From contig JAGVAB010000144.1 in assembly GCA_020060485.1 (NCBI GenBank), positions 1 to 64,000 of the forward strand: DNA of 64,000 bases, in the 5' to 3' direction. The stretch comes from Anaerolineales bacterium. GTDB lineage: Bacteria; Chloroflexota; Anaerolineae; Anaerolineales; Anaerolineaceae. The translations under genes were made by a program, and so were the position numbers. The notes under the pieces are model-generated. The model had not been told where the DNA came from and did not search any database. It saw nothing but the letters and a program-made list of their open reading frames with translations. Below are positions 1 to 64,000 of the stretch, piece after piece (position 1 is the first letter of the stretch; each line of letters opens with the position of its first letter).

Positions 1-1
1 C

Positions 2-919
2 CGCGCCGGAGCGCACCTGGTTGTGCTGCCGGAGCTTTTCAACACCGGCTACGCCTACCGGGACGAGAACTTTGCCCTGACCGAATCCCTGGCTGGTGAG
101 TCCGCCGCCTGGATGAAGGACGCCAGCGCCCGCCTGGGCATCCACCTGGCCGGCTCTCTCTTGCTGCGCGAGGGGCAGGACATCTACAACGCCCTGCTGC
201 TGTGCGCCCCGGACGGGCGCACCTGGCGCTATGACAAGAATTATCCCTGGGGCTGGGAGCGCGCTTACTTCCGCGGGCGGCGGGCCGTGAGCGTGGCGGA
301 TACCGACCTGGGCCGCATCGGTCTGCTGCTGTGCTGGGACATGGCCCACGCCGGTCTGTGGCGGCAATATGCCGGCCAGGTGGATCTGATGCTGGCTTGC
401 AGTTGCCCGCCCAACATCCCCGATCCTGTCTATCACTTCCCCAACGGGCGGCAGGTGAGCGCCGCGCAATTGGGGCCTGTCTTTGGCAGCCTGCGCCACA
501 CTGCCCGCCAGGTCTTTGTGGAAACTCCCCGCCAGCAGACTGCCTGGCTGGGCGTACCCTTCATCGGCAGCACGGCCTGCGGCGTGCTGCGCACCCCCAT
601 TCCCAATCCGTTGGGGTCTTTCCTGGGGCTTGTCTTGAGCGCCCCCTGGCTGATCGGCCTCCTGCCGCACATCTGGCAGGTTGAGGTCAGCGCGCCCATG
701 GTCGAAGCAGCGTGCATCATCGCCGCCGACGGCCGCCAGTTGACCAGCCTGCGCAACGATCAGGCTGAAACCTTCACCCTGGCAGAGGTAACCCTGCCCG
801 CCAGCTGCCCGCAGCCGCGCCAACCCCAACCCCGGCCGCCCGTGCCGTGGCTGACGTATTTCATCTCCGACTGCCTTCTGACCGCGGTCAGCAAGCCTGT
901 CTATCTGCGGCATGGGTGA
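2..919 (+). CDS. Carbon-nitrogen hydrolase (nitrilase superfamily), 5'-truncated
   Basis: The reading frame is open from the window edge (base 2) to the TGA at 917-919, so the true start lies upstream; the GTG at base 23 is internal. The translation begins in the first beta-strand just before LPELFNTGY, whose Glu is the nitrilase catalytic glutamate. The catalytic Lys is in RYDKNYPW and the nucleophilic Cys in GLLLCWDMAH, giving a complete Glu-Lys-Cys triad. About 305 residues are visible, with a hydrophobic stretch near two thirds of the length (around LGLVLSAPWLIGLLPHIW). The family hydrolyses amides, nitriles or carbamoyl groups. The substrate cannot be told from sequence. It is the only gene left of the GT-C-like protein, and its own operon context is outside the window. 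Confidence 0.85.
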   Translation, partial: RAGAHLVVLPELFNTGYAYRDENFALTESLAGESAAWMKDASARLGIHLAGSLLLREGQDIYNALLLCAPDGRTWRYDKNYPWGWERAYFRGRRAVSVADTDLGRIGLLLCWDMAHAGLWRQYAGQVDLMLACSCPPNIPDPVYHFPNGRQVSAAQLGPVFGSLRHTARQVFVETPRQQTAWLGVPFIGSTACGVLRTPIPNPLGSFLGLVLSAPWLIGLLPHIWQVEVSAPMVEAACIIAADGRQLTSLRNDQAETFTLAEVTLPASCPQPRQPQPRPPVPWLTYFISDCLLTAVSKPVYLRHG

Positions 920-1033
920 AATTCACCTGAGGCAATTGCCCTGCTTGCAGCCCTTGAATCCCGGCCTCATTTGAAAAAACTGGCTATAATGTGGGGAGAG
1001 AGAGACCCACCAAACGCTGCCAGGAGACTCCGC

Positions 1034-3037
1034 ATGTCGATCCCGCTCAAGCACAAACTGCAAACCTTTCGCCCGTGGCTGGTGATCTGCGCCGCAGCCC
1101 TGCTGGGCTACCTGCCCACGGTTCACCGCTGGGGTTTTTACCGCGATGACTGGCATGTGCTCTGGGGACAGAACGCCATCGGCTTTGGCAACATCTTCGT
1201 GCAGCATCAGATCGACCGCCCGCTGATGGGCCTGGTCTATATGGCCACCTCGCGCGTGCTGGGCAGCAATCCCTTGTTGTGGGCCTTGCTGTCGGTTGCC
1301 CTGCGTCTGGCGGGCGCTGTGCTGGTTTATCTCATTTTTGAAAAACTGTATGCCCGGGCCGGCTGGGCCAACACCCTCATGGCGGCCCTGTTTGCGGTTT
1401 ACCCCGGCTTTCAGCAGGTGCCCAATGGCAACTCCTACCACGTCCACCTGATCGCCTTCACCGCCGGCCTGCTCTCGCTGTATCTGACCCTGCTCTGCCT
1501 GGACGCTCAACGCCCCCTGGCGCGCCGCCTGCTGCAAACCGCCTCGGTCTTCAGCGGGCTGCTCTCCTATGGCATGTTCGAGTGGATGGTCGGCCTGGAA
1601 CTGGTGCGCCTGATCCTGACTGCCTGGCACGGCTCTCCCCGCCCGCGGCTCAACCTAACCCTCTTCAAACGCCTGCTGCTGGCTTGTTGGCCCAACCTGC
1701 TGGGGCTGTCTGCCTTCCTCGTGTGGCGGGTGTTCTTCTTTGAAAGCACCCGCTCGGCCACCGATGTCGGCCAGGTGCTGCGCGGTTTCCTTGCTGCGCC
1801 GGGGCAAAGCGCCCTCACTCTGGGCATGGAACTGTTCAAGGACTTTCTCAGCAGCACCTTCCTGGCCTGGGGCGTGCCTTTCTATCAACTGGTGTCCGGC
1901 GCAGCCTATGCCGATCTGCTGCTGGCCCTGGCCCTGGCTGGTCTGGCAGTGGGCGTCGCCTCCTTCCTGCTTTCTGCCCAATCCAATGCCGAACCGCAAA
2001 CAGAGCAAGACTGGGCCGCCACTGCCGTGCGGGTTGGCCTGCTCTGCACCCTGGCCTGCCTGCTGCCCACCGTGGCCGCCGGACGCCATATCATCTTCCG
2101 CGACGGTCTGGAACGTTACACCCTGCTGGCCAGTTTCGGCGTGGTGCAGTTCCTCACAGGCGGCTTGTTTTTATTGATGGAAAGCGGGAAATGGCGCAAA
2201 GCCGTCCTGCTCGCTTTGCTGGCCTCGGCTGTCATCGTGCAAAACCTGAACGGGGCTGCATTCGGCCGCTTTTGGGAGAGTCAGCGCCAGTTGTGGTGGC
2301 AGCTCTCATGGCGCATCCCCGACCTGCAAGACGGGGCCGCCCTGATCATCAAAACGCCCGATCACGCGCCCCTGGCCGAGGACTATGAAGTGTGGGGCCC
2401 GGCCAATCTCATCTATCGTCCCGATTCCGGGCAGGTGCTGATCGCCGGCGAGACCTTCTCCAAAGAAACCCTGCAAAAGCTCACCTTCGGCAGCCGGTTT
2501 GGCCGTACGCTGCGCAACATCGCGTATGCCGGCAATCTCAGGAACGCGGTCGTCGTCAGTTATCCCAACCATTCCTGCGTGCACGTCATGGACCCCGCCC
2601 TGCCATTGTATTCGCTCAATGATGACCTTCAGGCCTGGCTGGCGGCTGATTATTCCAACCCGTCCATGATCCTTGGCGGCGCGGCTGACCGCACTCCCCC
2701 GCCGGAGATCTTTGGCTCTGAACCCGCCCGCGGCTGGTGTTATACCTATCAGAAGGTGTCGCTGGCCGTCCAGTTTGCAGAATGGCAGCAGGCCGCCCTG
2801 CTTGCAGACCAGGCCCGCCAGCAGGGCTTGCAGCCCGTTGACCCGGCTGAATGGATGCCGTTATATGTGGCCTATGCCAAAACCGGCAATATGGATGCCG
2901 TTAATGAGCTGGCTTCCATATTGCGAAGCGAACCCGGCCTGGTGGAGAATTACTGCGCCGCCATGCAGCGCCAGTCTGCCAGCACTGCCGAGTTCTATGC
3001 CTACAACCTCTGTCCGGAATTAATTTGGGACAAGTGA
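1034..3037 (+). CDS. Polytopic membrane protein, GT-C glycosyltransferase-like
   Basis: A 667-residue protein. The start at 1034 (MSIPLKHK) is chosen because CAGGAG sits 8 nt upstream; an in-frame upstream ATG at 971 lacks such a site. The N-terminal half is a series of hydrophobic segments. An acidic YRDDWH motif follows the first segment, the position where GT-C enzymes carry their catalytic or metal-binding acidic pair. The last 220 residues are soluble and include an alpha-helical, TPR-like tail. Proteins of this build are usually annotated only as hypothetical membrane proteins or glucosyltransferases. A TATAAT at 985-990 may be its -10 box, but no matching -35 was found. The gene converges with the next one 13 bases apart. 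Confidence 0.6.
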   Translation: MSIPLKHKLQTFRPWLVICAAALLGYLPTVHRWGFYRDDWHVLWGQNAIGFGNIFVQHQIDRPLMGLVYMATSRVLGSNPLLWALLSVALRLAGAVLVYLIFEKLYARAGWANTLMAALFAVYPGFQQVPNGNSYHVHLIAFTAGLLSLYLTLLCLDAQRPLARRLLQTASVFSGLLSYGMFEWMVGLELVRLILTAWHGSPRPRLNLTLFKRLLLACWPNLLGLSAFLVWRVFFFESTRSATDVGQVLRGFLAAPGQSALTLGMELFKDFLSSTFLAWGVPFYQLVSGAAYADLLLALALAGLAVGVASFLLSAQSNAEPQTEQDWAATAVRVGLLCTLACLLPTVAAGRHIIFRDGLERYTLLASFGVVQFLTGGLFLLMESGKWRKAVLLALLASAVIVQNLNGAAFGRFWESQRQLWWQLSWRIPDLQDGAALIIKTPDHAPLAEDYEVWGPANLIYRPDSGQVLIAGETFSKETLQKLTFGSRFGRTLRNIAYAGNLRNAVVVSYPNHSCVHVMDPALPLYSLNDDLQAWLAADYSNPSMILGGAADRTPPPEIFGSEPARGWCYTYQKVSLAVQFAEWQQAALLADQARQQGLQPVDPAEWMPLYVAYAKTGNMDAVNELASILRSEPGLVENYCAAMQRQSASTAEFYAYNLCPELIWDK

Positions 3038-3050
3038 CCCATGTGCGCCT

Positions 3051-4178
3051 TTATGCCTTTGGCTTGAAACGCGTCATCCCCCAATCGCACAGCGTCCGCA
3101 ACCCCAACCCTGCCGCCAGACACCAGGGCACGATCAGGATCATCACATACTGCGGCCATTTGGATCTCCATACCAGCAGGAAGAACAGCGCCACCCCCAG
3201 CCATAACATATACAGGGGTTCCTCCTGCCACATGCGCCGCAATCCCAACACCGCCAGCAGCAGGATCGGCAGATCCAGCGCCAGCCAGTACCAGGAAGCC
3301 GGACCCGCCGCCCGGCTCAAGTAGATCAATGGCTGCCAGAACGGATATTGATGACGGGCCACATGCTCACTGGAAGCAAAAGCAAAATGATACTGCACGG
3401 TCTCCAGCAGGCGGCTCAACGGGCGCGGCCAGAGGTAGGGATCACTGACGAAAAACACCAGCAAGGCCAGCGCGCCCCAGGCCAGGATCAACCCGCACAA
3501 ACGTTTGATGGGCCAACTCTGCCGCCGCCCATGCCAGACCAAATGCAGCAGCACCGCCAGCCCGGCCACACAATACATATATTTTGAAGCGGCCGTCAAC
3601 CCCAGCATGACAGCCGAAAACGCCAGCCAGCCCCAATGGCTTGATTGTTCATCATTTCGAAACTTTGAGTTCCAATGGGCATACGCCCAAACGCATAGAA
3701 AACTGGTCAATGCCGGAAAAGCCTCCAAAACCACCTGACTGGTATAGCGCACAGCGCTGGTTTGCACGGCCAGCAAAAAACCGGCCGCCGGATTCACCCA
3801 GGCCAGCAGCGCCGCCGCCATCACGCCAAACACCAGCGACACGGTACGCCCGCGCAGCAACCAGCCGCGTGCCTCTGAACGCGATACCGGGCTGCCCGCC
3901 ACCAGATCTTTTTCCTGTATCTGGTCGATCGGCGGTAAGGGCAACAGCGCGGCAGCATAGATCAGCTTTGCCAGGGGCGGATGTTCGGCATTCTCGTCAT
4001 ACCAGGCCAGCCCCTTCCAGTCTGCCGCGCGCAGGAAGCCGGCATAGCCCAGACTGGCATTCAAATAGGCTGGTTCGTCAATGTCAATCGGCAAATTTTG
4101 CACAGCCTGCAAGCGCGTTGCCAGAGCAAGAAGGGCCACTAAAACCATCATCAGGATACGGGATCGATTGTCTTTCAT
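3051..4178 (-). CDS. GT39-like family membrane glycosyltransferase
   Basis: A 375-residue protein starting with a basic N-terminus and a hydrophobic segment (MMVLVALLALATRL), followed by DIDEPAYLNASLGY. The Asp/Glu pair in the first outer loop is typical of the PMT/ArnT-like GT-C fold, which uses polyprenyl-phosphate sugars to glycosylate lipids or proteins at the outer membrane face. At least eight hydrophobic segments follow, and the C-terminus is short and basic. It is shorter than ArnT-type enzymes (about 550 residues) because it lacks a large periplasmic domain. The ribosome binding site is weak. It is convergent with the preceding gene. The donor and acceptor cannot be predicted. Confidence 0.65.
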   Translation of the reverse strand: MKDNRSRILMMVLVALLALATRLQAVQNLPIDIDEPAYLNASLGYAGFLRAADWKGLAWYDENAEHPPLAKLIYAAALLPLPPIDQIQEKDLVAGSPVSRSEARGWLLRGRTVSLVFGVMAAALLAWVNPAAGFLLAVQTSAVRYTSQVVLEAFPALTSFLCVWAYAHWNSKFRNDEQSSHWGWLAFSAVMLGLTAASKYMYCVAGLAVLLHLVWHGRRQSWPIKRLCGLILAWGALALLVFFVSDPYLWPRPLSRLLETVQYHFAFASSEHVARHQYPFWQPLIYLSRAAGPASWYWLALDLPILLLAVLGLRRMWQEEPLYMLWLGVALFFLLVWRSKWPQYVMILIVPWCLAAGLGLRTLCDWGMTRFKPKA

Positions 4179-4600
4179 CAGCCACCAGTTGTTAGCCTGG
4201 CCTTGCCAGAAAAAGCAAAACCAGGTCTGTTTTCCATACTATTCTAATCGAATCTTCTCCTGAAAAGCAGACCGGGTGCACGAAAAATTAGCAGAAAATC
4301 TCGCCCCAAATACTGTCGCCGCAAAAGTGCGACACTTGTACCGCTCGCTCACTTGCCCTGGAGGCAGTGCCAGGGAGTGCAGGTAAGCGGCTGTGGCCAC
4401 CAAGCCTCCAGGCCATGATGGGGATTGCCACGTCGGGTGAAACCCTTCTCGCAAAGACATAATCTGCAACATTTGGCGCACCCCGCCCATCTAAATACCC
4501 CTATTTTTATGATATTATGCTAAAATTACAATCAGGTATCCACACAGAACAATACACAGAATTACACCAGAATGATCTCTACTGAAAGGAACGTCACCCG
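4179..4600. other. Gene-free region with a small hairpin and probable promoter
   Basis: No convincing coding sequence in about 420 bases between divergent genes. A perfect 6-bp hairpin (CCCTGG / CCAGGG) lies at 4356-4375. The last 100 bases (4495-4540) turn A/T-rich, with TATTAT and TAAAAT stretches, and probably hold the promoter of the ferric-reductase-like gene. I could not match a clear -35/-10 pair at proper spacing. Confidence 0.4.
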
Positions 4601-5941
4601 ATGAAAAAAGAAACGCTCCGCCCCGTGCTTGTCATCCTGTTCGTTTTGCTGGTCTTCTCACCTCTTTTCATCATGCCCTTTGTTGAGCCTGGCCTCAGCC
4701 GCGGTTGGCAGCGAGAATCTTCCATCATTCTCGGCTTTGTCGGCTTGACCCTGGCCGGCTGGCAGTTGGCTCCCATTTCGCGTTTCACCCCGGCCCAGAA
4801 ATTATTCAACCTCGACAAGCTGTACCGTTTTCATCACCTGCTGTCTCTGCTTTCAGCAATTTTTGTTACCGTCCACTATCTGTTGCTGCTTTTCAATTTC
4901 GAATCCGGTGTCGGCATCAACGATTGGGCGCTCAACCTGCTCAATGTGTTCACTGCCCCGCTGCGGGCGCAGATGGGCGTACTCAGCCTGCTGGCCTATA
5001 TCCTCATCACCATCACCTCTGTGTTTCGCAAACAAATGCGCCTAGATTATGACGCCTGGCGCATCCTGCACGACATTTTCACCCTGCTCCTGGTGGGTGC
5101 CGGCCTGACCCACGCCCTGCTGGTTGGGCGCTACACCGCAGCCCCTGCCATGAAAACCCTCATGTGGCTGCAAACCGCTCTCTGGATCCTGGCAGCCCTC
5201 TATATCCGCGTGTTCAAACCCTTGCAGCAGTTGCGCCAGCCCTACAAGATTGCTGCCGTGCGCCAGGAAGTGGAAAATGCCTTCACCCTGGTCGTCGAGC
5301 CGCAGGGTTTCGATCTGCCGGATTTCCACCCCGGGCAGGTCGCCTGGTTGACGGTACGCCGCTCACCATTCTCATTGCGCCGCCATCCCTTCTCGGTAGC
5401 TTCCAGTATCCATAATCGCAAGAATTTTGAATTTACCATCAAGGAACTGGGGGATTTCACCAGCACCGTGCGCGATCTGCAAGCAGGCGAGACGGTATAT
5501 GTTGACGGGCCTTTTGGCTACTTCAACATTCTCCAGCCTGAATCTCAAAAAATCGTTCTGATCGCTGGCGGTATCGGCATTGCCCCTGCAATGGGCATTC
5601 TGCGCAGCATGGCAGATGGCAACGACCAGCGCCCTGTCTCGCTCTTCTATGGGCACAATATTCTTGAGCATGTGGAATTCTTCGATGAATTGCAGCAACT
5701 GGAAAGCAGGCTGCCCAATTTCAAAAAGGTGCTCGTGTTAGAGCATCCGCATGAAGACTGGACGGGCTACCGGGGATATATCACTACCGACATCCTGCGC
5801 AAGGAACTGCCAGCGGATTATCAGCAGCATCAATTCTTCGTGTGCGGCCCGCTGCCGATGATGAAAGCTATACGCAATGTACTTGAGAGAATGAACATAC
5901 CCGCCAGCAATGTTCATTACGAAGAATTCAATATGGCTTGA
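4601..5941 (+). CDS. Ferric-reductase-like transmembrane FAD/NAD(P)H oxidoreductase
   Basis: 446 residues. The N-terminal 210 residues have about six membrane segments with paired histidines (FHHLLS and TVHYLL; ILHDIF and LTHALL) expected to hold two b-type hemes across the membrane. The C-terminal part is a ferredoxin-NADP reductase-like module: FAD-binding RRHPFSVAS, phosphate-binding DGPFGYF, nucleotide-binding LIAGGIGIAP and FFVCGPLPMM near the end. The expected reaction is transfer of electrons from NAD(P)H through FAD and heme to an extracytoplasmic acceptor such as Fe(III) or oxygen. AAAGGA is about 11 nt before the ATG. Monocistronic, followed by a strong terminator. Confidence 0.85.
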   Translation: MKKETLRPVLVILFVLLVFSPLFIMPFVEPGLSRGWQRESSIILGFVGLTLAGWQLAPISRFTPAQKLFNLDKLYRFHHLLSLLSAIFVTVHYLLLLFNFESGVGINDWALNLLNVFTAPLRAQMGVLSLLAYILITITSVFRKQMRLDYDAWRILHDIFTLLLVGAGLTHALLVGRYTAAPAMKTLMWLQTALWILAALYIRVFKPLQQLRQPYKIAAVRQEVENAFTLVVEPQGFDLPDFHPGQVAWLTVRRSPFSLRRHPFSVASSIHNRKNFEFTIKELGDFTSTVRDLQAGETVYVDGPFGYFNILQPESQKIVLIAGGIGIAPAMGILRSMADGNDQRPVSLFYGHNILEHVEFFDELQQLESRLPNFKKVLVLEHPHEDWTGYRGYITTDILRKELPADYQQHQFFVCGPLPMMKAIRNVLERMNIPASNVHYEEFNMA

Positions 5942-5967
5942 CGCCTTCCCTTTTTACTGAAGCATTT

Positions 5968-6004
5968 ACCCGCATCGGTCTTCAACCTCCGATGCGGGTT
6001 TTTT
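5968..6004 (+). terminator. Rho-independent terminator
   Basis: An 11-bp perfect stem (ACCCGCATCGG at 5968-5978 and its complement at 5989-5999), a 10-nt loop, then TTTTT at 6000-6004. It lies 26 bases after the ferric-reductase-like gene and marks the left border of the long leftward gene run. Confidence 0.93.
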
Positions 6005-6084
6005 CCTTCTCTAGCGCCTGTTGGCAAACATCAGAGCTTGCCTTTCTGGCCAGCCCCACTAGATGAGATCCAGGAGAGGATATG

Positions 6085-6957
6085 TTAATTCTGTTGCGCC
6101 GCTTTCTTTTTCCTGGCGCGATAATGTTGGATATAGCGCCGGCCGCCGGCATCCAGTCCAGCCAAAAAATCCATCGCGCGCACAGTCGGCACCAGGCCGC
6201 ATGTTGCCGGATTAACCAGAGCCGAATCCAGCCCGACAGGAATGCTGCCCACCAGAAAGGCCAGGTCGATGACTGTGGCCTCCGGCATGCCATAACCGGC
6301 ATTCCCAATCCCCAGGGTTGTTGCCACAAACAACTCATCATGCAAACGCTGCAAGGTTTCCAAAGTCACGCCAAACGAATCAGGTTCAGCCGACGAAGCC
6401 AGGCAAATGGCATCCATCACCACATCGCCGCGCGGCATGCCAATCCCCAGACAGGCATCCACAATCACCGCCGCCTCAACCAGGCGTCCGTCCGCTGTCT
6501 TGGGCATTCCAAATTGGGAACCGATGGGCATACCCACCACAGCCGCCCCATATTTTCTGGCAATCGGCAAGATCAATTCCAGCGACTCTTTCTCTGCGGT
6601 CACCGAATTGATCAGAGCCTTGTATGGCTTCAATTCAACAAGGGCTGCTTCCAGCGCCTGTGGATTGCGCGAATCCAGCGAGATTGGGCAGCCAATCTCA
6701 TCCTTCACCCGCCGCACGATACGCGGCAGCAGGTCAAGCTCATCCAGGTCAGGATGAAAGACCAGAATGTCCACCATATCGGTGCCAATCTCCTGCCCCC
6801 AGCGAGCCAGCGCAAGAATGCCGTCCAGTTTTCCTGTCTTGAGCTCTTCGAGAATATTTTCCGACTGATCCATGATTCTCAATTGATCATTGATCAACAC
6901 CGTGGGCCGGCCAGGCCCGATTTCAATTGTTGTTTTGGGTCCGCTCAGGATGGTCAT
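6085..6957 (-). CDS. MtrH/AcsE-like pterin-binding methyltransferase
   Basis: 290 residues forming a TIM barrel of the dihydropteroate-synthase/methyltransferase type. SLDSRNP, NSVTAEKE and AVVGMPIGS match the folate- or methanopterin-binding strands of MtrH (methyl-H4MPT:corrinoid methyltransferase subunit H) and AcsE-like methyl-THF:corrinoid methyltransferases. Such enzymes move methyl groups between a reduced pterin and a corrinoid protein, but no corrinoid protein is encoded in this window. It overlaps the upstream gene by ATGA (4 bp), with AAAGGAG 11 nt before the start. It is the last gene of operon B. A role in recovering or delivering C1 units, or simply in binding a pterin-like substrate, is inferred from the fold. 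Confidence 0.7.
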   Translation of the reverse strand: MTILSGPKTTIEIGPGRPTVLINDQLRIMDQSENILEELKTGKLDGILALARWGQEIGTDMVDILVFHPDLDELDLLPRIVRRVKDEIGCPISLDSRNPQALEAALVELKPYKALINSVTAEKESLELILPIARKYGAAVVGMPIGSQFGMPKTADGRLVEAAVIVDACLGIGMPRGDVVMDAICLASSAEPDSFGVTLETLQRLHDELFVATTLGIGNAGYGMPEATVIDLAFLVGSIPVGLDSALVNPATCGLVPTVRAMDFLAGLDAGGRRYIQHYRARKKKAAQQN

Positions 6958-7754
6958 GCTGCAAATATCTCCTTTACCTTGCGAAATGCTTCGGCCTCGC
7001 TGGTCGAGGGAGTGAATTCCATCCCGATCAAGCCATCAAATTCAAGTTCTTTGAGCTTGCGGGCAATGTTGGGAAAGTTGATCTCACCTGTACCAGGCTC
7101 CTGGCGGGTAGGGCAGTCTCCGATATGTACGGTGGGATACAGCCCCTGATATGACTCCAAACCGTAGATCAAATTGCCAGCGGTGCGTTGCTGATGATAG
7201 CAATCAAAAGAGAGCTTCAGTTGCGGGTGATTGATGCGCCGCACCACATCTGCCGCCAGATCATGGGTGGAGACGAACACCCCACCATGAATATGAAAGG
7301 TGTTCAGCGCTTCGAACCAAAGGACTACGTCTGTTTTTTCCACCAGCTCCATCACCCGCGCCGTCCCATCCAGCAGGTTGGCATACATCTCTCCCGGCGT
7401 ATAATCCCGGCTCAGGGGAGCGATCCACTCACTGCCATCCGGCCGTAAATTGATCTGGTTGGAGAAGATGAACAGATGTGGAATCTGATAGCGTGTTGCC
7501 ATTTCCAAAGATTCAGCCCACGAATCCAGGCAACGAGGATGGTCATTAGCATCCACCAGATTGCCAGGTTGGGAATCAAACGTAGAGTTAATGATGCATC
7601 CATGCCGCTGACATTCGGCAAAGATCTCTGCCATCGGCCGTTCGCGCCACAGCCAAACATCCAGGCGATGAATGCCAAGTGCAGAAAACTTTTCCACCCG
7701 TTGTACAATGGGCAGCTCTTGAAACCAGAAATCCAGATATCCGGTAAATTCCAT
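6954..7754 (-). CDS. Hydroxypyruvate isomerase-like TIM-barrel protein
   Basis: 266 residues of the sugar-phosphate isomerase/epimerase (AP-endonuclease 2) fold. Its C-terminal half carries HIGDCPTRQEPGTGEINF, very like the metal- and substrate-binding stretch of hydroxypyruvate isomerase (Hyi), with the preceding WFEALN, SFDCYH and the final GMEF acidic residue as the other expected metal ligands. Hyi interconverts hydroxypyruvate and tartronate semialdehyde in glyoxylate metabolism, which would fit the glycerate kinase at 45764-47143, though the relatives include many other keto-sugar isomerases. It is translationally coupled to the MtrH-like gene and lies 20 bases after the ECF permease gene. 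Confidence 0.68.
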   Translation of the reverse strand: MEFTGYLDFWFQELPIVQRVEKFSALGIHRLDVWLWRERPMAEIFAECQRHGCIINSTFDSQPGNLVDANDHPRCLDSWAESLEMATRYQIPHLFIFSNQINLRPDGSEWIAPLSRDYTPGEMYANLLDGTARVMELVEKTDVVLWFEALNTFHIHGGVFVSTHDLAADVVRRINHPQLKLSFDCYHQQRTAGNLIYGLESYQGLYPTVHIGDCPTRQEPGTGEINFPNIARKLKELEFDGLIGMEFTPSTSEAEAFRKVKEIFAA

Positions 7755-7774
7755 AAAACCTCGCGTTCAGATTC

Positions 7775-8629
7775 TTATTGGAACGGGCTGGAAAACTTTC
7801 CGAACCCGGTGGTGAAGTAAAGCACAAAAGCCGCCACCAAAAAGATCAGAAAGAAAATCATGATGGCATAGTCTCTGCCTTTCAGAACAGATTCATGTAA
7901 ATAGGTGCGGTCAGGCTTGCCTGAGAAAGCCTTGGATTGCAGAACAACTTCCAGTTGTTGCGACTTAACCATCGCCCCCAGGATGAGCGGAACGGCCACT
8001 TTGGCATACACCTTTATGCGTTGCAAAGGGCCCATCTTTTCCATAGCCATACCCCGCAAACGCTGGGCTTCAATGATCGTACCAATCTCCGAAAACAACA
8101 GGGGGAAAAACCGCAGGGTAGCTGAAAAAATGAATGCAATCTTGTAAGGAACACGCGCCCGCACCATCCCAACAATCATATTATCAACATCGGTTGTGAA
8201 GATCACCAACGGCACGACCAGGATGATATTCAAGGTTTTGACGATCACATTGATTCCATACCAGAAACCTTCCAAACTCATCCCGTTGCCGCCAATCAAC
8301 CACCAGTTTTCAGGAAAGGTAAACATAGGGGTCAATTCAACTCTTCCTGTTAAAGCCTTGACTTGATCAACATTAAAGAAACCATGCGTGATGAGCAAAA
8401 GGATATAGAACGGCAGCATGATCAACAAAACCGTATAGATATACTTCAAGCGCACACCGCCAAAAATGCAGGCCAGCAAGATCACCAGAGCCAACCCAAG
8501 CTGGGCCGTGGGGCTTTCCCACAGGAAGGCAATCATCGTGATGACCGCCATCATGAAGAGTTTGGGGCGGAAATCAAGCCGGGTGAAGATCGAGTCCCGT
8601 TCAACAGTCTGAAACTTCATCGAACTCAT
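7775..8629 (-). CDS. ecfT: ECF transporter transmembrane component EcfT
   Basis: 284 residues from the ATG at 8629, which overlaps the stop of the ATPase gene as ATGA; an earlier in-frame ATG at 8653 would overlap further. Five to six membrane segments, and the conserved cytoplasmic coupling helix with EAQRLRGM and a second helix with LQSKAFSG, the two short motifs that dock EcfT to its ATPases. EcfT transmits ATP hydrolysis to the substrate-binding S component. The order S, ATPase, EcfT here indicates a dedicated group-I type transporter rather than a shared module. Confidence 0.85.
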   Translation of the reverse strand: MSSMKFQTVERDSIFTRLDFRPKLFMMAVITMIAFLWESPTAQLGLALVILLACIFGGVRLKYIYTVLLIMLPFYILLLITHGFFNVDQVKALTGRVELTPMFTFPENWWLIGGNGMSLEGFWYGINVIVKTLNIILVVPLVIFTTDVDNMIVGMVRARVPYKIAFIFSATLRFFPLLFSEIGTIIEAQRLRGMAMEKMGPLQRIKVYAKVAVPLILGAMVKSQQLEVVLQSKAFSGKPDRTYLHESVLKGRDYAIMIFFLIFLVAAFVLYFTTGFGKFSSPFQ

Positions 8630-10371
8630 TTGGTGCCGCCTTTCATTGGGCAATGGAAGCAGTCTGCCAATTCAAATGGCGTAAGGAATGGATAACTGTG
8701 TCCATCCTTTTTTTCCAGAATTCTGGAAAGCAACACGGCTTGTGGCGGTGTCAGATAGGTACTGCGCAGCAAATCAACCTCATGGTATGCCTGGCGAATG
8801 GGAGCATCCAGCAGCAGCGTGCCCTTGCCCATTACAATCACCCGCTCGGCATATTCCGGCATTAAATACAGGTGGTGGGTAATTACGATGACCGTTTTGC
8901 CCATTTCATGAAGTTTGCGGCTGATCTCCAGAATGTAGTTTGCGCCGCGGTAATCCTGGCCGGTAGTCGGTTCGTCAAAGATGATGATCTCTGGCTGCAT
9001 CGCCAGAATGGCAGCAATGACCACCCGGGCGCGGTCACCTTTGGGTAATGCCAGCGGATGCATATGGCGCACACTCAGCAAGCCCATTGCTTCCAGCGCC
9101 TCCACCGTGCGCTGTTCCACTTCCTCCGCACTGTGCTTCATCGCTTTGAGCGCAAAAGACACTTCGTCACCAACCGTGGCATTGAAAATCTGATTGTCAG
9201 GATTTTGCGCCACGTAACCGATGCGCCGGGCCAGGTCAGACACAGACAATTTGGAAGAGCTGACCCCGCCGACTCGCACCTCTCCCGAAGTTGGTTTTAA
9301 CAAATTAAGAAAGTGCTTGACCAGGGTACTCTTGCCTGCCCCATTTTGACCAATGATGAGCACATATTCACCTTCACGAACATCCAGAGAAACACCATGT
9401 AAAGCCTGTGTACCATCCGGATAGACATGCCGTAAATCCTTGACATGCAGCAGCGACTCACCGGAATACTCAACCGGCTGGGGTATGGAATCAGACGGGT
9501 GTATGGAACAATCCGCTTTCTTCAGACTGAGCAAAAGTGATTCGCCCTCGTCCATGCGCACCGGAATTTTCGGAATTGCGATTGCTTTGTTCTGGATCAA
9601 ATAAAACGTTGAAGCTACCTGGGGAGGACGCACTGCATTTTCGTGCAGCATGGGAATGTTGGCATAGATCTCATCCGGCGTGCCCAGGGCGGTCAACTGA
9701 CCATTAGCAAGCAACCCAAGCCGGTCAGCATGTTCTGCCATCTCCTCGGCAGCATGGCTGGCCATGACAATGGTCATGCCCAGTTCTTTGTTCAATTCGC
9801 GCACCGTAGAGAACACCTCCTGGGCGCCGATTGGATCAAGCTGCGATGTCGGCTCGTCCAGCACCAGCAAATCCGGCTGAACCGCCAGAGCTGCAGCAAT
9901 TGCCAGGCGTTGTTTCTGTCCACCGGACAACTCCATGGGATGCTTCTTGTTTGTGTTTTCCAGACGCACGGCTTCCAACACGCGGGGGATCCTTTCGAGA
10001 ATGATTTCGCGCGGGAATTTCAAATTTTCCAGCGCAAATGCAATTTCGTTCTCCACCGATGTTGCAATCAGCTGGGTTTCCGGGTCCTCAAATACGATAC
10101 CCACATGCTGCGCCAGGGTACTGATAGGATGATCCACAGTGTCCAAACCCGAGATCGTGATCTTTCCAAAAAACCGGCCGCCGTAGAACTGCGGCACTAT
10201 CCCATTCAATGCGCAACACAGCGTTGTTTTACCAGCCCCTGTCGGTCCGATCAATCCAAAGAACTCACCCTTGCGGATTTCCAGGTTGACCTCACTCAGC
10301 ACCATGCCTTCCGAGCGGGGATACATGTAGGAAACTTTTTCCAGAATGGCAATTGGTTCTGTCATTTTCAT
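8626..10371 (-). CDS. Fused double ABC ATPase of an ECF transporter
   Basis: 581 residues from 10371 (MKMTEP; 10365 is an alternative). Two ABC domains are fused. Domain 1 has Walker A GPTGAGKTTL, signature LSGGQKQR and Walker B LLVLDEPTSQLDP. Domain 2 has Walker A GQNGAGKSTL and Walker B IIIFDEPTTGQD, but the signature is LPKGDRARV, a departure from LSGGQ. One composite ATP site is therefore degenerate, as known for several asymmetric ABC ATPases. It powers the ECF importer made with the flanking S and T components. It sits 67 bases after the S component and overlaps ecfT. Confidence 0.88.
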   Translation of the reverse strand: MKMTEPIAILEKVSYMYPRSEGMVLSEVNLEIRKGEFFGLIGPTGAGKTTLCCALNGIVPQFYGGRFFGKITISGLDTVDHPISTLAQHVGIVFEDPETQLIATSVENEIAFALENLKFPREIILERIPRVLEAVRLENTNKKHPMELSGGQKQRLAIAAALAVQPDLLVLDEPTSQLDPIGAQEVFSTVRELNKELGMTIVMASHAAEEMAEHADRLGLLANGQLTALGTPDEIYANIPMLHENAVRPPQVASTFYLIQNKAIAIPKIPVRMDEGESLLLSLKKADCSIHPSDSIPQPVEYSGESLLHVKDLRHVYPDGTQALHGVSLDVREGEYVLIIGQNGAGKSTLVKHFLNLLKPTSGEVRVGGVSSSKLSVSDLARRIGYVAQNPDNQIFNATVGDEVSFALKAMKHSAEEVEQRTVEALEAMGLLSVRHMHPLALPKGDRARVVIAAILAMQPEIIIFDEPTTGQDYRGANYILEISRKLHEMGKTVIVITHHLYLMPEYAERVIVMGKGTLLLDAPIRQAYHEVDLLRSTYLTPPQAVLLSRILEKKDGHSYPFLTPFELADCFHCPMKGGTK

Positions 10372-10438
10372 CCCATCAAATCCGGCCTGACTGCCAGCTC
10401 CACCCCGCATTCACTGGCAGTCAGGCTCATAAAAAAAT

Positions 10439-11224
10439 TTAGTAGATGGCGTTGGTGGGTTTTACCAGGCCGATCGCCCGCAAACCAGCGATGACACCCG
10501 TGCCAATCACGGTACCAATTGCGCAGCGAGAGAGAAACTCAATCGGGATCAGGGGAATTAACATGACCCAAATCTCTTCCGGCCAGTTGAACATGAAATA
10601 GGTAACAGCGGATTGGCAAACATGCGCAAGACCAAAGGTCATCCAAGTGCCCAGGAAGAGTCCCACAGCCACCATTCCTGTATTTTTTGACCCAATCCAC
10701 TTGGCAAACAAGGTGCGGGTTGGCAAAACAAAGAGCAAAATCGCCGACCAGTCCACAAAAGAACCCAAAATGGCATTACCAGCAGAAACACCATTCTGGA
10801 AGATGGCACGGCCGACAAAGAACAGGAAGGAAAGCACCGAAAGGACTGCGACCCCAATCCACCAGCCCTTGCGCTTGCCGCCCGTCATCATGATGCCTGC
10901 AGCGAAGCTGGTCACCACCGCACCATAGACTGAAACCGGCCACACGCCAGCAGTATGAGGCGCTACAAAGACACCGATCAGGGTGCCGATACCGGATGCG
11001 ACTGCCCCGGCGATGGGGCCAAGCACCCAGCCAATCAGGCCGAAGATGCCCTGGCTCATTGGAAAACTGCCGCCAGAGGCTAAAACCACAGAGAACGGGA
11101 TGAAAGCCAGAGCAGTGACGACAGCAGCCAGCACAACAATATACGCTACTGGTGCACCGTCAATTGCAGCCCCGCCCAAAAACTTTACTGAACGTTCCTC
11201 GCCAGAAGGTTGTGCAGAAGACAT
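10439..11224 (-). CDS. ECF transporter substrate-binding (S) component
   Basis: 261 residues, about six membrane segments, a 25-residue polar N-terminus and no signal peptide. Glycine- and proline-rich segments (SQGIFGLIGWVLGPIAG) resemble S components of the energy-coupling-factor family, which bind vitamins, their precursors or nucleobase-like molecules inside the membrane. The substrate is unknown. The cluster context suggests a heterocycle or cofactor-like compound. GAAAGGA is 8 nt upstream. The 143 bases before it hold no gene and could carry a weak secondary promoter. Confidence 0.72.
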   Translation of the reverse strand: MSSAQPSGEERSVKFLGGAAIDGAPVAYIVVLAAVVTALAFIPFSVVLASGGSFPMSQGIFGLIGWVLGPIAGAVASGIGTLIGVFVAPHTAGVWPVSVYGAVVTSFAAGIMMTGGKRKGWWIGVAVLSVLSFLFFVGRAIFQNGVSAGNAILGSFVDWSAILLFVLPTRTLFAKWIGSKNTGMVAVGLFLGTWMTFGLAHVCQSAVTYFMFNWPEEIWVMLIPLIPIEFLSRCAIGTVIGTGVIAGLRAIGLVKPTNAIY

Positions 11225-11367
11225 GTTATCTTTCCTTTCACTAGAAACAAGAGTTGAGCACGATTCAAAACAGAGTTATGAATTCATCCTTGCAAGCACC
11301 TTCTATATGCCGTTCCTCCTTTCTTTGCTCGTCGAGGGAAATATATCTACTTCAACATTTAAGAATA

Positions 11368-12132
11368 TCAACTCATAATACGTCCACCATCTATCTCGAT
11401 GGCCTGACCGTTAATATAGCGTGCTTCGTCAGATGCCAAAAATGCCACCAGGGCTGCGGTTTCATCAACAGTTCCCAATCGCTTCATCGGATTGGATTGG
11501 CAAAGCTCTGCCAAATATGACCCTTCTTCCCATCCATTTTCTTCACAAACCCGTTTATCCACCTGCCGCATCATCTCCGTATCTGCATGGCCCAGGCAGA
11601 CCGCATTGCAGTTGACATTGTATGGTCCCAGTTCCATGGCCACCGAACGAACCAGGCCAATTCCGCCGGTCTTGGCTGCCGAATAAGCAGCAGTGCCCGG
11701 CCAGGAGGTCTTGCCAGCCATGGAAGACATGACCACAATGCTGCCCGAATTCTGGGCGATCATATAGGGCGCCACCGCGTGACAGCTCAGAAAGGTACCC
11801 GTCAAATCAATATCCATGACAAGTTGCCAATCCTTAATCAAATCCTCTGTCAACGGGCCGCCGCGATAAACCCCGGCATTGGCAACCAACACATCAATCC
11901 GCCCCCATTGATCAATAACAGCTTGAAAGGAATTATGTACACACTGATGATCTGCAACATTGCAATATACCGCCATGCCATCCACTTCTTCGCTGGTTTC
12001 CCGGGCGCGATCCAGAACAATATCCAACACAGCCACTTTGGCACCCTCTGAAGAAAAACGCTGTGCACAAGTGCGACCAATACCCTGCGCCCCGCCAGTG
12101 ATCACCACTACTTTATTTTCAAAACGTTTCAT
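11368..12132 (-). CDS. SDR-family oxidoreductase (diacetyl/acetoin reductase-like)
   Basis: 254 residues from 12132, coupled to the E1 beta gene by ATGA, with GGGAG 6 nt upstream. A classical short-chain dehydrogenase: TGGAQGIGRT dinucleotide motif, NAG (NAGVYRGG), catalytic Ser in VVMSSMAG and YSAAK, and a C-terminal IDGGRIMS. It converts an alcohol to a ketone with NAD(P). Its position directly after acetoin-dehydrogenase-type E1 genes suggests that it makes or removes the alpha-hydroxyketone or diketone used by that complex. Unlike the two SDRs in operon A it has an intact Ser-Tyr-Lys triad. Confidence 0.8.
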   Translation of the reverse strand: MKRFENKVVVITGGAQGIGRTCAQRFSSEGAKVAVLDIVLDRARETSEEVDGMAVYCNVADHQCVHNSFQAVIDQWGRIDVLVANAGVYRGGPLTEDLIKDWQLVMDIDLTGTFLSCHAVAPYMIAQNSGSIVVMSSMAGKTSWPGTAAYSAAKTGGIGLVRSVAMELGPYNVNCNAVCLGHADTEMMRQVDKRVCEENGWEEGSYLAELCQSNPMKRLGTVDETAALVAFLASDEARYINGQAIEIDGGRIMS

Positions 12133-13115
12133 TGGCTTCTCCCACAAAGTCGGCGAACTGCATTGACCACATCCTCTGCACCGGGTAAAACATAATTTTC
12201 CAATTCCGGGCTGTACGGCAATGGCACATTTCTGGCGCCCACCCGCAAGATCGGCCCGTCCAGATATTCAAGCGCATCTTCAGCCAGCATCGCCGCGATT
12301 TCCGCACCCGGCCCATTTCGCAAATGGGCTTCATGGGCGATCACCACCCGCCCGGTCTTTGCCACCGAATCGATCAAGGTTTGCCGGTCAAGTGGTACCA
12401 GTGTGCGCGGGTCAATCACTTCAATTTCAATTCCCTCGGTTGCCAGCACCTCGGCCGCCTGCAAAGTCTTTTGAACCATAATCCCGATTGCAACCACGCT
12501 TGCATCCTTGCCAGAGCGCAAGATGTTAGCTTCCCCAAACGGCACCATGAAATCTTCATCTTCAGGCACCGGCCCTTGCAAGGCATACAACATTTTGTGT
12601 TCAAAGAAAAGTACCGGGTCTTCTCCGCGCATGGCTGTCTTGAGCAGCCCCTTGGCATCTGCTGGTGAGGCTGGCACCACGATCTTCAAACCGGGTATGT
12701 TCATGAACCACGATTCAGGACTCTGTGAATGTTGTGCCGCAGCCGAACCTGGCGCCCCGCTGGTGATGCGGATGGTCAAAGGCACATCTGCCCTGCCGCC
12801 GCTCATATAGCGCGCCTTGGCCACCTGATTGGCAATCTGGTCCCCGGCGCACATCAGAAAATCGCCAAACATGATCTCCACCACCGGGCGCATTCCTACC
12901 ATGGCCGCCCCAAGACCGCTGCCAATAATATTGATCTCTGAGATGGCGGTATCGCGAATGCGCTCTGGCCCAAATTCAGCCAGCATGTCATGGGAAACTC
13001 CCCACACCCCGCCAAATACACCCACATCCTCACCCATCAGGAAGACTGCCGGCTCGCGGCGCATTTCTTCACATAGGGCTTCACGAATGGCTTCTGAATA
13101 GCTGATCGTTCGCAT
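12129..13115 (-). CDS. 2-oxoacid/acetoin dehydrogenase E1 component, beta subunit
   Basis: 328 residues from the ATG at 13115 (MRTISYSEAIREAL, the usual family start, with GAAAGG 11 nt upstream); an ATG at 13124 is only 2 nt from that site. Transketolase-like pyrimidine-binding domain followed by the C-terminal transketolase domain: MGEDVGVFGG, HSQSPE, and EVIDPRTLVPLD are the conserved landmarks of PdhB/AcoB proteins. It forms the alpha2beta2 TPP enzyme with the upstream gene, 29 bases away. The matching E2 is at 39439-40782 in operon A. Confidence 0.9.
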   Translation of the reverse strand: MRTISYSEAIREALCEEMRREPAVFLMGEDVGVFGGVWGVSHDMLAEFGPERIRDTAISEINIIGSGLGAAMVGMRPVVEIMFGDFLMCAGDQIANQVAKARYMSGGRADVPLTIRITSGAPGSAAAQHSQSPESWFMNIPGLKIVVPASPADAKGLLKTAMRGEDPVLFFEHKMLYALQGPVPEDEDFMVPFGEANILRSGKDASVVAIGIMVQKTLQAAEVLATEGIEIEVIDPRTLVPLDRQTLIDSVAKTGRVVIAHEAHLRNGPGAEIAAMLAEDALEYLDGPILRVGARNVPLPYSPELENYVLPGAEDVVNAVRRLCGRSQ

Positions 13116-13144
13116 TGAAACCATAACCTTTCTCGTTCGTTTCC

Positions 13145-14176
13145 TTAAAACACCAGGCCGTTGTGCGTATCGGCATACACGCCTGCCAATGCATCCTCGG
13201 GTTCAGGTTTTTCTGCCGCAGCTGCAAATGCCACAGCTCCATCCAATTGGGCAAACACTTCACCCTGTATCTCCTCCAGATCGCCATCCTCAATCAGGCC
13301 AGATTGGATTAATTTGATCCGAAATACCTCAATTGGGTCACGCTTCTTCCAGGATTCAATCTCCTCCTGGGTGCGATAAATCTGCGGATCACCCTCGTAA
13401 TGGCCGCGGGTGCGGTAGGTCTTGGCTTCTATGAAAGTCGGCCCCTGTCCGGAACGGGCGCGTTCTGCCGCCTGAGAAACCGCTTCATACACCGCCAGCA
13501 CATCGTTGCCATCCACGATCACTCCGGGGAAACCATACCCGGCCGCCCGCAGCGCTAGATCCTTCACCGGGGTGCAGCGTGCAATGGCAGTCCCTTCGCC
13601 ATACAGATTGTTCTCGCAAAAGAAGATCACTGGCAAATTCCAGACACCAGCTTGGTTAGCAGCCTCGTGGAAAGAACCTTCATTGGTTGCGCCGTCGCCA
13701 AAAAATGCCAACGCCAGTCTTGGTTCGCCGCGCATTTTAAATCCCAGCGCAGCTCCCACCGCGATCGGTAAACCACCTCCGACGATACCATTTGCGCCGA
13801 GAATTCCCAATTCAAAATCTGCAATATGAAGTGAGCCACCGCGTCCCTTGCAATACCCGGGTGAACGGGCTGCCAGTTCGGCCATCATCTGCCGCGGGTC
13901 ACCGCCCTTGCCAATCAAATGCCCGTGACCGCGATGCGTACTGGTGATCACATCCTCTGCTTGTAATGCCAGACAGGCGCCCACAGCAGTGGCCTCCTGC
14001 CCCACACAGGAATGAATAAAACCTGGGATCAATCCGCCGCGCCGTTCTTCAATGGCACGCAGTTCAAATTCCCGCACCAAAGTCATCCTGCGAAACATTT
14101 CTGCCAGCAGTGCAGGTTCAAAATGACCTTTCAGATCTTTGGCTGCCGGCCCGGTCAACATGGATAAATCTGTCAT
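13145..14176 (-). CDS. 2-oxoacid/acetoin dehydrogenase E1 component, alpha subunit
   Basis: 343 residues from the ATG at 14176 (MTDLSMLTG), with GAGG 6 nt upstream. The TPP motif runs from FFGDGATNEGSFHEA to CENN. GHGHLIGKGGDPRQMMAEL and YCKGRGGSLHIAD are closer to acetoin dehydrogenase AcoA than to pyruvate dehydrogenase E1 alpha. The complex would cleave or decarboxylate an alpha-hydroxyketone or 2-oxoacid and pass the two-carbon unit to lipoyl-E2. It starts 34 bases after the SsnA-like gene. The exact substrate is an inference from family resemblance. Confidence 0.88.
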   Translation of the reverse strand: MTDLSMLTGPAAKDLKGHFEPALLAEMFRRMTLVREFELRAIEERRGGLIPGFIHSCVGQEATAVGACLALQAEDVITSTHRGHGHLIGKGGDPRQMMAELAARSPGYCKGRGGSLHIADFELGILGANGIVGGGLPIAVGAALGFKMRGEPRLALAFFGDGATNEGSFHEAANQAGVWNLPVIFFCENNLYGEGTAIARCTPVKDLALRAAGYGFPGVIVDGNDVLAVYEAVSQAAERARSGQGPTFIEAKTYRTRGHYEGDPQIYRTQEEIESWKKRDPIEVFRIKLIQSGLIEDGDLEEIQGEVFAQLDGAVAFAAAAEKPEPEDALAGVYADTHNGLVF

Positions 14177-14210
14177 CAGTACCTCATCCTTCAACCTACA
14201 ATCGTTTGAT

Positions 14211-15545
14211 TTATGCCTCAACGCGCGCCCATAATCGGGCAGCCTGTTCCCTGCAATGTGCCGCCAGTTGCTCCTGGTCTGTGCCAATCACCAGCCCATC
14301 ATCCACCAAGCAGCTTCCGGCTACCCATACTGTGCGCACATCGCGGCGCGAGCAATACAGCAACAACTGTTCCATCAGATTATGCACTTCCAGCGGGGTG
14401 GGCAAATGCGGTTCGATCAACTGCAAGTCTGCCTGCCAGCCAGTCTCGATCCGTCCGACCTTTTCCAGGCCCAGGGCACGCGCGCCGCCTTCTGTCGCCA
14501 GATGCCACACCTGCCCGGCAGGCATCACCCGCGGGTCAGTATGCGCCGCTTTATGGATCAAAAAAGCACCGCGCATAACTTCAAAGAAATCCGTTAAATA
14601 TCCATCACTTCCCAATCCCACCGTCATCCCGGAAGCCACCATTTCTGGTACAGGTGCAATCCCACCGCCCACTTCACAATTGGACAGGGGCATATGGCTG
14701 ACTCGTACACCAAGTTGGGCAAGCAACTCAATTTCGCGTGGGCTGATCTGCACGCACTGCGATGCCAGCATCCCGGGGCCAGCCACCCCCAACCCAGAAT
14801 AATATTCAATTGTGCGCAGACCGTTTCTTTGCAACATGACATTCGGCTCATATGTACCTTCTGACACATGCATATGGGTCAATACGTCATGCTCTGCCGC
14901 CAGATCGAAAGCCCGCCGGATGAATACATCTGAACAGGTAAAGGTTGTATGAAAACACATCATGCCTTGCAGCAGTCCATTCGCCTGCCGGCAGGAGCGG
15001 ATAAACTCCAGGTTTTCTTTGAGGCCAAGTTCACCATTGGCGTCACTGACCCGCTGGGTGGCTTCAAAAGACAAAGTCGCCCGCTGGCCAATTTTTCCAA
15101 CAACCTCGGCCTGGGCTGCCAATACTCCCGGCAATGCAAAAGGCGCTTCAGTGCAATCATAGAAAGTTGTGATCCCCCCGCGCACCATCTGGGTACAGTT
15201 ATACGCGCTGGCTGCACAGATCATAGCCGCATCCAGGCCATCTTCCACCAATGGCCACCAAAAGTCAGCCAGGAAAGGCCAGAAACCCGAAGGCGCTTTA
15301 CTGAGCGGGATACCATGCGCCAGAACACCATACAAGTGCGTATGAGCATCCACAAATCCAGGAGCCAAAACCTGGCCTGGCGCCTCACAGACTTCATCAT
15401 CCGGGAAGCGCTGCCGCAGTTCGGCATGCGTTCCCAGCTCGGTGATCTGCGTGCCCTGCAGACGCACTCCCCAGGCTTTGCGCGGGGATTCCTGTGCAGA
15501 GAGGATCATCCAGTCGGGAAGGATCAATACACCATTGCAACCCAT
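14211..15545 (-). CDS. SsnA-like metal-dependent amidohydrolase/deaminase
   Basis: 444 residues from the ATG at 15545, 4 bases after the permease stop, with AAGGGC 7 nt upstream. Amidohydrolase (ATZ/TRZ) family: metal-binding HTH in VDAHTHLYG (H68, H70), MHVSEG, and LGSDGYLTDFFE with the catalytic Asp. The length and the pattern FEATQR...ENLEF, SNCEVGGG and EVMRGAFLIHK match E. coli SsnA (442 residues), which is encoded in the E. coli yge/ygf purine-catabolism cluster. Probable hydrolytic deamination or ring opening of a nitrogen heterocycle; substrate unknown. Confidence 0.75.
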   Translation of the reverse strand: MGCNGVLILPDWMILSAQESPRKAWGVRLQGTQITELGTHAELRQRFPDDEVCEAPGQVLAPGFVDAHTHLYGVLAHGIPLSKAPSGFWPFLADFWWPLVEDGLDAAMICAASAYNCTQMVRGGITTFYDCTEAPFALPGVLAAQAEVVGKIGQRATLSFEATQRVSDANGELGLKENLEFIRSCRQANGLLQGMMCFHTTFTCSDVFIRRAFDLAAEHDVLTHMHVSEGTYEPNVMLQRNGLRTIEYYSGLGVAGPGMLASQCVQISPREIELLAQLGVRVSHMPLSNCEVGGGIAPVPEMVASGMTVGLGSDGYLTDFFEVMRGAFLIHKAAHTDPRVMPAGQVWHLATEGGARALGLEKVGRIETGWQADLQLIEPHLPTPLEVHNLMEQLLLYCSRRDVRTVWVAGSCLVDDGLVIGTDQEQLAAHCREQAARLWARVEA

Positions 15546-15549
15546 GCGA

Positions 15550-16380
15550 TTAGCCCTTGACCGCCCCTTCAACCATGCCCTGCATGAAATAGCGGCGCAT
15601 GACAATGAACAATATGATGGTAGGAACCATGATGACCACACACCCGGCTGCCAGTAGCTCATCCTGGTTTCCCTCCAGTGTATGCTGGAAAGTATACAAA
15701 CCCACCGTAGCCATATTCATTTTGGCTTTGTTGATCATCACCAACGGAGTGAAAAAATTATTCCAGTTATACACCAGGTTGATCAGGAAGGTCGCCACCA
15801 GACCAGGTGAAGATATTGGCACCACCACCCGCCAGAAAGCCTGGAAAGGTGTCGCTCCATCAATATAGGCTGCTTCTTCCAACTCGCGTGGAATGCTTTC
15901 AAAAAATCCTTTCATAATCCAGATACCCAGCGGAATACCGTATGCCCCCAGGATAATGATCATGACCGTGTATGTATTCAAAAGCTTAAGATCGCTGGCA
16001 ATTTTGTACAAGGGGATCATATTGGTCAGCGCTGGTAGCATCATCACAATGAAAACAAAGGTCTGCATCACATTCTTGCCTTTGAATTTCAGGCGGGCAA
16101 AGGCGTAGGCGGCCAAAGCCGAGCAGGCACAGGTAACAATCGCCCCACCCACTGCATTGATCACACTATTCAGCATCTGGCGCGGGAAAAGACCAAATTG
16201 CATCAAGCGCAGATAATTGCCAAAATAGAATTGATCGGGAATGATCTGGCTGGTCAACCCATAACCAGGTACCCGAAAGGAAACCATCAATGTGTAAAAT
16301 ACCGGGAACAGAAAAGCCAGCGATACCACAAGCAGGAACAAACTGGCAGGCAGGTTCTTGATGAAAGATTTGCTCTCCAT
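15550..16380 (-). CDS. ABC sugar-type importer permease (MalG/UgpE-like)
   Basis: 276 residues from 16380 (MESKSFIK), with GGGAG about 10 nt upstream. Six membrane segments and the EAA loop EAAYIDGATPFQAFW, which couples to the ATPase. It pairs with the permease at 16397-17323 and the binding protein at 17650-18987. No ATPase of the MalK type is present, so a shared sugar ATPase elsewhere in the genome is expected. Located between the permease partner and the SsnA-like gene. Confidence 0.9.
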   Translation of the reverse strand: MESKSFIKNLPASLFLLVVSLAFLFPVFYTLMVSFRVPGYGLTSQIIPDQFYFGNYLRLMQFGLFPRQMLNSVINAVGGAIVTCACSALAAYAFARLKFKGKNVMQTFVFIVMMLPALTNMIPLYKIASDLKLLNTYTVMIIILGAYGIPLGIWIMKGFFESIPRELEEAAYIDGATPFQAFWRVVVPISSPGLVATFLINLVYNWNNFFTPLVMINKAKMNMATVGLYTFQHTLEGNQDELLAAGCVVIMVPTIILFIVMRRYFMQGMVEGAVKG

Positions 16381-16396
16381 TGTATTCTTCTCCCTT

Positions 16397-17323
16397 CTAG
16401 GAAGCCAGAGCATTATCACGCCGCAGCGCACGAATATAGACGAATGCCAGCAAGGCATTGATCAAAAACAGCACCACTGCCAGAGCGGAGCCATAACCAA
16501 AATGGAAGAACTGGATTGCCTCACGGTACATATGCAGGCTGAGCACCTCGGTGGAACGTCCCGGCCCACCTCCTGTGATCGCCAGGAACATGCCAATCGA
16601 GTTGATAGCCTGGATCGAGAGGAAGACCAGGGTAACCAGGGTTGTGGGCAGCACCAGCGGCCAGGTTACCCGCCAGAATGTTTGCCAGGCTGTTGCCCCG
16701 TCAATGGCTGCTGCTTCATACACTTCCTTGGGAATGGTTTGCAGGCCGGCCAGGATCAGCAGCATCACAAACGCGGTGGAGCGCCAGATAGATGCCAGAA
16801 TGACGATTCCCATGGCACCAAAACCGGTGGCGATCAGGGTCACATTGCCAAACAATGGGCCAAGCAAATTTTGCAGCACCCCATAATCCCGGTAGAACAT
16901 CCAGCGCCAGGAAACCCCGGAAATGATCTCTGAAAGAACCCAGGGGATGAAAATGGCAACCATGTAAACCCCGCTTAAGCGGATCTTGCGGTTAAACAAG
17001 ATCGCCAACAAGAAAGCAATCATGCCCGTTAAAACCACAAAGATGACCAGGTAGATGCCCGTTAGACGTAAGGATTGCCAAAAGTCTTTGCTATCGAAGA
17101 TGATCTCGAAATTCTTCAACCCAATGAATTCCATCTCACCTTTGCGAATTCTGGTCATGCTCAAGTAGAAGCTGTATAAGGTGGGATAAAGACTGACAAC
17201 TACCAACATGATCATGGCAGGTGCAACCATCAAATAGGGATACAGTTTTCCCAAAAGTATCTTGCCTTTGAAAGAGTTCTCGTCCCGCAGCTTACTGTTA
17301 ATGCCGATCTGAAGGTTCGTCAT
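16397..17323 (-). CDS. ABC sugar-type importer permease (MalF/UgpA-like)
   Basis: 308 residues from 17323 (MTNLQIG), with a strong GGGAGGT 6 nt upstream; an upstream in-frame ATG at 17428 has no such site. Six or seven membrane segments and the EAA loop EAAAIDGATAWQTFW. It works with the partner permease 16 bases downstream. The 326-base gap that separates it from the binding-protein gene carries a strong stem-loop and no other gene. Confidence 0.9.
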   Translation of the reverse strand: MTNLQIGINSKLRDENSFKGKILLGKLYPYLMVAPAMIMLVVVSLYPTLYSFYLSMTRIRKGEMEFIGLKNFEIIFDSKDFWQSLRLTGIYLVIFVVLTGMIAFLLAILFNRKIRLSGVYMVAIFIPWVLSEIISGVSWRWMFYRDYGVLQNLLGPLFGNVTLIATGFGAMGIVILASIWRSTAFVMLLILAGLQTIPKEVYEAAAIDGATAWQTFWRVTWPLVLPTTLVTLVFLSIQAINSIGMFLAITGGGPGRSTEVLSLHMYREAIQFFHFGYGSALAVVLFLINALLAFVYIRALRRDNALAS

Positions 17324-17602
17324 CAAGGTACCTCCCTGGCCATAATACACAGTGCGGCCAAAATTCCTACTGATCCTGAATTTTAATATTTCCCAAAAAC
17401 CAATTCTTCTGGTGTACCGTCCTGCCATTTTTTACTCAAGACAAAAAATCAATTTGCTTTAGGGAAATTGAGCCCTCAACTGAATTCCAAGCCGTGCCAA
17501 TTTTCTTGAAAATGCAGTCGTTCAAATTGTAAATACGGATAAGAAATTTCCTGTTACATATTGACTGATCCTGTCATTGTCAGGGATTTGACCCGATCCA
17601 GC

Positions 17603-17636
17603 TTTTGCAGGGGCGCTTTGCGGCGCCCCTGCAAAA
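17603..17636 (-). other. Perfect intercistronic stem-loop after the binding-protein gene
   Basis: A 14-bp perfect inverted repeat (TTTTGCAGGGGCGC at 17603-17616, complement at 17623-17636) with a 6-nt loop, 13 bases after the stop of the substrate-binding protein. No U-tract follows on the minus strand, so it is better read as an mRNA 3'-stabiliser or processing site that keeps the binding-protein message more abundant than the permease message, as known for malE-malF. Partial termination is possible. Confidence 0.75.
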
Positions 17637-17649
17637 TTATCTTGGCGAA

Positions 17650-18987
17650 TTAGTCGAAGTAGCGTTTGATGATCTCATCCTGGGCGGCCTTTAAATGTGT
17701 CAACGCGTCCAGTTTTGGATCAAGCATCAGTTCCTGCATGGCAATTGCCAGAGCATCCAGCGATTCATTGTAAAACTCGGAAGTCTGGGAGAAAATGCCA
17801 TTCTGGGAAAGGTTGGCATTAGTCTCGCGGTAGAAATCGCTGTCGAAGTCAGAAGCACTGAAAGCAGAATCAATGGTCGGAATACCGTAATGCTTGGCTG
17901 CCCACTGCGCTACGATAGTGGGATTCATGAAGTAATTCAGGAAGGCCAAAGCGCCCTTCTGATTTGCCGCGCCTTGCGGAATTGCCCAACCTTCACCCAC
18001 CAGGAAGACATAACTGCCCTGACCGAAGTCAGTGGCCAAACCGAGCTTGGCCTCACCAGAATTGATTTGATCGCTCAGACCGGGGATAAACAGGAAGGAC
18101 CACGATCCACCACGCACAGAGGCTGCTTTACCTTCCACCCAGGGGGTTTCACCAGCTGTGAAGTCGCCAGTGAAGCAGGTTTCGGGAATATAACCTTTGG
18201 CCAACAATTCACGTGCCCATTCCACTACTTCCACGGCTTCCGCGGTTGCCCAGGCTGGTTTGCCTTCTTCATCAAAGATTGTGCCGCCATTGGAACGGAT
18301 CCACGGGCCCCAGGTCAGTTCAGATGCGCCATATTGTCGGCCGGCAAAGAACGTGGAAATGTACTTGCCTTCGCCCTTTAAACGCTCACCTTCAGTCAAC
18401 CATGCCTCAGGGGTAGTAGGCCAGCCATTGGGGAAATCGGCGGTATTGTAGTACCACGCACCGCCACGCACATCTGCCGCTACACAGAAACGCTTGCCAT
18501 CAACCACACAGGACTGTGCATCTGCATCATTCAGTTGTGACAACCAGGGAGTATCTTTGACCAAATCTGTCATGTCCATCAAAGCACCCACAGATACTAA
18601 CTGTGGCGTATGTGAGCTGTCAGCTTCCACCAGATCGGGAACATCCCCACCGGATTGCGCTTGCAGTGCCAATTTCGTGGCAATCTGATCCCAGGCAACC
18701 TGCTCGTAATTGACCTTTATTCCAGTAGTAGCCGTAAAGGTCTCAAACATTTGATTCAGATTGATACTGACCGCATCACTTGTATCCGTGAGGTCATAGC
18801 GAGCCCAGACCGTGATCTCGCCAGCTTCCTTCTCAACCTCAACAATCTTTTCTACTTCTTTTTCGACCTCCACTACTTGGGTCACAACCACAGTCTCTGG
18901 CTGGGCGGCCGGAGCGGGTTGGCATGCGGCGAGAACCAGCGATGCCAGTATGACCAGACTTAGAACAAGACTCAACTTCTTTTTCAT
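17650..18987 (-). CDS. Extracellular solute-binding lipoprotein of sugar-type ABC importer
   Basis: 445 residues. Signal peptide with lipobox LVLAAC, then a Val/Glu/Lys-rich linker (VVVTQVVEVEKEVEKIVEV), a feature common in Chloroflexota binding proteins, then the bilobed family-1 solute-binding fold (ITVWARYDLT, WYYNTADFPNGWPTTPEAW). AAGGAG is 9 nt upstream. It delivers substrate to the two permeases downstream. Relatives bind mono- and oligosaccharides or glycosides, and the neighbouring GH31 gene supports a sugar-bearing ligand. Confidence 0.9.
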   Translation of the reverse strand: MKKKLSLVLSLVILASLVLAACQPAPAAQPETVVVTQVVEVEKEVEKIVEVEKEAGEITVWARYDLTDTSDAVSINLNQMFETFTATTGIKVNYEQVAWDQIATKLALQAQSGGDVPDLVEADSSHTPQLVSVGALMDMTDLVKDTPWLSQLNDADAQSCVVDGKRFCVAADVRGGAWYYNTADFPNGWPTTPEAWLTEGERLKGEGKYISTFFAGRQYGASELTWGPWIRSNGGTIFDEEGKPAWATAEAVEVVEWARELLAKGYIPETCFTGDFTAGETPWVEGKAASVRGGSWSFLFIPGLSDQINSGEAKLGLATDFGQGSYVFLVGEGWAIPQGAANQKGALAFLNYFMNPTIVAQWAAKHYGIPTIDSAFSASDFDSDFYRETNANLSQNGIFSQTSEFYNESLDALAIAMQELMLDPKLDALTHLKAAQDEIIKRYFD

Positions 18988-19004
18988 GCGAATTTTCTCC
19001 TTTT

Positions 19005-20420
19005 TTATCTAGGTTCCCAAACTGGGTTTGTAACAGGAATTTGATCCGGGACCGTATCCCGAATCTGAAAGCAGCCACCGGCGCCTCGGTTCACCAGTTG
19101 ACTGTCATTCATCAGTTCTTTTCCACACAACAGGACCTTCACAGGCCACCCCTGCACTTCAAAACCTTCATACGGTGTGTAATCCACCTGCTCATGCAGC
19201 AAAGCAATGGAGATGATTACTCTTTTTTGCGGGTCAAACAAAACCAGATCAGCATCTGCCCCCGGCAGCAAACACCCCTTGTGTGGGTAAAGACCGAATA
19301 TTCGGGCCGGAGCCTCGCAGCACACTTCCACCCAGCGCTCCAGGCTGATCCGCCCAAACCGCACACCAAAACTGTACATCAAAGCCAGGCGGGCCTCCAC
19401 ACCGGGCAGTCCTCCCGGAATGCGACGGAAATCCTTCAGCCCAAAATCTTTTTGTCCGCGCTTGTTGAAAGCACAGTGATCAGTGCCCAACGTTTGCAAA
19501 TACCCATCTGCCAAAGCCTGCCATAACGCAGCCTGATCCGCCAGAGTCCGCAGCGGAGGAGCACACACAAACCCGGCAGCCTCCAGACTGTCAGCAGCCG
19601 TATAACGAGTCTCATCCAGCAGCAGATACTGGGGGCAGGTTTCCCCATAAACCACCTGCCCTTGCTGGCGGGCATGGGCAATGGCAGCCGCGCCTCCGGC
19701 GGTGGTTACGTGCACAAAATATACTGGTGTGGCGGCCAGCTGCGCCAATTCGATCACCCGTTCAATTGCTTCCCTCTCGGCCGCTGGCGGACGGCTGCGC
19801 GGGTAGTCCTTCGGAGAGAGCTGTCCGGCTTGTACCAATGCTGCCTGGCTTTTTTCAACAATGGCATCCTTCTCGGCATGCACCAGAGCCATGCCCCCTG
19901 CCTGGCCAATTGCCATCAAAGCCCGTAAAAGTTGATCATCATTCAGAGCAAAACCTTCATAGGTGGTATATAACTTGAAAGAAGGTACACCTGATTTAAC
20001 CAATTCTCCAATCTGTGCCAGCGTCGCATCTTCAGCATTGGTCAGGGTCATGTGCAATCCATAATCCACCACAGCCTGGCCCGCCGCCTGTTCTTGACGT
20101 AACTGCAGCGCCTCGATCAGACTTTGACCAGCCAGCGGCTCAACAAAATCAATGACCGTGGTCGTGCCTCCACAGGCGGCCGCCCACGTACCGCTGGCCC
20201 AATCTTCACTGGTCACTGTCTCTCCCGCCGGCATTTGCAAATGCACATGCGGATCAACCCCGCCCGGCAAGACCAGCAGTCCAGACGCGTCAATTTCCTG
20301 TACTGCATGCAGGTCTTCGCCAACTGTCTCAATCCGCCCATCACGAATAGCAAGATCAGCCGACAGAACGCCTGCGGAGGTAACCAACCTGCCATTACGA
20401 ATCACAAGATCATGTGCCAT
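19005..20420 (-). CDS. hyuA: Dihydropyrimidinase/hydantoinase-family cyclic amidohydrolase
   Basis: 471 residues. Metal ligands of the D-hydantoinase family are all in place: DPHVH (H58, H60), the carboxylated Lys in SFKLYTTYEG (K149), H181 in LVHAEKD, H237 in YFVHVTT and D314 in GTDHCAF. It opens cyclic ureides or imides such as dihydropyrimidines, hydantoins or allantoin to N-carbamoyl or ureido acids, which suits the carbamoyltransferases elsewhere in the island. The length is like E. coli HyuA (461 residues). It follows the GH31 gene by 6 bases and precedes the importer gene by 17. The exact cyclic substrate is not determinable. Confidence 0.87.
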   Translation of the reverse strand: MAHDLVIRNGRLVTSAGVLSADLAIRDGRIETVGEDLHAVQEIDASGLLVLPGGVDPHVHLQMPAGETVTSEDWASGTWAAACGGTTTVIDFVEPLAGQSLIEALQLRQEQAAGQAVVDYGLHMTLTNAEDATLAQIGELVKSGVPSFKLYTTYEGFALNDDQLLRALMAIGQAGGMALVHAEKDAIVEKSQAALVQAGQLSPKDYPRSRPPAAEREAIERVIELAQLAATPVYFVHVTTAGGAAAIAHARQQGQVVYGETCPQYLLLDETRYTAADSLEAAGFVCAPPLRTLADQAALWQALADGYLQTLGTDHCAFNKRGQKDFGLKDFRRIPGGLPGVEARLALMYSFGVRFGRISLERWVEVCCEAPARIFGLYPHKGCLLPGADADLVLFDPQKRVIISIALLHEQVDYTPYEGFEVQGWPVKVLLCGKELMNDSQLVNRGAGGCFQIRDTVPDQIPVTNPVWEPR

Positions 20421-20426
20421 CTGTGC

Positions 20427-22862
20427 TTAATTCACCTGAAAACGGATTTCACAACCAGAGCGCCCATCCAGGCTGACTTTGAAACCGCCTGGAACAACTT
20501 CCAATGCCAGCGCTTGTCCATCTTTGACTGCGCCTGTCACTGTTTCACCATAAACGATCACATCAAGAACTCCGGTTGTCTGGCCCACCCAGACAACCAA
20601 CTCACCTGCCTGCCTTTGATAGCGAACAGCAATATGAGCCAGGTCTTCATCATGGATTGCCATCTGGCCGCTATCGGCAGGAAGATAGAATTCCAGTGTT
20701 AATGGGTCAAGCGGTTTTTGGCCCACATAATCCTGAACCGGGCCATAGGGAATCACTTCTCCGCCTTTCACCCATAGTGGCAACACATCTAATGGTGCTT
20801 TAACATCCATCCAGCGCCCGCCAGCAATCACTTCCTTACTCCAGTAGTCCACCCAATTGCCGGCCGGCAGATAGATGGTGGCTGTGTGGTCAGCGGTTAA
20901 GGCAGGCGCTACCAGAAAACTATCCCCAAACATGTACTCCCAATCGATGTGCCGAGTGGTCGGGTCTTCCTGAAATTCGAGCACCAGTGGACGCACCATG
21001 GGCAGACCGGTCTGTGAAGAAACCACCGCCTGGGTGTAAAGATAGGGTAACAAGCGGTAACGCAGATCCAGGTAGCGATGGGAAATTTGCTCAACTTCAG
21101 GTCCATAGGTCCACGGCTCACGTGCCTGCTTGCCGTGAGCCCGTATATGCGAGGAAAATACGCCCACCTGCAGCCAGCGCGCATACACCACCGGGTCTTT
21201 GGGATAATCATTCTTCAATTTGGGATCATAGGATTCGGAAAAATCCACATGGTCGGTGTGGTCAAAGAAATGTGGCGAATAATCAAACCCACCCACATCA
21301 TGGCTGCAAAATGGCACGCCAGAAAGTCCATAACTGAGCAAGCCGCGCACCTGACTGGCCAACTGGTCAAGCGTGGCATAGCTATCGCCACCCCATTGCA
21401 CCGGATAACGCTGTGATCCGGCATAGGCTGAACGCCCCCATACCAGCCCGCGGCCATTCTTGCGCTGGGTGAGTTCAAATGCCGTGCGATTATATAACAA
21501 GGGGTAAAGATTATGCATTTCCAAGCCGCAACGGCCGTCAGCATATACTGCCTCGAGGGGTGCTTGCTCGCCAAAGTCGGTCTTGAAAACCGCCACACCC
21601 ATATCCATCAATTTTTCAAGTTTGTCCTGCCACCATTCACAGGCATCCGGGTTGGTGAAATCGACTGCTCCAAGCTGCTCTCCTGAGAAGGCCTCGATGA
21701 CAGCCGCAGGGCAACTGCCATCCGCACATTTGACAAAAAAGCCGAGCATTGCGCCTTCTTCGTAAAGCGGGGTGCCGATTGGCACATAGGGATGGATCCA
21801 CAAACACGTTCGCACCCCCTGCTCGCGCATCCAGTCCATCATTTCTTCAGGCTGTTGAAAGGCTTGGGTATCCCATTCGTATGAACACCACGGGCCGTCC
21901 CCCATCCACCACGGATCCAGGCTGAGCACATCGCAGGGGAATCCGCGCTCCCGCATTTCCTTGACCACGTCTTCCACCTCATCTCGGCTGCGATAACCAG
22001 CTCGTGAGATCCAAAAACCAAAGGACCACTTGGGCGGCACTGGAGCGCGCCCGGTCAAGTCCGTATACCGCCGCAAGATATCTTTGAATGAGGGACCATA
22101 CATTAAAAATGCGTCAAACTGGGCATCACATAAATGCACCGAATAAGTAATGTTCGATTCGCTTCCCAATTTGAAAACCATCGGATAAGAAGAATGGACA
22201 AACAAACCATATCCCTGACTGCTCAAAAGCAGAGGAATATTCTTGTAAGCCCGATAACTGGAAACATTTCCCGAGTCTGTTGCCCACAATGCATGTTCCT
22301 GACCCCATTTGTCCAACGAGGTGAATCGTTCACCCAAACCGTAGAATGATTCCCCTGGACGGACAGCAACTGTGATATGGGAACTGACTGAACCATCACT
22401 AGAACGATTACACCCGCTGGGGGCCACTTCATAACCAGGCCCATAAGAGCGGTCATCGGTGCGTTCCTGAAAGAACAGGCGGCCTTCGCCAGGTCGGGGG
22501 TCACTGTAAGCAGATATTTGCCACTCGCGGGGAAATTCCACCCGTATGAGATCAGTCATAACCGTCAGCTTGGTTTCATCTTCACTGGTCTTGAAAGCAG
22601 ACCAGGCACAGAATTTTTCCGCCAACATGTCTGATTCGCAATCATAAATGTTGTCAGGATTCCAGCGCAGCCGGATCACATCCGGGTATACCACATCCAC
22701 GGCATATGCCAGCGATGAACCATCTGCCAGTTCGCAATGGAAAAGCACGCCAGTTTTCGTGCGCTCATAAGAAACCCAACGCGAAATGATCTCTTTTGGC
22801 GCATAAATATCGCGCACATCCAAAGGGGCTGCAATTGAATTCCAGTCAATACTCTTCTTCAT
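20427..22862 (-). CDS. Glycoside hydrolase family 31 (alpha-glucosidase/alpha-xylosidase)
   Basis: 811 residues. N-terminal beta-sandwich, then the (beta/alpha)8 domain with the nucleophile Asp in FKTDFGE and the acid/base Asp in WGGDSYATLD, then C-terminal beta domains: the full GH31 architecture, near YicI length. No signal peptide, so it acts in the cytoplasm on an imported alpha-glycoside. It lies between the regulator (27 bases upstream) and the hydantoinase, an odd place for a sugar hydrolase, and suggests that the heterocycle enters as an alpha-glycoside or that a second sugar substrate is used. Confidence 0.92.
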   Translation of the reverse strand: MKKSIDWNSIAAPLDVRDIYAPKEIISRWVSYERTKTGVLFHCELADGSSLAYAVDVVYPDVIRLRWNPDNIYDCESDMLAEKFCAWSAFKTSEDETKLTVMTDLIRVEFPREWQISAYSDPRPGEGRLFFQERTDDRSYGPGYEVAPSGCNRSSDGSVSSHITVAVRPGESFYGLGERFTSLDKWGQEHALWATDSGNVSSYRAYKNIPLLLSSQGYGLFVHSSYPMVFKLGSESNITYSVHLCDAQFDAFLMYGPSFKDILRRYTDLTGRAPVPPKWSFGFWISRAGYRSRDEVEDVVKEMRERGFPCDVLSLDPWWMGDGPWCSYEWDTQAFQQPEEMMDWMREQGVRTCLWIHPYVPIGTPLYEEGAMLGFFVKCADGSCPAAVIEAFSGEQLGAVDFTNPDACEWWQDKLEKLMDMGVAVFKTDFGEQAPLEAVYADGRCGLEMHNLYPLLYNRTAFELTQRKNGRGLVWGRSAYAGSQRYPVQWGGDSYATLDQLASQVRGLLSYGLSGVPFCSHDVGGFDYSPHFFDHTDHVDFSESYDPKLKNDYPKDPVVYARWLQVGVFSSHIRAHGKQAREPWTYGPEVEQISHRYLDLRYRLLPYLYTQAVVSSQTGLPMVRPLVLEFQEDPTTRHIDWEYMFGDSFLVAPALTADHTATIYLPAGNWVDYWSKEVIAGGRWMDVKAPLDVLPLWVKGGEVIPYGPVQDYVGQKPLDPLTLEFYLPADSGQMAIHDEDLAHIAVRYQRQAGELVVWVGQTTGVLDVIVYGETVTGAVKDGQALALEVVPGGFKVSLDGRSGCEIRFQVN

Positions 22863-22889
22863 GGATATATTTTTTACCTGCTCACTGGA

Positions 22890-23441
22890 TTAGAATACCG
22901 GTGGTGTGATCACAGAGATCCATTGCACTTCCTGATCCGAAGCACAGATCAGTTTGACAATATCCTTGCCCTGGAAGGTGATCGTATCACCAGGGTGAAG
23001 GATATAATCCTGGTCGCTCAAACCAACCAGGAGAGAGCCCTGCAAAACCAGGATCATTTCCTCAGTATCAACGCTCAATTTGCGGACAATATTATCGTTT
23101 CCGGGTTTAAGGCGTCCTTGAATGGCCTCAAACTTGCCAGACAGGTCGGGGGAAAGCATTTCATAAGTGATGTTGGATTCGTCCAGGTCGATCTGCGGTC
23201 GATTATTTGCCCGCACCACCGGAGAACGATCATCCTTATCTGCCAGAAAGTACAGCATCGGAACGTTCAGCGCATTGGCAATGCGCCGCAATGAATTCAG
23301 AGAGGGATTGGATATACCGCGCTCCACCTGGCTGAGAAAAGCCGCAGTCAACTCCGTGCGGCGGGCAAGCTCCCGTAATGAAAGACCGACTTCACTGCGG
23401 CGCTTCTTCAACCTTTCCCCTAATAAAAGGTTTGTGCTCAT
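22890..23441 (-). CDS. XRE-family regulator with C-terminal cupin domain
   Basis: 183 residues from the ATG at 23441, with AGGAG 6 nt upstream. An N-terminal helix-turn-helix (SLRELARRTELTAAFLSQVERG, quoted in part: LSQVERGISNPSL) covers about residues 5-65. A C-terminal cupin beta-barrel (LQGSLLVGLS, LHPGDTITF) covers about 100-180 and likely senses a small ligand. This PuuR/ClcR-like layout often regulates the adjoining catabolic operon. It is the first gene of operon B and is the best candidate to bind the palindromes at 23605-23618 and 40906-40920. Confidence 0.88.
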   Translation of the reverse strand: MSTNLLLGERLKKRRSEVGLSLRELARRTELTAAFLSQVERGISNPSLNSLRRIANALNVPMLYFLADKDDRSPVVRANNRPQIDLDESNITYEMLSPDLSGKFEAIQGRLKPGNDNIVRKLSVDTEEMILVLQGSLLVGLSDQDYILHPGDTITFQGKDIVKLICASDQEVQWISVITPPVF

Positions 23442-23604
23442 GAACAACTCCTGTTAAACCGGCTTCAATTTTGATCAAGACCATATCCACATCATGACAG
23501 ACTTTATAACAAACCTGTAACCTGGGGCTGTCTTGTTTCCTGACCTGACAGAATAGTGCTTTCAGCACCAGAAGTATTCATATCCACGGACAATGACTGT
23601 TTAC

Positions 23605-23618
23605 TTTACATTTGTAAA
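23605..23618. promoter_or_regulatory. Palindromic operator candidate, copy 1 (operon B)
   Basis: TTTACA-TT-TGTAAA, an inverted repeat with perfect 6-bp arms, lies 164 bases before the XRE-cupin start. The 5' flank TTTACTTTACATT is the same as at copy 2 (40906-40920), which overlaps a recognisable promoter. The surrounding 23600-23640 is A/T-rich, but no clear -35/-10 pair could be chosen here. Autoregulation by the XRE-cupin protein is inferred. Confidence 0.65.
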
Positions 23619-23638
23619 TATTGACTTTACTATGTTAA

Positions 23639-24757
23639 CTAATGTAGCATATTTTTTTCGGAAATACAACTCCTGTTAACATTAACGTCAACCACAACCG
23701 TATCCTGATCCCCAATAAAACCAGCATCTGGGCAGTCCTGCTGGGCTGCAATTTCCCGCAATGTTTGCGAAATGGCATGCATATTCTCCAACGGTGTATC
23801 CCGGGGCACTTCGCAGCCTGGGGCGATGCAGGTATTTGCCCCGGATACGCGCACACAATCCTTCACTGCCTGCATCACATCCGCCGCGCTGCCCTGCATC
23901 ACAATCCCTGATGGCTCAAAATTTCCACAGGCAGAAATGTTGCTGCCAAATGCTTCCACCGCAGAAGAAAATTCCACCGGATAATCGACATCGATCATAT
24001 CCGCCTGGGTTTCCGGTAAGGTTCTTAAAAGGGCAGTAATATTCCCGCAGATGTGCAGTTTGGCTTTCGCTCCATGTGCATGGATGGCAGCAATGATGCG
24101 TTGTTCATAAGGCAGGCAGAACTTCCGGTAAAGCCGCGGGCCAATCAAAGACGCTGCCGCATCACCAATACCAATGAAATCAGCCCCGGCATCAATTTGC
24201 ACTTCAGCAAACCAAACCGCCTGTTGGGTGCAAAACTCCAGCAGATCGGCCATGAATGCAGGCTGGTTGTAAAGGTCTTCCATTGTTTCAGAAATACCGT
24301 GCAGGTCACACGCTTCAGCAAAAGCCCCTTCAACCCATCCCAGGATTGGGTATTGCTGCCCCGCTTTCTGACGATACAGGGCAATGGCCTCTATGCGATC
24401 CAGCATGCGCTTGCCTTCCACTGGGTTAACCAATTTCAAGCGCTGCAAGTCTGCCGGTTCACGCACCAGTGGCTGCGCCGCGTAGGGAACGTCGTCTAAT
24501 GGAAATACAATCTCTGCACCAAGATCATGGGTTTCTCGCACCGGGTCCGAGATGGCACTGAGCATGTCAATACCAAAATCCTCACAGCAGCGCAGGTTTC
24601 CCTCGACCAGCACACGATGATCCTGCACGCACCTGTCATAAGGCTGGCCAATATACCTGGCGGCAAATGTCATCAGGATCGACAAATTCGGGATCCTGTC
24701 CACTGCTTTCCCAGCCAAGCGGTTCAAGACACGTTCACGGGGTGTTGTTGTTGTCAT
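23639..24757 (-). CDS. UroD-fold methylcobamide methyltransferase-like protein (MtaA/MtbA type)
   Basis: 372 residues from the ATG at 24757 (MTTTTPRERVLNRL), with GGAAGG just upstream. The UroD fold carries the zinc ligands of methylcobamide:CoM methyltransferases at the family spacing: H235 and C237 in LHICGN and C315 in APGCEVPRDTP. True uroporphyrinogen decarboxylases lack this His-Cys-Cys set. The enzyme is expected to take a methyl group from a corrinoid protein to a thiol or similar acceptor. The acceptor is unknown since CoM genes are not seen. It is the last gene of operon A, 91 bases after the AOR stop. Confidence 0.75.
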   Translation of the reverse strand: MTTTTPRERVLNRLAGKAVDRIPNLSILMTFAARYIGQPYDRCVQDHRVLVEGNLRCCEDFGIDMLSAISDPVRETHDLGAEIVFPLDDVPYAAQPLVREPADLQRLKLVNPVEGKRMLDRIEAIALYRQKAGQQYPILGWVEGAFAEACDLHGISETMEDLYNQPAFMADLLEFCTQQAVWFAEVQIDAGADFIGIGDAAASLIGPRLYRKFCLPYEQRIIAAIHAHGAKAKLHICGNITALLRTLPETQADMIDVDYPVEFSSAVEAFGSNISACGNFEPSGIVMQGSAADVMQAVKDCVRVSGANTCIAPGCEVPRDTPLENMHAISQTLREIAAQQDCPDAGFIGDQDTVVVDVNVNRSCISEKNMLH

Positions 24758-24848
24758 CAATCCTTCCATCTTCACTTCAAAGTGCTGTACATGATCAAGC
24801 GCGCTGTTCCTGTGCTTTTCACAAAATACCAACTCGCGGCTGAGTTTG

Positions 24849-26759
24849 TCAGGATTCCTGAAAATCCTGCAAGCCAAGCCGCGCCAGAACGGCAGGCACA
24901 GGCTCACCATCCATATTCCATTCCATCCGCCGATAATAACGCTGCAAGGCATCCGCCAGAGTGTCCGGAGTCAAGGATTGTCCGGCTGCCGGCCCCTCGC
25001 TCAAACGATGATAGGCTCGGGCAGACAGGGCATCATCAGCAGCAGTAAAGCCTTCCCGCAGCAGATAAAGACGAGCAAGAACTATGATCCTTTCACCAAT
25101 CTGGTTGATCTCATCCTTGTCCACATCCCAGTTGCCCGCACCATTCAGCGCATCCACCATATGATGATATTCATAGGGATAAAAATGGCAGATCACGGCA
25201 CTGTCCAGAAAATTCTTGAAAGCAGTTTCATAATAATAAGCATCAATCTTGTGATCAGAAATACCCCATAACGCCAGCGGGGTTTCCAATCCCATTTCCC
25301 TCAAGCGCGCACAAATATCGCTCCCGTCGAAAAGTGCAAAAGTATCATTCAGGTTGTGCATGTGGTCTGCGCCGGTGGCAGACAAGGCATACCCCATGGC
25401 CATGGTCTGCTTCAAACGTGGGTCATGCAATGGAAATTCCTGGCCCCTGGCCTCACCCAGAAATGCCTCGGCTCCGGCGCCAATCCGCCTGGACATCCGC
25501 AGACTGCCTTCTGCCATCCATTCGCCGATATCTTCTCGCTCAACAATAAGCCGGATGCATTCCAGCAGTGCTTCTCCATCCCCAAAGGAGGGCAGCAACT
25601 TAAAACCGGTCAACAGGCCTTTCTGCACGCAATTCATGGCAAAGGCAATGGTGCCTGCCGTCGAGATGGTATCCAGTCCATAAGCTGCACAAAGCTCATT
25701 GGCCTTAGCAACGACCAACGGATCATTGATCCCACATAATGGGCCAAAACCGCCAATCGTTTCATATTCAAGGCCGCCATATCGTCTGTCAAGTTTGGGT
25801 TCCTCGTCCCTGGAAATGACCAATTTACAGCGCACCGGACAGCGGTTGCACGTATCCCGGTCTTTGACCAGCAGCGGGAACAGCCCAGCCGCATCAATCT
25901 GTTCAACCCCTTGCAGGGCTGCGTCCTGATAATTGCGGACAGCAGATGCGCCAGCATCATGATTGGGTTTTACCGAGCCGGAAGTGCCGGTTGCAATTGC
26001 CCAGGCCATTAGCTCTTTGTAATTTGATGTCATCCACTTGACAGTGGTTTTCATCAATTCTTTGTCAGCCAGGCCCACCTCAAAGGTGCCGCGTACCGCC
26101 ACCGCCTTCAGGTTCTTGCAGCCCATCACCGCGCCAGGGCCGGAACGGCCGGCTGCCCGGCTCACATCATGCATCACCGATGCATACAGCACCCCATTTT
26201 CACCAGCAGGCCCAATCTGGGCCACTCTCACCTTGCGATCACCAAGCTCATTCTGCAATTGATCCTGACAATCCGCAGTGGTTTGACCCCATAAATGGCT
26301 GGCATCTCGAATTTCTGCACAGCCATTGTTGATCCACAAATAGACAGGGCGCGAGGCTCTGCCCTGGATCACAACTGCGTCAAAACCAGCTTTTTTCAAT
26401 TCAGCGCCCCACCAGCCGCCAGCCTCGCCCGAAGCAAGAGCACCTGTCAAAGGCGATTTTGTCCCCACAGCATGCCGCCCAGTCCCAGGTAGAATCGTCC
26501 CTGTTAAAAGGCCTGGAGCAAAAATGAGAAGGTTTTCAGGGCTTAATGGGTCGATTTTTGGTAGGGTTTCCCGCATCAGATAATACAGGATCAATCCCCG
26601 GCCGCCAATCCATTTACGATAGAAGGCATCCGGATGCTCATCGATCCAGAACTCCTCCGTGGTCAGATCAATCCGCAGCACAATCCCCGTATATGCGCTT
26701 TTCCCATCCAGAAATTCCGGCCGTATTGCAACCTGGATCTTATTTTTCATCTTCTCCAT
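24849..26759 (-). CDS. Aldehyde:ferredoxin oxidoreductase (tungsten/molybdenum, AOR family)
   Basis: 636 residues, start at 26759 with AGGAGG 5 nt upstream. Family landmarks: N-terminal YRKWIGGRGL, FAPGLLTGT, the 4Fe-4S Cys set C304-x2-C307-x3-C311 (TCNRCPVRC) and C524 (AVICHF), and pterin-binding GADHMH. It oxidises aldehydes to acids, or reduces acids, using ferredoxin and a bis-pyranopterin tungsten cofactor; it implies an anaerobic lifestyle. A MoaD-like gene lies 9 bases upstream, a common pairing. The aldehyde substrate is unknown; acetaldehyde from the acetoin-dehydrogenase-like complex or a ring-bound aldehyde are both possible. Confidence 0.9.
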   Translation of the reverse strand: MEKMKNKIQVAIRPEFLDGKSAYTGIVLRIDLTTEEFWIDEHPDAFYRKWIGGRGLILYYLMRETLPKIDPLSPENLLIFAPGLLTGTILPGTGRHAVGTKSPLTGALASGEAGGWWGAELKKAGFDAVVIQGRASRPVYLWINNGCAEIRDASHLWGQTTADCQDQLQNELGDRKVRVAQIGPAGENGVLYASVMHDVSRAAGRSGPGAVMGCKNLKAVAVRGTFEVGLADKELMKTTVKWMTSNYKELMAWAIATGTSGSVKPNHDAGASAVRNYQDAALQGVEQIDAAGLFPLLVKDRDTCNRCPVRCKLVISRDEEPKLDRRYGGLEYETIGGFGPLCGINDPLVVAKANELCAAYGLDTISTAGTIAFAMNCVQKGLLTGFKLLPSFGDGEALLECIRLIVEREDIGEWMAEGSLRMSRRIGAGAEAFLGEARGQEFPLHDPRLKQTMAMGYALSATGADHMHNLNDTFALFDGSDICARLREMGLETPLALWGISDHKIDAYYYETAFKNFLDSAVICHFYPYEYHHMVDALNGAGNWDVDKDEINQIGERIIVLARLYLLREGFTAADDALSARAYHRLSEGPAAGQSLTPDTLADALQRYYRRMEWNMDGEPVPAVLARLGLQDFQES

Positions 26760-26768
26760 CCATGCCTC

Positions 26769-26996
26769 CTAACCGCCTGCAATCTGCGGCAAACAGGTAA
26801 TCACATCCCCGGCTTGTACGTGATAATCCCCATCAGAAACCCGTCCATTGACCAGCATGACAAATGACAAGCCTGGCTTGACTTTCAGGGTCTTGATCAC
26901 ATCCTTAAGGCAAACCCCGACCGCCAGGTCAAGCTCGGTCCTTTCCTCAACCAGCGGCTTGTCCAGGATCAACACACCAGCTTCCAAGGATGACAT
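26769..26996 (-). CDS. MoaD/ThiS-like sulfur-carrier protein
   Basis: 75 residues with a beta-grasp pattern ending in the diagnostic Gly-Gly (PQIAGG), where an E1-like enzyme activates the C-terminus as thiocarboxylate. GDYHVQAGDVITCLP is typical of MoaD relatives. Located directly before the AOR gene, it probably serves dithiolene insertion into that enzyme's pterin cofactor. GAAAGAG is near the ATG. Confidence 0.82.
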   Translation of the reverse strand: MSSLEAGVLILDKPLVEERTELDLAVGVCLKDVIKTLKVKPGLSFVMLVNGRVSDGDYHVQAGDVITCLPQIAGG

Positions 26997-27035
26997 CCTT
27001 TCTCTTTCACGAACAGGTCTTATTTGAAAGAATGG

Positions 27036-27069
27036 GGGCAGAGAGAAAAGACAGCTTTTCTCTCTGCCC
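27036..27069 (-). other. Perfect intercistronic stem-loop between ygeW and the MoaD-like gene
   Basis: A 15-bp perfect inverted repeat (GGGCAGAGAGAAAAG at 27036-27050, complement at 27055-27069) with a 4-nt loop, starting 8 bases after the YgeW stop. No U-run follows on the minus strand. It may protect the 3' end of the upstream message, be a processing site, or partly terminate, which would lower AOR expression relative to YgeW. Confidence 0.75.
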
Positions 27070-27077
27070 TTAATAAA

Positions 27078-28070
27078 TTAGAACCGCCCGCACATGGTCA
27101 GGGCCATCAAAGCCTTTTGAACATGCAACCGGTTTTCCGCCTCATCATAAATCACAGAATGCGGTCCATCAATCACTGCATCTGTAGCTTCATAACCGCG
27201 ATCCACAGGCATACAATGCATATAAATGGAAGATTTTTTCGCCAGGGACATGCGCCGTTCATCGCAAATCCAGTTCTTGTGCTCATCGCACATTGCCTGT
27301 ACTTCTGTCGGCTCTTCCGTGACCATGATCGGTCCCCAGCTCTTGGCGTAAATGATGTCGCCGCCTTCCACTGCCGCATCCATATCATCCACAATTTCGA
27401 ACCTGGTTCCATTTTCTTCAGCATGATTACGGGCTGACGCCAGGCACTCCGGCATCAACTCAAAACCTTTGGGATGAGCCAGGGTAACATCCATGCCAAA
27501 GCGGGTCATCAGCATCACCAAGGATTGGGGAACCGAAAGCGGGCGCACATACTTGGGTGCATAAGTCCAGGAAATAACAAACTTGCGCCCGCGCAGGTCA
27601 TTACCGAATTTCTCGCGAATGGTCATCAGGTCGGCCATTGCCTGGCATGGATGGTCAACATCATCCTGCATGGAAATGATCGGAATATCCACCTCGGAAG
27701 CCAGTTCATACTGATATTTCTGTCCGATGCCGGTTCGACAATCTCGTACGGCTATCCCATGACCATAGCGCTGCATGACACCACCCGTATCCCGGGCATT
27801 TTCACCGTGCCCCACCTGCGTTGCACTGGGGGTCAGGTAAATGGCATGCCCGCCCAATTGAGTCATTCCTGATTCAAACGAAGTTCGGGTGCGGGTGGAC
27901 TCTTCAAAGAACAGCATGAACAGGGTTTTGCTGGACAGAACATGGTTATGCGGCTCGCCAATCGCAAAGCGGCGTTTCAAGTCGCCGGCCACATCCATCA
28001 TCGAGACCAATTCTTCAACCGACCAGTCTTCAGTTGAGATGAAATCTTTTCCAGACAATCTTGTTTGCAT
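27078..28070 (-). CDS. ygeW: YgeW-like knotted carbamoyltransferase
   Basis: 330 residues from the ATG at 28070 (MQTRLSGK), with AGGAGA about 10 nt upstream. Carbamoyl-phosphate binding STRTRTSF (58-65), DHPCQAMAD (H140) and HCMPVDRGYE (285-288 onward) define the aspartate/ornithine carbamoyltransferase family, and the overall pattern is that of E. coli YgeW. It transfers a carbamoyl group, or runs in reverse to yield carbamoyl phosphate from a ureido compound. The natural substrate of YgeW-type enzymes is not settled. Coupled with ygeY upstream (31 bases), as in E. coli. Confidence 0.88.
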   Translation of the reverse strand: MQTRLSGKDFISTEDWSVEELVSMMDVAGDLKRRFAIGEPHNHVLSSKTLFMLFFEESTRTRTSFESGMTQLGGHAIYLTPSATQVGHGENARDTGGVMQRYGHGIAVRDCRTGIGQKYQYELASEVDIPIISMQDDVDHPCQAMADLMTIREKFGNDLRGRKFVISWTYAPKYVRPLSVPQSLVMLMTRFGMDVTLAHPKGFELMPECLASARNHAEENGTRFEIVDDMDAAVEGGDIIYAKSWGPIMVTEEPTEVQAMCDEHKNWICDERRMSLAKKSSIYMHCMPVDRGYEATDAVIDGPHSVIYDEAENRLHVQKALMALTMCGRF

Positions 28071-28101
28071 ATCGAACTTTCTCCTATACAATATATTTTT
28101 A

Positions 28102-29310
28102 TTATTTTCCGGCAATCTCTTGGTAAATCACCGGGAACAACGCATAGAACATGGCCGCCTTAACCAGCTTCTCCAGACTCACCTGGTCCTGCGGCGTGTG
28201 CACGTATTTTTCTTCCTGGGGACCAAAACCCAGGGTCGGAATGCCAGCCACACCGGCCGAGTACGTGCCGTCTGTGCTGAATTTCCACACATCCACCAGC
28301 GGCTCTTCTCCCCACAACGCCTGAAATGTCTTCTTTCCTGCCCGCACAACTGGGCTGTCTTCATCCACCAGCCAGCCCGGATAAAAACTTGGGCCGTCCA
28401 GTTGCAAACCAGTGTGGGATCGCACAGGCTGTACAGGAATCTGCACAGATGCACCCCAAGGGGCCACAACTGTCTGCACCCCGGTCAAAATGGTTTCAGC
28501 ATTTTCGCCTGGTACCAGCCGTCGATCAACAGCCACCTCACACCAGTCCGGCACCGAATTAGGCGTATGCGGCCCGCAGATCAGGGAAACCACCTGGGTG
28601 CCTTCGCCAAATACCGGATGCGACGGCAACTGTCCGTTCATCGCCTCCAGCGCCTGAATGACGGGCGCCATTTTGAGAATGGCATTTTCGCCCTGCTGGG
28701 GAACGCTGGCATGGGCAGCCTTGCCCGTGGTGCGCACCCGAACCTCACACCTGCCGCGGTGACCTATGCGCAAGGTCAGGTCAGTGGCTTCAGCTAAAAT
28801 GACACATTCTGGTTCAAGGTGATCCCTTTCCACCAGTGAACGCAGCGCAAAACCTTCAGCATCCTCTTCCAAGGTGGCGCCCATTACCACAACCGATACA
28901 TCCTCCAGCAGACCCAGCTTTGCGAGGATGGCTGCTCCATAAACGATGGCTGCCACGCCAGCTTTGCAATCAGACGCGCCCAGTCCATACATAATGCCGT
29001 TTTCCACCACCGGCTCCAGCGGCGGATGTGGCCACTGGGATGGATCGCTGACTTGATTTGTGTCCAGATGGGCATTGTACAGAATGACCCGCTTGCCATG
29101 GCCAATCCTGCCCAGAGCATTTCCGGCACTGTCCATCCATACTTCATCACAGCCAATCCGTTCCAACTCCAGCATAGTGCGCTCAACCGCCGGCCTTTCT
29201 GCGCCAGTGTAGCTTTGAATGCGGATCAAATCACCCAGAAAATCAACCATCGGCTGGCGTATCCGTTCAGCCCATACCAAGATGCTTGTCTGCAACTCTT
29301 GCATGTCCAT
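28102..29310 (-). CDS. ygeY: YgeY-like M20 family peptidase/hydrolase
   Basis: 402 residues from the ATG at 29310 (MDMQELQ), the same size as E. coli YgeY (403). Metal ligands of the M20 family: H in NAHLDTNQ, D in GLGASDCKAG, Glu-Glu in ATLEEDAEG, plus the dimerisation-domain His in KAAHASVPQQGEN. It hydrolyses an amide bond in an N-acyl, carbamoyl or ureido intermediate. The partner ygeX (diaminopropionate ammonia-lyase), which separates ygeW and ygeY in E. coli, is absent. Confidence 0.87.
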   Translation of the reverse strand: MDMQELQTSILVWAERIRQPMVDFLGDLIRIQSYTGAERPAVERTMLELERIGCDEVWMDSAGNALGRIGHGKRVILYNAHLDTNQVSDPSQWPHPPLEPVVENGIMYGLGASDCKAGVAAIVYGAAILAKLGLLEDVSVVVMGATLEEDAEGFALRSLVERDHLEPECVILAEATDLTLRIGHRGRCEVRVRTTGKAAHASVPQQGENAILKMAPVIQALEAMNGQLPSHPVFGEGTQVVSLICGPHTPNSVPDWCEVAVDRRLVPGENAETILTGVQTVVAPWGASVQIPVQPVRSHTGLQLDGPSFYPGWLVDEDSPVVRAGKKTFQALWGEEPLVDVWKFSTDGTYSAGVAGIPTLGFGPQEEKYVHTPQDQVSLEKLVKAAMFYALFPVIYQEIAGK

Positions 29311-29332
29311 CAAAATTTTGCTGCCTTCCTGT

Positions 29333-30352
29333 CTAGAAACCATCTGCAAACGCATCCACCACTGGTTTGATGTCCGGCATCATGGGATACAGGATCGGGC
29401 AGGTTACGCCTGCATCTACATATTCTCGCACCTTCTTGCGGCATTCTTCTGATGTACCAACTGCCATCAATTCCCGCACCACCTCATCCGGAATGACCTT
29501 GGCTGCACGGATATAGTCCTCCTCTGTTGCCGGCCAGCTCATGATGGACTGCACCTTGTGCAGCAGGTCATCACTCACTCCAGACGCCTTCATAATGTGC
29601 GGCTCTGTAGCCAGATAGTATGCCACCAGTTTTTTGCCTTCAGCCATGGCGGCTGCAGGGTCTTCATCCGAAAGACAGCATACCAGCAATTCCGGACGAT
29701 CCACTTCAGCCAACGTCTTGCCAGCTTTTTGAGCGCCTTTTTCCACCAGCGCCACCGCTTTCTTGATATAGTCCACAGATACGACGTAATTCAATACCAC
29801 GCCATCACAGATCTCGCCGGCCATCTCCAGCATCTTGTCACCGGTTGCCCCAATATACAAGGGAATATCGCGCGGGCTGAGATCACCAAAGGCCACATCC
29901 AGCTTCACCCGATCCAAATGTACAAATTCACCGGAATAACTGACCTCTTCCATGGTGAATAACTGACGGATTGCTTCCACATGTTCACGCATGGCCTGCA
30001 ATGGCTTGTGGCGGTTTACACCCACCCGGCCGGCAATCGGTTCCCACCATGCCCCCAGACCCAGCATCACCCGGCTACGCCCATCCACCTTGCCGCCAAG
30101 TTCCCACATTGTGCTCCAGGTGGCAGCAATGACTGCCGGGTTTCGCGTCCAGATGGGCAGAACGCCGGAGCCAAACCGCATTTTTTTGGTCATCGTCAGG
30201 AAGGCGCTCATCATCACCACACAGTCGCGAGCCAGACGCGTGTCCGCCTGCCAGACCTCACTGAAACCACGTTCTTCTGCATATCTGGCGATTTCCAGCT
30301 CATAGGCGATGTCATGTTTGTCCTGCATATAAAGGGCAACGCGTTGGTTCAT
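29333..30352 (-). CDS. LLM-class (F420/FMN-dependent) oxidoreductase, Mer-like
   Basis: 339 residues from the ATG at 30352, with AAAGGAG 11 nt upstream, inside a 17-base overlap-free junction after UbiD. The bacterial-luciferase-like TIM barrel is shown by [36 protein letters not shown] and IPLYIGATG. Sequence character is near methylene-tetrahydromethanopterin reductase (Mer) and related F420-dependent enzymes. It reduces or oxidises a C=N or C=C bond, possibly of a reduced pterin or of the heterocycle. Whether it uses F420 or FMN cannot be told. Confidence 0.75.
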
Positions 30353-30368
30353 CAGCTTCTTTTCTCCT

Positions 30369-31736
30369 TTATTCATCAAGGTATTTTTTCAAATCCACCA
30401 TTGGATAGCGAATGCGCTCTCCGTAATCTCTGCGTTCTGGTTTATAGGTGGCATCAATGCCTATCTTGGTATGCACACCGCGCATATCGGCTGTAGGATC
30501 CATTTCATGGCCCTGCGCCCCAGGTACCAGAAAGACATCCTTTGACCAATCCACCCGGTTGGTGAGCGCCCAAAGCACATCGGCCGGGTCGTGAATATTC
30601 ACATCCGGATCCACCACAATCACCTTTTTGATGTTAACATGAGCGGTAAAAGCGGCCATGGCAACGTTATATGGTTCTCCCGGGTTGGTTTTTTGGATTT
30701 GCACAATGGCAGAAAAGCCGCTGCCATAAGGCGGAATATGCAAGCCGGTCACATTTTGGCTGACGTGCTTGACAAAGCGCAACAGCAACGGCTCCCGCGG
30801 CAGCACATTGCCAATGTAAATATGCTCATCCCAGCCGGGGACAATGGTCTGGAAAATGGGTTCATTGCGGAAACAAACCGCAGTCACTTCAAATACCGGC
30901 GATTCCCACAGTTCCCCATAATAGCCATGAAATTCCGCAAGCGGACCTTCCTTATGGCGCACCCCTGGCGGCAGGATACCCTCGATCACGATCTCGGCAT
31001 GCGCGGGCAGATCAATACCCACTGTAACGCCTTTGTGTACCGGGACCGCCTGACCGCGGATGGCGCCGGCAATCGCCAGTTCATCTCCTTCGTAGCGCGC
31101 CCCTCCGGCGATCGATATGGCCGGGTCCACCCCGATCACCACCGCCACCTGCAAGCCTTCGCCTTTTTCTTGCTGCACTTTATAGAACTGCATCACATGC
31201 CGCCATTCATTGACATTGAAGCCAAAGGTGCGTTTATCCAGAACTTGCATGCGGTTGTAGGAAAGGTTGCCGCGCCCGCTGAGCGGGTCTTTGGTCACCA
31301 CCACCCCGCCCGTGATAAATGGGCCGCCATCATGCAAACCGTGGGTTGGAATGGGCAGGCGATAAAGATCAATTTCTTCTCCAGTCAGCACATTTTCCAT
31401 CCAGGCCGGCTGCGCATTGCTGACCTGGGGAAGGATGGCATTGGAAGGTTCCAGTGCATCAGCCATTTTTTGGATGATCTCATCCACCTGACAACCGAGA
31501 GCCAGAGCGGCTGTATCTGCATTCACCACTGCATTGGCAAACACCCACCACGGAAAAAGTTCATCCTGCCCTTGTAGTTTGGTAAATTGAACCGCTTTTC
31601 CGCCCTGGCGCGCCAGGGTGGCGGCAATATCAGCGAGTTCGTGCACCAGGTGTACCGGTTTTTGAATACTGACGAGCCGGCCGTTTTCCTTCAATACCTG
31701 CAAATAACTACGCAAATCCATGATCTTTTCCGTCAT
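30369..31736 (-). CDS. UbiD-family prenylated-FMN decarboxylase
   Basis: 455 residues from the ATG at 31736, 4 bases after the UroD-like stop, with GGAG about 8 nt upstream. Full UbiD fold: [36 protein letters not shown] and [13 protein letters not shown], containing the Arg-Glu-Glu set used with prenylated FMN. It would decarboxylate an aromatic, heteroaromatic or alpha,beta-unsaturated acid reversibly. No UbiX flavin prenyltransferase is in the window, so it must be supplied from elsewhere. Its position suggests removal of a ring carboxylate. Confidence 0.88.
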
Positions 31737-31740
31737 CGCC

Positions 31741-32913
31741 CTACTCCATTTGAATCGGGTAATTGCCAACCGCCCGGGCAGTTTCCAGCATAGCCAGGTA
31801 ATATTCCGGTTTGACACCGGGATGAACCGAGTTGCTTGTGGAAAGCAGAAAACCGCCGCCAGGAGCTGCCGACCGGATCACGTCCATGGTTTGCTGGCGC
31901 ACGGCTTCCAGCGGACCATCCACCAGTACCGTGGAGCAATCCACATTGCCAATCAAAGTCAGGTGTTCTCCAAAGACCTGTTTGATGCGGGCGATATCCA
32001 TGCCTGCCCGTGGTTCAATCGCCTGAAAGCCATCCACACCAGCCAGTACCATGTCTTCCAGCAAACTGTTGATATTGCCATCAGTGTGCTTCACATAATA
32101 GCCCCCGTAGCGATGGCAAAGATCGGTGATTTGCTTGAGGCGGGGAAAAACGAACTTGCGAAAATGGCGCGGTGAAAACATCGGCCCTTTATTGGAAGCC
32201 CAGTCATAACCGCCTTCCAGACCATGTACCCCGCGTTCCAGCATCATCTCCGCCAAGGGCAGGGCGTGCTTCAGTCGGGCATCCAGATAACGATGGATTA
32301 GGTCCGGGGCGGCCAGCAACCCAATCAGAAAGGTTTCCGCCCAATCAAATGTCGACCCAATCTCAACATCAATATGCCCCAGCACCATCATTTGATTACC
32401 CAAGGCATCCATCACCTGATCCACCGGTGAGAAATCCCAGGCATCCGGGTCAAACGGCTGCGCTTCAAGAAAAACAGTAAGCTTTTCCAGTTCCTTCAAA
32501 CCACCCCGGCGCAGCGAAGAATCCACCACATCATACACATCGGATTCTTGGTTATACAGGTAAAGCTCCCATTGACCTGTAACAGGATTGGTAAATTTCC
32601 ACGAATGGTCAGTGATCTGGTCTGGAATGGAAAACTGTCTGGGCAGTGGGCTGGCCAAAGGGAATACATCCAGTTCCAATTTCTTCCATAAGGCAATGCT
32701 GTCATCCAGCCGCTGCTGATGATAGGCAGCGACCCTGCCTTCGAGCAAAGCCTCGTTGGCCTTCACACCGCGGGCTTTGCCGCCAAACCCGCACAGCGTT
32801 GGCCGTCCTAACACAAATGCCGCGGTGGGGTTGTCAATGGTCAGTTCAAAAAGTGGCACCCGGTCAGCTTCCTTATGCTGAAATGCCAGTAATGAGCGCT
32901 CTTTTCCGTTCAA
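31741..32913 (-). CDS. Uroporphyrinogen decarboxylase-fold protein lacking the zinc cysteines
   Basis: 390 residues, probably initiated at the TTG at 32913, which overlaps the upstream stop as TTGA and has AGGAG 7 nt before it; the ATG at 32961 lies deep in the neighbouring gene. The UroD fold is visible from NGKERSLLAFQHKEADRVP to the end. It has VKHTDGN where the MtaA type has HICGN, and no late Cys, so the zinc site is missing. This subfamily is often annotated as UroD-like methyltransferase of unknown function. It is unlikely to act in heme synthesis here. Confidence 0.68.
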   Translation of the reverse strand: MNGKERSLLAFQHKEADRVPLFELTIDNPTAAFVLGRPTLCGFGGKARGVKANEALLEGRVAAYHQQRLDDSIALWKKLELDVFPLASPLPRQFSIPDQITDHSWKFTNPVTGQWELYLYNQESDVYDVVDSSLRRGGLKELEKLTVFLEAQPFDPDAWDFSPVDQVMDALGNQMMVLGHIDVEIGSTFDWAETFLIGLLAAPDLIHRYLDARLKHALPLAEMMLERGVHGLEGGYDWASNKGPMFSPRHFRKFVFPRLKQITDLCHRYGGYYVKHTDGNINSLLEDMVLAGVDGFQAIEPRAGMDIARIKQVFGEHLTLIGNVDCSTVLVDGPLEAVRQQTMDVIRSAAPGGGFLLSTSNSVHPGVKPEYYLAMLETARAVGNYPIQME

Positions 32914-34205
32914 ATCTCCACTCCTGCCCGCTTGCGCAGGGAAACAACCGCCTGGCTGCATTCCTTGAGCAGCACTTCTTCATCGATTGTGACCAGTCTC
33001 TTATCACGCATCACAATTTCTCCACTCACCAAAACCGTATCCACATCATCACCGCGGGCGCACAGCGTCAAAGCCGAGTCCAGATCATGCACGGGAGCGG
33101 CATGCAGATTCATCAGATCCACCAGGATCAAGTCAGCCGGGCTGTCCACTCTCAACGTCCTGCCGGCAGTAGCCATGGAAAGTACATCCTGACTGGAAAG
33201 GTGATTGGCGTCTTTGTGTACAGCCCGCGCCAGGCAAAGAGCCATTTTCATGTTCTCAAAGCAGTCCTGGGTGTCATTGCTGGCTGGGCCATCGGTTCCC
33301 AGACGTAGCCGGACGTTGCGATCAAGCATGCTGCGAATCGGGGCAATTCCTGATCCCAGCACTGCGTTGCTCACCGGGCAATGCACGACCGTCGCTCCAG
33401 ATTGCGCCAGAAGATCCAACTCCTCATCGTCAATCCAAACTGCGTGCACGATCTGGGAATGCTCATCCAGAATACCAATCTCATCCAGCCATCTCACCGG
33501 CCGCAATCCGACCTCCTCCTGTGTCATACCCACTTCCTCGGCAGTCTCCGAAACGTGGATGTGGGTAAAGCTGCCATGTTGCACCGACAAGACATGCGTT
33601 TTTTGCAGCAATTCCGCTGAACACCGCCAGGGAGTCAACGGACCGGATGCATAGCGAACTATGCTCCCCGCATTTACGCCGTCATACCAGTCCAGCAGCT
33701 CGTTTAGGATGGCCTGATCCTCCTCGGCATTCTTGCCCCGGTTGGACCAGGCGCGCGCTATGGTGCAGCGCAAACCAGACTGCTCTGCAGCTTGCTGAAC
33801 AACAAGAGTATGCTGCCTGGTTTGGGTGATCTTGTGATGATCGACCACCTCGGTCACCCCGCAGCGGATGTTCTCGGCCAGGCCCAACAAAGCCGCCAGA
33901 TGCATTTCTTCAACGGACATTTCCGCCTGCAAGGGCCAGATCAAATCCTTCAACCACTGCAGCAAGGGCCGCCCGCCAGCCAAACCGCGCATGAAAGTTT
34001 GGCTGAAATGGGTGTGGCCATTGATCAACCCTGGCAGGATTGCCATGCCGCGGGCATCGATCACTTCATCTGCCCAGGCCAGTTCTACTTCATCAGGCGC
34101 AGTGCATGAGATGGATCGAATGATGCCATCCTCTATTTGCAGCACGGCCTCATGCAGCCAGCTCTCGGCTTGTTTCAGTTTGCCATTATGAATGATCGTC
34201 TTCAT
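32910..34205 (-). CDS. 8-oxoguanine-deaminase-like amidohydrolase
   Basis: 431 residues from the ATG at 34205 (MKTIIHNGK), with ACAGGA upstream; longer starts run into the XDH gene. ATZ/TRZ-type metal site: NGHTHFSQT (H64, H66), HIHVSETAEEVG, and LGTDGPASNDTQD with the catalytic Asp. The last motif and SNAVLGSGIAP resemble 8-oxoguanine/guanine deaminases and hydroxydechloroatrazine-type hydrolases. Expected reaction: replacement of a ring amino group by oxygen with release of ammonia. It follows the XDH subunit genes by 37 bases, matching a hydroxylate-then-deaminate order. Confidence 0.8.
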   Translation of the reverse strand: MKTIIHNGKLKQAESWLHEAVLQIEDGIIRSISCTAPDEVELAWADEVIDARGMAILPGLINGHTHFSQTFMRGLAGGRPLLQWLKDLIWPLQAEMSVEEMHLAALLGLAENIRCGVTEVVDHHKITQTRQHTLVVQQAAEQSGLRCTIARAWSNRGKNAEEDQAILNELLDWYDGVNAGSIVRYASGPLTPWRCSAELLQKTHVLSVQHGSFTHIHVSETAEEVGMTQEEVGLRPVRWLDEIGILDEHSQIVHAVWIDDEELDLLAQSGATVVHCPVSNAVLGSGIAPIRSMLDRNVRLRLGTDGPASNDTQDCFENMKMALCLARAVHKDANHLSSQDVLSMATAGRTLRVDSPADLILVDLMNLHAAPVHDLDSALTLCARGDDVDTVLVSGEIVMRDKRLVTIDEEVLLKECSQAVVSLRKRAGVEI

Positions 34206-34242
34206 CAATCCTGTCTTTTCTGCCTGTTCAGACTGTCCGGTG

Positions 34243-36573
34243 TCATTTGAGCCGCAAACCCTGGCGGATGCGGGCTGGATTGGCCTTACGATGTGGTTCG
34301 ACACCAGTGGCCAAACGTTCCATGGTGAGCGGTATCGTATGGTAACGCTCACTGGTGGCTTGATACTGCGCGTTAGCAATAGCCGGGGCGATGGCAATCA
34401 TGGTTGGTTCGGCCATGTTCTTTGCCCCAAAAGGCCCATTGTCATAAACCGTTTGAATGAAATTGATCTCCATTTCTGGAAGGTCGAGTGCGGTGGGAAT
34501 TAGATACTGGTTGTAATTCAAACAGGTCGGCAGACCCTGGTCATACTTCATCTCTTCCATGGTGGCGTACCCCAGCCCCTGGGCGATACCGCCATACATC
34601 TGCCCATCTGCTCCCTGTTTGAAGATCACCGTACCGCTATCATGGGCAGCCCAGATACCAAGTACCTTCATCCCGCCAGTCAATACATCAACTTCCACCT
34701 CGGCCACCTGCGCCCCAAAGGTATAGCAAATATAAGGCGTACCCGTGCCGTTCTCAAAATCCCAGTGGAACTTTGGCATTTCCCATTTACCCTCGACATA
34801 TAAGGTGAGGTTCATCTCGCGGGCATGCTGCACGATCTTTTCAAAAGACACTGGTTCTTCATCCGGCCCGATGAACAGTTCGCCTTGGCGAAGGATTTGA
34901 GTTGGCTTGCATTTCAAAAGGTCTGCCGCAGCGAAATTCAACACTTGCAGCATTTTTTGCGCCGCAACTTTGGCGGCATTCCCTCCCAGCATGCTGCTGC
35001 GTGAAGCCACTGTCGGGCCAGATTCCACTGCCGTGGTCGTGTCGGTGCAAGCCACCCGCATACGGTCATAATTAATGCCCAGTGTCTCAGCAGCCAGAAG
35101 CGCAAACACCGTGCGGCTGCCCTGCCCATAATCGGTCAGACCGCTGGTCAGCAGCACGGTATGATCAGGCTCAATGCGCATGGTGGTGGTCGCGTAATCT
35201 GCCCCCTCGCCCCCCAGACTGGAGCCATGCATGTAACATGCAACCCCGATGCCGCGCCGAAGATCACCTGCCTGGCTGGCATATTGGCGCCGTTTGGCAT
35301 CCCAACCGGACTGCTCCCGCACCCACTGGATGCAGTCCGCCAGACCAATCTCTTGTTCCAGCCGGTTGCCTGTCATTACAGTCTCGCCATTTTTGCGCAC
35401 AATATTCTTGAGTCGAAATTCGATGGGATCTTCACCCAATTGACAGGCAAATTCGTCCACAGCCTGTTCAATCGCCGCCGCAGCTTCGGTGTTACCAAAC
35501 CCGCGGTAAGCCCCCGAATACCCGTTGTTGGTATAAACAGATTTGGTGTCCACATGCACTGCCTGGTAACGATACGCACCGGCCGCATGCACCGTCGCCC
35601 GCCAGGAGGCCAGCGGGGTCATCGAGGCATACGCACCGCTGTCAGCCAGCATCTCTACCTTTGCCGCCTGAAAATGACCATCCTTGTCCGCCCCCAAGCA
35701 AATATTGATCTCCATCGCTTCGCGCTTGTACGAGGCCATCAATGATTCTTCGCGCGAGGTCAACAAACGAACCGGTTGGTTGGTTTTCAAAGCCAGCGCC
35801 CCAACTATGGCCGCGTGTTGATAATTGATGTCATCCTTCCCGCCAAATGAACCACCCACTGCCGGCTGGATCACTCGCACTTTTTCCACTGGCAGACCCA
35901 ACAACATCACCAGATTATCCCGATTGATGAACGGGCTTTGATCATTACAGTAAATAGTCAGGCTGCCATCCGGACCGGGAATTGCCAGAGCTCCTTCCGT
36001 CTCCAGATAGGCATGTTCCTGATGCGCAAATGAATAGGTTTTTTCAAACACATAAGCACAGTTTTTCAGAATCGGGTCGGGGTTTCCATTGCGAACCAGA
36101 TGGGTGTTGACCAAATTCCCTTTTCCCAGCGGGGGTTCCAGCGGCACCAGAGGGGCGTCCGCATCCAGCGCCCGGCGCATGTCTGCCACCACTGACAGCT
36201 CCTCCAGTTCAAAAATGATGGCCCGCATGCCTGCCAGAGCAGCCGCTTCGTTTTCTGCAGCCACAGCCGCAATGGGATCACCCACATGACGTACTTTTTG
36301 CCAGGCCAGCACATAGGCATCATTTACCGGCCAGCCAAAATTGCCATGGTTGACAAAATCTTCAGGTGTGACCGCTGCCTTGACACCGGGCACTTTCAAT
36401 GCCGGGGAAACGTCCAGCTTTTTGATGCGGGCATGTGGCAGCGGACTGCGCAGCACAGCAGTGGTCAGCATACCCGTCAAATGAATGTCAGCCACAAATC
36501 GGGCTTTTCCCAAAACCTTATCCAGTCCATCCACCCGCCAGGCAGGTTTGTTCAGGTAAGCATGGTCGCTCAT
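34243..36573 (-). CDS. Xanthine dehydrogenase family, molybdopterin-binding subunit (operon A)
   Basis: 776 residues from the ATG at 36573, coupled to the 2Fe-2S gene by ATGA. Molybdopterin-binding GGSFGGKDD and AYRGFGNTE are clear. The motif that holds the catalytic Glu reads PFGAKNMAEP (E722) instead of the usual GxGE, so the enzyme is a divergent member. Three separate subunit genes (FAD, 2Fe-2S, Mo) make a complete hydroxylase. It inserts oxygen from water into a heterocycle C-H bond. Its closest named functional relatives include xanthine dehydrogenases, XdhD-like and nicotinate-type hydroxylases. Confidence 0.88.
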   Translation of the reverse strand: MSDHAYLNKPAWRVDGLDKVLGKARFVADIHLTGMLTTAVLRSPLPHARIKKLDVSPALKVPGVKAAVTPEDFVNHGNFGWPVNDAYVLAWQKVRHVGDPIAAVAAENEAAALAGMRAIIFELEELSVVADMRRALDADAPLVPLEPPLGKGNLVNTHLVRNGNPDPILKNCAYVFEKTYSFAHQEHAYLETEGALAIPGPDGSLTIYCNDQSPFINRDNLVMLLGLPVEKVRVIQPAVGGSFGGKDDINYQHAAIVGALALKTNQPVRLLTSREESLMASYKREAMEINICLGADKDGHFQAAKVEMLADSGAYASMTPLASWRATVHAAGAYRYQAVHVDTKSVYTNNGYSGAYRGFGNTEAAAAIEQAVDEFACQLGEDPIEFRLKNIVRKNGETVMTGNRLEQEIGLADCIQWVREQSGWDAKRRQYASQAGDLRRGIGVACYMHGSSLGGEGADYATTTMRIEPDHTVLLTSGLTDYGQGSRTVFALLAAETLGINYDRMRVACTDTTTAVESGPTVASRSSMLGGNAAKVAAQKMLQVLNFAAADLLKCKPTQILRQGELFIGPDEEPVSFEKIVQHAREMNLTLYVEGKWEMPKFHWDFENGTGTPYICYTFGAQVAEVEVDVLTGGMKVLGIWAAHDSGTVIFKQGADGQMYGGIAQGLGYATMEEMKYDQGLPTCLNYNQYLIPTALDLPEMEINFIQTVYDNGPFGAKNMAEPTMIAIAPAIANAQYQATSERYHTIPLTMERLATGVEPHRKANPARIRQGLRLK

Positions 36574-37058
36574 CTTGGATCCTCCATTGCCTTGCTGCGC
36601 CGGACAGCGGTCTCCTGAATGGCGTCCACAATTTGCTGATAACCGGTGCATCTGCACAAATTGCCAGAGATGGCTTCCCGAATCTCCTGCCGGTCAGGGT
36701 TCAAGGTTTTCTTCAAAAGGGCTTCACCTGCCAGGATCATCCCCGGTGTGCAAAAGCCGCATTGAACAGCACCATGATCCATAAATGCCAGTTGCAGGTC
36801 ATTGGGTGAGCCATCCGCATCACTGATGCCCTCGATGGTTACCACCCGGCAGCCTTCCACCTGAGCAGCCAGCATGATGCAAGATTTCCGCAATTCATCG
36901 TTGACCAGAACTGCACAAGTGCCGCACTCCCCCACATCACAACCCTGCTTGGTGCCGGTCAAACCCAGGTCATCTCGCAGCAATCCCATCAACGTCTGTT
37001 CAGGAGAAATTTCAATTTCCACAGGCTTTCCGTTCAATTCAAACTGAATGTGCATCAT
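36570..37058 (-). CDS. Xanthine dehydrogenase family, 2Fe-2S subunit (operon A)
   Basis: 162 residues. The N-terminal plant-type ferredoxin cluster uses GCDVGECGTC and a later SC; the C-terminal cluster uses QCGFCTPGM and LCRCTGY. It passes electrons from the Mo site to FAD. Overlaps both neighbours (TAATG with the FAD gene and ATGA with the Mo gene), so expression is tightly coupled. Confidence 0.93.
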   Translation of the reverse strand: MMHIQFELNGKPVEIEISPEQTLMGLLRDDLGLTGTKQGCDVGECGTCAVLVNDELRKSCIMLAAQVEGCRVVTIEGISDADGSPNDLQLAFMDHGAVQCGFCTPGMILAGEALLKKTLNPDRQEIREAISGNLCRCTGYQQIVDAIQETAVRRSKAMEDPR

Positions 37059-37927
37059 TATTCCTCCCGGGCATGCTGCCAGATCTTTTTCAAACAGCGT
37101 AACATGAGTGCCGGCAGCACCTGCAATCGATAACGGGTATCGGCATCGTTCCCCCAGTGCATTTCAAGCAGCGACACCAATTCGTCTGCTGCTTGCTGGA
37201 ACAAACTATCGGAGGCAGCCTGGCCATTCAAACGTTGTTCCACCCTTTCCCACCGGATCACACCCCAGCCCTCCACGTAGGTGGCTATACGCAAATCCAG
37301 TGGCGCCCCATCGGCAAACGCTGCCGCTGTTGTGACCACCCCTGCCAGCAATTCGCCAGGCATCTGGCGGCGTTTGACTTCCTCGCATTGCCAAAAGACT
37401 GGCCGTACATGCGGGATCAGTACAGCCGTGAGCAGGCCCTGGCTTTCTGTCTGCCCGGCATCAAGCCAATCCAGCACTGGCATCCGCGTTTCTCCGCTAG
37501 CATTTACGATCACCACAACCGCATCCAGCACCGCAAACACCGGAAACAACAACCCCGTGTTTCGTCTGGCAGCCAGTCTGCCGCCCAGGGTATAGGCATT
37601 GCGCCGGGCTGGATCGCTGCTGCCATGCAGAACTTCTGCAAAATGTGGCATCTCAGCCTGTATCAACGGATGCTTCTCCAACTGGCTGAGACTTAAGCCT
37701 GTACCCAGCATCAGGTATGGCTGTTTCTCCACCTGCACCAGTTCCACCTGATGCAGCGGTACAACGCCAGAAATATCGATCAGGCGATCGCATCCCAAAC
37801 GCCCAAAACGCAATGCCATGCTGATCCCCGCACCACCGGCCAGTACCTGACTGGTCTGCGCCGGATCATTTAACAAATGGACTGCCTCTTCAATTGACTG
37901 TACGCGGGTTATGGATTTAAGACTCAT
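37058..37927 (-). CDS. Xanthine dehydrogenase family, FAD-binding subunit (operon A)
   Basis: 289 residues, with the FAD-binding VLAGGAGISMALR and the Asp/Arg-rich stretch GSSDPARRNAYTLGG, which corresponds to the usual GS.Q.RN.GT.GGN pattern of CO-dehydrogenase/XDH flavoproteins. The motif is altered (RRNAYTLGGRLAARR in place of GGNIA), as in YgfM-type proteins. It hands electrons to NAD or another acceptor. It begins 1 base after the preceding SDR stop. Confidence 0.83.
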   Translation of the reverse strand: MSLKSITRVQSIEEAVHLLNDPAQTSQVLAGGAGISMALRFGRLGCDRLIDISGVVPLHQVELVQVEKQPYLMLGTGLSLSQLEKHPLIQAEMPHFAEVLHGSSDPARRNAYTLGGRLAARRNTGLLFPVFAVLDAVVVIVNASGETRMPVLDWLDAGQTESQGLLTAVLIPHVRPVFWQCEEVKRRQMPGELLAGVVTTAAAFADGAPLDLRIATYVEGWGVIRWERVEQRLNGQAASDSLFQQAADELVSLLEMHWGNDADTRYRLQVLPALMLRCLKKIWQHAREE

Positions 37928-37928
37928 G

Positions 37929-38663
37929 TCAGATCAAACTCCTTCCCCCATCCACGTGATACACAGATCCGGTAACGAACTCATTGGTCACCAGGAACTC
38001 AGCCAACCGGGCGACATCGGTCGGTTCACCCACCCGCTTGAGAACTGATTTTTCCACTGCCCATTGCACCTTGGCTGGCGGCGGGTCGGGTGGCAGGAGC
38101 ACAGTGCCGGGGGCTATGGCATTCACCCGCACAGCCGGCGCTAATTCATAGGCCATTGATTTGGTCAAAGCAACCAGAGCGGCCTTGCTGGCTGCGTGGT
38201 GCGCATACCCCGGCCAAACCTGGAAGGCAGAAAGATCGGCGATATTCAGGATCACCCCGCCGCCCTGCGCCAGCATGTGTGGTGCAACAGCCTGCGAGCA
38301 CAAGAACGGCCCTTTCAGATTCACCTCAAGCGACAGGTCCCATTCATCTTCACTGATCTCCAGGAAAGGCGTTTTCAACCATACCGAGGCATTGTTGATC
38401 AAAATGTCGATCTTGCCCAGTTTCTGCCGGGTGGCCTCCACCAAAGAGCGCACCTGCGCGGCGTCCCGCACTTCAACCTGGGTAGCCAGGCAACGCACGC
38501 CAAAAGCCTCAATATCAAGCTTCGTTTCCTGCCAGGGTTCAGCATCCGTGTAATAGCTGAAGGAAATATCTGCCCCCTTTTCTGCAAAATAAAGGGCCAC
38601 TTCCCGCCCCACACGGCTTGCCGCGCCAGTGATCAGTAGCACGCTGTCTTTAATTTCCATCAC
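37929..38663 (-). CDS. PTR1/FolM-like SDR with His in place of the catalytic Tyr (copy 1)
   Basis: 244 residues. Rossmann motif ITGAASRVGRE, NNAS at 90-93 and a C-terminal HVDGGRS show an SDR. Asp143 sits where classical SDRs have Ser, as in pteridine reductase PTR1 and FolM. The usual Tyr of YxxxK is His156 in HHAASK (K160); the codon reads CAC. VNAIAPGTVLLPPD also resembles the PTR1/FolM group. Activity is uncertain without Tyr. The next gene upstream is a paralogue with the same change, so this is not a sequencing error. Confidence 0.75.
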   Translation of the reverse strand: MMEIKDSVLLITGAASRVGREVALYFAEKGADISFSYYTDAEPWQETKLDIEAFGVRCLATQVEVRDAAQVRSLVEATRQKLGKIDILINNASVWLKTPFLEISEDEWDLSLEVNLKGPFLCSQAVAPHMLAQGGGVILNIADLSAFQVWPGYAHHAASKAALVALTKSMAYELAPAVRVNAIAPGTVLLPPDPPPAKVQWAVEKSVLKRVGEPTDVARLAEFLVTNEFVTGSVYHVDGGRSLI

Positions 38664-38686
38664 ACCTCTCCAAATTTAGATTGGCC

Positions 38687-39421
38687 TCAGACGACGGTTG
38701 CGCCACCGTCCACTACCACAGCCTGGCCGGTAATAAAATCCGAGTCCACTAGAAATTTAACCGCCTTGCAAACGTCCTCTGGTGTTCCCATCGCCTGCAA
38801 GGGGATATTTGCTTTAAGGGCTTGCCATCTTCTGTCATCCCATTCCGGGGGTTTGAGCACCGCCCCCGGCAGGATCGCATTGACCCGTATCTTCGGTGCC
38901 AAAACAATCGCCGCAGACTGAGTCAAATTCCATAAAGCAGCCTTCGAAGCGCCGTGATGGATCCAGGTCAATGCGGGCCGTTTGACGGATTCATCAATGA
39001 TATTAATGATCAGGCCGCCATCCTGTTCCTTCATGATCCTGGCAGCCTCCTGCATGAAAAAGAACGGTCCGCGGGCATTGACATCCATCACCGTATCCCA
39101 ATTTTCAGGCGTAACCGAGAAGAAATCCGCCGTTCCAAAAATGGATGCACTGTTGATCAGCACATCCAGACGCCCCAGGCGTTCGCGGATCATGGACATC
39201 GTCTCGCGAATCTGGGCAATCTGCCCCTGATCACAGCGAATGGAAAGCACCTGGCATCCAAGCGACTGGATTTCCTGCTGGGTTTCCCTGGCAACATCTG
39301 CCGAAGAATGATACGTAAATACAACCGTTCCGGCGCCCATTTCGGCCAACAGTAAGGCGATCGCTTTGCCAACCCGGTGCGCTCCTCCTGTTACCAGCAC
39401 AACCCTTCCTTTTAAATCCAC
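38687..39421 (-). CDS. PTR1/FolM-like SDR with His in place of the catalytic Tyr (copy 2)
   Basis: 244 residues, a paralogue of the neighbouring SDR. Motifs: VTGGAHRVGKA, NSAS, Asp143 in NIIDES, His156 and Lys160 in IHHGASKAAL, VNAILPGAVLKPPE, and a C-terminal VVDGG. Spacing of Asp, His and Lys is the same in both proteins. The pair may form a heteromer or act on two oxidation states of one substrate. Encoded between E2 and the first SDR with gaps of 17 and 23 bases. Confidence 0.75.
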   Translation of the reverse strand: MDLKGRVVLVTGGAHRVGKAIALLLAEMGAGTVVFTYHSSADVARETQQEIQSLGCQVLSIRCDQGQIAQIRETMSMIRERLGRLDVLINSASIFGTADFFSVTPENWDTVMDVNARGPFFFMQEAARIMKEQDGGLIINIIDESVKRPALTWIHHGASKAALWNLTQSAAIVLAPKIRVNAILPGAVLKPPEWDDRRWQALKANIPLQAMGTPEDVCKAVKFLVDSDFITGQAVVVDGGATVV

Positions 39422-39438
39422 ATCTGCCTCCTCAATCT

Positions 39439-40782
39439 CTAATCATTCCATACAGACCATAGAAAGGGTTGTTCGATATATTGCTTGACCCTCTGCAAAA
39501 AGCGCGCTGCCGGCGCGCCATCCACCAAACGGTGGTCAAAAGAAAGGCTCAACGTCACCATGGAACGCAGCGCAATTTGACCATTCAGACCGACCGGTCT
39601 CTCATGAATGCGGCCTACCCCCAAAATGCCGCATTCGGGTGGATTGATCAGCGGTGTGAAGCCATCGATCTCATAAGCGCCCAAATTTGTGACTGTGAAG
39701 GTACCTCCGGTCAGGTCATCCATCGTATTCCTGCCGTTCAAGGTGCGTTTGATCAAATCATCCAGTTCCTGCTGAACAGATTCAAAAGACTTCTGGTCCG
39801 CTTCCTTCACGACCGGCACCATCAACCCTTGCGGCCCATCAACTGCCAGACCAATATTCACCTGCTGGTGTTGAGCCAATCCCTCCGCTAGCAGACTGAC
39901 ATTCATATAAGCATGTTCCCGCAGGGCTTTGGCCGCAATCTTGACCAAAAGGGCATTGAAAGAAAGTTTGATGTCTTTTGCCATCAATTCCTGGTTCAAT
40001 TGCTGCCGCGCCAGCACAAACATCGTTGCATCAGCATCTGTATTCAGGGTGACCTGGGGCCGCTCGACCCAGCTTTTGCTCAAGCGGCTGGCGATGATGG
40101 CGCGCAAATCGCTCAATGGCTTTACGTCCGGCCCGGCCTGTGTGGCAGATGGCGGCTGCATGGCCCGCTCCACATCCTCCCGGCTTACAATGCCCCGCGA
40201 CCCGCTGCCCGCCAATTTACTCAGATCGATTCCTGCCTGGGCGGCCAGACGCCGGGCAACCGGCGTGACTTTCACTTCATCCAGCCGGGACTGTGCATCC
40301 ACAACATCCTTGCTGACCACCATGCCGCGTATGCCCGTCCCGCGTACCATTTCGAGATCAATCCCTGCTTGCCGCGCTGCTGCTCTGGCTCGCGGGCTTG
40401 CCCTCCCGCCGGAAGATGATCGCTCCAGGTCCTCCTCCAAAGGCTGCACAGTCTGATGATTGCCCTCTGCGTTACGTGTAACACCGCTTTCCTGTGCAGG
40501 TTCATGATGGTGTCCTCCAGTTGCCTGATCGCCATAGATTAATGCCACCGGCTTCAAGATAGGTACCACAGACATAACCTCCACCTGGATCTTTACCACC
40601 CCGGACACCGGGGCTTCGATATCCAGGGATGCTTTTTCATTCTCAATGGCAAACAACGGCTCGCCTTTTTCGACCTGCTCGCCGTCCTGTTTGTACCATT
40701 CAACGATTTTCCCCTCTGTCATGGTCAACCCAAGGCGGGGCATGACCACCTGATACGCGTTTTTCGTTTCAGTTTGACCCAT
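39439..40782 (-). CDS. Dihydrolipoamide acyltransferase E2 with two peripheral-subunit-binding domains
   Basis: 447 residues from the ATG at 40782 (MGQTETK), with AAAGGA at suitable spacing. Order: lipoyl domain (about 8-85, lipoyl-lysine K50 in ENEKASLDIE), linker, first E1/E3-binding domain (129-163, ARAAARQAGIDL), second (173-207, VARRLAAQAGIDL), then the catalytic core with SFDHRLVDG (H417, D421). Two binding domains rather than one is unusual. It is the first gene of operon A, while its E1 partners lie in operon B. No E3 (dihydrolipoamide dehydrogenase) is in the window. Confidence 0.9.
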   Translation of the reverse strand: MGQTETKNAYQVVMPRLGLTMTEGKIVEWYKQDGEQVEKGEPLFAIENEKASLDIEAPVSGVVKIQVEVMSVVPILKPVALIYGDQATGGHHHEPAQESGVTRNAEGNHQTVQPLEEDLERSSSGGRASPRARAAARQAGIDLEMVRGTGIRGMVVSKDVVDAQSRLDEVKVTPVARRLAAQAGIDLSKLAGSGSRGIVSREDVERAMQPPSATQAGPDVKPLSDLRAIIASRLSKSWVERPQVTLNTDADATMFVLARQQLNQELMAKDIKLSFNALLVKIAAKALREHAYMNVSLLAEGLAQHQQVNIGLAVDGPQGLMVPVVKEADQKSFESVQQELDDLIKRTLNGRNTMDDLTGGTFTVTNLGAYEIDGFTPLINPPECGILGVGRIHERPVGLNGQIALRSMVTLSLSFDHRLVDGAPAARFLQRVKQYIEQPFLWSVWND

Positions 40783-40905
40783 TTTGATGATCATCCTTTG
40801 TAGTTCTAATTTGCATGGCTGTGTGCAATCCTGGCGGCGGCGTGTTATTCCAATGGCTGCCAGACCCTCCACAAGTATCAAGAGACTTAACGGAGTAAAT
40901 ATTTA

Positions 40906-40920
40906 CTTTACATTGTAAAG
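40906..40920. promoter_or_regulatory. Palindromic operator candidate, copy 2 (operon A)
   Basis: CTTTACA-T-TGTAAAG, perfect 7-bp arms, overlaps the -10 box of the operon A promoter at 40919-40924, a typical position for a repressor site. TTTACTTTACATT on its left flank is shared with copy 1 at 23605-23618; the spacer differs by one base. Binding by the XRE-cupin protein is inferred. Confidence 0.72.
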
Positions 40921-40947
40921 TTTAGCATAACCGGCTTTTTATTTCAA
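40919..40947 (-). promoter_or_regulatory. Probable promoter of operon A
   Basis: Read on the minus strand: -35 TTGAAA (40942-40947), 17-bp spacer, -10 TAAACT (40919-40924). It drives E2 and the 17-kb gene run downstream. The palindrome starts within the -10 box, so bound protein would block the polymerase. Transcription would start about 125 bases before the E2 ATG. Confidence 0.65.
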
Positions 40948-41090
40948 CTTTTTTTAAGATTTAAAGCCACTCAATTTGAACCCTCCTGGTCAACTCATCA
41001 GCAAATTTGGAAGCCCAATCATCCAAAAACAGACCCAAATATGATATAAATTTAACATGAATTCACATTATCCAACGGGAGGGCTAGACC

Positions 41091-41531
41091 ATGAGTACAG
41101 TTCGAGATATTCTTAAGAGCAAAGGGGGTGGGGTTTTCTCCATCCCGCCTTCGGCCACAGTTCTCGATGCATTGAAAGAAATGGCCGACAAAGGCTGCGG
41201 AGCAATTCTGGTCATGGAAGACGACAAGGTACTGGGCATCTTCTCTGAAAGAGACTACGCCCGGCGCGTGGCACTGCAAGGCAACGCAGAAACCACCCGC
41301 ATCGAAGAAGTGATGACCAGCGATATTTTTTACGTTCAGCCACATCAAACCGCTGACGAATGTATGGCACAGATGACAGACAAACACATCCGTCACCTGC
41401 CCGTGGTGGAAGACGACAAAGTGGTGGGCGTGATCTCGATTGGCGACCTGGTCAAATCGGTCATCAGCCAGCAACAAAATTTGATCCACAATCTTGAAAA
41501 CTACATCATGGGCAAGGATTACAATCGCTAA
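41091..41531 (+). CDS. Stand-alone CBS-domain pair protein
   Basis: 146 residues made of two CBS domains (about 8-60 and 75-130), with GGGVFSIPPSATVLDALKEM and HIRHLPVVEDDKVVGVISIGD as the typical signatures. Such proteins bind adenine nucleotides or NAD and regulate a partner. GGGAGG precedes the start. Divergent from operon A and followed by a strong terminator, so it is probably monocistronic. The partner is unknown. Confidence 0.9.
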   Translation: MSTVRDILKSKGGGVFSIPPSATVLDALKEMADKGCGAILVMEDDKVLGIFSERDYARRVALQGNAETTRIEEVMTSDIFYVQPHQTADECMAQMTDKHIRHLPVVEDDKVVGVISIGDLVKSVISQQQNLIHNLENYIMGKDYNR

Positions 41532-41601
41532 CTTTATCCTGGCTGCATTGCTATAGGGGGTTATCAACGCGCATTTCTTGCGTTTCAAATTGTACTGTGT
41601 T

Positions 41602-41636
41602 CACCCCGCAGAGACTTGGCCTGCGGGGTGTTTTTT
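41602..41636 (+). terminator. Rho-independent terminator after the CBS gene
   Basis: A 10-bp perfect stem (CACCCCGCAG at 41602-41611, complement at 41621-41630), a 9-nt loop, then TTTTTT at 41631-41636. Confidence 0.95.
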
Positions 41637-41679
41637 GTGCATGATCGCATTAATAAAATGGTTTAACTCCAGATTGAAA

Positions 41680-41715
41680 CTATGTTATTATTATCATAGC
41701 ATTATTGAAACATAG
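41680..41715. promoter_or_regulatory. Inverted repeat before the PadR gene, probable autoregulatory operator
   Basis: CTATGTT at 41680-41686 and its exact complement AACATAG at 41709-41715 flank an A/T-rich core that also contains a CATAG half site. PadR proteins commonly bind ATGT/ACAT-type inverted repeats in their own promoter. The element lies 16 bases before the PadR start. Confidence 0.55.
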
Positions 41716-41731
41716 GTAACAGGAGAACAAC

Positions 41732-42268
41732 ATGCTCATCAAATATGCCATTTTGGGCTTCCTCGGCTGGCGGCCCATGAGCGGATATGATCTTAAAAAG
41801 TTTTTTGAAGATTCCCAGATCCTCTATTGGTCGGGAAACAACAACCAGATCTATCGCACCCTGGTTGATCTTCACCAGGAAGATCTTGTCACGCTCGAGA
41901 TCAAACAGCAGGAAAACTACCCTGCCCGCAAAGTGTACACCATCACCGACAAAGGCCGCCAGGTGCTGCATCAGTGGCTGACCTCTGCGCCCGAGATGCC
42001 GCAGCTCAAGCATGCCTTTCTGGTTCAACTCACCTGGGCAGATAGTTTGACCCACCAGGAACTCAATCATCTACTGGAAGAATATGAGAATGAGGTGCAA
42101 ATGCAGTTGCTGCTGGCTCGCACGCCCCCGCAACAAACCATGCTCTCCCAGGCACGTACCCCACGTGAAGCCTATCTCTGGGGCATGATCCATGAAAACC
42201 TGTGCGCGCGGCATGAGAATGAATTGATCTGGGTGCGCAAATTGCGCCAGGAACTGGCACAAACCTGA
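41732..42268 (+). CDS. PadR-family transcriptional regulator
   Basis: 178 residues. N-terminal winged helix (ILGFLGWRPMSGYDLKKFF, IYRTLVDL, VYTITDKGRQVLHQWL) and a C-terminal helical domain (PadR_C-like, Vir-type dimerisation), the usual subfamily-1 build. AGGAG precedes the start. It probably represses itself and the small gene 31 bases downstream. No aromatic-acid gene is adjacent on this strand, so its inducer is unclear. Confidence 0.9.
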   Translation: MLIKYAILGFLGWRPMSGYDLKKFFEDSQILYWSGNNNQIYRTLVDLHQEDLVTLEIKQQENYPARKVYTITDKGRQVLHQWLTSAPEMPQLKHAFLVQLTWADSLTHQELNHLLEEYENEVQMQLLLARTPPQQTMLSQARTPREAYLWGMIHENLCARHENELIWVRKLRQELAQT

Positions 42269-42299
42269 ACCACCAACCTATTAATGAGAAATAATTCTT

Positions 42300-42617
42300 A
42301 TGCCCATGAATCCATCAACAAGTCGCATCCAAATCTTTGCTTCGCTCGCCCAATCTGGAACACGCGCAGATATTGACCAGCTGATGGCGGAACTGTCCCG
42401 AAATGATGACATCGCCACATCCAAGGTCATCGACTATGCCCTCAGCCTGGTCAACAACCGCGAAGGCATTGCTGCCCTGAGCACATACCTTTTTCAGGGA
42501 GATCAGATCCAAAGAAATTTTGCCGCTCTGTTCTTCAAACGCAAGGGACGCCTTGACATGCTGGATGAAGCAGTGGCGCAAGGCAAGATCGATGAAAAAC
42601 AGGCCTACCTTAAATAA
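42300..42617 (+). CDS. Small protein of unknown function downstream of PadR
   Basis: 105 residues (ATG at 42300; 42306 is possible). Mostly helical, with no membrane segment or signal. The first half, IQIFASLAQSGTRADIDQLMAEL, and the middle NREGIAALSTYL have a helix-repeat feel, but no family is recognised. Cotranscribed with the PadR gene and followed by a bidirectional terminator, so it may be part of that regulatory unit. Confidence 0.6.
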   Translation: MPMNPSTSRIQIFASLAQSGTRADIDQLMAELSRNDDIATSKVIDYALSLVNNREGIAALSTYLFQGDQIQRNFAALFFKRKGRLDMLDEAVAQGKIDEKQAYLK

Positions 42618-42639
42618 GCCAATTTGACGCAGGGGGTGA

Positions 42640-42673
42640 AAAACGAGGATGGCATTTCTGCCATCCTCGTTTT
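42640..42673. terminator. Bidirectional rho-independent terminator
   Basis: A 15-bp perfect stem (AAAACGAGGATGGCA at 42640-42654, complement at 42659-42673) with a 4-nt loop and U-runs in both directions. It separates the PadR unit from the convergent binding-protein gene. Confidence 0.93.
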
Positions 42674-42696
42674 ATCACAACAAAAATGGTGGGGTT

Positions 42697-43488
42697 TTAC
42701 TGCATAAACTTGATGGCCATCTCTTCAATGAAACCAGCATCCAGCAATTCCTGGATAGCGGCATTCAGCTTGGCAACCAATTCAGTGGAACCATTCGGTA
42801 CGACCATGTTCATCGGGCCGCTGGACATCGTACCCACATAGGCGACCTTTAATCCGCCAATTTCTTTTTCAAAGGATTTAACAACGGCAGCTTCTGCCAT
42901 CAGCACATCCACACGGCCAGATCTGACATCCAGTGCAGCCTGGTCAATGCGGTCATATTTGAAATAGTTGCTGGCCGGCAGCAATCCGGTATCCACCAGG
43001 TTCTCCTGGATCCAACCGTCCTGGGTAGTGCCCGTGCCAGCAGCCACGATGTAATTGGCAATATCTTCCGGGGCGGAAATGGTATCGGCAAAATCGGACT
43101 TCACCAGGTAACCATCTTCAGCATTGTAGTAAGCGATGGTGAAATCAACCACCTGATCGCGCTCTTCCGAGTAATTGAATGCTGCAACAGACATATCGAT
43201 CTTGCCTTCCTGAACGGCGGCGATCAGGCTGTCAAAAGGCATGTCGACGATTTCAACTTCCACGCCCAGCTTTTGACCAACGGCTTTCATAATCTCCACA
43301 TCAAAACCGGCAAACTGGCCGCCCTCATCCACATATTCAAACGGTGGGTAATCAGCAGAGGTACCAATTTTGATTTTGCCCGCTTTCTCAATAGCCTCCC
43401 ACTGGCTGGCCGGTGCTTTGGGAGCGCATGCAGTCAGAAGAACTGCAACAAGCAATACCAGGGCAATAATTTTCGACAGGTTTTTCAT
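42697..43488 (-). CDS. Polar amino-acid-type ABC substrate-binding lipoprotein (family 3)
   Basis: 263 residues. Lipoprotein signal with LLTACAP, then the family-3 binding fold: IKIGTSADYPPFEYVDEGG, FAGFDVEIMKAVGQ, GKIDMSVAAF and EERDQVVDFT. Ligands of this group are amino acids, opines or related polar compounds. AAGGAG is 7 nt upstream. No permease or ATPase gene is adjacent, so it is an orphan that must use components encoded elsewhere. Confidence 0.9.
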   Translation of the reverse strand: MKNLSKIIALVLLVAVLLTACAPKAPASQWEAIEKAGKIKIGTSADYPPFEYVDEGGQFAGFDVEIMKAVGQKLGVEVEIVDMPFDSLIAAVQEGKIDMSVAAFNYSEERDQVVDFTIAYYNAEDGYLVKSDFADTISAPEDIANYIVAAGTGTTQDGWIQENLVDTGLLPASNYFKYDRIDQAALDVRSGRVDVLMAEAAVVKSFEKEIGGLKVAYVGTMSSGPMNMVVPNGSTELVAKLNAAIQELLDAGFIEEMAIKFMQ

Positions 43489-43967
43489 CTTTCTTCTCCT
43501 TTTTTCTAGATGATGATTTGACCTTATTTTACTTCTTTTCTGATATTCGATGTTAAAAAAACCGGGGCCATTGTTCTTGCTACCTGACGGTTTTACATAA
43601 GTTCATTTCAAAAAACTAATTGATCTGTCATCTCGAGGCCCGAGCGCTTTCCTCGGGCTGTGGCGATTTTCAAAACCGGGAGGAGGATTGCTTTAACGGG
43701 GCGAACGCACTGGAAGGCACCCTAAAAGTCGGCATTTTTTCGCCCTGTATCGCAAAGACACAAAGTGTCAGCTGGCTACCCATTGTTCAACATTCCAGAA
43801 AGAAACAAGAAGCAGCACGCCATGTGCATAAATTCCGCATGAGCAAAGGAAGTGCCGCCAGCAACTTCAGTTGCAGGTTTTCCCCACACCCAAAGGGCAA
43901 CCTCAAGTAAAATGAAGCCAACCAATTCTTGTTGTGCGTCTTATCCTTTTTTCCAAAGGAGAGCTGA
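43489..43967. other. Gene-free region between divergent units
   Basis: About 480 bases with no credible gene; the longest open frame has no family character or ribosome site. A small hairpin (CCCGAG / CTCGGG) is found around 43637-43655. Promoters for the leftward binding protein and the rightward hydrolase pair must lie here. A TAAAAT at 43909-43914 could be a -10 box for the latter, but no good -35 was found. Confidence 0.4.
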
Positions 43968-44561
43968 ATGATCCTTTCTTCACCTTTAGAAAACGCTGTC
44001 GTGCTGGTGATTGACGCTCAAAACGACTTTCTCTCACCTGGCGCACCTTATGCCTGCATCAACGCCGAACAAACCATCTCCAATATCGCCGCATTTCTGC
44101 AGGCTGCCCGGCAGCAACGCATGCCAGTCATCTATACCCGTGAAGCACATGCCCCCAATGGCAGCGATTATGGACTCGAAGCTGCGATTGGCGAACCTCC
44201 TCATTGTGTAAAAGGTACATCTGGAATTGAGATCATTCAACCGCTCACCCCGCAAGCCAATGATGCCATCATTGACAAAACCCGTTATGATGGTTTCCTT
44301 GGAACACCGCTCGAATTGTTATTGCATTCCTATGGCAGACCAACTCTTTTCATCACCGGCTTTACCACCAATGCCTGTGTACTCTATACCGCCATGAGCG
44401 CTTTCCAACGCGATTTTCCGGTGCTTGTTATCGCCGACTGTGTCTCGGGCACTTCTCGGGATTATCATGAGTTAGGCCTGAACACGATGCGCTCCATCTC
44501 TGCCGAAATTGTGGTCTCTTTGAAAACAGCCATTCACATCTTGCCCACCCGTGAGGAGTAA
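43968..44561 (+). CDS. Isochorismatase-like cysteine hydrolase
   Basis: 197 residues. Catalytic triad of the nicotinamidase/isochorismatase fold: Asp in LVIDAQNDF, Lys in IDKTRYDGF and Cys in TTNACVLYT. Members hydrolyse amides such as nicotinamide, ureidoacrylate or N-carbamoylsarcosine, releasing ammonia, which would fit the island. AAAGGAG is 6 nt upstream. Only 3 bases separate it from the M20 gene, so the two are one operon. Confidence 0.88.
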   Translation: MILSSPLENAVVLVIDAQNDFLSPGAPYACINAEQTISNIAAFLQAARQQRMPVIYTREAHAPNGSDYGLEAAIGEPPHCVKGTSGIEIIQPLTPQANDAIIDKTRYDGFLGTPLELLLHSYGRPTLFITGFTTNACVLYTAMSAFQRDFPVLVIADCVSGTSRDYHELGLNTMRSISAEIVVSLKTAIHILPTREE

Positions 44562-44564
44562 ACC

Positions 44565-45719
44565 ATGCCCACTTTGCCCGCACCTTCCTCTAAAGAACTT
44601 GCCGCTTGGCTCAGCCGTCTGGTAAAAATTCCCAGCGTTTCCCCGAGCCAGGCTGCTAATGAAACCGCCATCGCCGGAGAGAATCGCATGGCTACCGCCC
44701 TGTCCAACTGGTTCCAACAATTCGGCGGTGATGTATACACAGATGAAGTGTTTCCCGAGAGGCCCAATGTCTACGCCATCTGGTGGGGCACCGGCGATAA
44801 ATGGCGGGCAATTGATGTACACACAGACACGGTTGGTATTACCCAAATGACAGAACCGCCCTTCAGCGGTACCATCGAACATGGCAAGGTGCGCGGGCGC
44901 GGCGCAGCCGACACCAAAGCCACCCTGGGGGTGGTGCTTGCCATCCTGGAAAAAATGCATCGCCACAAGGTCAAACTGGATTTCAACCTGCTGGTCATCG
45001 CCACAGCTGATGAAGAAACCGGGATGGCTGGTGCAAAAGCATTTGCCCGCTGGATTCAAAATCAAAACATTTCACTGGATGAACTCCTGGTTGCAGAGCC
45101 CACCCTCTGCCAGCCCATGATCGGCCATAAAGGGGATTGTCTGATTTGTTTTGACATTCAGGGCAAAGCTGCCCATTCTTCTGTACCTGAACAGGGCGAA
45201 AATGCCATCACTGCCGCCAGCCGATTGATTACCGCCCTGGATGCAGAACACCAGCGTCTGCAAAAGCTGCCTGCCCTGCCACCGTTGGGACATGCCAAAT
45301 TGACGGTTTCACAGGTTGAAGGCGGCAATGGGCTGAATACCGTTCCAGACCATTGCCGGGTATGGGCAGATCGGCGGACACTCCCTGGCGAAGATTTCGA
45401 TCAGATCAGGCAGCATTTCACACTGCTGGCAGAGGAACACTGCCGCTTGCCAGTAACCATCAATGCCCTCGAACCTTTCAATCCCTTTCTACAATCCCCC
45501 GATACTGCCTGGGTTCAACATCTGGCCGCATTTACAGGGCTTGCCCCCTCAATCGTGCCTTACTGTACCAATGCGGCCAATTATGCCGGCCTGGCCAGGG
45601 AAATCGTCGTTCTGGGTCCAGGATCCATTGACCAGGCGCATGGCGCCGAAGAATGGATTGAGATTACCGAACTGGAACGGATGAGAGATATCCTGATGCA
45701 CTGGTGGGAATTAAGTTAA
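44565..45719 (+). CDS. M20-family metallopeptidase/amidohydrolase
   Basis: 384 residues. Metal ligands: IDVHTDTVG, GRGAADTKAT, TADEETGMAG and the dimerisation-domain KAAHSSVPEQGEN. Resembles ArgE/DapE and YgeY-type deacylases; the AHSSVPEQGEN segment is close to that of the YgeY homologue at 28102-29310. It would hydrolyse an N-acyl or N-carbamoyl amino compound. Cotranscribed with the isochorismatase-like gene, with which it may remove two successive amide groups. Confidence 0.88.
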   Translation: MPTLPAPSSKELAAWLSRLVKIPSVSPSQAANETAIAGENRMATALSNWFQQFGGDVYTDEVFPERPNVYAIWWGTGDKWRAIDVHTDTVGITQMTEPPFSGTIEHGKVRGRGAADTKATLGVVLAILEKMHRHKVKLDFNLLVIATADEETGMAGAKAFARWIQNQNISLDELLVAEPTLCQPMIGHKGDCLICFDIQGKAAHSSVPEQGENAITAASRLITALDAEHQRLQKLPALPPLGHAKLTVSQVEGGNGLNTVPDHCRVWADRRTLPGEDFDQIRQHFTLLAEEHCRLPVTINALEPFNPFLQSPDTAWVQHLAAFTGLAPSIVPYCTNAANYAGLAREIVVLGPGSIDQAHGAEEWIEITELERMRDILMHWWELS

Positions 45720-45763
45720 CCCGGGGTCAGCGATCTGTCTGCAAACCGCTGGTTGACGCAGCC

Positions 45764-47143
45764 TTAAAACGCAAACAGAAACACCAGATCGTTGACATTC
45801 GTTCCAGTAGGTCCAGTCATTAACAAACCCTGCATTTCTGCAAAAAAATGGTACGCATCATTCTCCGCCAGAAATGCATCTGGCGACAATCCCTTTTCCA
45901 ATGCAGCTGCGAAAGTTTGGCCGGTCACAAAAGCCCCGGCCGCATCCGTTGGCCCATCCTCACCATCCGTGCCGAGAGAAGCCAGCATCACATCCGGCAG
46001 GCCAGCCAGGCCGGCTGCGGCACTTAATGCCAGTTCCTGGTTGCGCCCGCCAAGTCCCTGACCGCGCAGGTTCACTGTTGTTTCGCCGCCAAACACCAGG
46101 CAGGCTGGGCGTCCCAACGGTTCACCGCTGGCGGCCACCTGACGCAGCAGGCCAGCCAACAGCCCGCCAGCTTCCCGTGCCTCGCCCTGTAAAAAAGTGG
46201 TCATCAATTGAGCATTAAACCCCATTTGCCTGGCCCTTTCCATTGCTGCCCGTGCCGCCCGATAATTATCCGCAACCAGTGTAGTCTGGACGCATGCCAA
46301 AACCTCCTCCCCCGGCTTGGGGGTTTCGGGCAGATCACCTGCACATCCAGCCTTTAATGATGTCAAAATTGCTGCTGGCACGCTTTCCGTCAAATCATAT
46401 TTTTGCAAGATATGCAGAGCATCCGCAAAGCTGGTGGAGTCGGCCACGGTCGGCCCTGAAGCGATCACATCCAGTGGACTGCCCACCACATCCGAAATCA
46501 CCAGGGTAATCAGTCGGGCAGGTGCCGCCAGCCGGGCCAGCCCGCCGCCCTTGATCCGGTCCAGATGCTTGCGCAGGCAATTGATCTCCTCAATTGCCGC
46601 CCCGCAGGCCAGCAATTGGCGGGTAAGAACCTGCAGATCATCCAGCGACACACCCGTTTGTGGCAGGCTCACCAGGGCAGAACCGCCGCCTGAGATCAGG
46701 CAGATCACCAGGTCAAATTCATCACCATTTGCCAGCAAATCCGCCAGCAGTTTTCCGGCGGCCAGGCTGCCCTCTCCAGGCACCGGGTGGTTTCCCTGTA
46801 CCACCTGGACATTTTGCGGTAATTGGCTATACGCATTAGCATCCTGATACTTGCAGACCACCACGCCCTCCGTGATCCTGTCTGCCAGTGCAGGCAGCAA
46901 GCCGCAAGTCATGGCAAGCGCCGCCTTGCCCATTGCCGCCACCTTGATCCGCCGGAAATCATCCAGATCCAGCTCAGAACCGCCGATCACCAGCTGCGAC
47001 CCATGGCGTTGCACACTGCGCCCCACCGCCGCTTGCGGCTCAACCGCCGCCAGGGCCGCATCCATCACCTCGGCCGCAGCTTCTGCCTGGACATCTTTCA
47101 GCCAGGGTCGAAAATCTCGCTGGAAAGCTTGCTTGAAACGCAT
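45764..47143 (-). CDS. Glycerate 2-kinase (GckA/TtuD, MOFRL family)
   Basis: 459 residues. N-terminal DUF4147 domain (VAAMGKAALAM, GNHPVPGEGSLAAG, ISGGGSALVSLP, NCLRKHLDRIKGGGLA) and a C-terminal MOFRL domain (LGGRNQELALSAA, GTDGEDGPTDAAG, PTGTNVNDL). It phosphorylates D-glycerate to 2-phosphoglycerate, the exit from glyoxylate/tartronate semialdehyde metabolism. GGGAG is just before the start. It follows the SMP-30 gene by 15 bases. It would consume the product of Hyi-type and reductase steps of ureide breakdown. Confidence 0.92.
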   Translation of the reverse strand: MRFKQAFQRDFRPWLKDVQAEAAAEVMDAALAAVEPQAAVGRSVQRHGSQLVIGGSELDLDDFRRIKVAAMGKAALAMTCGLLPALADRITEGVVVCKYQDANAYSQLPQNVQVVQGNHPVPGEGSLAAGKLLADLLANGDEFDLVICLISGGGSALVSLPQTGVSLDDLQVLTRQLLACGAAIEEINCLRKHLDRIKGGGLARLAAPARLITLVISDVVGSPLDVIASGPTVADSTSFADALHILQKYDLTESVPAAILTSLKAGCAGDLPETPKPGEEVLACVQTTLVADNYRAARAAMERARQMGFNAQLMTTFLQGEAREAGGLLAGLLRQVAASGEPLGRPACLVFGGETTVNLRGQGLGGRNQELALSAAAGLAGLPDVMLASLGTDGEDGPTDAAGAFVTGQTFAAALEKGLSPDAFLAENDAYHFFAEMQGLLMTGPTGTNVNDLVFLFAF

Positions 47144-47158
47144 CCTTCTCCCATCCCT

Positions 47159-48025
47159 TTATCCTGAAAATTCCGGTTCCGGCCGGCCCTGTACACCTGG
47201 CCGCACCACAAACACATCCCCGGCCAGCGGCTGGCTGATCCGTTCATCCGCCAACATGCCTTCAAATGCCGTGGTGATGTACAACTCGTCCAGTTGATTG
47301 CCGCCAAAGGCGCAGCACGAAGGCTGGGCAGTTGGCAGGCGTACCTCATCCACCAGCCTGCCTTCCGGCGAGATGCACACCACTCGCCAGCCGCCCCACA
47401 AGGCACACCAAACGCCGCCTTCACAGTCCACCGTCAATCCATCCGGGAAGCCTTCTGCATGCTGAAACTGGCAGAAGATGCGCTTGTTGGTGATCGCACC
47501 GCTGTCCATCCCATAGTCATAGGCAAAGATGGTCTGCCGCCGGGTATCCGCATGGTAAAGGGTTTGCCCATCCGGGCTCCAGCCCAGGCCATTGGAAATG
47601 GTGATCCCGGTTTGCATCACGTGCAGGCTCAGGTCAGGATCAAGCCGGTACAGTGAACTGCTGGCATCGTCAAATGTCATCGAGCCCGCCCAAAACCTGC
47701 CGCCCGGGTCAACCTTGGCATCATTGAAGCGCGCTCCCGGCTTGCCTTCTTCGGGATTTACTATGAATTGCATGGAATTGTCCACTGGCTGCCAAAATAC
47801 CAGCCCGCGGTTGGTGGCGGCCACAAAACCACCCTGCGCCCGCAAGCCAAGTGCGCCCACCTGCACACCGGCTTGAAAAACCTCGCGCCGTTCCTGTTTG
47901 GGATCATAGCGCTGAATGGTGCAGCCATTGATATCCACCCAATACAACGACCCTGTGCGATGATCCCACAAAGGCCCTTCGCCCAGTTCGCACTGCGTTG
48001 ACAGAAAATGCTCAACCCGGCACAT
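47159..48025 (-). CDS. SMP-30/gluconolactonase-family protein
   Basis: 288 residues from the ATG at 48025 (MCRVEHFL), with AGGAGG about 7 nt upstream. Six-bladed beta-propeller with the metal site GEGPLW (Glu), RFNDAKVDPGG, SNGLGWSPDG (Asn) and FPDGLTVD (Asp). The family hydrolyses sugar lactones such as gluconolactone. Coupled with glycerate kinase it suggests a short sugar-acid route; the GH31 gene could supply the sugar. Confidence 0.9.
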   Translation of the reverse strand: MCRVEHFLSTQCELGEGPLWDHRTGSLYWVDINGCTIQRYDPKQERREVFQAGVQVGALGLRAQGGFVAATNRGLVFWQPVDNSMQFIVNPEEGKPGARFNDAKVDPGGRFWAGSMTFDDASSSLYRLDPDLSLHVMQTGITISNGLGWSPDGQTLYHADTRRQTIFAYDYGMDSGAITNKRIFCQFQHAEGFPDGLTVDCEGGVWCALWGGWRVVCISPEGRLVDEVRLPTAQPSCCAFGGNQLDELYITTAFEGMLADERISQPLAGDVFVVRPGVQGRPEPEFSG

Positions 48026-48081
48026 CGTCCAACCTCCTGATTTTGATTTCAAATAGATTGTACCCTTTTGTCACTCCGGGC

Positions 48082-48120
48082 ACGAAAAACCCGCCGGCAA
48101 TTAACCAGCGGGGTTTTCGT
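48082..48120 (-). terminator. Terminator of the NCS2-XDH-AllFG operon
   Basis: Stem ACGAAAA.CCCGC (48082-48094) pairs with GCGGGGTTTTCGT (48108-48120) with one offset base. On the minus strand the pairing ends in a run of five U followed by CG, giving a usable intrinsic terminator. It lies about 40 bases after the GNAT-like gene and separates it from the SMP-30/glycerate kinase unit. Confidence 0.75.
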
Positions 48121-48162
48121 TCACATCACCTGACGAAGTAAATGACAGGCATCAAATCCGTT

Positions 48163-48888
48163 TTACACCACGACCTCATCAGGGACGATCATGGTTTCAT
48201 TGGCCTTCACGATCGCATCTGGAACGTCAAAGACCAGGTCTGCGCCCACCATCTGGCGAACATAATTCTTGACCACACGATCCCAGTACTTCTTGGTCAC
48301 ATAAAAGACCTTGGCGCCGCCCAGTTCATGCTGGACATCCGGCCACGGGTAGCTCGGTTGTGCCATACCCAGACCCCAGCGATACCAGCCGTTGTAGCTT
48401 TCGTAGGTTGCCCAGAACTCATCATTGCCAAGCATTTCAAATGCGTAATAAGCTTTGGCATAGTACATGATGGCGCCAATGCGGTTGCCGCGGGTAAGGG
48501 CCATGGTGTGCAGGCTGATGTTGATATCCTCATTCATCAAGCGACCGTTACAGAAACCCACCCATTTGCCATTGATCAGCCCCACCATGGTATAGGGATC
48601 TTTCAGGCGCTTGCGATACCAGCCCAGGATTTCAGCATAAACTCGAGCACCAACAATGTCATAGAAATCGTGATCAACCTCCATCAATTTTTTCATGTAC
48701 TCCAGCATCATGGGTGTTTCTTCCATTTTTGCTTCGCGGATATACAAGGTCGATCCATCCTTCAATTGGATCATCGCCCCTGGCCATGGTTTCAAATCCA
48801 TCGGCGGCGCTTGCAGCATTGCCTCAATTTCACGAACGTCAATCTCAATTGTCGGCTGGGATGCTTTGGTTGGGAGTTCCACTTTCAC
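48163..48888 (-). CDS. GNAT-fold protein of unknown role
   Basis: 241 residues, started by GTG at 48888 with AAAGGAG 7 nt upstream. The middle part (LYIREAKMEETPMMLEYM, then MVGLINGKWVGFCNGRLM) fits a GNAT acetyltransferase-like beta-alpha pattern, but the acetyl-CoA binding loop (usual Q/RxxGxG/A) is not clear: LTRGNRIGAIMYYAK may be its remnant. About 60 residues are added at the N-terminus. It is the last gene of the AllFG operon, 18 bases after the cyclase. Function unknown. Confidence 0.6.
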   Translation of the reverse strand: MKVELPTKASQPTIEIDVREIEAMLQAPPMDLKPWPGAMIQLKDGSTLYIREAKMEETPMMLEYMKKLMEVDHDFYDIVGARVYAEILGWYRKRLKDPYTMVGLINGKWVGFCNGRLMNEDINISLHTMALTRGNRIGAIMYYAKAYYAFEMLGNDEFWATYESYNGWYRWGLGMAQPSYPWPDVQHELGGAKVFYVTKKYWDRVVKNYVRQMVGADLVFDVPDAIVKANETMIVPDEVVV

Positions 48889-48906
48889 GATATCGCTCCT
48901 TTGTAA

Positions 48907-49812
48907 TTAATAATTGATCTGATATTCATACCCAGACATGTTTTCCATGCTGAGCTTGTTCAGACTTTCGAGATGCTTCGGGTTATAGCAATCCCCGAAT
49001 TTGTTCTTGGGCATGCCTTCCTTGACCTTCATCAGCTTCTCGTATTCGGCATCTTCGACCATGGCGACACAGCGGCCAATGCTGGCTTCGCCATCCACAA
49101 AACGCCAGGGGAAGAAGCCCACCGTCAAGCGCCGGTTGAGCACCAGGTCAATATCACCGCCCAGACATTCGGCATGCAAAATCATGTCGGGGAACATTTC
49201 CAGATGCATCAATTGATATTTGCTGTCATCAAAGAACTGGGCAAGGGTCTTGCCGAATTTCTTCTGGAAGACAAACTCAGCCTGCTTGGCCTGGCGCGGC
49301 ATCCAGTTGCGGATGATGGTGTTCATCGGGTGATCGGCCGAACCGCAGTCGACACCGATCCAGCGCAATTTCAGATCCTTGGCCCATTCGGCAAATTCCC
49401 GATCGGGGCCGGGGTGCTGCACCATGTAGCGCACCTCATCGCCTGTGGGGTTATCCCAGCCAAAATGGTGATAACCAGTATGAATGATGAGAATGTCGCC
49501 TTCCTTGACCTCTACCCGCTCCTCGATCATCTTGCTGGTGTACACGTCGTAATCGCCGGAAACATCACTCAGGTCAACAATGGCGGCTTCATGCACCAGA
49601 TAATCCATGGTCAACGAAGCAATATCCTTGCCAGGGGTGTAAAAATGGCATTGTCCATCCAGGTGGGTGCCCAGGTGATTGGAATGGGTCAAAAGCTGGC
49701 CGTTGGCGCCGTTGGGAGCCAATCGCTTGAAGTATTTAACCTGCAAAGGTTCATACGTAGGCCAGGGTGGCGTACCGATACCGAGAGGAATTGTCAAATC
49801 AATGAACTTCAT
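48907..49812 (-). CDS. Cyclase-family (kynurenine formamidase-like) metal hydrolase
   Basis: 301 residues. The diagnostic metal motif HxGTHxDxxxH is at 46-56 (HLGTHLDGQCH), plus IDLTIPLG at the N-terminus and VDCGSADHP. The family hydrolyses amide or cyclic amide bonds (kynurenine formamidase, isatin hydrolase). It is longer than formamidase (about 210) by two insertions and a C-terminal extension. In this operon with XDH and AllFG it probably opens a ring or deformylates an intermediate. Confidence 0.82.
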   Translation of the reverse strand: MKFIDLTIPLGIGTPPWPTYEPLQVKYFKRLAPNGANGQLLTHSNHLGTHLDGQCHFYTPGKDIASLTMDYLVHEAAIVDLSDVSGDYDVYTSKMIEERVEVKEGDILIIHTGYHHFGWDNPTGDEVRYMVQHPGPDREFAEWAKDLKLRWIGVDCGSADHPMNTIIRNWMPRQAKQAEFVFQKKFGKTLAQFFDDSKYQLMHLEMFPDMILHAECLGGDIDLVLNRRLTVGFFPWRFVDGEASIGRCVAMVEDAEYEKLMKVKEGMPKNKFGDCYNPKHLESLNKLSMENMSGYEYQINY

Positions 49813-49854
49813 GGCTTTCTCCTTATATCTGAAAGTTTGAAAGAACGACGAATA

Positions 49855-51264
49855 CTAGAAATACTTTTGCTGGAATGCTTCAAATGCATCCTTGAAACAT
49901 TTTTCTGGCGCGCGCAGAATGCCCGCCCCAATGCCGCCTATGCCCGGGTCTTTGTGAGAAATACCCGTATTCAGTTTGGGCAGGATGCCTGTTTCCATCA
50001 CCCTGCGCACATCAATACCCAGCGGGGTGCCGCGGTAGTTGAGCACTGGAATGGTGAAGCCTTCATGTTCCGAGAAATTGATCTCGTACATTTCCAGTGT
50101 GGCTGCTACTGCCATTTCCGGCGTGCCGCCCACAAACTGGGTAATGGCCGGGGCAGCTGCCATGGCGAAACCGCCATACCCGGCTGTCTCGGTGATTGTG
50201 CTGTCGCCAATATCCAGGTTGGCATCGGCGGCTGTGAAACCTGGGAAATACAAACCTTCCACCTCACCAGCCGGAGCAACGAACCAGCGGTCTGGCATAC
50301 AGGATAGGCGGATGCCAAAGTCAGTACCATTGCGGGCCATGACAGTCAAAATGCTGGAACCTTCCACGCCTTCGGCGGGTTCAAGCGCAGCTTTTCCAGC
50401 AGGCATGGTCAGGTTCAGGAAGAAATGATCATTCTTGTCAATGAACTCGATCACCTTCGCTAAAACCTCATTGTCTTCATTGGTACGCGCCAGTGCCGGG
50501 CCGATTGCCCGCAACAAAAGAGAAGTCCCCGCCCGATTGCGATTATGGCCTTCATCACCCATGTGCATTGCCTGAGCGATCAGTGCTTTCAAATCAATCC
50601 CGTCTGGCATGGAATCCAGGGCTCGCTGCAAAGTCGGGTAGAGTACCCGCTCCATCCATTTCAACCGCTCATAAATCTCTGGCCCCATGCCACCATAGCG
50701 CAGAACTTTGCCAAGGCCTTCATTCTGGGTGCAATAGGCCTTGTTGCCAAAGGTTTTGTTTTCAATGATGAAAACCGGCATGCTTGGTGAAAAAATGCCC
50801 GCCATGGGTCCAACGGCATGATGATGGTGACACGGGGAGAACTCAATCTCGCCAGATGCAGCAATCTTCTCAGCCGCTTTTTCGTCTTCCGCAATGCCTT
50901 CATACACCAGGGCACCCATCACCGCACCCTTCATTGGGCCGCACATTCGCTCCCATGTGATCGGCGGCCCAGCATGCAGGATCATCCTGTTGTGCATGCC
51001 CGGGATCACATCCTTAGCCACGCCCATCCCCACCAGGGTTGGCCGCGCCTGTTTGATGCGCTTCACCACTTCTTCGTTAGCTTCATCAATATTGATGCCC
51101 GACTTGGTAATCCGCAAGTGCCTCACGCCTTCTTTGGGAGGCTGCCAATCCACCTGGAACGTTGAAACATCCTGATCTTTTACCGCCTGGGCCATGCTCT
51201 CCAGCCCAACATTGACCACACCCAGCGGTTTTCCGAACACGTCATTAATCTTGCCTTTTTTCAT
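49855..51264 (-). CDS. allG: Oxamate carbamoyltransferase subunit AllG-like (DUF1116)
   Basis: 469 residues from the ATG at 51264, 2 bases after the AllF stop. Sequence landmarks of DUF1116/YlbE: FSPCHHHHAVGPMAGIFSP, YCTQNEGLGKVLR, GDEGHNRNRAGTS and a late NPxxG-like YRGTPLGIDVR. E. coli AllG works with AllF and AllH as oxamate carbamoyltransferase, which converts oxalurate plus phosphate to oxamate and carbamoyl phosphate. The His-rich segment is conserved here. Adjacent to allF, as in E. coli. Confidence 0.88.
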   Translation of the reverse strand: MKKGKINDVFGKPLGVVNVGLESMAQAVKDQDVSTFQVDWQPPKEGVRHLRITKSGINIDEANEEVVKRIKQARPTLVGMGVAKDVIPGMHNRMILHAGPPITWERMCGPMKGAVMGALVYEGIAEDEKAAEKIAASGEIEFSPCHHHHAVGPMAGIFSPSMPVFIIENKTFGNKAYCTQNEGLGKVLRYGGMGPEIYERLKWMERVLYPTLQRALDSMPDGIDLKALIAQAMHMGDEGHNRNRAGTSLLLRAIGPALARTNEDNEVLAKVIEFIDKNDHFFLNLTMPAGKAALEPAEGVEGSSILTVMARNGTDFGIRLSCMPDRWFVAPAGEVEGLYFPGFTAADANLDIGDSTITETAGYGGFAMAAAPAITQFVGGTPEMAVAATLEMYEINFSEHEGFTIPVLNYRGTPLGIDVRRVMETGILPKLNTGISHKDPGIGGIGAGILRAPEKCFKDAFEAFQQKYF

Positions 51265-51266
51265 GA

Positions 51267-52835
51267 TTACGCCGCCTTCTGTTCCACAATCATACCGGCC
51301 AGTCTGGATGCCGCCGCATTGCTGGGACAAACCACCACCCCAGCCTTGGTCAAGGCATTCTCCTGACGCGTCAGACCCTGTGGATCAAGTTCTGTGCCCG
51401 TAACTGATGCAATCACGATCAATTCACGGCCTTCTGCCTTTGCTTTGGCTTTGGCCTCCTGGATCGCCGGGCCAAGCTCAGCAGCCGGATCCATGTGCGC
51501 GCCATACCCGATCACCACATCCATGATGATGACTGCTACTTCGGGATCTGTTGCTTCCTGATGCAGCCTGCGGATGCGCAAATCGTTGTCGATCATCGGA
51601 TGTGGACGGCCAACGGTGAATTCTTCCTCTCCGAGGTCAACCGTACAATGCCCTTCGCTGCGCGTTGAATCCTTCATCGTCTTGTCTTTTACCAAAGGCG
51701 CATTGGACCACACTGGCTCAGACATCAAGTCTTCCCAGATCACCTGTGATTCGTAGCACAAGGTGCCGCCAGAGAAAAGTCCGCGCAGGTAACGCTGGCC
51801 TTTGCCCAATCTGGCTGCCAATTCCAATGCCTGAACGCTCAAGGCAGCGGTCTCATCAGCTATCTTCTTCTCTATGTCCGGCAAGTCAGCGCCTGCCAGC
51901 TTGGCGCCCAGCAAACCACCTTCCTGCAGGGTGCGCACAGCCATGGCATTCTTCACACCTTCAGCCACATTCACGTCACCGCCCATAAAGCAAATCACGG
52001 TCGGTTTGTCGCTTTTGGCAACCTGCTCCATGACCATGCTGGTGACAGAAGGCGCTGGCGGTTTACCCACCAGAACAATGTACTTGGTTTCCTCATCTTC
52101 CTGAAGCGCCTTCAAACCAGCCAGCATCATGATCCCGCCCACTGATTCCTTCAAATCGCGGCCGCCAGTACCAATGCCCTGGGTAATGCCGATCCCGTTC
52201 TTGGCCAGCAATGTACTGACTTCCTGCAAGCCGGTGCCCGCCGCCGAAACAATGCCCACCGGACCCGCCGGGATCACATTGGCAAAACCCAGGGCGACAC
52301 CATTGATGATCGCCGTTCCAGCCCCAGGGCCCATTAATAGCAGCCCGTGTTCGGCAGCGAATTTCTTTAGCGCGATTTCATCTTCCAGGGACACGTTATC
52401 GCTGAACAACAACACATGCAAACCTTGAAAAAGCGCTTCCCAGGCCTCTTCAGCAGCATATCGCCCGGCCACCGAAATGATCGCCATGTTGGCTTCGGGA
52501 TGTGAGCGAACCGCGCCGCGAATGGTTTTGGCCCGGAATTCTGCGCCTTCGCCGCCCCCGGTTTGTTTTTTTGCCAGGATCTTCTCTGCTTCGTCCAGAG
52601 CTTTTTGCGCCACAGCCTCATCCGCCTTGACCGCGATGATCAGATCATTCGGCGAAGCGCTGATGGCTTCGGTCGTCAATAAGCCCGCTTGCTCCAGCAG
52701 CGACTTGTTGGCTTCCGTGCCCATCACAACTGATGCGTCAGCCACTCCCGGGAAGCTGTTAAGCTCGCGAGCGACCAGCATCAGACTGACCGAGTCATGG
52801 TACTCACTGGTCTTAATAAGGGTTTTTACGGACAA
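51267..52835 (-). CDS. allF: Oxamate carbamoyltransferase subunit AllF-like (FdrA)
   Basis: 522 residues. Start is a TTG at 52835 with AAGGAGG 6 nt upstream. FdrA proteins resemble acyl-CoA/succinyl-CoA synthetases: SAAGTGLQEVSTLL, TGGRDLKESVGG, SGGTLCYE and VGRPHPMIDNDLR are all present. It forms the core of the three-subunit carbamoyltransferase with AllG (next gene) and AllH (59825-60730). Carbamoyl phosphate would normally go to carbamate kinase for ATP, but no such gene is in the window. Confidence 0.9.
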   Translation of the reverse strand: MSVKTLIKTSEYHDSVSLMLVARELNSFPGVADASVVMGTEANKSLLEQAGLLTTEAISASPNDLIIAVKADEAVAQKALDEAEKILAKKQTGGGEGAEFRAKTIRGAVRSHPEANMAIISVAGRYAAEEAWEALFQGLHVLLFSDNVSLEDEIALKKFAAEHGLLLMGPGAGTAIINGVALGFANVIPAGPVGIVSAAGTGLQEVSTLLAKNGIGITQGIGTGGRDLKESVGGIMMLAGLKALQEDEETKYIVLVGKPPAPSVTSMVMEQVAKSDKPTVICFMGGDVNVAEGVKNAMAVRTLQEGGLLGAKLAGADLPDIEKKIADETAALSVQALELAARLGKGQRYLRGLFSGGTLCYESQVIWEDLMSEPVWSNAPLVKDKTMKDSTRSEGHCTVDLGEEEFTVGRPHPMIDNDLRIRRLHQEATDPEVAVIIMDVVIGYGAHMDPAAELGPAIQEAKAKAKAEGRELIVIASVTGTELDPQGLTRQENALTKAGVVVCPSNAAASRLAGMIVEQKAA

Positions 52836-52883
52836 ACTACGCCTCCTTTTTGATAGAGCAAACCCTACGCAAGGTCTAAAACC

Positions 52884-52917
52884 AAACCGACACCTCGACA
52901 GGCTCAGTGTACGGTTT
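52884..52917. repeat. REP-like palindromic element between XDH and allF
   Basis: AAACCGACAC (52884-52893) pairs with GTGTACGGTTT (52907-52917) save one bulged A. The core CTCGACAGGCTCAGTG resembles a short palindrome spread through intergenic regions of many bacteria. It fills most of the 93-base gap between the two genes and may act as an mRNA boundary. Only one copy was seen here. Confidence 0.55.
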
Positions 52918-52928
52918 AGGAAAAAAGC

Positions 52929-55277
52929 TTAATCAAGCACACCGGCTTCCTTCATTGCCAGGTAGATTTTCTCCGGCAAGAAGGGTGGACCATCCAGGCG
53001 CACACCAGTCGCATCATAGATCGCATTCGCCAGCGCAGCAATCGAAGGAGTCATCGGGTGTTCTCCAATTCCGCGCGCGCCATAAGGGCCGTCATCCTGA
53101 GGAACTTCAACGAAATGGGTCTCCATCACTTGCGGAACATCCATCGAAGTTGCAATGCGATAGTCGACAAAACTCGGGTTTTGCATCACACCTTCTTTGA
53201 GTTTGATCTCCTCAAACAGCGCCGAACTGATGCCCTGCAGCATGCCGCCTTCCATCTGGGCCTTGACCAGTTCAGGGTTGATCGCACGTCCAACATCAAA
53301 CGCCGTCACCGCTTTCAGGATATCGATCTTGCCAGTGTCTTTATCGATCTCAATGTCAAAGCCCTGGGCGCCAGTTGTGTAATGAACCACAGCCCGCTTG
53401 CCTTGCCCCGTTTCTGCATCCAGACCAGTCACATAGGCAGGCATGAAGCTGCCACGACCCACGATCGGGCCGCCAGTCCAGCCCTGGTCATCATCTTTTG
53501 GAATACCATAGACAACAATATTCTTGAGCGAGATCTCCTGCTCAGACTTGAAAGAGACCACAACCCCGTTGATAATGTCCAGATCGTCCACCGTTTCATC
53601 CCAGGCATCTGCCACCATTTCAAGAACTTGACGGCGAGCGTCAGCAGCAGCCAGTTTAACGGCATTCCCCATGCTCCAGGTCAAGCGGCTGGCTACGGTT
53701 TGCCATTCATAGGGGCTGTACTGTGTATCCAGCGGTCCGGCAATACGCACATCTTCCATGCGAATGCCCATCGTGGCCGCAGCGATCTGCGCCGCCACCG
53801 TGAAAGTACCCTGCCCAATCTCCTGGCCGCCCAGCCCCAATGTGGCTGTACCATCTTCGTTCATTTCCATCCAGGCGCTTGAACCTGCATTTGGCGGCAT
53901 GGCCGGCGCTTTCCAGGAAACAGCAATGCCTTTGCCGCGCAGTTTGTTGGGCGCGCTGGCTTTCTCTTTGACGCCCCAGCTCAATCCCTTGGCCACTTTA
54001 TCAATGCATTCCTGAATGCCGACCGGGTGCATCAACATGCCCGTCAGATTGATATCTCCGCCCTGGATCACGTTCTGTTTGAGGAACTCCACCTTGTCCA
54101 TGCCCATTTTCTCGGCCAGTTCATCCATCACCTGGCCAATCCCTGTGTGCAATTCGGACATGCCAAAGCCGCGGTAGGCGCCGCCAATGGGATGGTTGGT
54201 GTAAACGCAAATGCTGTCCGTCTTGACGTTGGGAATATCAAAGGGGCCGCTGGAACTGTAACCACCAGCCCGGGTGATGTTCACCCCATATTCCGTTGAG
54301 GCGCCGCCATCCCAGTACATCGTGTTTTCCATGGCCAGCAGGTTGCCATCCTTGTCGCAGCCCACCTTGAGTTTGATCACCAAACCCTGGCGCACAAAAT
54401 TTGTGTAAAACTCTTCTTCGCGGGTGAAGCGCATCTTCACCGGCCGGCCTTTGGCCTTCAAGGCAATCACCACCGGCATGGCTTCCATGGTAACACCGGC
54501 CTTGCAGCCAAAACCACCGCCTACATAGGGGGCGATCACGCGCATATCAGACTCCGAAATGCCCAGCGTCTTGGCGATCAGGTTGCGTTGTGCAAACGGC
54601 GACTGGGAAGAAGCCCAAAGGGTCACTTTGCCATTCTCTTCTGCCTTTGCAATTGCAACATGCGGCTCAATGGGCACATGCTGAATATGCGGGATGCGGA
54701 ACGTACGTTCAACGATCTGGGCACAGTCTTTCCACGCGCCGTCCACATCGCCTTTGCGCACCTTGAAATGATTGGAAATATTGGTTCCCGGGCGCGGGAA
54801 AATGAAGTTAGCCACCTCGTAATCACCCATATCGGGGTGGATCAAAGGTGCTTCCGGTGTTGCCCCGTATTCGGCGTCGAAAACAGGCTCCAGCAGCTCA
54901 TACTCCACATCAACCAGTTCAACCGCCTTTTCAGCAATCTCTTCACTGACTGCCGCCACACCCACCACAGCTTCGCCCACAAACCGCACCCGGTCTGTGG
55001 CAAAGATATTCTTGTCTTTCAAATACAAACCGATTTTCTTGGGGTAATCCTTGCCGGTAACAATTACCTTTACACCCGGCAAAGCCTCTGCTTTACTGGT
55101 ATCGATCTTCTTGATCAGGGCATGTGGGTAAGGGCTGCGTTTGACACGCGCATACAGCAGGTTGGTGCCAAATTGAATGTCATCGGTGTAAACCGCCGCA
55201 CCGGTCACTTTTTCATGTACATCTATACGCAGCGGGCTTTGCCCAATCAACTCTGGCATTTTATCCATGACTGCCAT
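52929..55277 (-). CDS. xdhA: Xanthine dehydrogenase family, molybdopterin-binding subunit (NCS2 operon)
   Basis: 782 residues with AAAGGAG 7 nt before the ATG. Molybdopterin site GGGFGCKAG and AYRGFGMSE, and the catalytic Glu in GARGIGEHP (E739), a canonical GxGE unlike the operon A enzyme. With the two following-upstream genes it makes a complete XdhABC-type enzyme. Residues that contact xanthine cannot be assigned without alignment. It oxidises a purine or similar heterocycle and passes electrons through 2Fe-2S and FAD. Confidence 0.92.
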   Translation of the reverse strand: MAVMDKMPELIGQSPLRIDVHEKVTGAAVYTDDIQFGTNLLYARVKRSPYPHALIKKIDTSKAEALPGVKVIVTGKDYPKKIGLYLKDKNIFATDRVRFVGEAVVGVAAVSEEIAEKAVELVDVEYELLEPVFDAEYGATPEAPLIHPDMGDYEVANFIFPRPGTNISNHFKVRKGDVDGAWKDCAQIVERTFRIPHIQHVPIEPHVAIAKAEENGKVTLWASSQSPFAQRNLIAKTLGISESDMRVIAPYVGGGFGCKAGVTMEAMPVVIALKAKGRPVKMRFTREEEFYTNFVRQGLVIKLKVGCDKDGNLLAMENTMYWDGGASTEYGVNITRAGGYSSSGPFDIPNVKTDSICVYTNHPIGGAYRGFGMSELHTGIGQVMDELAEKMGMDKVEFLKQNVIQGGDINLTGMLMHPVGIQECIDKVAKGLSWGVKEKASAPNKLRGKGIAVSWKAPAMPPNAGSSAWMEMNEDGTATLGLGGQEIGQGTFTVAAQIAAATMGIRMEDVRIAGPLDTQYSPYEWQTVASRLTWSMGNAVKLAAADARRQVLEMVADAWDETVDDLDIINGVVVSFKSEQEISLKNIVVYGIPKDDDQGWTGGPIVGRGSFMPAYVTGLDAETGQGKRAVVHYTTGAQGFDIEIDKDTGKIDILKAVTAFDVGRAINPELVKAQMEGGMLQGISSALFEEIKLKEGVMQNPSFVDYRIATSMDVPQVMETHFVEVPQDDGPYGARGIGEHPMTPSIAALANAIYDATGVRLDGPPFLPEKIYLAMKEAGVLD

Positions 55278-55346
55278 TTGTCTCTCCTTTGAGAATTTTC
55301 ATTCCCGAGATTTTTCCATCCAATTCACTGCCCGACAGGGAACCTG

Positions 55347-55814
55347 TCAGCTCTCCGCAGCAGCCTTGACAGCCTCGACAATGCGCACGTAACCCGTACA
55401 GCGGCACAAGTTGCCAACCAGCGCCTCACGGATCTGCACCTCATTGGGATCAGGGTTCCTTTGCAAAAGTGCATACGCCGAGATCAACATGCCAGGAGTA
55501 CAAAAACCGCACTGCACCCCACCTTTTTCGATCAGCATCTCTTGAAGAGCAATCAACTTTCCATCTTGTGCCAGACCTTCCACCGTCAACACTTCTGCAC
55601 CACCGCATTCAACAGCCAGCACCATGCAACTGTTCACTGGCTCGCCATTCATTAAAACCGTACAAGCCCCGCACTCACCAGCTGTGCAGCCATTCTTTAC
55701 ACCAGTCAATCCAAGCTTCTCGCGCAGCATGACCAACATGGTCATGTTGGCCGGGACGTCAACAATTTCAGTTTCCCCATTCACTTTCAGGGTAATTTGA
55801 TGATAAGATGTCAT
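55347..55814 (-). CDS. xdhC: Xanthine dehydrogenase family, 2Fe-2S subunit (NCS2 operon)
   Basis: 155 residues from the ATG at 55814 (MTSYHQ), with GGAGG 8 nt upstream. Clusters: [11 protein letters not shown] with the later NSC, and QCGFCTPGM with LCRCTGY. Size matches E. coli XdhC (159). It lies 26 bases after the FAD subunit and 69 bases before the Mo subunit; a small 6-bp hairpin (GACAGG / CCTGTC, 55334-55348) sits at its stop codon. Confidence 0.93.
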
Positions 55815-55840
55815 CGCTTTGCCTCCAATCTGATTTTCTC

Positions 55841-56737
55841 TCAGCTTTGCAGCTGTTCCCAAACATCCATGATGGCGTTCCGGGACAGGTTTCGCACCAT
55901 TTCCTTGCGATAAATGGCACTCCCTCTGACGTCATCAATTGGAGAGCATGCGTCCATTGCCGCGCAGGCAGCTTCCACGATCGTCTCTTCAGTGATCGTC
56001 TTCTCTGCAAGGATGGTTTCCACCATCGGGGGCATCAATGGTGTCGCCGAAACCGAAGCCAGAGCTACCTTTATACGGAAACCCGATTCTGCCATCTTGT
56101 CGGGGAAGCCATAAGCAGTAACCCCGATGATCGCCAGGTCACTCAATTTGTTGCGGCCCAGTTTGATGTATTTCCCTTTGGCACCCTTGGGAGGCAGCGG
56201 AATACTGATGGCTGTTACCACCTCTCCAGGCTCCAGGGTGGTCTTGCCAGGCCCTTTGAAGAAATTCCGCAAGTCTTCAAAGCGCTCGCCATTCATGCCA
56301 TAAATAGTCAGTTTCCCGTCCAGCACCAGGCAGGCTCCCAGAGTATCGCCGGCTGGGGATGCATTACAAATATTGCCTATTATTGTCGCCCTGTTTCTCA
56401 ACTGATAACTTGCAACGCTGTTCGCAGCTTCTGCCAGCAGCGGATACTGTTTCTGCACGTCTGGATGAGCAATGACCCGGTTCATTGGCACCGCTGCACC
56501 GATCTGCAATCCAACCTGCGGATCAAATTCCAGCGTCTCAGTTCCAGCCAATCCCTTGATATCAACCACGTAGGCCGGCTTGAAAGCCTTGTCCCGCATG
56601 CGCACCAACAGATCAGTGCCGCCCGAAATCATTCGCGCTTCGCCGGCATGTTCAGCCAGGAAGCTACAGGCTTCATCCAGTGAAGCCGGTTTTACATAAG
56701 TGAAGTCCGGAAGTCCTGGATGCGGATTCAACATCAT
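55841..56737 (-). CDS. xdhB: Xanthine dehydrogenase family, FAD-binding subunit (NCS2 operon)
   Basis: 298 residues from the ATG at 56737 or 56734 (GAGG upstream). FAD-binding motifs MISGGTDLLVRMR and LRNRATIIGNICNASPAGD, the canonical form of the XDH/CO-dehydrogenase flavoprotein. Size near E. coli XdhB (292). It precedes the other two XDH subunit genes and follows a strong stem-loop downstream of the permease gene. Confidence 0.9.
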   Translation of the reverse strand: MMLNPHPGLPDFTYVKPASLDEACSFLAEHAGEARMISGGTDLLVRMRDKAFKPAYVVDIKGLAGTETLEFDPQVGLQIGAAVPMNRVIAHPDVQKQYPLLAEAANSVASYQLRNRATIIGNICNASPAGDTLGACLVLDGKLTIYGMNGERFEDLRNFFKGPGKTTLEPGEVVTAISIPLPPKGAKGKYIKLGRNKLSDLAIIGVTAYGFPDKMAESGFRIKVALASVSATPLMPPMVETILAEKTITEETIVEAACAAMDACSPIDDVRGSAIYRKEMVRNLSRNAIMDVWEQLQS

Positions 56738-56755
56738 ATTTTTCCTCACATGGGG

Positions 56756-56786
56756 GTTATACCGGCGGCAATGCCGCCGGTATAAC
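56756..56786 (-). other. Perfect intercistronic stem-loop between permease and XDH genes
   Basis: A 14-bp perfect inverted repeat (GTTATACCGGCGGC at 56756-56769, complement at 56773-56786) with a 3-nt loop, 46 bases after the NCS2 stop. No U-run follows. Likely an mRNA stabiliser, processing site or partial attenuator that uncouples permease from enzyme levels. Confidence 0.75.
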
Positions 56787-56832
56787 ATGGTTTTTCATAT
56801 TCGTCCGATACGCCAGACACCCACAACCCGGC

Positions 56833-58212
56833 TTACAGATTCAGGTTATCGCGCTCACTTACACCGAATTTCTCGGGTGGAAGCAGCAGGAACAACCCGT
56901 TCAGCACGATGCCGACAATGGCCGCAAACACAATAGCGGGAATGCCATCCGGGAAGATGCCGGGGATCGGGAAGGGGAACATGCCATTTTCCAGCCCCAT
57001 GCTGCCGCCGATGCCGCAAACCAGGATAGAGGCGCCAATTGCCAGTTGGCGGGGGTCAAACAGATTCACCTTTTCAGACATGATCAACGCCACACCCTGC
57101 ATACCGATCACACCAAACAGGTAAATGGCCAGGCCGCCTGTCACAGCCACAGGAATGGATTCAACAACTGCCGCCAGTTTGCCAATGAAACCCAACACAA
57201 TGGCAATCGCGCCAGCCGAGATCAACACCGCCACTGAATAGTTGCGGGTGATGGCCATCAGTGAGTTATTCTCACCGTAGTTGGTGCCCGAGCAGCCACC
57301 CAGGAAACCGCAGATCATATCATCCGTGCCATCTGCAACCAGGTTCAGGCCGATCAATTTCTTGATCTCGATCGGCTCACGGCCAATTTCCTTCGCCAGG
57401 GCATCAATGTAGAGGCTCATCTGATACAGGTGAGCGGTAGATTCCGGGATGGTGGCAATGGCGATCAGGGCAATGCTCAACACAGTGCCCCAGGCAGCCG
57501 GGTTCTCAAATGCCGGCAGGGTGATGTTTGGTACGCGCACCCACTGGGCAGCAAGGATGGTTTCAAAATTGACCTGTCCCATAATCAGGGAGACAATATA
57601 GCCAAATGCAGCGCCCAACAAAATGGGCAGCATGCCAATCAAACCCTTGCCCTGCAGATAAACAGAGAAAGCCACTGTTGCCACCAGGGTGATCAAGGCC
57701 ACAGCCCAGTTGGCAGAGGCCATTCCCAATGCAGCCCCGGCCAGTGCAATACCAATTGTCACTGCAATGGAGCCGGTGATCACAGGCGGAAGCACCCGGT
57801 CAAGCGCCTCTTTCCCAACCCGCATGATCAACAACCCTACCAGGATGTTGAGCACACCAGTGCCCATAATGCCTACCTGCACAATGCGTACACCGGTGGG
57901 GCAATAAAACTGGGCCGGGTCACTGAAACAGCCCGGGTCATAAATGGACATGACTGACACTACCACAGCGATGTAGCTGAAGCTGGAGCCATAATACATC
58001 GGGATGCGGCGGCCGCTGACCAGCAGGGCAATGATGGTGCCAATACCGCTGGCCAGCAGGGTAACGCCCACATCAAACTTGGTCAAAAGTGCAACCAGAA
58101 CAGTCGCGGGGAACATGGTCAGCACCTGCTGGAAGCCAAGGCTCAGCATGGCACCTACCGGGGGAACATCTTGAGGAAGATAACCGAATACTTTTTCAGC
58201 CGATTTTTCCAT
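56833..58212 (-). CDS. NCS2-family nucleobase permease (UraA-like)
   Basis: 459 residues, about 12-14 membrane segments, with AGGAG 7 nt upstream. The two substrate-binding acidic residues of the family are E257 in TIPESTAHLY and E314 in TNYGENNS. The second position is Glu as in uracil-type UraA; xanthine and urate carriers such as XanQ have Gln there (SQNNG). The carrier therefore probably takes a uracil-like pyrimidine or a related oxo-heterocycle, by proton symport. First gene of the operon, after a long leader with a terminator. Confidence 0.88.
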   Translation of the reverse strand: MEKSAEKVFGYLPQDVPPVGAMLSLGFQQVLTMFPATVLVALLTKFDVGVTLLASGIGTIIALLVSGRRIPMYYGSSFSYIAVVVSVMSIYDPGCFSDPAQFYCPTGVRIVQVGIMGTGVLNILVGLLIMRVGKEALDRVLPPVITGSIAVTIGIALAGAALGMASANWAVALITLVATVAFSVYLQGKGLIGMLPILLGAAFGYIVSLIMGQVNFETILAAQWVRVPNITLPAFENPAAWGTVLSIALIAIATIPESTAHLYQMSLYIDALAKEIGREPIEIKKLIGLNLVADGTDDMICGFLGGCSGTNYGENNSLMAITRNYSVAVLISAGAIAIVLGFIGKLAAVVESIPVAVTGGLAIYLFGVIGMQGVALIMSEKVNLFDPRQLAIGASILVCGIGGSMGLENGMFPFPIPGIFPDGIPAIVFAAIVGIVLNGLFLLLPPEKFGVSERDNLNL

Positions 58213-58666
58213 CTTATTGCTCCTGTATACTTGGAATAAAAGAAATTACAAACGACATCAAAACAGAGAGGAATAAACCTTGCTCACATGTTCCCGGCAA
58301 CCACCTCCCTTCATACAGGATTAAATAAAAACTGGCATCAGGTGATCAAATCTGAAGCCAGCTAAAACCCGAAATATGTCTAGACAAAATCAAAACACTC
58401 AAAATTTCAATGTGATGTCCCGGTATACTTCCAAGAACAAGAGCCCGCAACATCCAGCTTAGCATAAATCCCCCCGGATAAATCTCAGACTGAGCAACCT
58501 GCAAAAGTGAGGCATAGATCGGTCTCGGAAATCCTTCTTGATTTTAAGGATGCAAACCTGATGATTGCAAAAAGGGAGAACTGGTGTCCAATAAAGCTTG
58601 TGTTGAGATCCTGTTTTTTTTGAAAGTGCGGTATTGGTATCAACAACCCGGAAAATTGAAGAACAC
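58213..58666 (-). promoter_or_regulatory. Long 5' leader of the NCS2-XDH-AllFG operon
   Basis: About 450 nt between the predicted start site and the NCS2 ATG, gene-free on both strands. It holds the intrinsic terminator at 58321-58361, so about 300 nt of RNA upstream of that hairpin could sense a ligand or be a small RNA. I compared it by eye with purine, TPP, THF, Moco and preQ1 riboswitch cores and found no match. A translated leader peptide with a ribosome site was also not found. Confidence 0.55.
58321..58361 (-). terminator. Intrinsic terminator inside the NCS2 operon leader (attenuator candidate)
   Basis: On the minus strand a 10-bp stem with one U-U mismatch (CTGGCTTCAG pairing with CTGATGCCAG) and a 10-nt loop, followed by TTTTTATTT. 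It lies 109 bases before the NCS2 start. No leftward gene lies upstream of it, so it must end either a regulated leader or a short noncoding transcript. Confidence 0.78.
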
Positions 58667-58672
58667 TCTATA

Positions 58673-58701
58673 AATATAGTGATTTTCTGCACATTTGTCA
58701 A
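58673..58701 (-). promoter_or_regulatory. Near-consensus sigma-70 promoter of the NCS2 operon
   Basis: Minus-strand -35 TTGACA (58696-58701), 17-bp spacer, -10 TATATT (58673-58678). This is the best promoter match in the window. A TTGTCA on the plus strand at 58695-58700 overlaps the same bases and may be the -35 of a divergent promoter for the small membrane-protein gene. Confidence 0.82.
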
Positions 58702-58854
58702 CTGTAATAAATATAGAATATTCCAAATCCATCTGTGTATTTAAATTCTCTCCGCTTCACTCGCCAATACTTCTCCCTTTTAGTGATAAACTTAACCCAG
58801 CACTTTGGAATTTCACCTCTTCCATTGCAATACCTTTTGATCAGGAGCGATACG

Positions 58855-59157
58855 ATGAAAATGGATACAGGCATGATGATCGTGGTTGGCATGGTCTTGC
58901 TCTTCTACCTGCGCTTGATCGTTATCCAGTGGGGCAAAGCCAACCGGTTTAATCGTAATAAAGGCAATTCAAAATCTGGTAATTATAATAACCTTAAATT
59001 TCGATTCAACTGGCTATTGATTGGCACAGGCGCAGCCATCATCATTCTTGGTATCCTGATGACCGCCACCGCCTGGTTTGGCCCCTGGTTTGAGAACTAC
59101 TGGTGGCTGTTTGTGTCCGTTGGCATTTTTGTCTTTGGCATGGGCATCCGCAATTGA
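58855..59157 (+). CDS. Small membrane protein of unknown function
   Basis: 100 residues from the ATG at 58855, with AGGAG 8 nt upstream. Three hydrophobic segments (about 6-22, 52-72, 82-97) separated by a basic, Asn-rich loop. No known family. First of three rightward genes that end with AllH, divergent from the NCS2 operon, so a link with transport or with the carbamoyltransferase is possible but unproven. Confidence 0.75.
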   Translation: MKMDTGMMIVVGMVLLFYLRLIVIQWGKANRFNRNKGNSKSGNYNNLKFRFNWLLIGTGAAIIILGILMTATAWFGPWFENYWWLFVSVGIFVFGMGIRN

Positions 59158-59206
59158 CAAGCACCCAGACCAATCCATTTAGCTGCAATATGAATTGGAA
59201 CACTCC

Positions 59207-59815
59207 ATGAAGAAATCCTGTCCCCCTTGCCCTGTTTGCAACTCCAACGCTCATGTTCACAAAGTCAGTGAGATCTATATTTCCGGTCTGGAAAGCATCA
59301 AGGCAGACCGGCCGCTCAAAGACAATCTTTTTGACACCCTTTTTGGCCAGATCAGCCAAAAATTTGGCAGGCACTTTGTGCAATTTGCCACCAAGCGAAC
59401 CCTGATCAGCAAGTTTGCCCCTCCCTCTGGCAGCAAGCAGCGCGTCACGCGCAGCGTCCATCCCGATTTGATCATGGCTGTCACCCTCATAATCAGTATC
59501 ATTCTCCTTTATAACGTTTTTACCCAACAAAACGGGATCTTTGTTCCTGTCTTATTGACCTTCCTGGCCTTCGCAGCCCTCTATCTGCTTGGTCGTAAAA
59601 AGATCAACGCCAGATATCTGGAAAAACAATCCACAGAAAACCACGAAAAAGAGACCATTGAGCACGCCATCGAAGATTGGATGAAGCTCTATTATTGTGC
59701 GGTTGACTATTGCGTATTTGACCAAAAACGGCACATTGCGGTGCCATTGGAAGATGCCAACCGCTATCTCCTTTCGCCTCAAGCCTATCAAAGCCAGCCC
59801 ACTCCCCACACCTGA
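59207..59815 (+). CDS. Putative zinc-ribbon membrane protein, unknown function
   Basis: 202 residues from the ATG at 59207 (MKKSCPPCP); a TTG at 59195 would add four residues. The N-terminal CPPCPVC resembles one zinc knuckle, without a second pair in the usual place. Two adjacent hydrophobic segments at about 90-130, then a charged C-terminus with a CAVDYC pair. No family recognised. Encoded 49 bases after the small membrane protein and 9 bases before AllH. Confidence 0.68.
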   Translation: MKKSCPPCPVCNSNAHVHKVSEIYISGLESIKADRPLKDNLFDTLFGQISQKFGRHFVQFATKRTLISKFAPPSGSKQRVTRSVHPDLIMAVTLIISIILLYNVFTQQNGIFVPVLLTFLAFAALYLLGRKKINARYLEKQSTENHEKETIEHAIEDWMKLYYCAVDYCVFDQKRHIAVPLEDANRYLLSPQAYQSQPTPHT

Positions 59816-59824
59816 TACCCCACC

Positions 59825-60730
59825 ATGTTGTTACAGGGAATACGCCTGGGAAAAATTGCCAGCGAAAAGCTGGGGGGTGCTCAAACCCTCACTATCGTGG
59901 GAATCACTTCGCGCGGGTGTTTCCTGCAAACTGAATCTGCCTGGACGATTTTCCTCACTGAAGAGAACACCCCCGGCCCTGTCACGATCAATCTGCCGCA
60001 CGGCGCAATCGCCGCCATCCAGCCAGCAACCGGTCAAAAGATTGGCATGAATAATGGCATTCTCCACTTCTCCAACCAGGTGCGCCTCTGTCTGCAAGCA
60101 GCGCCCATCTGGCAGCCTGCGCCGCCGCCTGCCATTATTTTGCCAATTGCCACACGGCAGGAATCCATCTCGCAAGTCATTCGCCTGGTTGTTGACCACA
60201 AAGCTGGCGCCGGCCTTTCAGGCGTCTTGCCAGACTTGATCCCCCTGTTAACTTCATCCCCCGCTTCAGGCAGGGAAAGCGGGCCATTTACTGAAAAACT
60301 GACCAGTTTGATCGAATGCCTGCAAACGGCGGAATGCGGGCGAACTTTTCTCTCTTCACGTTTGGCTGCCTTTCTGGGTCAGGGCAGCGGCCTCACCCCA
60401 TCAGGCGATGACTTCCTGCTGGGTTTATTCCTGGCATGGCAGCGCTGGCAGCCAGTTTTGGACGCAGAATATCTCTTTCACCCGCACGCCCATTACACCG
60501 GCCAGGAAGCCTGGCAAAAAACCACCAGCCTGAGCGCCAGCCTGATCGAATGTGGTCTTAATGGACAGGCCGACCAGCGTCTGATCTCTGCTCTGGACGG
60601 GATCATGACTTCTGCCGATCAGCAGCCGCAATGGCTGAATGGTATTCTGGGCTGGGGACATTCTTCAGGATGTGATGCCCTGGCCGGCATGATCCTGGCT
60701 CTATCCCCCAAAATCAAATTGGATTTCTGA
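59825..60730 (+). CDS. allH: Oxamate carbamoyltransferase subunit AllH-like (DUF2877)
   Basis: 301 residues. The DUF2877 signature GSGLTPSGDDFLLG is at 187-200, and the C-terminal GWGHSSGCDALAGM is also typical of YlbF/AllH. AllH is the third subunit of E. coli oxamate carbamoyltransferase. Here it is 7 kb from allF and on the opposite strand, which is unusual: the three genes are normally adjacent. The ribosome site is weak, suggesting coupling to the upstream gene. Confidence 0.85.
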   Translation: MLLQGIRLGKIASEKLGGAQTLTIVGITSRGCFLQTESAWTIFLTEENTPGPVTINLPHGAIAAIQPATGQKIGMNNGILHFSNQVRLCLQAAPIWQPAPPPAIILPIATRQESISQVIRLVVDHKAGAGLSGVLPDLIPLLTSSPASGRESGPFTEKLTSLIECLQTAECGRTFLSSRLAAFLGQGSGLTPSGDDFLLGLFLAWQRWQPVLDAEYLFHPHAHYTGQEAWQKTTSLSASLIECGLNGQADQRLISALDGIMTSADQQPQWLNGILGWGHSSGCDALAGMILALSPKIKLDF

Positions 60731-60770
60731 TACTGCGTCAGCTACTATAAGCATTAGGTAACGAAAAGTA

Positions 60771-60809
60771 CCCAGCATCCTGAAAAGACCCTGGGATTTA
60801 TGTTTTTTT
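60771..60809 (+). terminator. Weak terminator candidate after allH
   Basis: CCCAG (60771-60775) can pair with CTGGG (60791-60795) across a 15-nt loop, and eight T follow at 60802-60809 after a 6-base gap. The stem is short, so this is tentative. Confidence 0.35.
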
Positions 60810-60818
60810 TGCACAGCT

Positions 60819-61979
60819 TCAGTAAGTGATATTTTCCCCATAGGCCATTCGCTGGGCATTTCGTTCAGCGTGCCGCAGCAATTCGCCGATCATCTCCCCA
60901 TCCCCCGGATAACTACCCGTACCCACCCAGCTTTGCACGCCGTCCCACTCATCCAGGGCTTCTTCGATACGGGCTGCCACTCTGGCCACCACATGTTCAT
61001 CCGCCTTGAACAGAAACACGTAGAATCCATTCGGCACAGCAGCGATTACATCTCTGGAACGCAGTTCCCGCTGGATCAATTCTGCCATTTCCGGGCGCAG
61101 CGGCTGAGATATGGTCACAGACAACACAGAAACGGATTGCTGATTGTCCTTTGCAATTTGTAGAAGGCTCTCCCAATCTTTTTCCAGTGAAACCAGCGTA
61201 TCCGTGCGGGAAGAGTATCCGTAAACCACAACCGGGGCGCTGCCTTCGGTAGCTGCAGTCTGCAAAGCTTGCTCAGCAAGATCGAGAACGTGTTTCATGT
61301 GCTCGCCATGCAGCGGGTAACTGGCAATACCGATCCAGGATTCCACCTGTGATTGCTCCAGTATGAAAAGACGCAATTTGTTCGCCACCCGGGAAGCAAT
61401 TGCAGGCAACGCATCCCATAATAGCACAAAAAGGCCATCATCTACCAGCATTAACGTATCCCGGCTGCGAAGTTCTTTCTCAATCAGGCCAGCAACCTCC
61501 CTGCTCAAGGGGCGCGAGGTTTTCAGGGATAGCACGGAAAGTGGTGTGCTGTCCATGGACGCCTGTTGCGCAACCAGTTGCCAATCTGCATATAAATTCT
61601 TCAAAACCTCTGGCCGCTTGAGCAACGGGCTTTCTTCCTGTTTCAGAAATGACATCATCAAACTGGTTTCCGTGGTCAACAGGCCTATAACGATCATTAC
61701 CATGACCCCTTCGCCGCTCACCCCGTACACAAACAAGGCCGCCATTAATACCCCAAGCACCAAAAGGGAAAGTAGAAATTGGATTTTTAACCACTCTCTC
61801 CGCTTTGAACGCATCGAAAGATATACACAGATGGCCTCTCCGGCAAAAAAGACCGCCAAAGCGATTTTTAACCCCTCGGCGCCAGGAGCGGTCACCTTCC
61901 AGGGGTCCACCCCCAAGGTGGTCAACGCCACTACAATCCCGACCAAATTGATCAACTCCACCGCTTTCGGATCTTTCAT
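60819..61979 (-). CDS. Membrane protein with two degenerate GGDEF-like domains
   Basis: 386 residues, with GAGGAG 5 nt upstream. Three or four membrane segments in residues 5-110, then two tandem domains (about 130-258 and 266-386), each with the diguanylate-cyclase frame: ELRSRD...FVLLW and IASYPLHGEHM...LAEQALQTA in the first, ELRSRD...FYVFLF and GTGSYPGDGEM...HAERNAQRM in the second. The GGDEF site is lost in both (DDGLF at 180-184, PNGFY at 316-320), so no cyclase activity is expected. A c-di-GMP or GTP sensor or scaffold is possible. Confidence 0.7.
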   Translation of the reverse strand: MKDPKAVELINLVGIVVALTTLGVDPWKVTAPGAEGLKIALAVFFAGEAICVYLSMRSKRREWLKIQFLLSLLVLGVLMAALFVYGVSGEGVMVMIVIGLLTTETSLMMSFLKQEESPLLKRPEVLKNLYADWQLVAQQASMDSTPLSVLSLKTSRPLSREVAGLIEKELRSRDTLMLVDDGLFVLLWDALPAIASRVANKLRLFILEQSQVESWIGIASYPLHGEHMKHVLDLAEQALQTAATEGSAPVVVYGYSSRTDTLVSLEKDWESLLQIAKDNQQSVSVLSVTISQPLRPEMAELIQRELRSRDVIAAVPNGFYVFLFKADEHVVARVAARIEEALDEWDGVQSWVGTGSYPGDGEMIGELLRHAERNAQRMAYGENITY

Positions 61980-62571
61980 TACCGCTCCTCAGTAAGAGAA
62001 TTGCCTGCACTTTTTCTGAAATTTATTTCCTTGCCATGATTCTAGCAAAGAAATGCCTGATTGATGGTAAATTTTTGTTAAATTCCCCGATCTCTGGCTA
62101 AACTTGTGAGGATCATTGTTCATGAGATCATCTGATCTCTCCTCGCAGCATTTTTAGCTTTCATCATTGTAACATCTGCATTTTTGGCAGGCAACGCTTG
62201 CCTGTGAATGTGACATGGCTTTCTCAAAGTTAATTTTCCATTTGCTTCTTTTATTGATGGCACGAGGCCGGAAGAAAGGCGGTCTGTGCATCACCGGGGT
62301 TTATTCACCCCACCCCTCGAACTCCCCTACCCGCTGCTTGCGTGACCAATCCCAATTCATTTTTCTGCGGGAAGGGGAGCTTTTTGCATCTACTTTGACC
62401 CAGATAACCTTCACTGTTTTGGAAAATCGCAAATGTCAAGCTTTCTTGAGAATGCCATGGTGAATGTAATGTGAGGTGCAGATAATCTCAAAACTGCAAC
62501 CTTGAACCTTGACAGAAAAACATCTGGACGATACCATCAGGCCATATTCCATACTGGCAAAGGCCGAAAAC
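61980..62571. other. Gene-free region with two inverted repeats
   Basis: Nearly 600 bases without a credible gene. GAGATCA-TC-TGATCTC (62124-62139) is a perfect 7-bp palindrome and could be an operator. CTCCCCTACCCGC (62322-62334) and GCGGGAAGGGGAG (62367-62379) form a 12-of-13 bp long-loop stem followed by TTTTT, terminator-like or a remnant of a repeat. The promoter of the NapH-like gene should lie in the last 150 bases. Confidence 0.45.
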
Positions 62572-63525
62572 ATGCAACCCAACAACTCTGATCACCAGAC
62601 CCCGCCTAAACCAAAGGTTAGATTGGCAGACATCAAGGATGCGCTCATCCTGACGGGCATCTTTTATGCGATCGCCATCATCCTGTATGCCGTCACCGGC
62701 CATCTGTTTTACCTGTTCAATTTTCTGTACATCGGCACCTCCATTGGGTTGGGCATTGGTCTGTATGCCGCCCTGCCGCGCAAACAGAAAGGCACCGGAC
62801 GCAAGCTGGCCCAGTTCCTGGTGGGCAGTTACATGCTGCTTTTTCTGGGATTTATGCAATTCGAAAACATGCAGTTGGAAGGTTTTTTCTTTTATCTGCT
62901 CACTGGCATTTTTGCTGGTTCGGTCATCCATTACCTGGTGGCCAAAGTTTTTGGGCCTTTGATCTTCAATCGCGGCTGGTGCGGATGGGCCTGCTGGACA
63001 GCCGCCATTCTCGACCTGTTACCCTACAACAAGAAGCTGCCCGGCCGCCAGCCCAAACTGGGCCGCCTGCGGGTGGTGCATTTCTTCGCCAGCCTGGCCC
63101 TGGTGCTCATCCTGTGGCTTGCCTTCCAGTACCGTCCGGCCATCCAGTCCAATCACGAGCTTTACTGGCTGCTGGCAGGCAACCTGCTCTATTACGCGGC
63201 CGGAATTGGTCTGGCCCTGTATTTCAAGGACAATCGAGCTTTCTGCAAATACCTGTGTCCCATCCCCACCCTGCAAAAGATCCCGGCGCGCTTTTCGTTG
63301 ATGAAGATCGCTGGAAAAGCCGATCAATGCACCAACTGCGGCCTATGCGAAAAGAGTTGCCCGATGGACATCCGCATTACCGATTACATCCTCAATAACC
63401 AGCGGGTGTTGTCCTCTGAATGCATCTATTGTTTCGAGTGTGTCAATGCCTGTCCCCATCAGATACTGGATTCATCCATAGCATTGGATGGTGCCTGGCA
63501 AGACAAGCTTCGTTATATAGAATAA
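62572..63525 (+). CDS. NapH/YccM-like membrane ferredoxin protein
   Basis: 317 residues from the ATG at 62572 (MQPNNSD), with AAAGG 8 nt upstream; a TTG at 62509 would extend it. About six membrane segments. Cysteine motifs: GWCGWACW and FCKYLCPIPTLQ at the membrane face, then a two-cluster ferredoxin domain, CTNCGLCEKSCPM and CIYCFECVNACPH. Family proteins move electrons between quinols or ferredoxin and partner oxidoreductases. The usual second CPx Cys-Pro is replaced by CW in the first motif. Partner unknown. Confidence 0.8.
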   Translation: MQPNNSDHQTPPKPKVRLADIKDALILTGIFYAIAIILYAVTGHLFYLFNFLYIGTSIGLGIGLYAALPRKQKGTGRKLAQFLVGSYMLLFLGFMQFENMQLEGFFFYLLTGIFAGSVIHYLVAKVFGPLIFNRGWCGWACWTAAILDLLPYNKKLPGRQPKLGRLRVVHFFASLALVLILWLAFQYRPAIQSNHELYWLLAGNLLYYAAGIGLALYFKDNRAFCKYLCPIPTLQKIPARFSLMKIAGKADQCTNCGLCEKSCPMDIRITDYILNNQRVLSSECIYCFECVNACPHQILDSSIALDGAWQDKLRYIE

Positions 63526-63536
63526 CCCCTGATAGC

Positions 63537-63568
63537 AAAAAACGCTCGCCTTCTCTCTGGCGAGCGTT
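63537..63568 (-). terminator. Rho-independent terminator (mainly leftward)
   Basis: A 10-bp perfect stem (AACGCTCGCC at 63541-63550, complement at 63559-63568) with an 8-nt loop. Six A at 63537-63542 give a U-tract for leftward transcription, closing the DUF438 gene. It also separates the NapH-like gene. Confidence 0.9.
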
Positions 63569-63591
63569 CTGTTATTTCACTGTGCTTGCGA

Positions 63592-64000
63592 TCAGGCCGC
63601 CACATCATCCAGCAGACGTTTTTCGCCTTCCAGTGCCCGCAGTGGAGCCAGGTTCTGGCTGACTTCAATCGTGCCGCGGTATTTGCCTTCCTGATCACGC
63701 AGGGCAAAATAGCGGATGTGAATGAACATGCCCATCATCTGGATCCAGAACTCAGCCACATCCCGCCGGCCAGCCTTGAAATCGTCAAGGATTTGCTTCA
63801 CTTTGTCCACGCTCTGCGGCGGGTGGCAGTTCTGCACTTTGCGGCCAATGATGGCCGCCGAGCGCTCGAAGATGCGCTCCTTGGTCTGTGAGAAGAAACG
63901 AACTTCATCATTTTCATCCACAAAGGTAATATCCAAAGGCAGATGGGTCAGCATGAGATTCACCTGTTCAGCTGTCAGCGCCCCAGTCATTAAGGAAATC
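63592..64000 (-). CDS. DUF438/PAS-domain protein, truncated at the window edge
   Basis: The frame stays open to base 64000, so the ATG at 63990 is probably internal. The visible 136 residues are the C-terminal PAS-like domain of DUF438 proteins: LPLDITFVDENDEVRFFS, ERSAAIIGRKVQNCHPP, FWIQMMGMFIHIRYFALRD and LEGEKRLLD at the end. A conserved His/Cys pair (NCHPP) may bind heme or metal. The N-terminal hemerythrin-like part lies outside. The function of the family, common in anaerobes, is unknown, perhaps redox sensing. Confidence 0.87.
   Translation of the reverse strand, partial: ISLMTGALTAEQVNLMLTHLPLDITFVDENDEVRFFSQTKERIFERSAAIIGRKVQNCHPPQSVDKVKQILDDFKAGRRDVAEFWIQMMGMFIHIRYFALRDQEGKYRGTIEVSQNLAPLRALEGEKRLLDDVAA

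What the first reader, a model, noticed from the sequence alone, without database searches (positions are those of the whole stretch)
6085..40947. Two opposing-end operons appear to form one regulon: shared palindrome and a split dehydrogenase complex
TTTACTTTACATT followed by TGTAAA occurs in both promoter regions (23605-23618 and 40906-40920), each a near-perfect palindrome, and in operon A it overlaps the -10 box of a TTGAAA-17-TAAACT promoter. E2 is gene 1 of operon A; E1 alpha and beta are in operon B. An XRE-cupin regulator is gene 1 of operon B. Sharing of both operator and complex subunits argues that about 30 genes act on one substrate.
Basis: partly seen in the sequence, partly recalled or inferred. 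Interest (0 to 1): 0.8.

Follow-up and report, generated by a model that had tools for sequence, protein, structure and literature searches.

The report
Split operon sharing one conserved switch
Two neighbouring gene runs in a Chloroflexota-type bacterium carry the same promoter switch because, judging by related genomes, they are two halves of what is elsewhere one operon, probably for breaking down a ring-shaped nitrogen compound, cut exactly between the subunits of one enzyme complex.

Summary
TTTACA-N1/2-TGTAAA occurs exactly twice in the window (0.02 expected), once before each of two tandem minus-strand runs. E2 heads run A. E1-alpha, E1-beta and a leading XRE-cupin regulator lie in run B.

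In five sibling genomes the core genes form one collinear run (GH31-HyuA-SsnA-E1a-E1b-E2-SDR-SDR-[XDH]-SsnA-UROD-UbiD-LLM-YgeY-YgeW-AOR). The window is this run cut between E1-beta and E2, with the promoter-operator module at both halves: a -10 overlapped by operator O1, then O2 about 20 bp on. A matrix built only from relatives' operators ranks the window's two promoter regions first and second. In the family, 11 of 147 genomes match the 15-bp operator; in 7 it lies before genes of this pathway.

The XRE-cupin is the likely repressor: its gene follows the operator in the window and G001, and related HTH-only genes sit there in G003 and G006. Binding is untested; a TetR-like gene elsewhere lies beside the same palindrome.

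The pathway resembles the reductive urate route, but YgeX is above cut-off in 0 of 6 relatives and no YgfK/UacX was seen, so the substrate is open. The window's own genome is not held.

The parts
40942..40947 (-). -35 box TTGAAA of promoter A
   Evidence: aligned with GTTGAAW in G001-G006
40919..40924 (-). -10 box TAAACT of promoter A
40906..40920 (.). Operator O1 of promoter A, perfect palindrome CTTTACATTGTAAAG
   Evidence: (27.7 bits, rank 1 in the window with a matrix from relatives only)
40886..40900 (.). Degenerate operator O2 of promoter A, exactly 20 bp from O1
   Evidence: 11 of 15 positions
39439..40782 (-). E2, dihydrolipoyl acyltransferase (first gene of run A)
   Evidence: Pfam; start from relatives' alignment
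38687..39421 (-). SDR3 oxidoreductase
37929..38663 (-). SDR2 oxidoreductase
37058..37927 (-). XDH-type FAD subunit
36570..37058 (-). XDH-type 2Fe-2S subunit
34243..36657 (-). XDH-type molybdenum subunit
   Evidence: no equivalog cut-off reached
32910..34397 (-). SsnA/ATZ-type amidohydrolase A
31741..32961 (-). URO-D/MtaA-like protein 2
30369..31817 (-). UbiD-family decarboxylase
29333..30379 (-). Luciferase-like (Mer/F420-type) reductase, 87-90% identical in six relatives
28102..29355 (-). YgeY-family M20 hydrolase
   Evidence: 395.6 bits, cut-off 321
27078..28115 (-). OTC/YgeW-like carbamoyltransferase
26769..26996 (-). MoaD/ThiS-like small protein ending in GG
   Evidence: region aligned across 7 genomes; family named from recall
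24849..26759 (-). Aldehyde:ferredoxin oxidoreductase (AOR)
23639..24952 (-). URO-D/MtaA-like protein 1
23664..23669 (-). Putative -35 TTGTAT of promoter B (weak; placed by geometry of relatives)
   Evidence: inference; not listed by the consensus scan
23641..23646 (-). Putative -10 TACATT of promoter B
   Evidence: inference; not listed by the consensus scan
23625..23639 (.). Degenerate operator O1 of promoter B (CTTTACTATGTTAAC)
   Evidence: 12.6 bits, second-ranked place in the window
23605..23618 (.).
22890..23441 (-). XRE-cupin regulator (183 aa)
20427..22862 (-). GH31 alpha-glycosidase
19005..20420 (-). HyuA/D-hydantoinase
   Evidence: 521.4 bits, cut-off 393.25
15550..18987 (-). Sugar-type ABC importer: binding protein 17650-18987, permeases 16397-17428 and 15550-16458
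14211..15662 (-). SsnA-like amidohydrolase B
13145..14287 (-). E1 alpha
12129..13124 (-). E1 beta
11368..12147 (-). SDR1 oxidoreductase
7775..11224 (-). ECF-type transporter: S-like 10439-11224, ATPase 8626-10410, CbiQ-like 7775-8653
   Evidence: the S-like protein has no Pfam match and is named by position and by its hydrophobic sequence
6954..7754 (-). Hydroxypyruvate-isomerase-like TIM barrel
6085..6957 (-). Pterin-binding methyltransferase-like protein

Best explanation
The two runs are one regulon made by splitting a single ancestral operon. In sibling genomes one promoter drives the core genes as one run. In the window that run is cut between E1-beta and E2; the E2...AOR half now lies upstream of the XRE...E1 half on the same strand, and each half starts with a copy of the same module: -35, 17 bp, -10 overlapped or directly followed by operator O1, and a second operator O2 about 20 bp (two helical turns) downstream. 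The XRE-cupin encoded first in run B most likely binds O1/O2 as a dimer through its HTH domain, blocks RNA polymerase at both promoters, one of them its own, and lets go when a pathway compound occupies the cupin domain. The two halves are then made together, so that E1 and E2 meet as one 2-oxo-acid dehydrogenase complex with an E3 encoded elsewhere. The genes together look like an anaerobic reductive route for a purine-type N-heterocycle: molybdenum hydroxylase, F420-type reductase, two deaminase/ring hydrolases, hydantoinase, and two ureido-cleaving enzymes. Shown by computation: sites, module conservation, collinearity, gene families. Inferred: the split as a history, repression, the regulator's identity, the inducer and the substrate.
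For: Two sites against 0.02 expected. Collinear single run in 5 of 5 relatives with an uninterrupted region, E1a-E1b-E2 adjacent in all five. Operator at that run's promoter in G001, G002, G003, G005, G006, with one T-to-A change in G004, and before HyuA in G040. Of these, G001-G003 were picked after the palindrome had been seen in their loci, whereas G004-G006 were picked by regulator homology with no palindrome visible in their loci: G005 and G006 then proved to have the exact site and G004 the one-change site. Of 147 genomes in the family, 11 match CTTWACANTGTAAAG (reversed control: 6 matches in 6 genomes), and in 7 of those 11 a site is before pathway genes. Matrix from 6 relatives' sites only: rank 1 = 40906 (27.7 bits), next place = 23625 (12.6), then 8.3 and lower; a 30-bp promoter matrix without the operator also finds promoter A first (21.8 against 11.0), and the 47-bp promoter+O1 matrix scores it 52.3 against -4.5. 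Identity of the 40 bp before the operator 0.74 in six promoters against 0.32 and 0.30 in flanks. O2 at +20 is the best of offsets 10-30 in 6 of 8 promoters, tied in G005, +21 in promoter B. XRE gene directly behind the operator in window and G001; HTH-only genes in the same place in G003 and G006 fall in the same clade as the window's XRE. Model with HTH and cupin domains, pLDDT 88, nearest solved structure 1y9q. E3 over cut-off in 6 of 6 relatives.
Against: Genome-wide counts of TTTACA-N1/2-TGTAAA in G001-G006 (14) are close to those of the reversed control pattern (11), so number alone proves nothing; position does. G002 and G004 have no XRE gene seen at the operator and G005 only an apparent remnant, yet the operator stays, so another protein (such as the 206-aa XRE-cupin found in all six) may bind it. 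The same palindrome lies beside a TetR-like gene in L108 and in similar double sites in L109 and L110. O1 of promoter B is degenerate, its O2 has a 2-base spacer, and its -35/-10 are weak and placed by analogy. A promoter matrix match alone does not find promoter B. A strong hairpin after YgeW (27036-27069; -26.3 kcal/mol) may limit read-through to AOR/UROD1.
Confidence: 0.78

Rival explanations
1. The regulon is real but the regulator is another protein: the 206-aa XRE-cupin paralogue encoded near the cluster in relatives, or a TetR-family protein encoded outside the window.
For: The 206-aa type is present in all six relatives, including G002, G004 and G005, where no intact 183-aa gene was seen at the operator. 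A TetR-like gene lies beside the same palindrome in L108 (family named from recall).
Against: The 183-aa gene sits directly behind the operator in window and G001, and HTH-only genes of the same clade do so in G003 and G006. Upstream of G006's 206-aa gene (L009) there is a different palindrome, TCAAGTATTACTTGA; the other 206-aa loci show no such site. No TetR domain was found among the 60 window ORFs scanned with Pfam.
Confidence: 0.25
2. The two runs share an operator by descent but are no longer co-regulated; promoter B has decayed and run B is expressed by read-through from run A or independently.
For: O1 of promoter B is degenerate (12 of 15 positions) and its -35/-10 are weak. No terminator-like site was found between the runs at 23200-24000, so read-through is possible.
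Against: O2 of promoter B is a full-length inverted repeat and the tandem O1/O2 geometry is kept. Read-through from A would still couple the runs.
Confidence: 0.15
3. The genes do not degrade urate but a different N-heterocycle, for example a pterin or pterin glycoside, a flavin-like or a modified purine compound.
For: YgeX (TIGR03528) is above cut-off in 0 of 6 relatives (their completeness is not given). GH31, UbiD, AOR, two URO-D proteins and E1/E2 are not among the enzymes of the published urate route in the sections read. Mer-like reductase, SDR3 with a pteridine reductase model as second-best match below cut-off, pterin-binding protein and ECF-type importer would fit a pterin-type molecule.
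Against: HyuA and YgeY pass curated cut-offs. PMC12507026 section 9 reports Chloroflexota SsnA neighbourhoods with a luciferase-family protein in place of YgfK/UacX. The flank at 42.7-60.7 kb looks like purine/allantoin catabolism.
Confidence: 0.35
4. The two palindromes are chance or terminator-like sequences without regulatory role.
For: In G043 and G051 the same 15-mer lies between unrelated genes beside a T-rich stretch; raw genome-wide counts are close to a reversed control.
Against: 0.02 expected per window, location before pathway genes in seven relatives, conservation of the adjoining promoter far above flanks.
Confidence: 0.03

Closest known systems
Reductive uric acid degradation cluster of E. 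coli / C. difficile (PMC12507026; abstract and sections 5 and 9 read)
   Same: XDH-type hydroxylase, SsnA-like and HyuA-type amidohydrolases, YgeY, YgeW-like carbamoyltransferase; the paper notes that Chloroflexota SsnA neighbourhoods have a luciferase-family (putative F420-dependent) protein, as here
   Different: No YgfK/UacX-type domain among the window ORFs scanned; SsnA and YgeW models below cut-off; YgeX not above cut-off in six relatives; adds GH31, E1/E2, UbiD, AOR, URO-D proteins and SDRs; the passages read (abstract, sections 5 and 9) report no operator, regulator or E1/E2 for Chloroflexota
XRE-cupin (PuuR-like) repressors
   Same: N-terminal HTH_3 and C-terminal cupin; first gene behind the operator; nearest solved fold 1y9q
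   Different: PuuR model far below cut-off (49.6 of 211 bits); the exact operator strings were not found as a regulator site in the held papers
Pyruvate/branched-chain 2-oxo-acid dehydrogenase complexes (E1 alpha/beta, E2, E3)
   Same: All domains of E1 and E2 present; E1 beta passes a PDH subfamily model
   Different: E1 and E2 genes separated by about 25 kb in two runs; no E3 among the window ORFs scanned; substrate unknown

Membership tests
Reductive urate degradation cluster (E. coli/C. difficile type) | D-hydantoinase HyuA | tested here: met
   TIGR02033 521.4 bits, cut-off 393.25
Reductive urate degradation cluster (E. coli/C. difficile type) | YgeY hydrolase | tested here: met
   NF009555 395.6 bits, cut-off 321
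Reductive urate degradation cluster (E. coli/C. difficile type) | SsnA equivalog | tested here: not met
   NF005540 248.8 bits against cut-off 444; second homologue 189.2
Reductive urate degradation cluster (E. coli/C. difficile type) | YgeW carbamoyltransferase | tested here: not met
   NF005538 220.9 bits against cut-off 453
Reductive urate degradation cluster (E. coli/C. difficile type) | YgeX diaminopropionate ammonia-lyase | tested here: not met
   0 of 6 relatives over cut-off; one of 14 control genomes is over it. Window genome not held and completeness of the relatives not given
Reductive urate degradation cluster (E. coli/C. difficile type) | YgfK or UacX ring reductase | tested here: inconclusive
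   No such Pfam domain among the 60 window ORFs scanned; luciferase-family protein present instead, as PMC12507026 reports for Chloroflexota; relatives' genomes not searched for YgfK
Reductive urate degradation cluster (E. coli/C. difficile type) | Urate conversion | not testable with these tools
   needs enzyme assay
XRE-cupin regulators | HTH_3 plus Cupin_2 domains | tested here: met
XRE-cupin regulators | Binding to own operator | not testable with these tools
   position and co-occurrence only
2-oxo-acid dehydrogenase complex | E1 alpha, E1 beta, and E2 with lipoyl, E3-binding and catalytic domains | tested here: met
2-oxo-acid dehydrogenase complex | E3 available | tested here: inconclusive
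   over cut-off in 6 of 6 relatives; none among the window ORFs scanned; own genome not held

The most novel reading that the evidence does not exclude
The cluster encodes an undescribed anaerobic pathway for an N-heterocycle (not the E. coli urate route) that combines F420-type ring reduction, a UbiD decarboxylase, ureido cleavage and a dedicated 2-oxo-acid dehydrogenase. Its local XRE-cupin switch is being lost stepwise in sister lineages (full regulator, HTH-only, remnant, none) while the operator persists and is taken over by a paralogous XRE-cupin.
Probability: 0.35. Interest if true: 0.7.

Novelty: new variant of a known kind. Interest (0 to 1): 0.5.

Why it matters
It turns a guess from one window into a testable regulon: a defined operator, a named candidate repressor and a conserved gene set. 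Related gene sets recur in many of the Anaerolineae loci mapped, and my few literature searches brought up no regulator for them. It is also a clear natural case of an operon cut inside an enzyme complex with the switch kept at both ends, which tests why such genes stay co-regulated.

Tried and rejected
Own-genome motif count: not possible, no genome held. Motif upstream of all XRE-cupin homologues: among the 49 loci examined only L001 has the full palindrome within 400 bp upstream of the homologue; four other loci have a different palindrome there (AAGT-type in L002, L007, L009, L020, 42 loci), so this operator belongs to one clade, not to all XRE-cupins. Other copies in G001-G006: L080, L086, L087 and L091 lie next to or inside genes that are not in this pathway; L092 and L093 show no pathway gene and were not looked at further; L084 and L090 precede a second E1 operon in two close genomes, which I did not count as support. 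In the family scan the sites L152, L153, L154, L155 and L157 show no pathway gene. A class-wide scan (396 genomes) gave 5 genomes with 6 sites (reversed control: 2 genomes); only G001's two sites are in this pathway; L108-L110 look like TetR double sites and L112 lies in a coding ORF. The YgeX search was negative, so I do not file the cluster as the E. coli-type urate pathway. A search of 400 genomes of the order for regulator orthologues at E <= 1e-57 found only G001. Rfam scan of the window: no match at gathering scores. Paper searches for the exact operator strings found nothing relevant (1 and 2 papers, on ParB, yam SNPs and rDNA introns, seen in listing only). Searches were seen as listings only, apart from PMC12507026. 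The plasmid search gave only distant XRE-cupins, all 493 records under 60% identity.

Rows dropped: tblastn maps kept the best hit per gene or place, with query coverage cuts of 20-40%; A1 used 31 sequences, out of 531 hits of which 120 were listed; one search used 49 of 79 loci; one search used 42 of 79 loci; the tree used 21 loci, the 31 rows of A1, and 3 further proteins. Two rows (G001_183, G002_206) were mis-framed in my script and give no result. The 0.79 identity includes the operator on which the promoters were selected; I therefore use the operator-free figures.
Full report
OBSERVATION. The pattern TTTACAN{0,4}TGTAAA has exactly two matches in the 64 kb window, at 23605-23618 and 40907-40919; 100 shuffles gave 0.02 on average. 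Both lie upstream of long minus-strand gene runs. Run A (23639-40782) starts with E2; run B (6085-23441) starts with an XRE-cupin regulator and holds E1 alpha and beta. The runs are in tandem on one strand. Genes mostly overlap or lie within 30 bp; larger gaps are 318 bp (holding a small MoaD/ThiS-like ORF), 221, 197 (the gap between the runs) and 143 bp. In all there are 30 genes.

RELATED GENOMES. No genome is held for the window. Homologues of the regulator point to Anaerolineae (Chloroflexota). One genome-contig scan gave 79 loci. Six genomes (G001-G006) carrying the gene set were examined by whole-genome search and by stretches. G001-G003 were chosen after the palindrome had been seen in their loci; G004-G006 were chosen as regulator homologues with no palindrome visible in their loci. 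In G002, G003, G004, G005 and G006 the core is one collinear run: GH31, HyuA, SsnA-B, E1a, E1b, E2, SDR3, SDR2, (XDH trio in G002 and G004 only), SsnA-A, UROD2, UbiD, LLM, YgeY, YgeW, AOR. E1a and E1b are 77-81% and E2 53-62% identical to the window's. In G001 the contig ends inside E1a, so its junction is unknown, and no E2 passed 1e-60 there. The window therefore corresponds to this run cut between E1b and E2, with the E2 half now in front. Tandem duplication followed by complementary loss would give this order, but that history is inference.

SWITCH. In G001, G002, G003, G005 and G006 the sequence CTTTACANTGTAAAG stands at the promoter of this run, directly before the XRE gene in G001 and upstream of GH31 in the others; G004 has one T-to-A change at the same place. 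Aligned on the operator, the 40 bp before it are 0.74 identical in six promoters (five relatives and promoter A), operator excluded, against 0.32 and 0.30 in flanks; promoter A alone shares 26-30 of these 40 bases with each relative. The layout is TTGAAW, 17 bp, a -10 overlapped by O1, and O2 20 bp downstream: +20 is the best of offsets 10-30 in 6 of 8 promoters, tied in G005, and +21 in promoter B. A matrix from six relatives' sites, not using the window, ranks 40906 first (27.7 bits) and 23625 next (12.6), the rest at 8.3 or less.

HOW SPECIFIC. Raw counts of TTTACA-N1/2-TGTAAA in G001-G006 (3, 2, 4, 1, 3, 1) are close to the reversed control (0, 2, 2, 3, 1, 3): most copies outside the pathway are probably chance, and it is position that matters. 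With CTTWACANTGTAAAG, 11 of 147 genomes of the family match (reversed control: 6 matches in 6 genomes), and in 7 of these 11 (G001-G006 and G040) a site lies before pathway genes. In G040 it precedes HyuA, after a gene I recognise as UbiX, the usual partner of UbiD (name from recall). In 396 genomes drawn from the class, 5 match CTTTACANTGTAAAG (6 sites; reversed control 2 genomes); only G001's two sites are in this pathway, three others (L108-L110) look like double sites of a TetR-type regulator, and one is in coding sequence.

REGULATOR. The window XRE-cupin has HTH_3 and Cupin_2 domains, a confident model (pLDDT 88) and 1y9q as nearest solved fold. In G003 and G006 an intact HTH-only ORF (92 and 90 aa) sits between operator and GH31; G005 keeps an apparent short remnant; G002 and G004 show none. 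In the tree these HTH-only proteins fall in the 183-aa clade with the window and G001 (clade support 0.977; the inner node that places them is weak, 0.19), apart from a 206-aa XRE-cupin clade that has a member in all six relatives. Upstream of G006's 206-aa gene there is a different palindrome (L009). I infer that the 183-aa protein is the native, self-regulating repressor, and that in some sisters another protein, perhaps the 206-aa type, has taken over. None of this is a binding test.

PATHWAY. HyuA and YgeY pass curated cut-offs; SsnA and YgeW homologues do not. The luciferase-family protein is closest, among solved structures, to F420-dependent Mer, is 87-90% identical in the six relatives, and the F420 gene cofE is over cut-off in 6 of 6 relatives. 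Carbamate kinase and E3 are over cut-off in 6 of 6. PMC12507026 (abstract, sections 5 and 9 read) describes reductive urate degradation and notes that Chloroflexota have a luciferase-family protein in place of YgfK/UacX. Against a simple urate route: YgeX is above cut-off in 0 of 6 relatives, and GH31, UbiD, AOR, two URO-D proteins and E1/E2 have no place in it. I rate a purine-type substrate as somewhat more likely than not, with pterin-like compounds as the main alternative.

LIMITS. No binding, expression or metabolite data exist. Promoter B's boxes are placed by analogy. A strong hairpin after YgeW may reduce AOR/UROD1 transcription. The sugar ABC genes, ECF transporter, SDR1, TIM isomerase, pterin-binding protein and UROD1 are not in the collinear core, so their joint action on the substrate is unproven.

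Noticed in passing
window 26769-26996 (-): Small ORF ending in LPQIAGG, a MoaD/ThiS-like protein (named from recall), between YgeW and AOR; the region aligns in seven genomes.
   Followed up: partly
window 27036-27069 (-): 15-bp hairpin after YgeW (-26.3 kcal/mol, z -6.1); hairpin-like repeats of different sequence stand at the same place in several relatives (read by eye).
   Followed up: partly
window 42697-60730: Purine/allantoin-type region: isochorismatase/biuret-hydrolase-like, M20, MOFRL glycerate kinase, AllG, FdrA, second XDH, xanthine/uracil permease, AllH; no site above background in the operator matrix scan there.
   Followed up: partly
L133 around 9281 (G003) and L137 around 1354 (G006): HTH-only relatives of the XRE-cupin, cupin domain missing, between operator and GH31.
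   Followed up: partly
L084 and L090 at 1501-1514: TTTACA-N2-TGTAAA upstream of a second E1 alpha/beta operon, on the same contigs about 4 kb from E3 genes; a possible further regulon member.
   Followed up: no
L002, L007, L009, L020 upstream of the XRE-cupin gene: Other XRE-cupins have their own palindromes, TCAAGTNTTACTTGA in L007 and L009 and related AAGT/ACTT repeats in L002 and L020.
   Followed up: no
L108, L109, L110: CTTTACANTGTAAAG with a second variant site CTTTACACCGTCAAG; beside a TetR-like gene (recalled) in L108.
   Followed up: partly
L151 859-1419: UbiX-like gene (recalled) before the operator and HyuA in G040, hinting that UbiD works with prenylated flavin in this pathway.
   Followed up: no
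window 17603-17636: 15-bp hairpin between the binding-protein gene and the permease genes.
   Followed up: no
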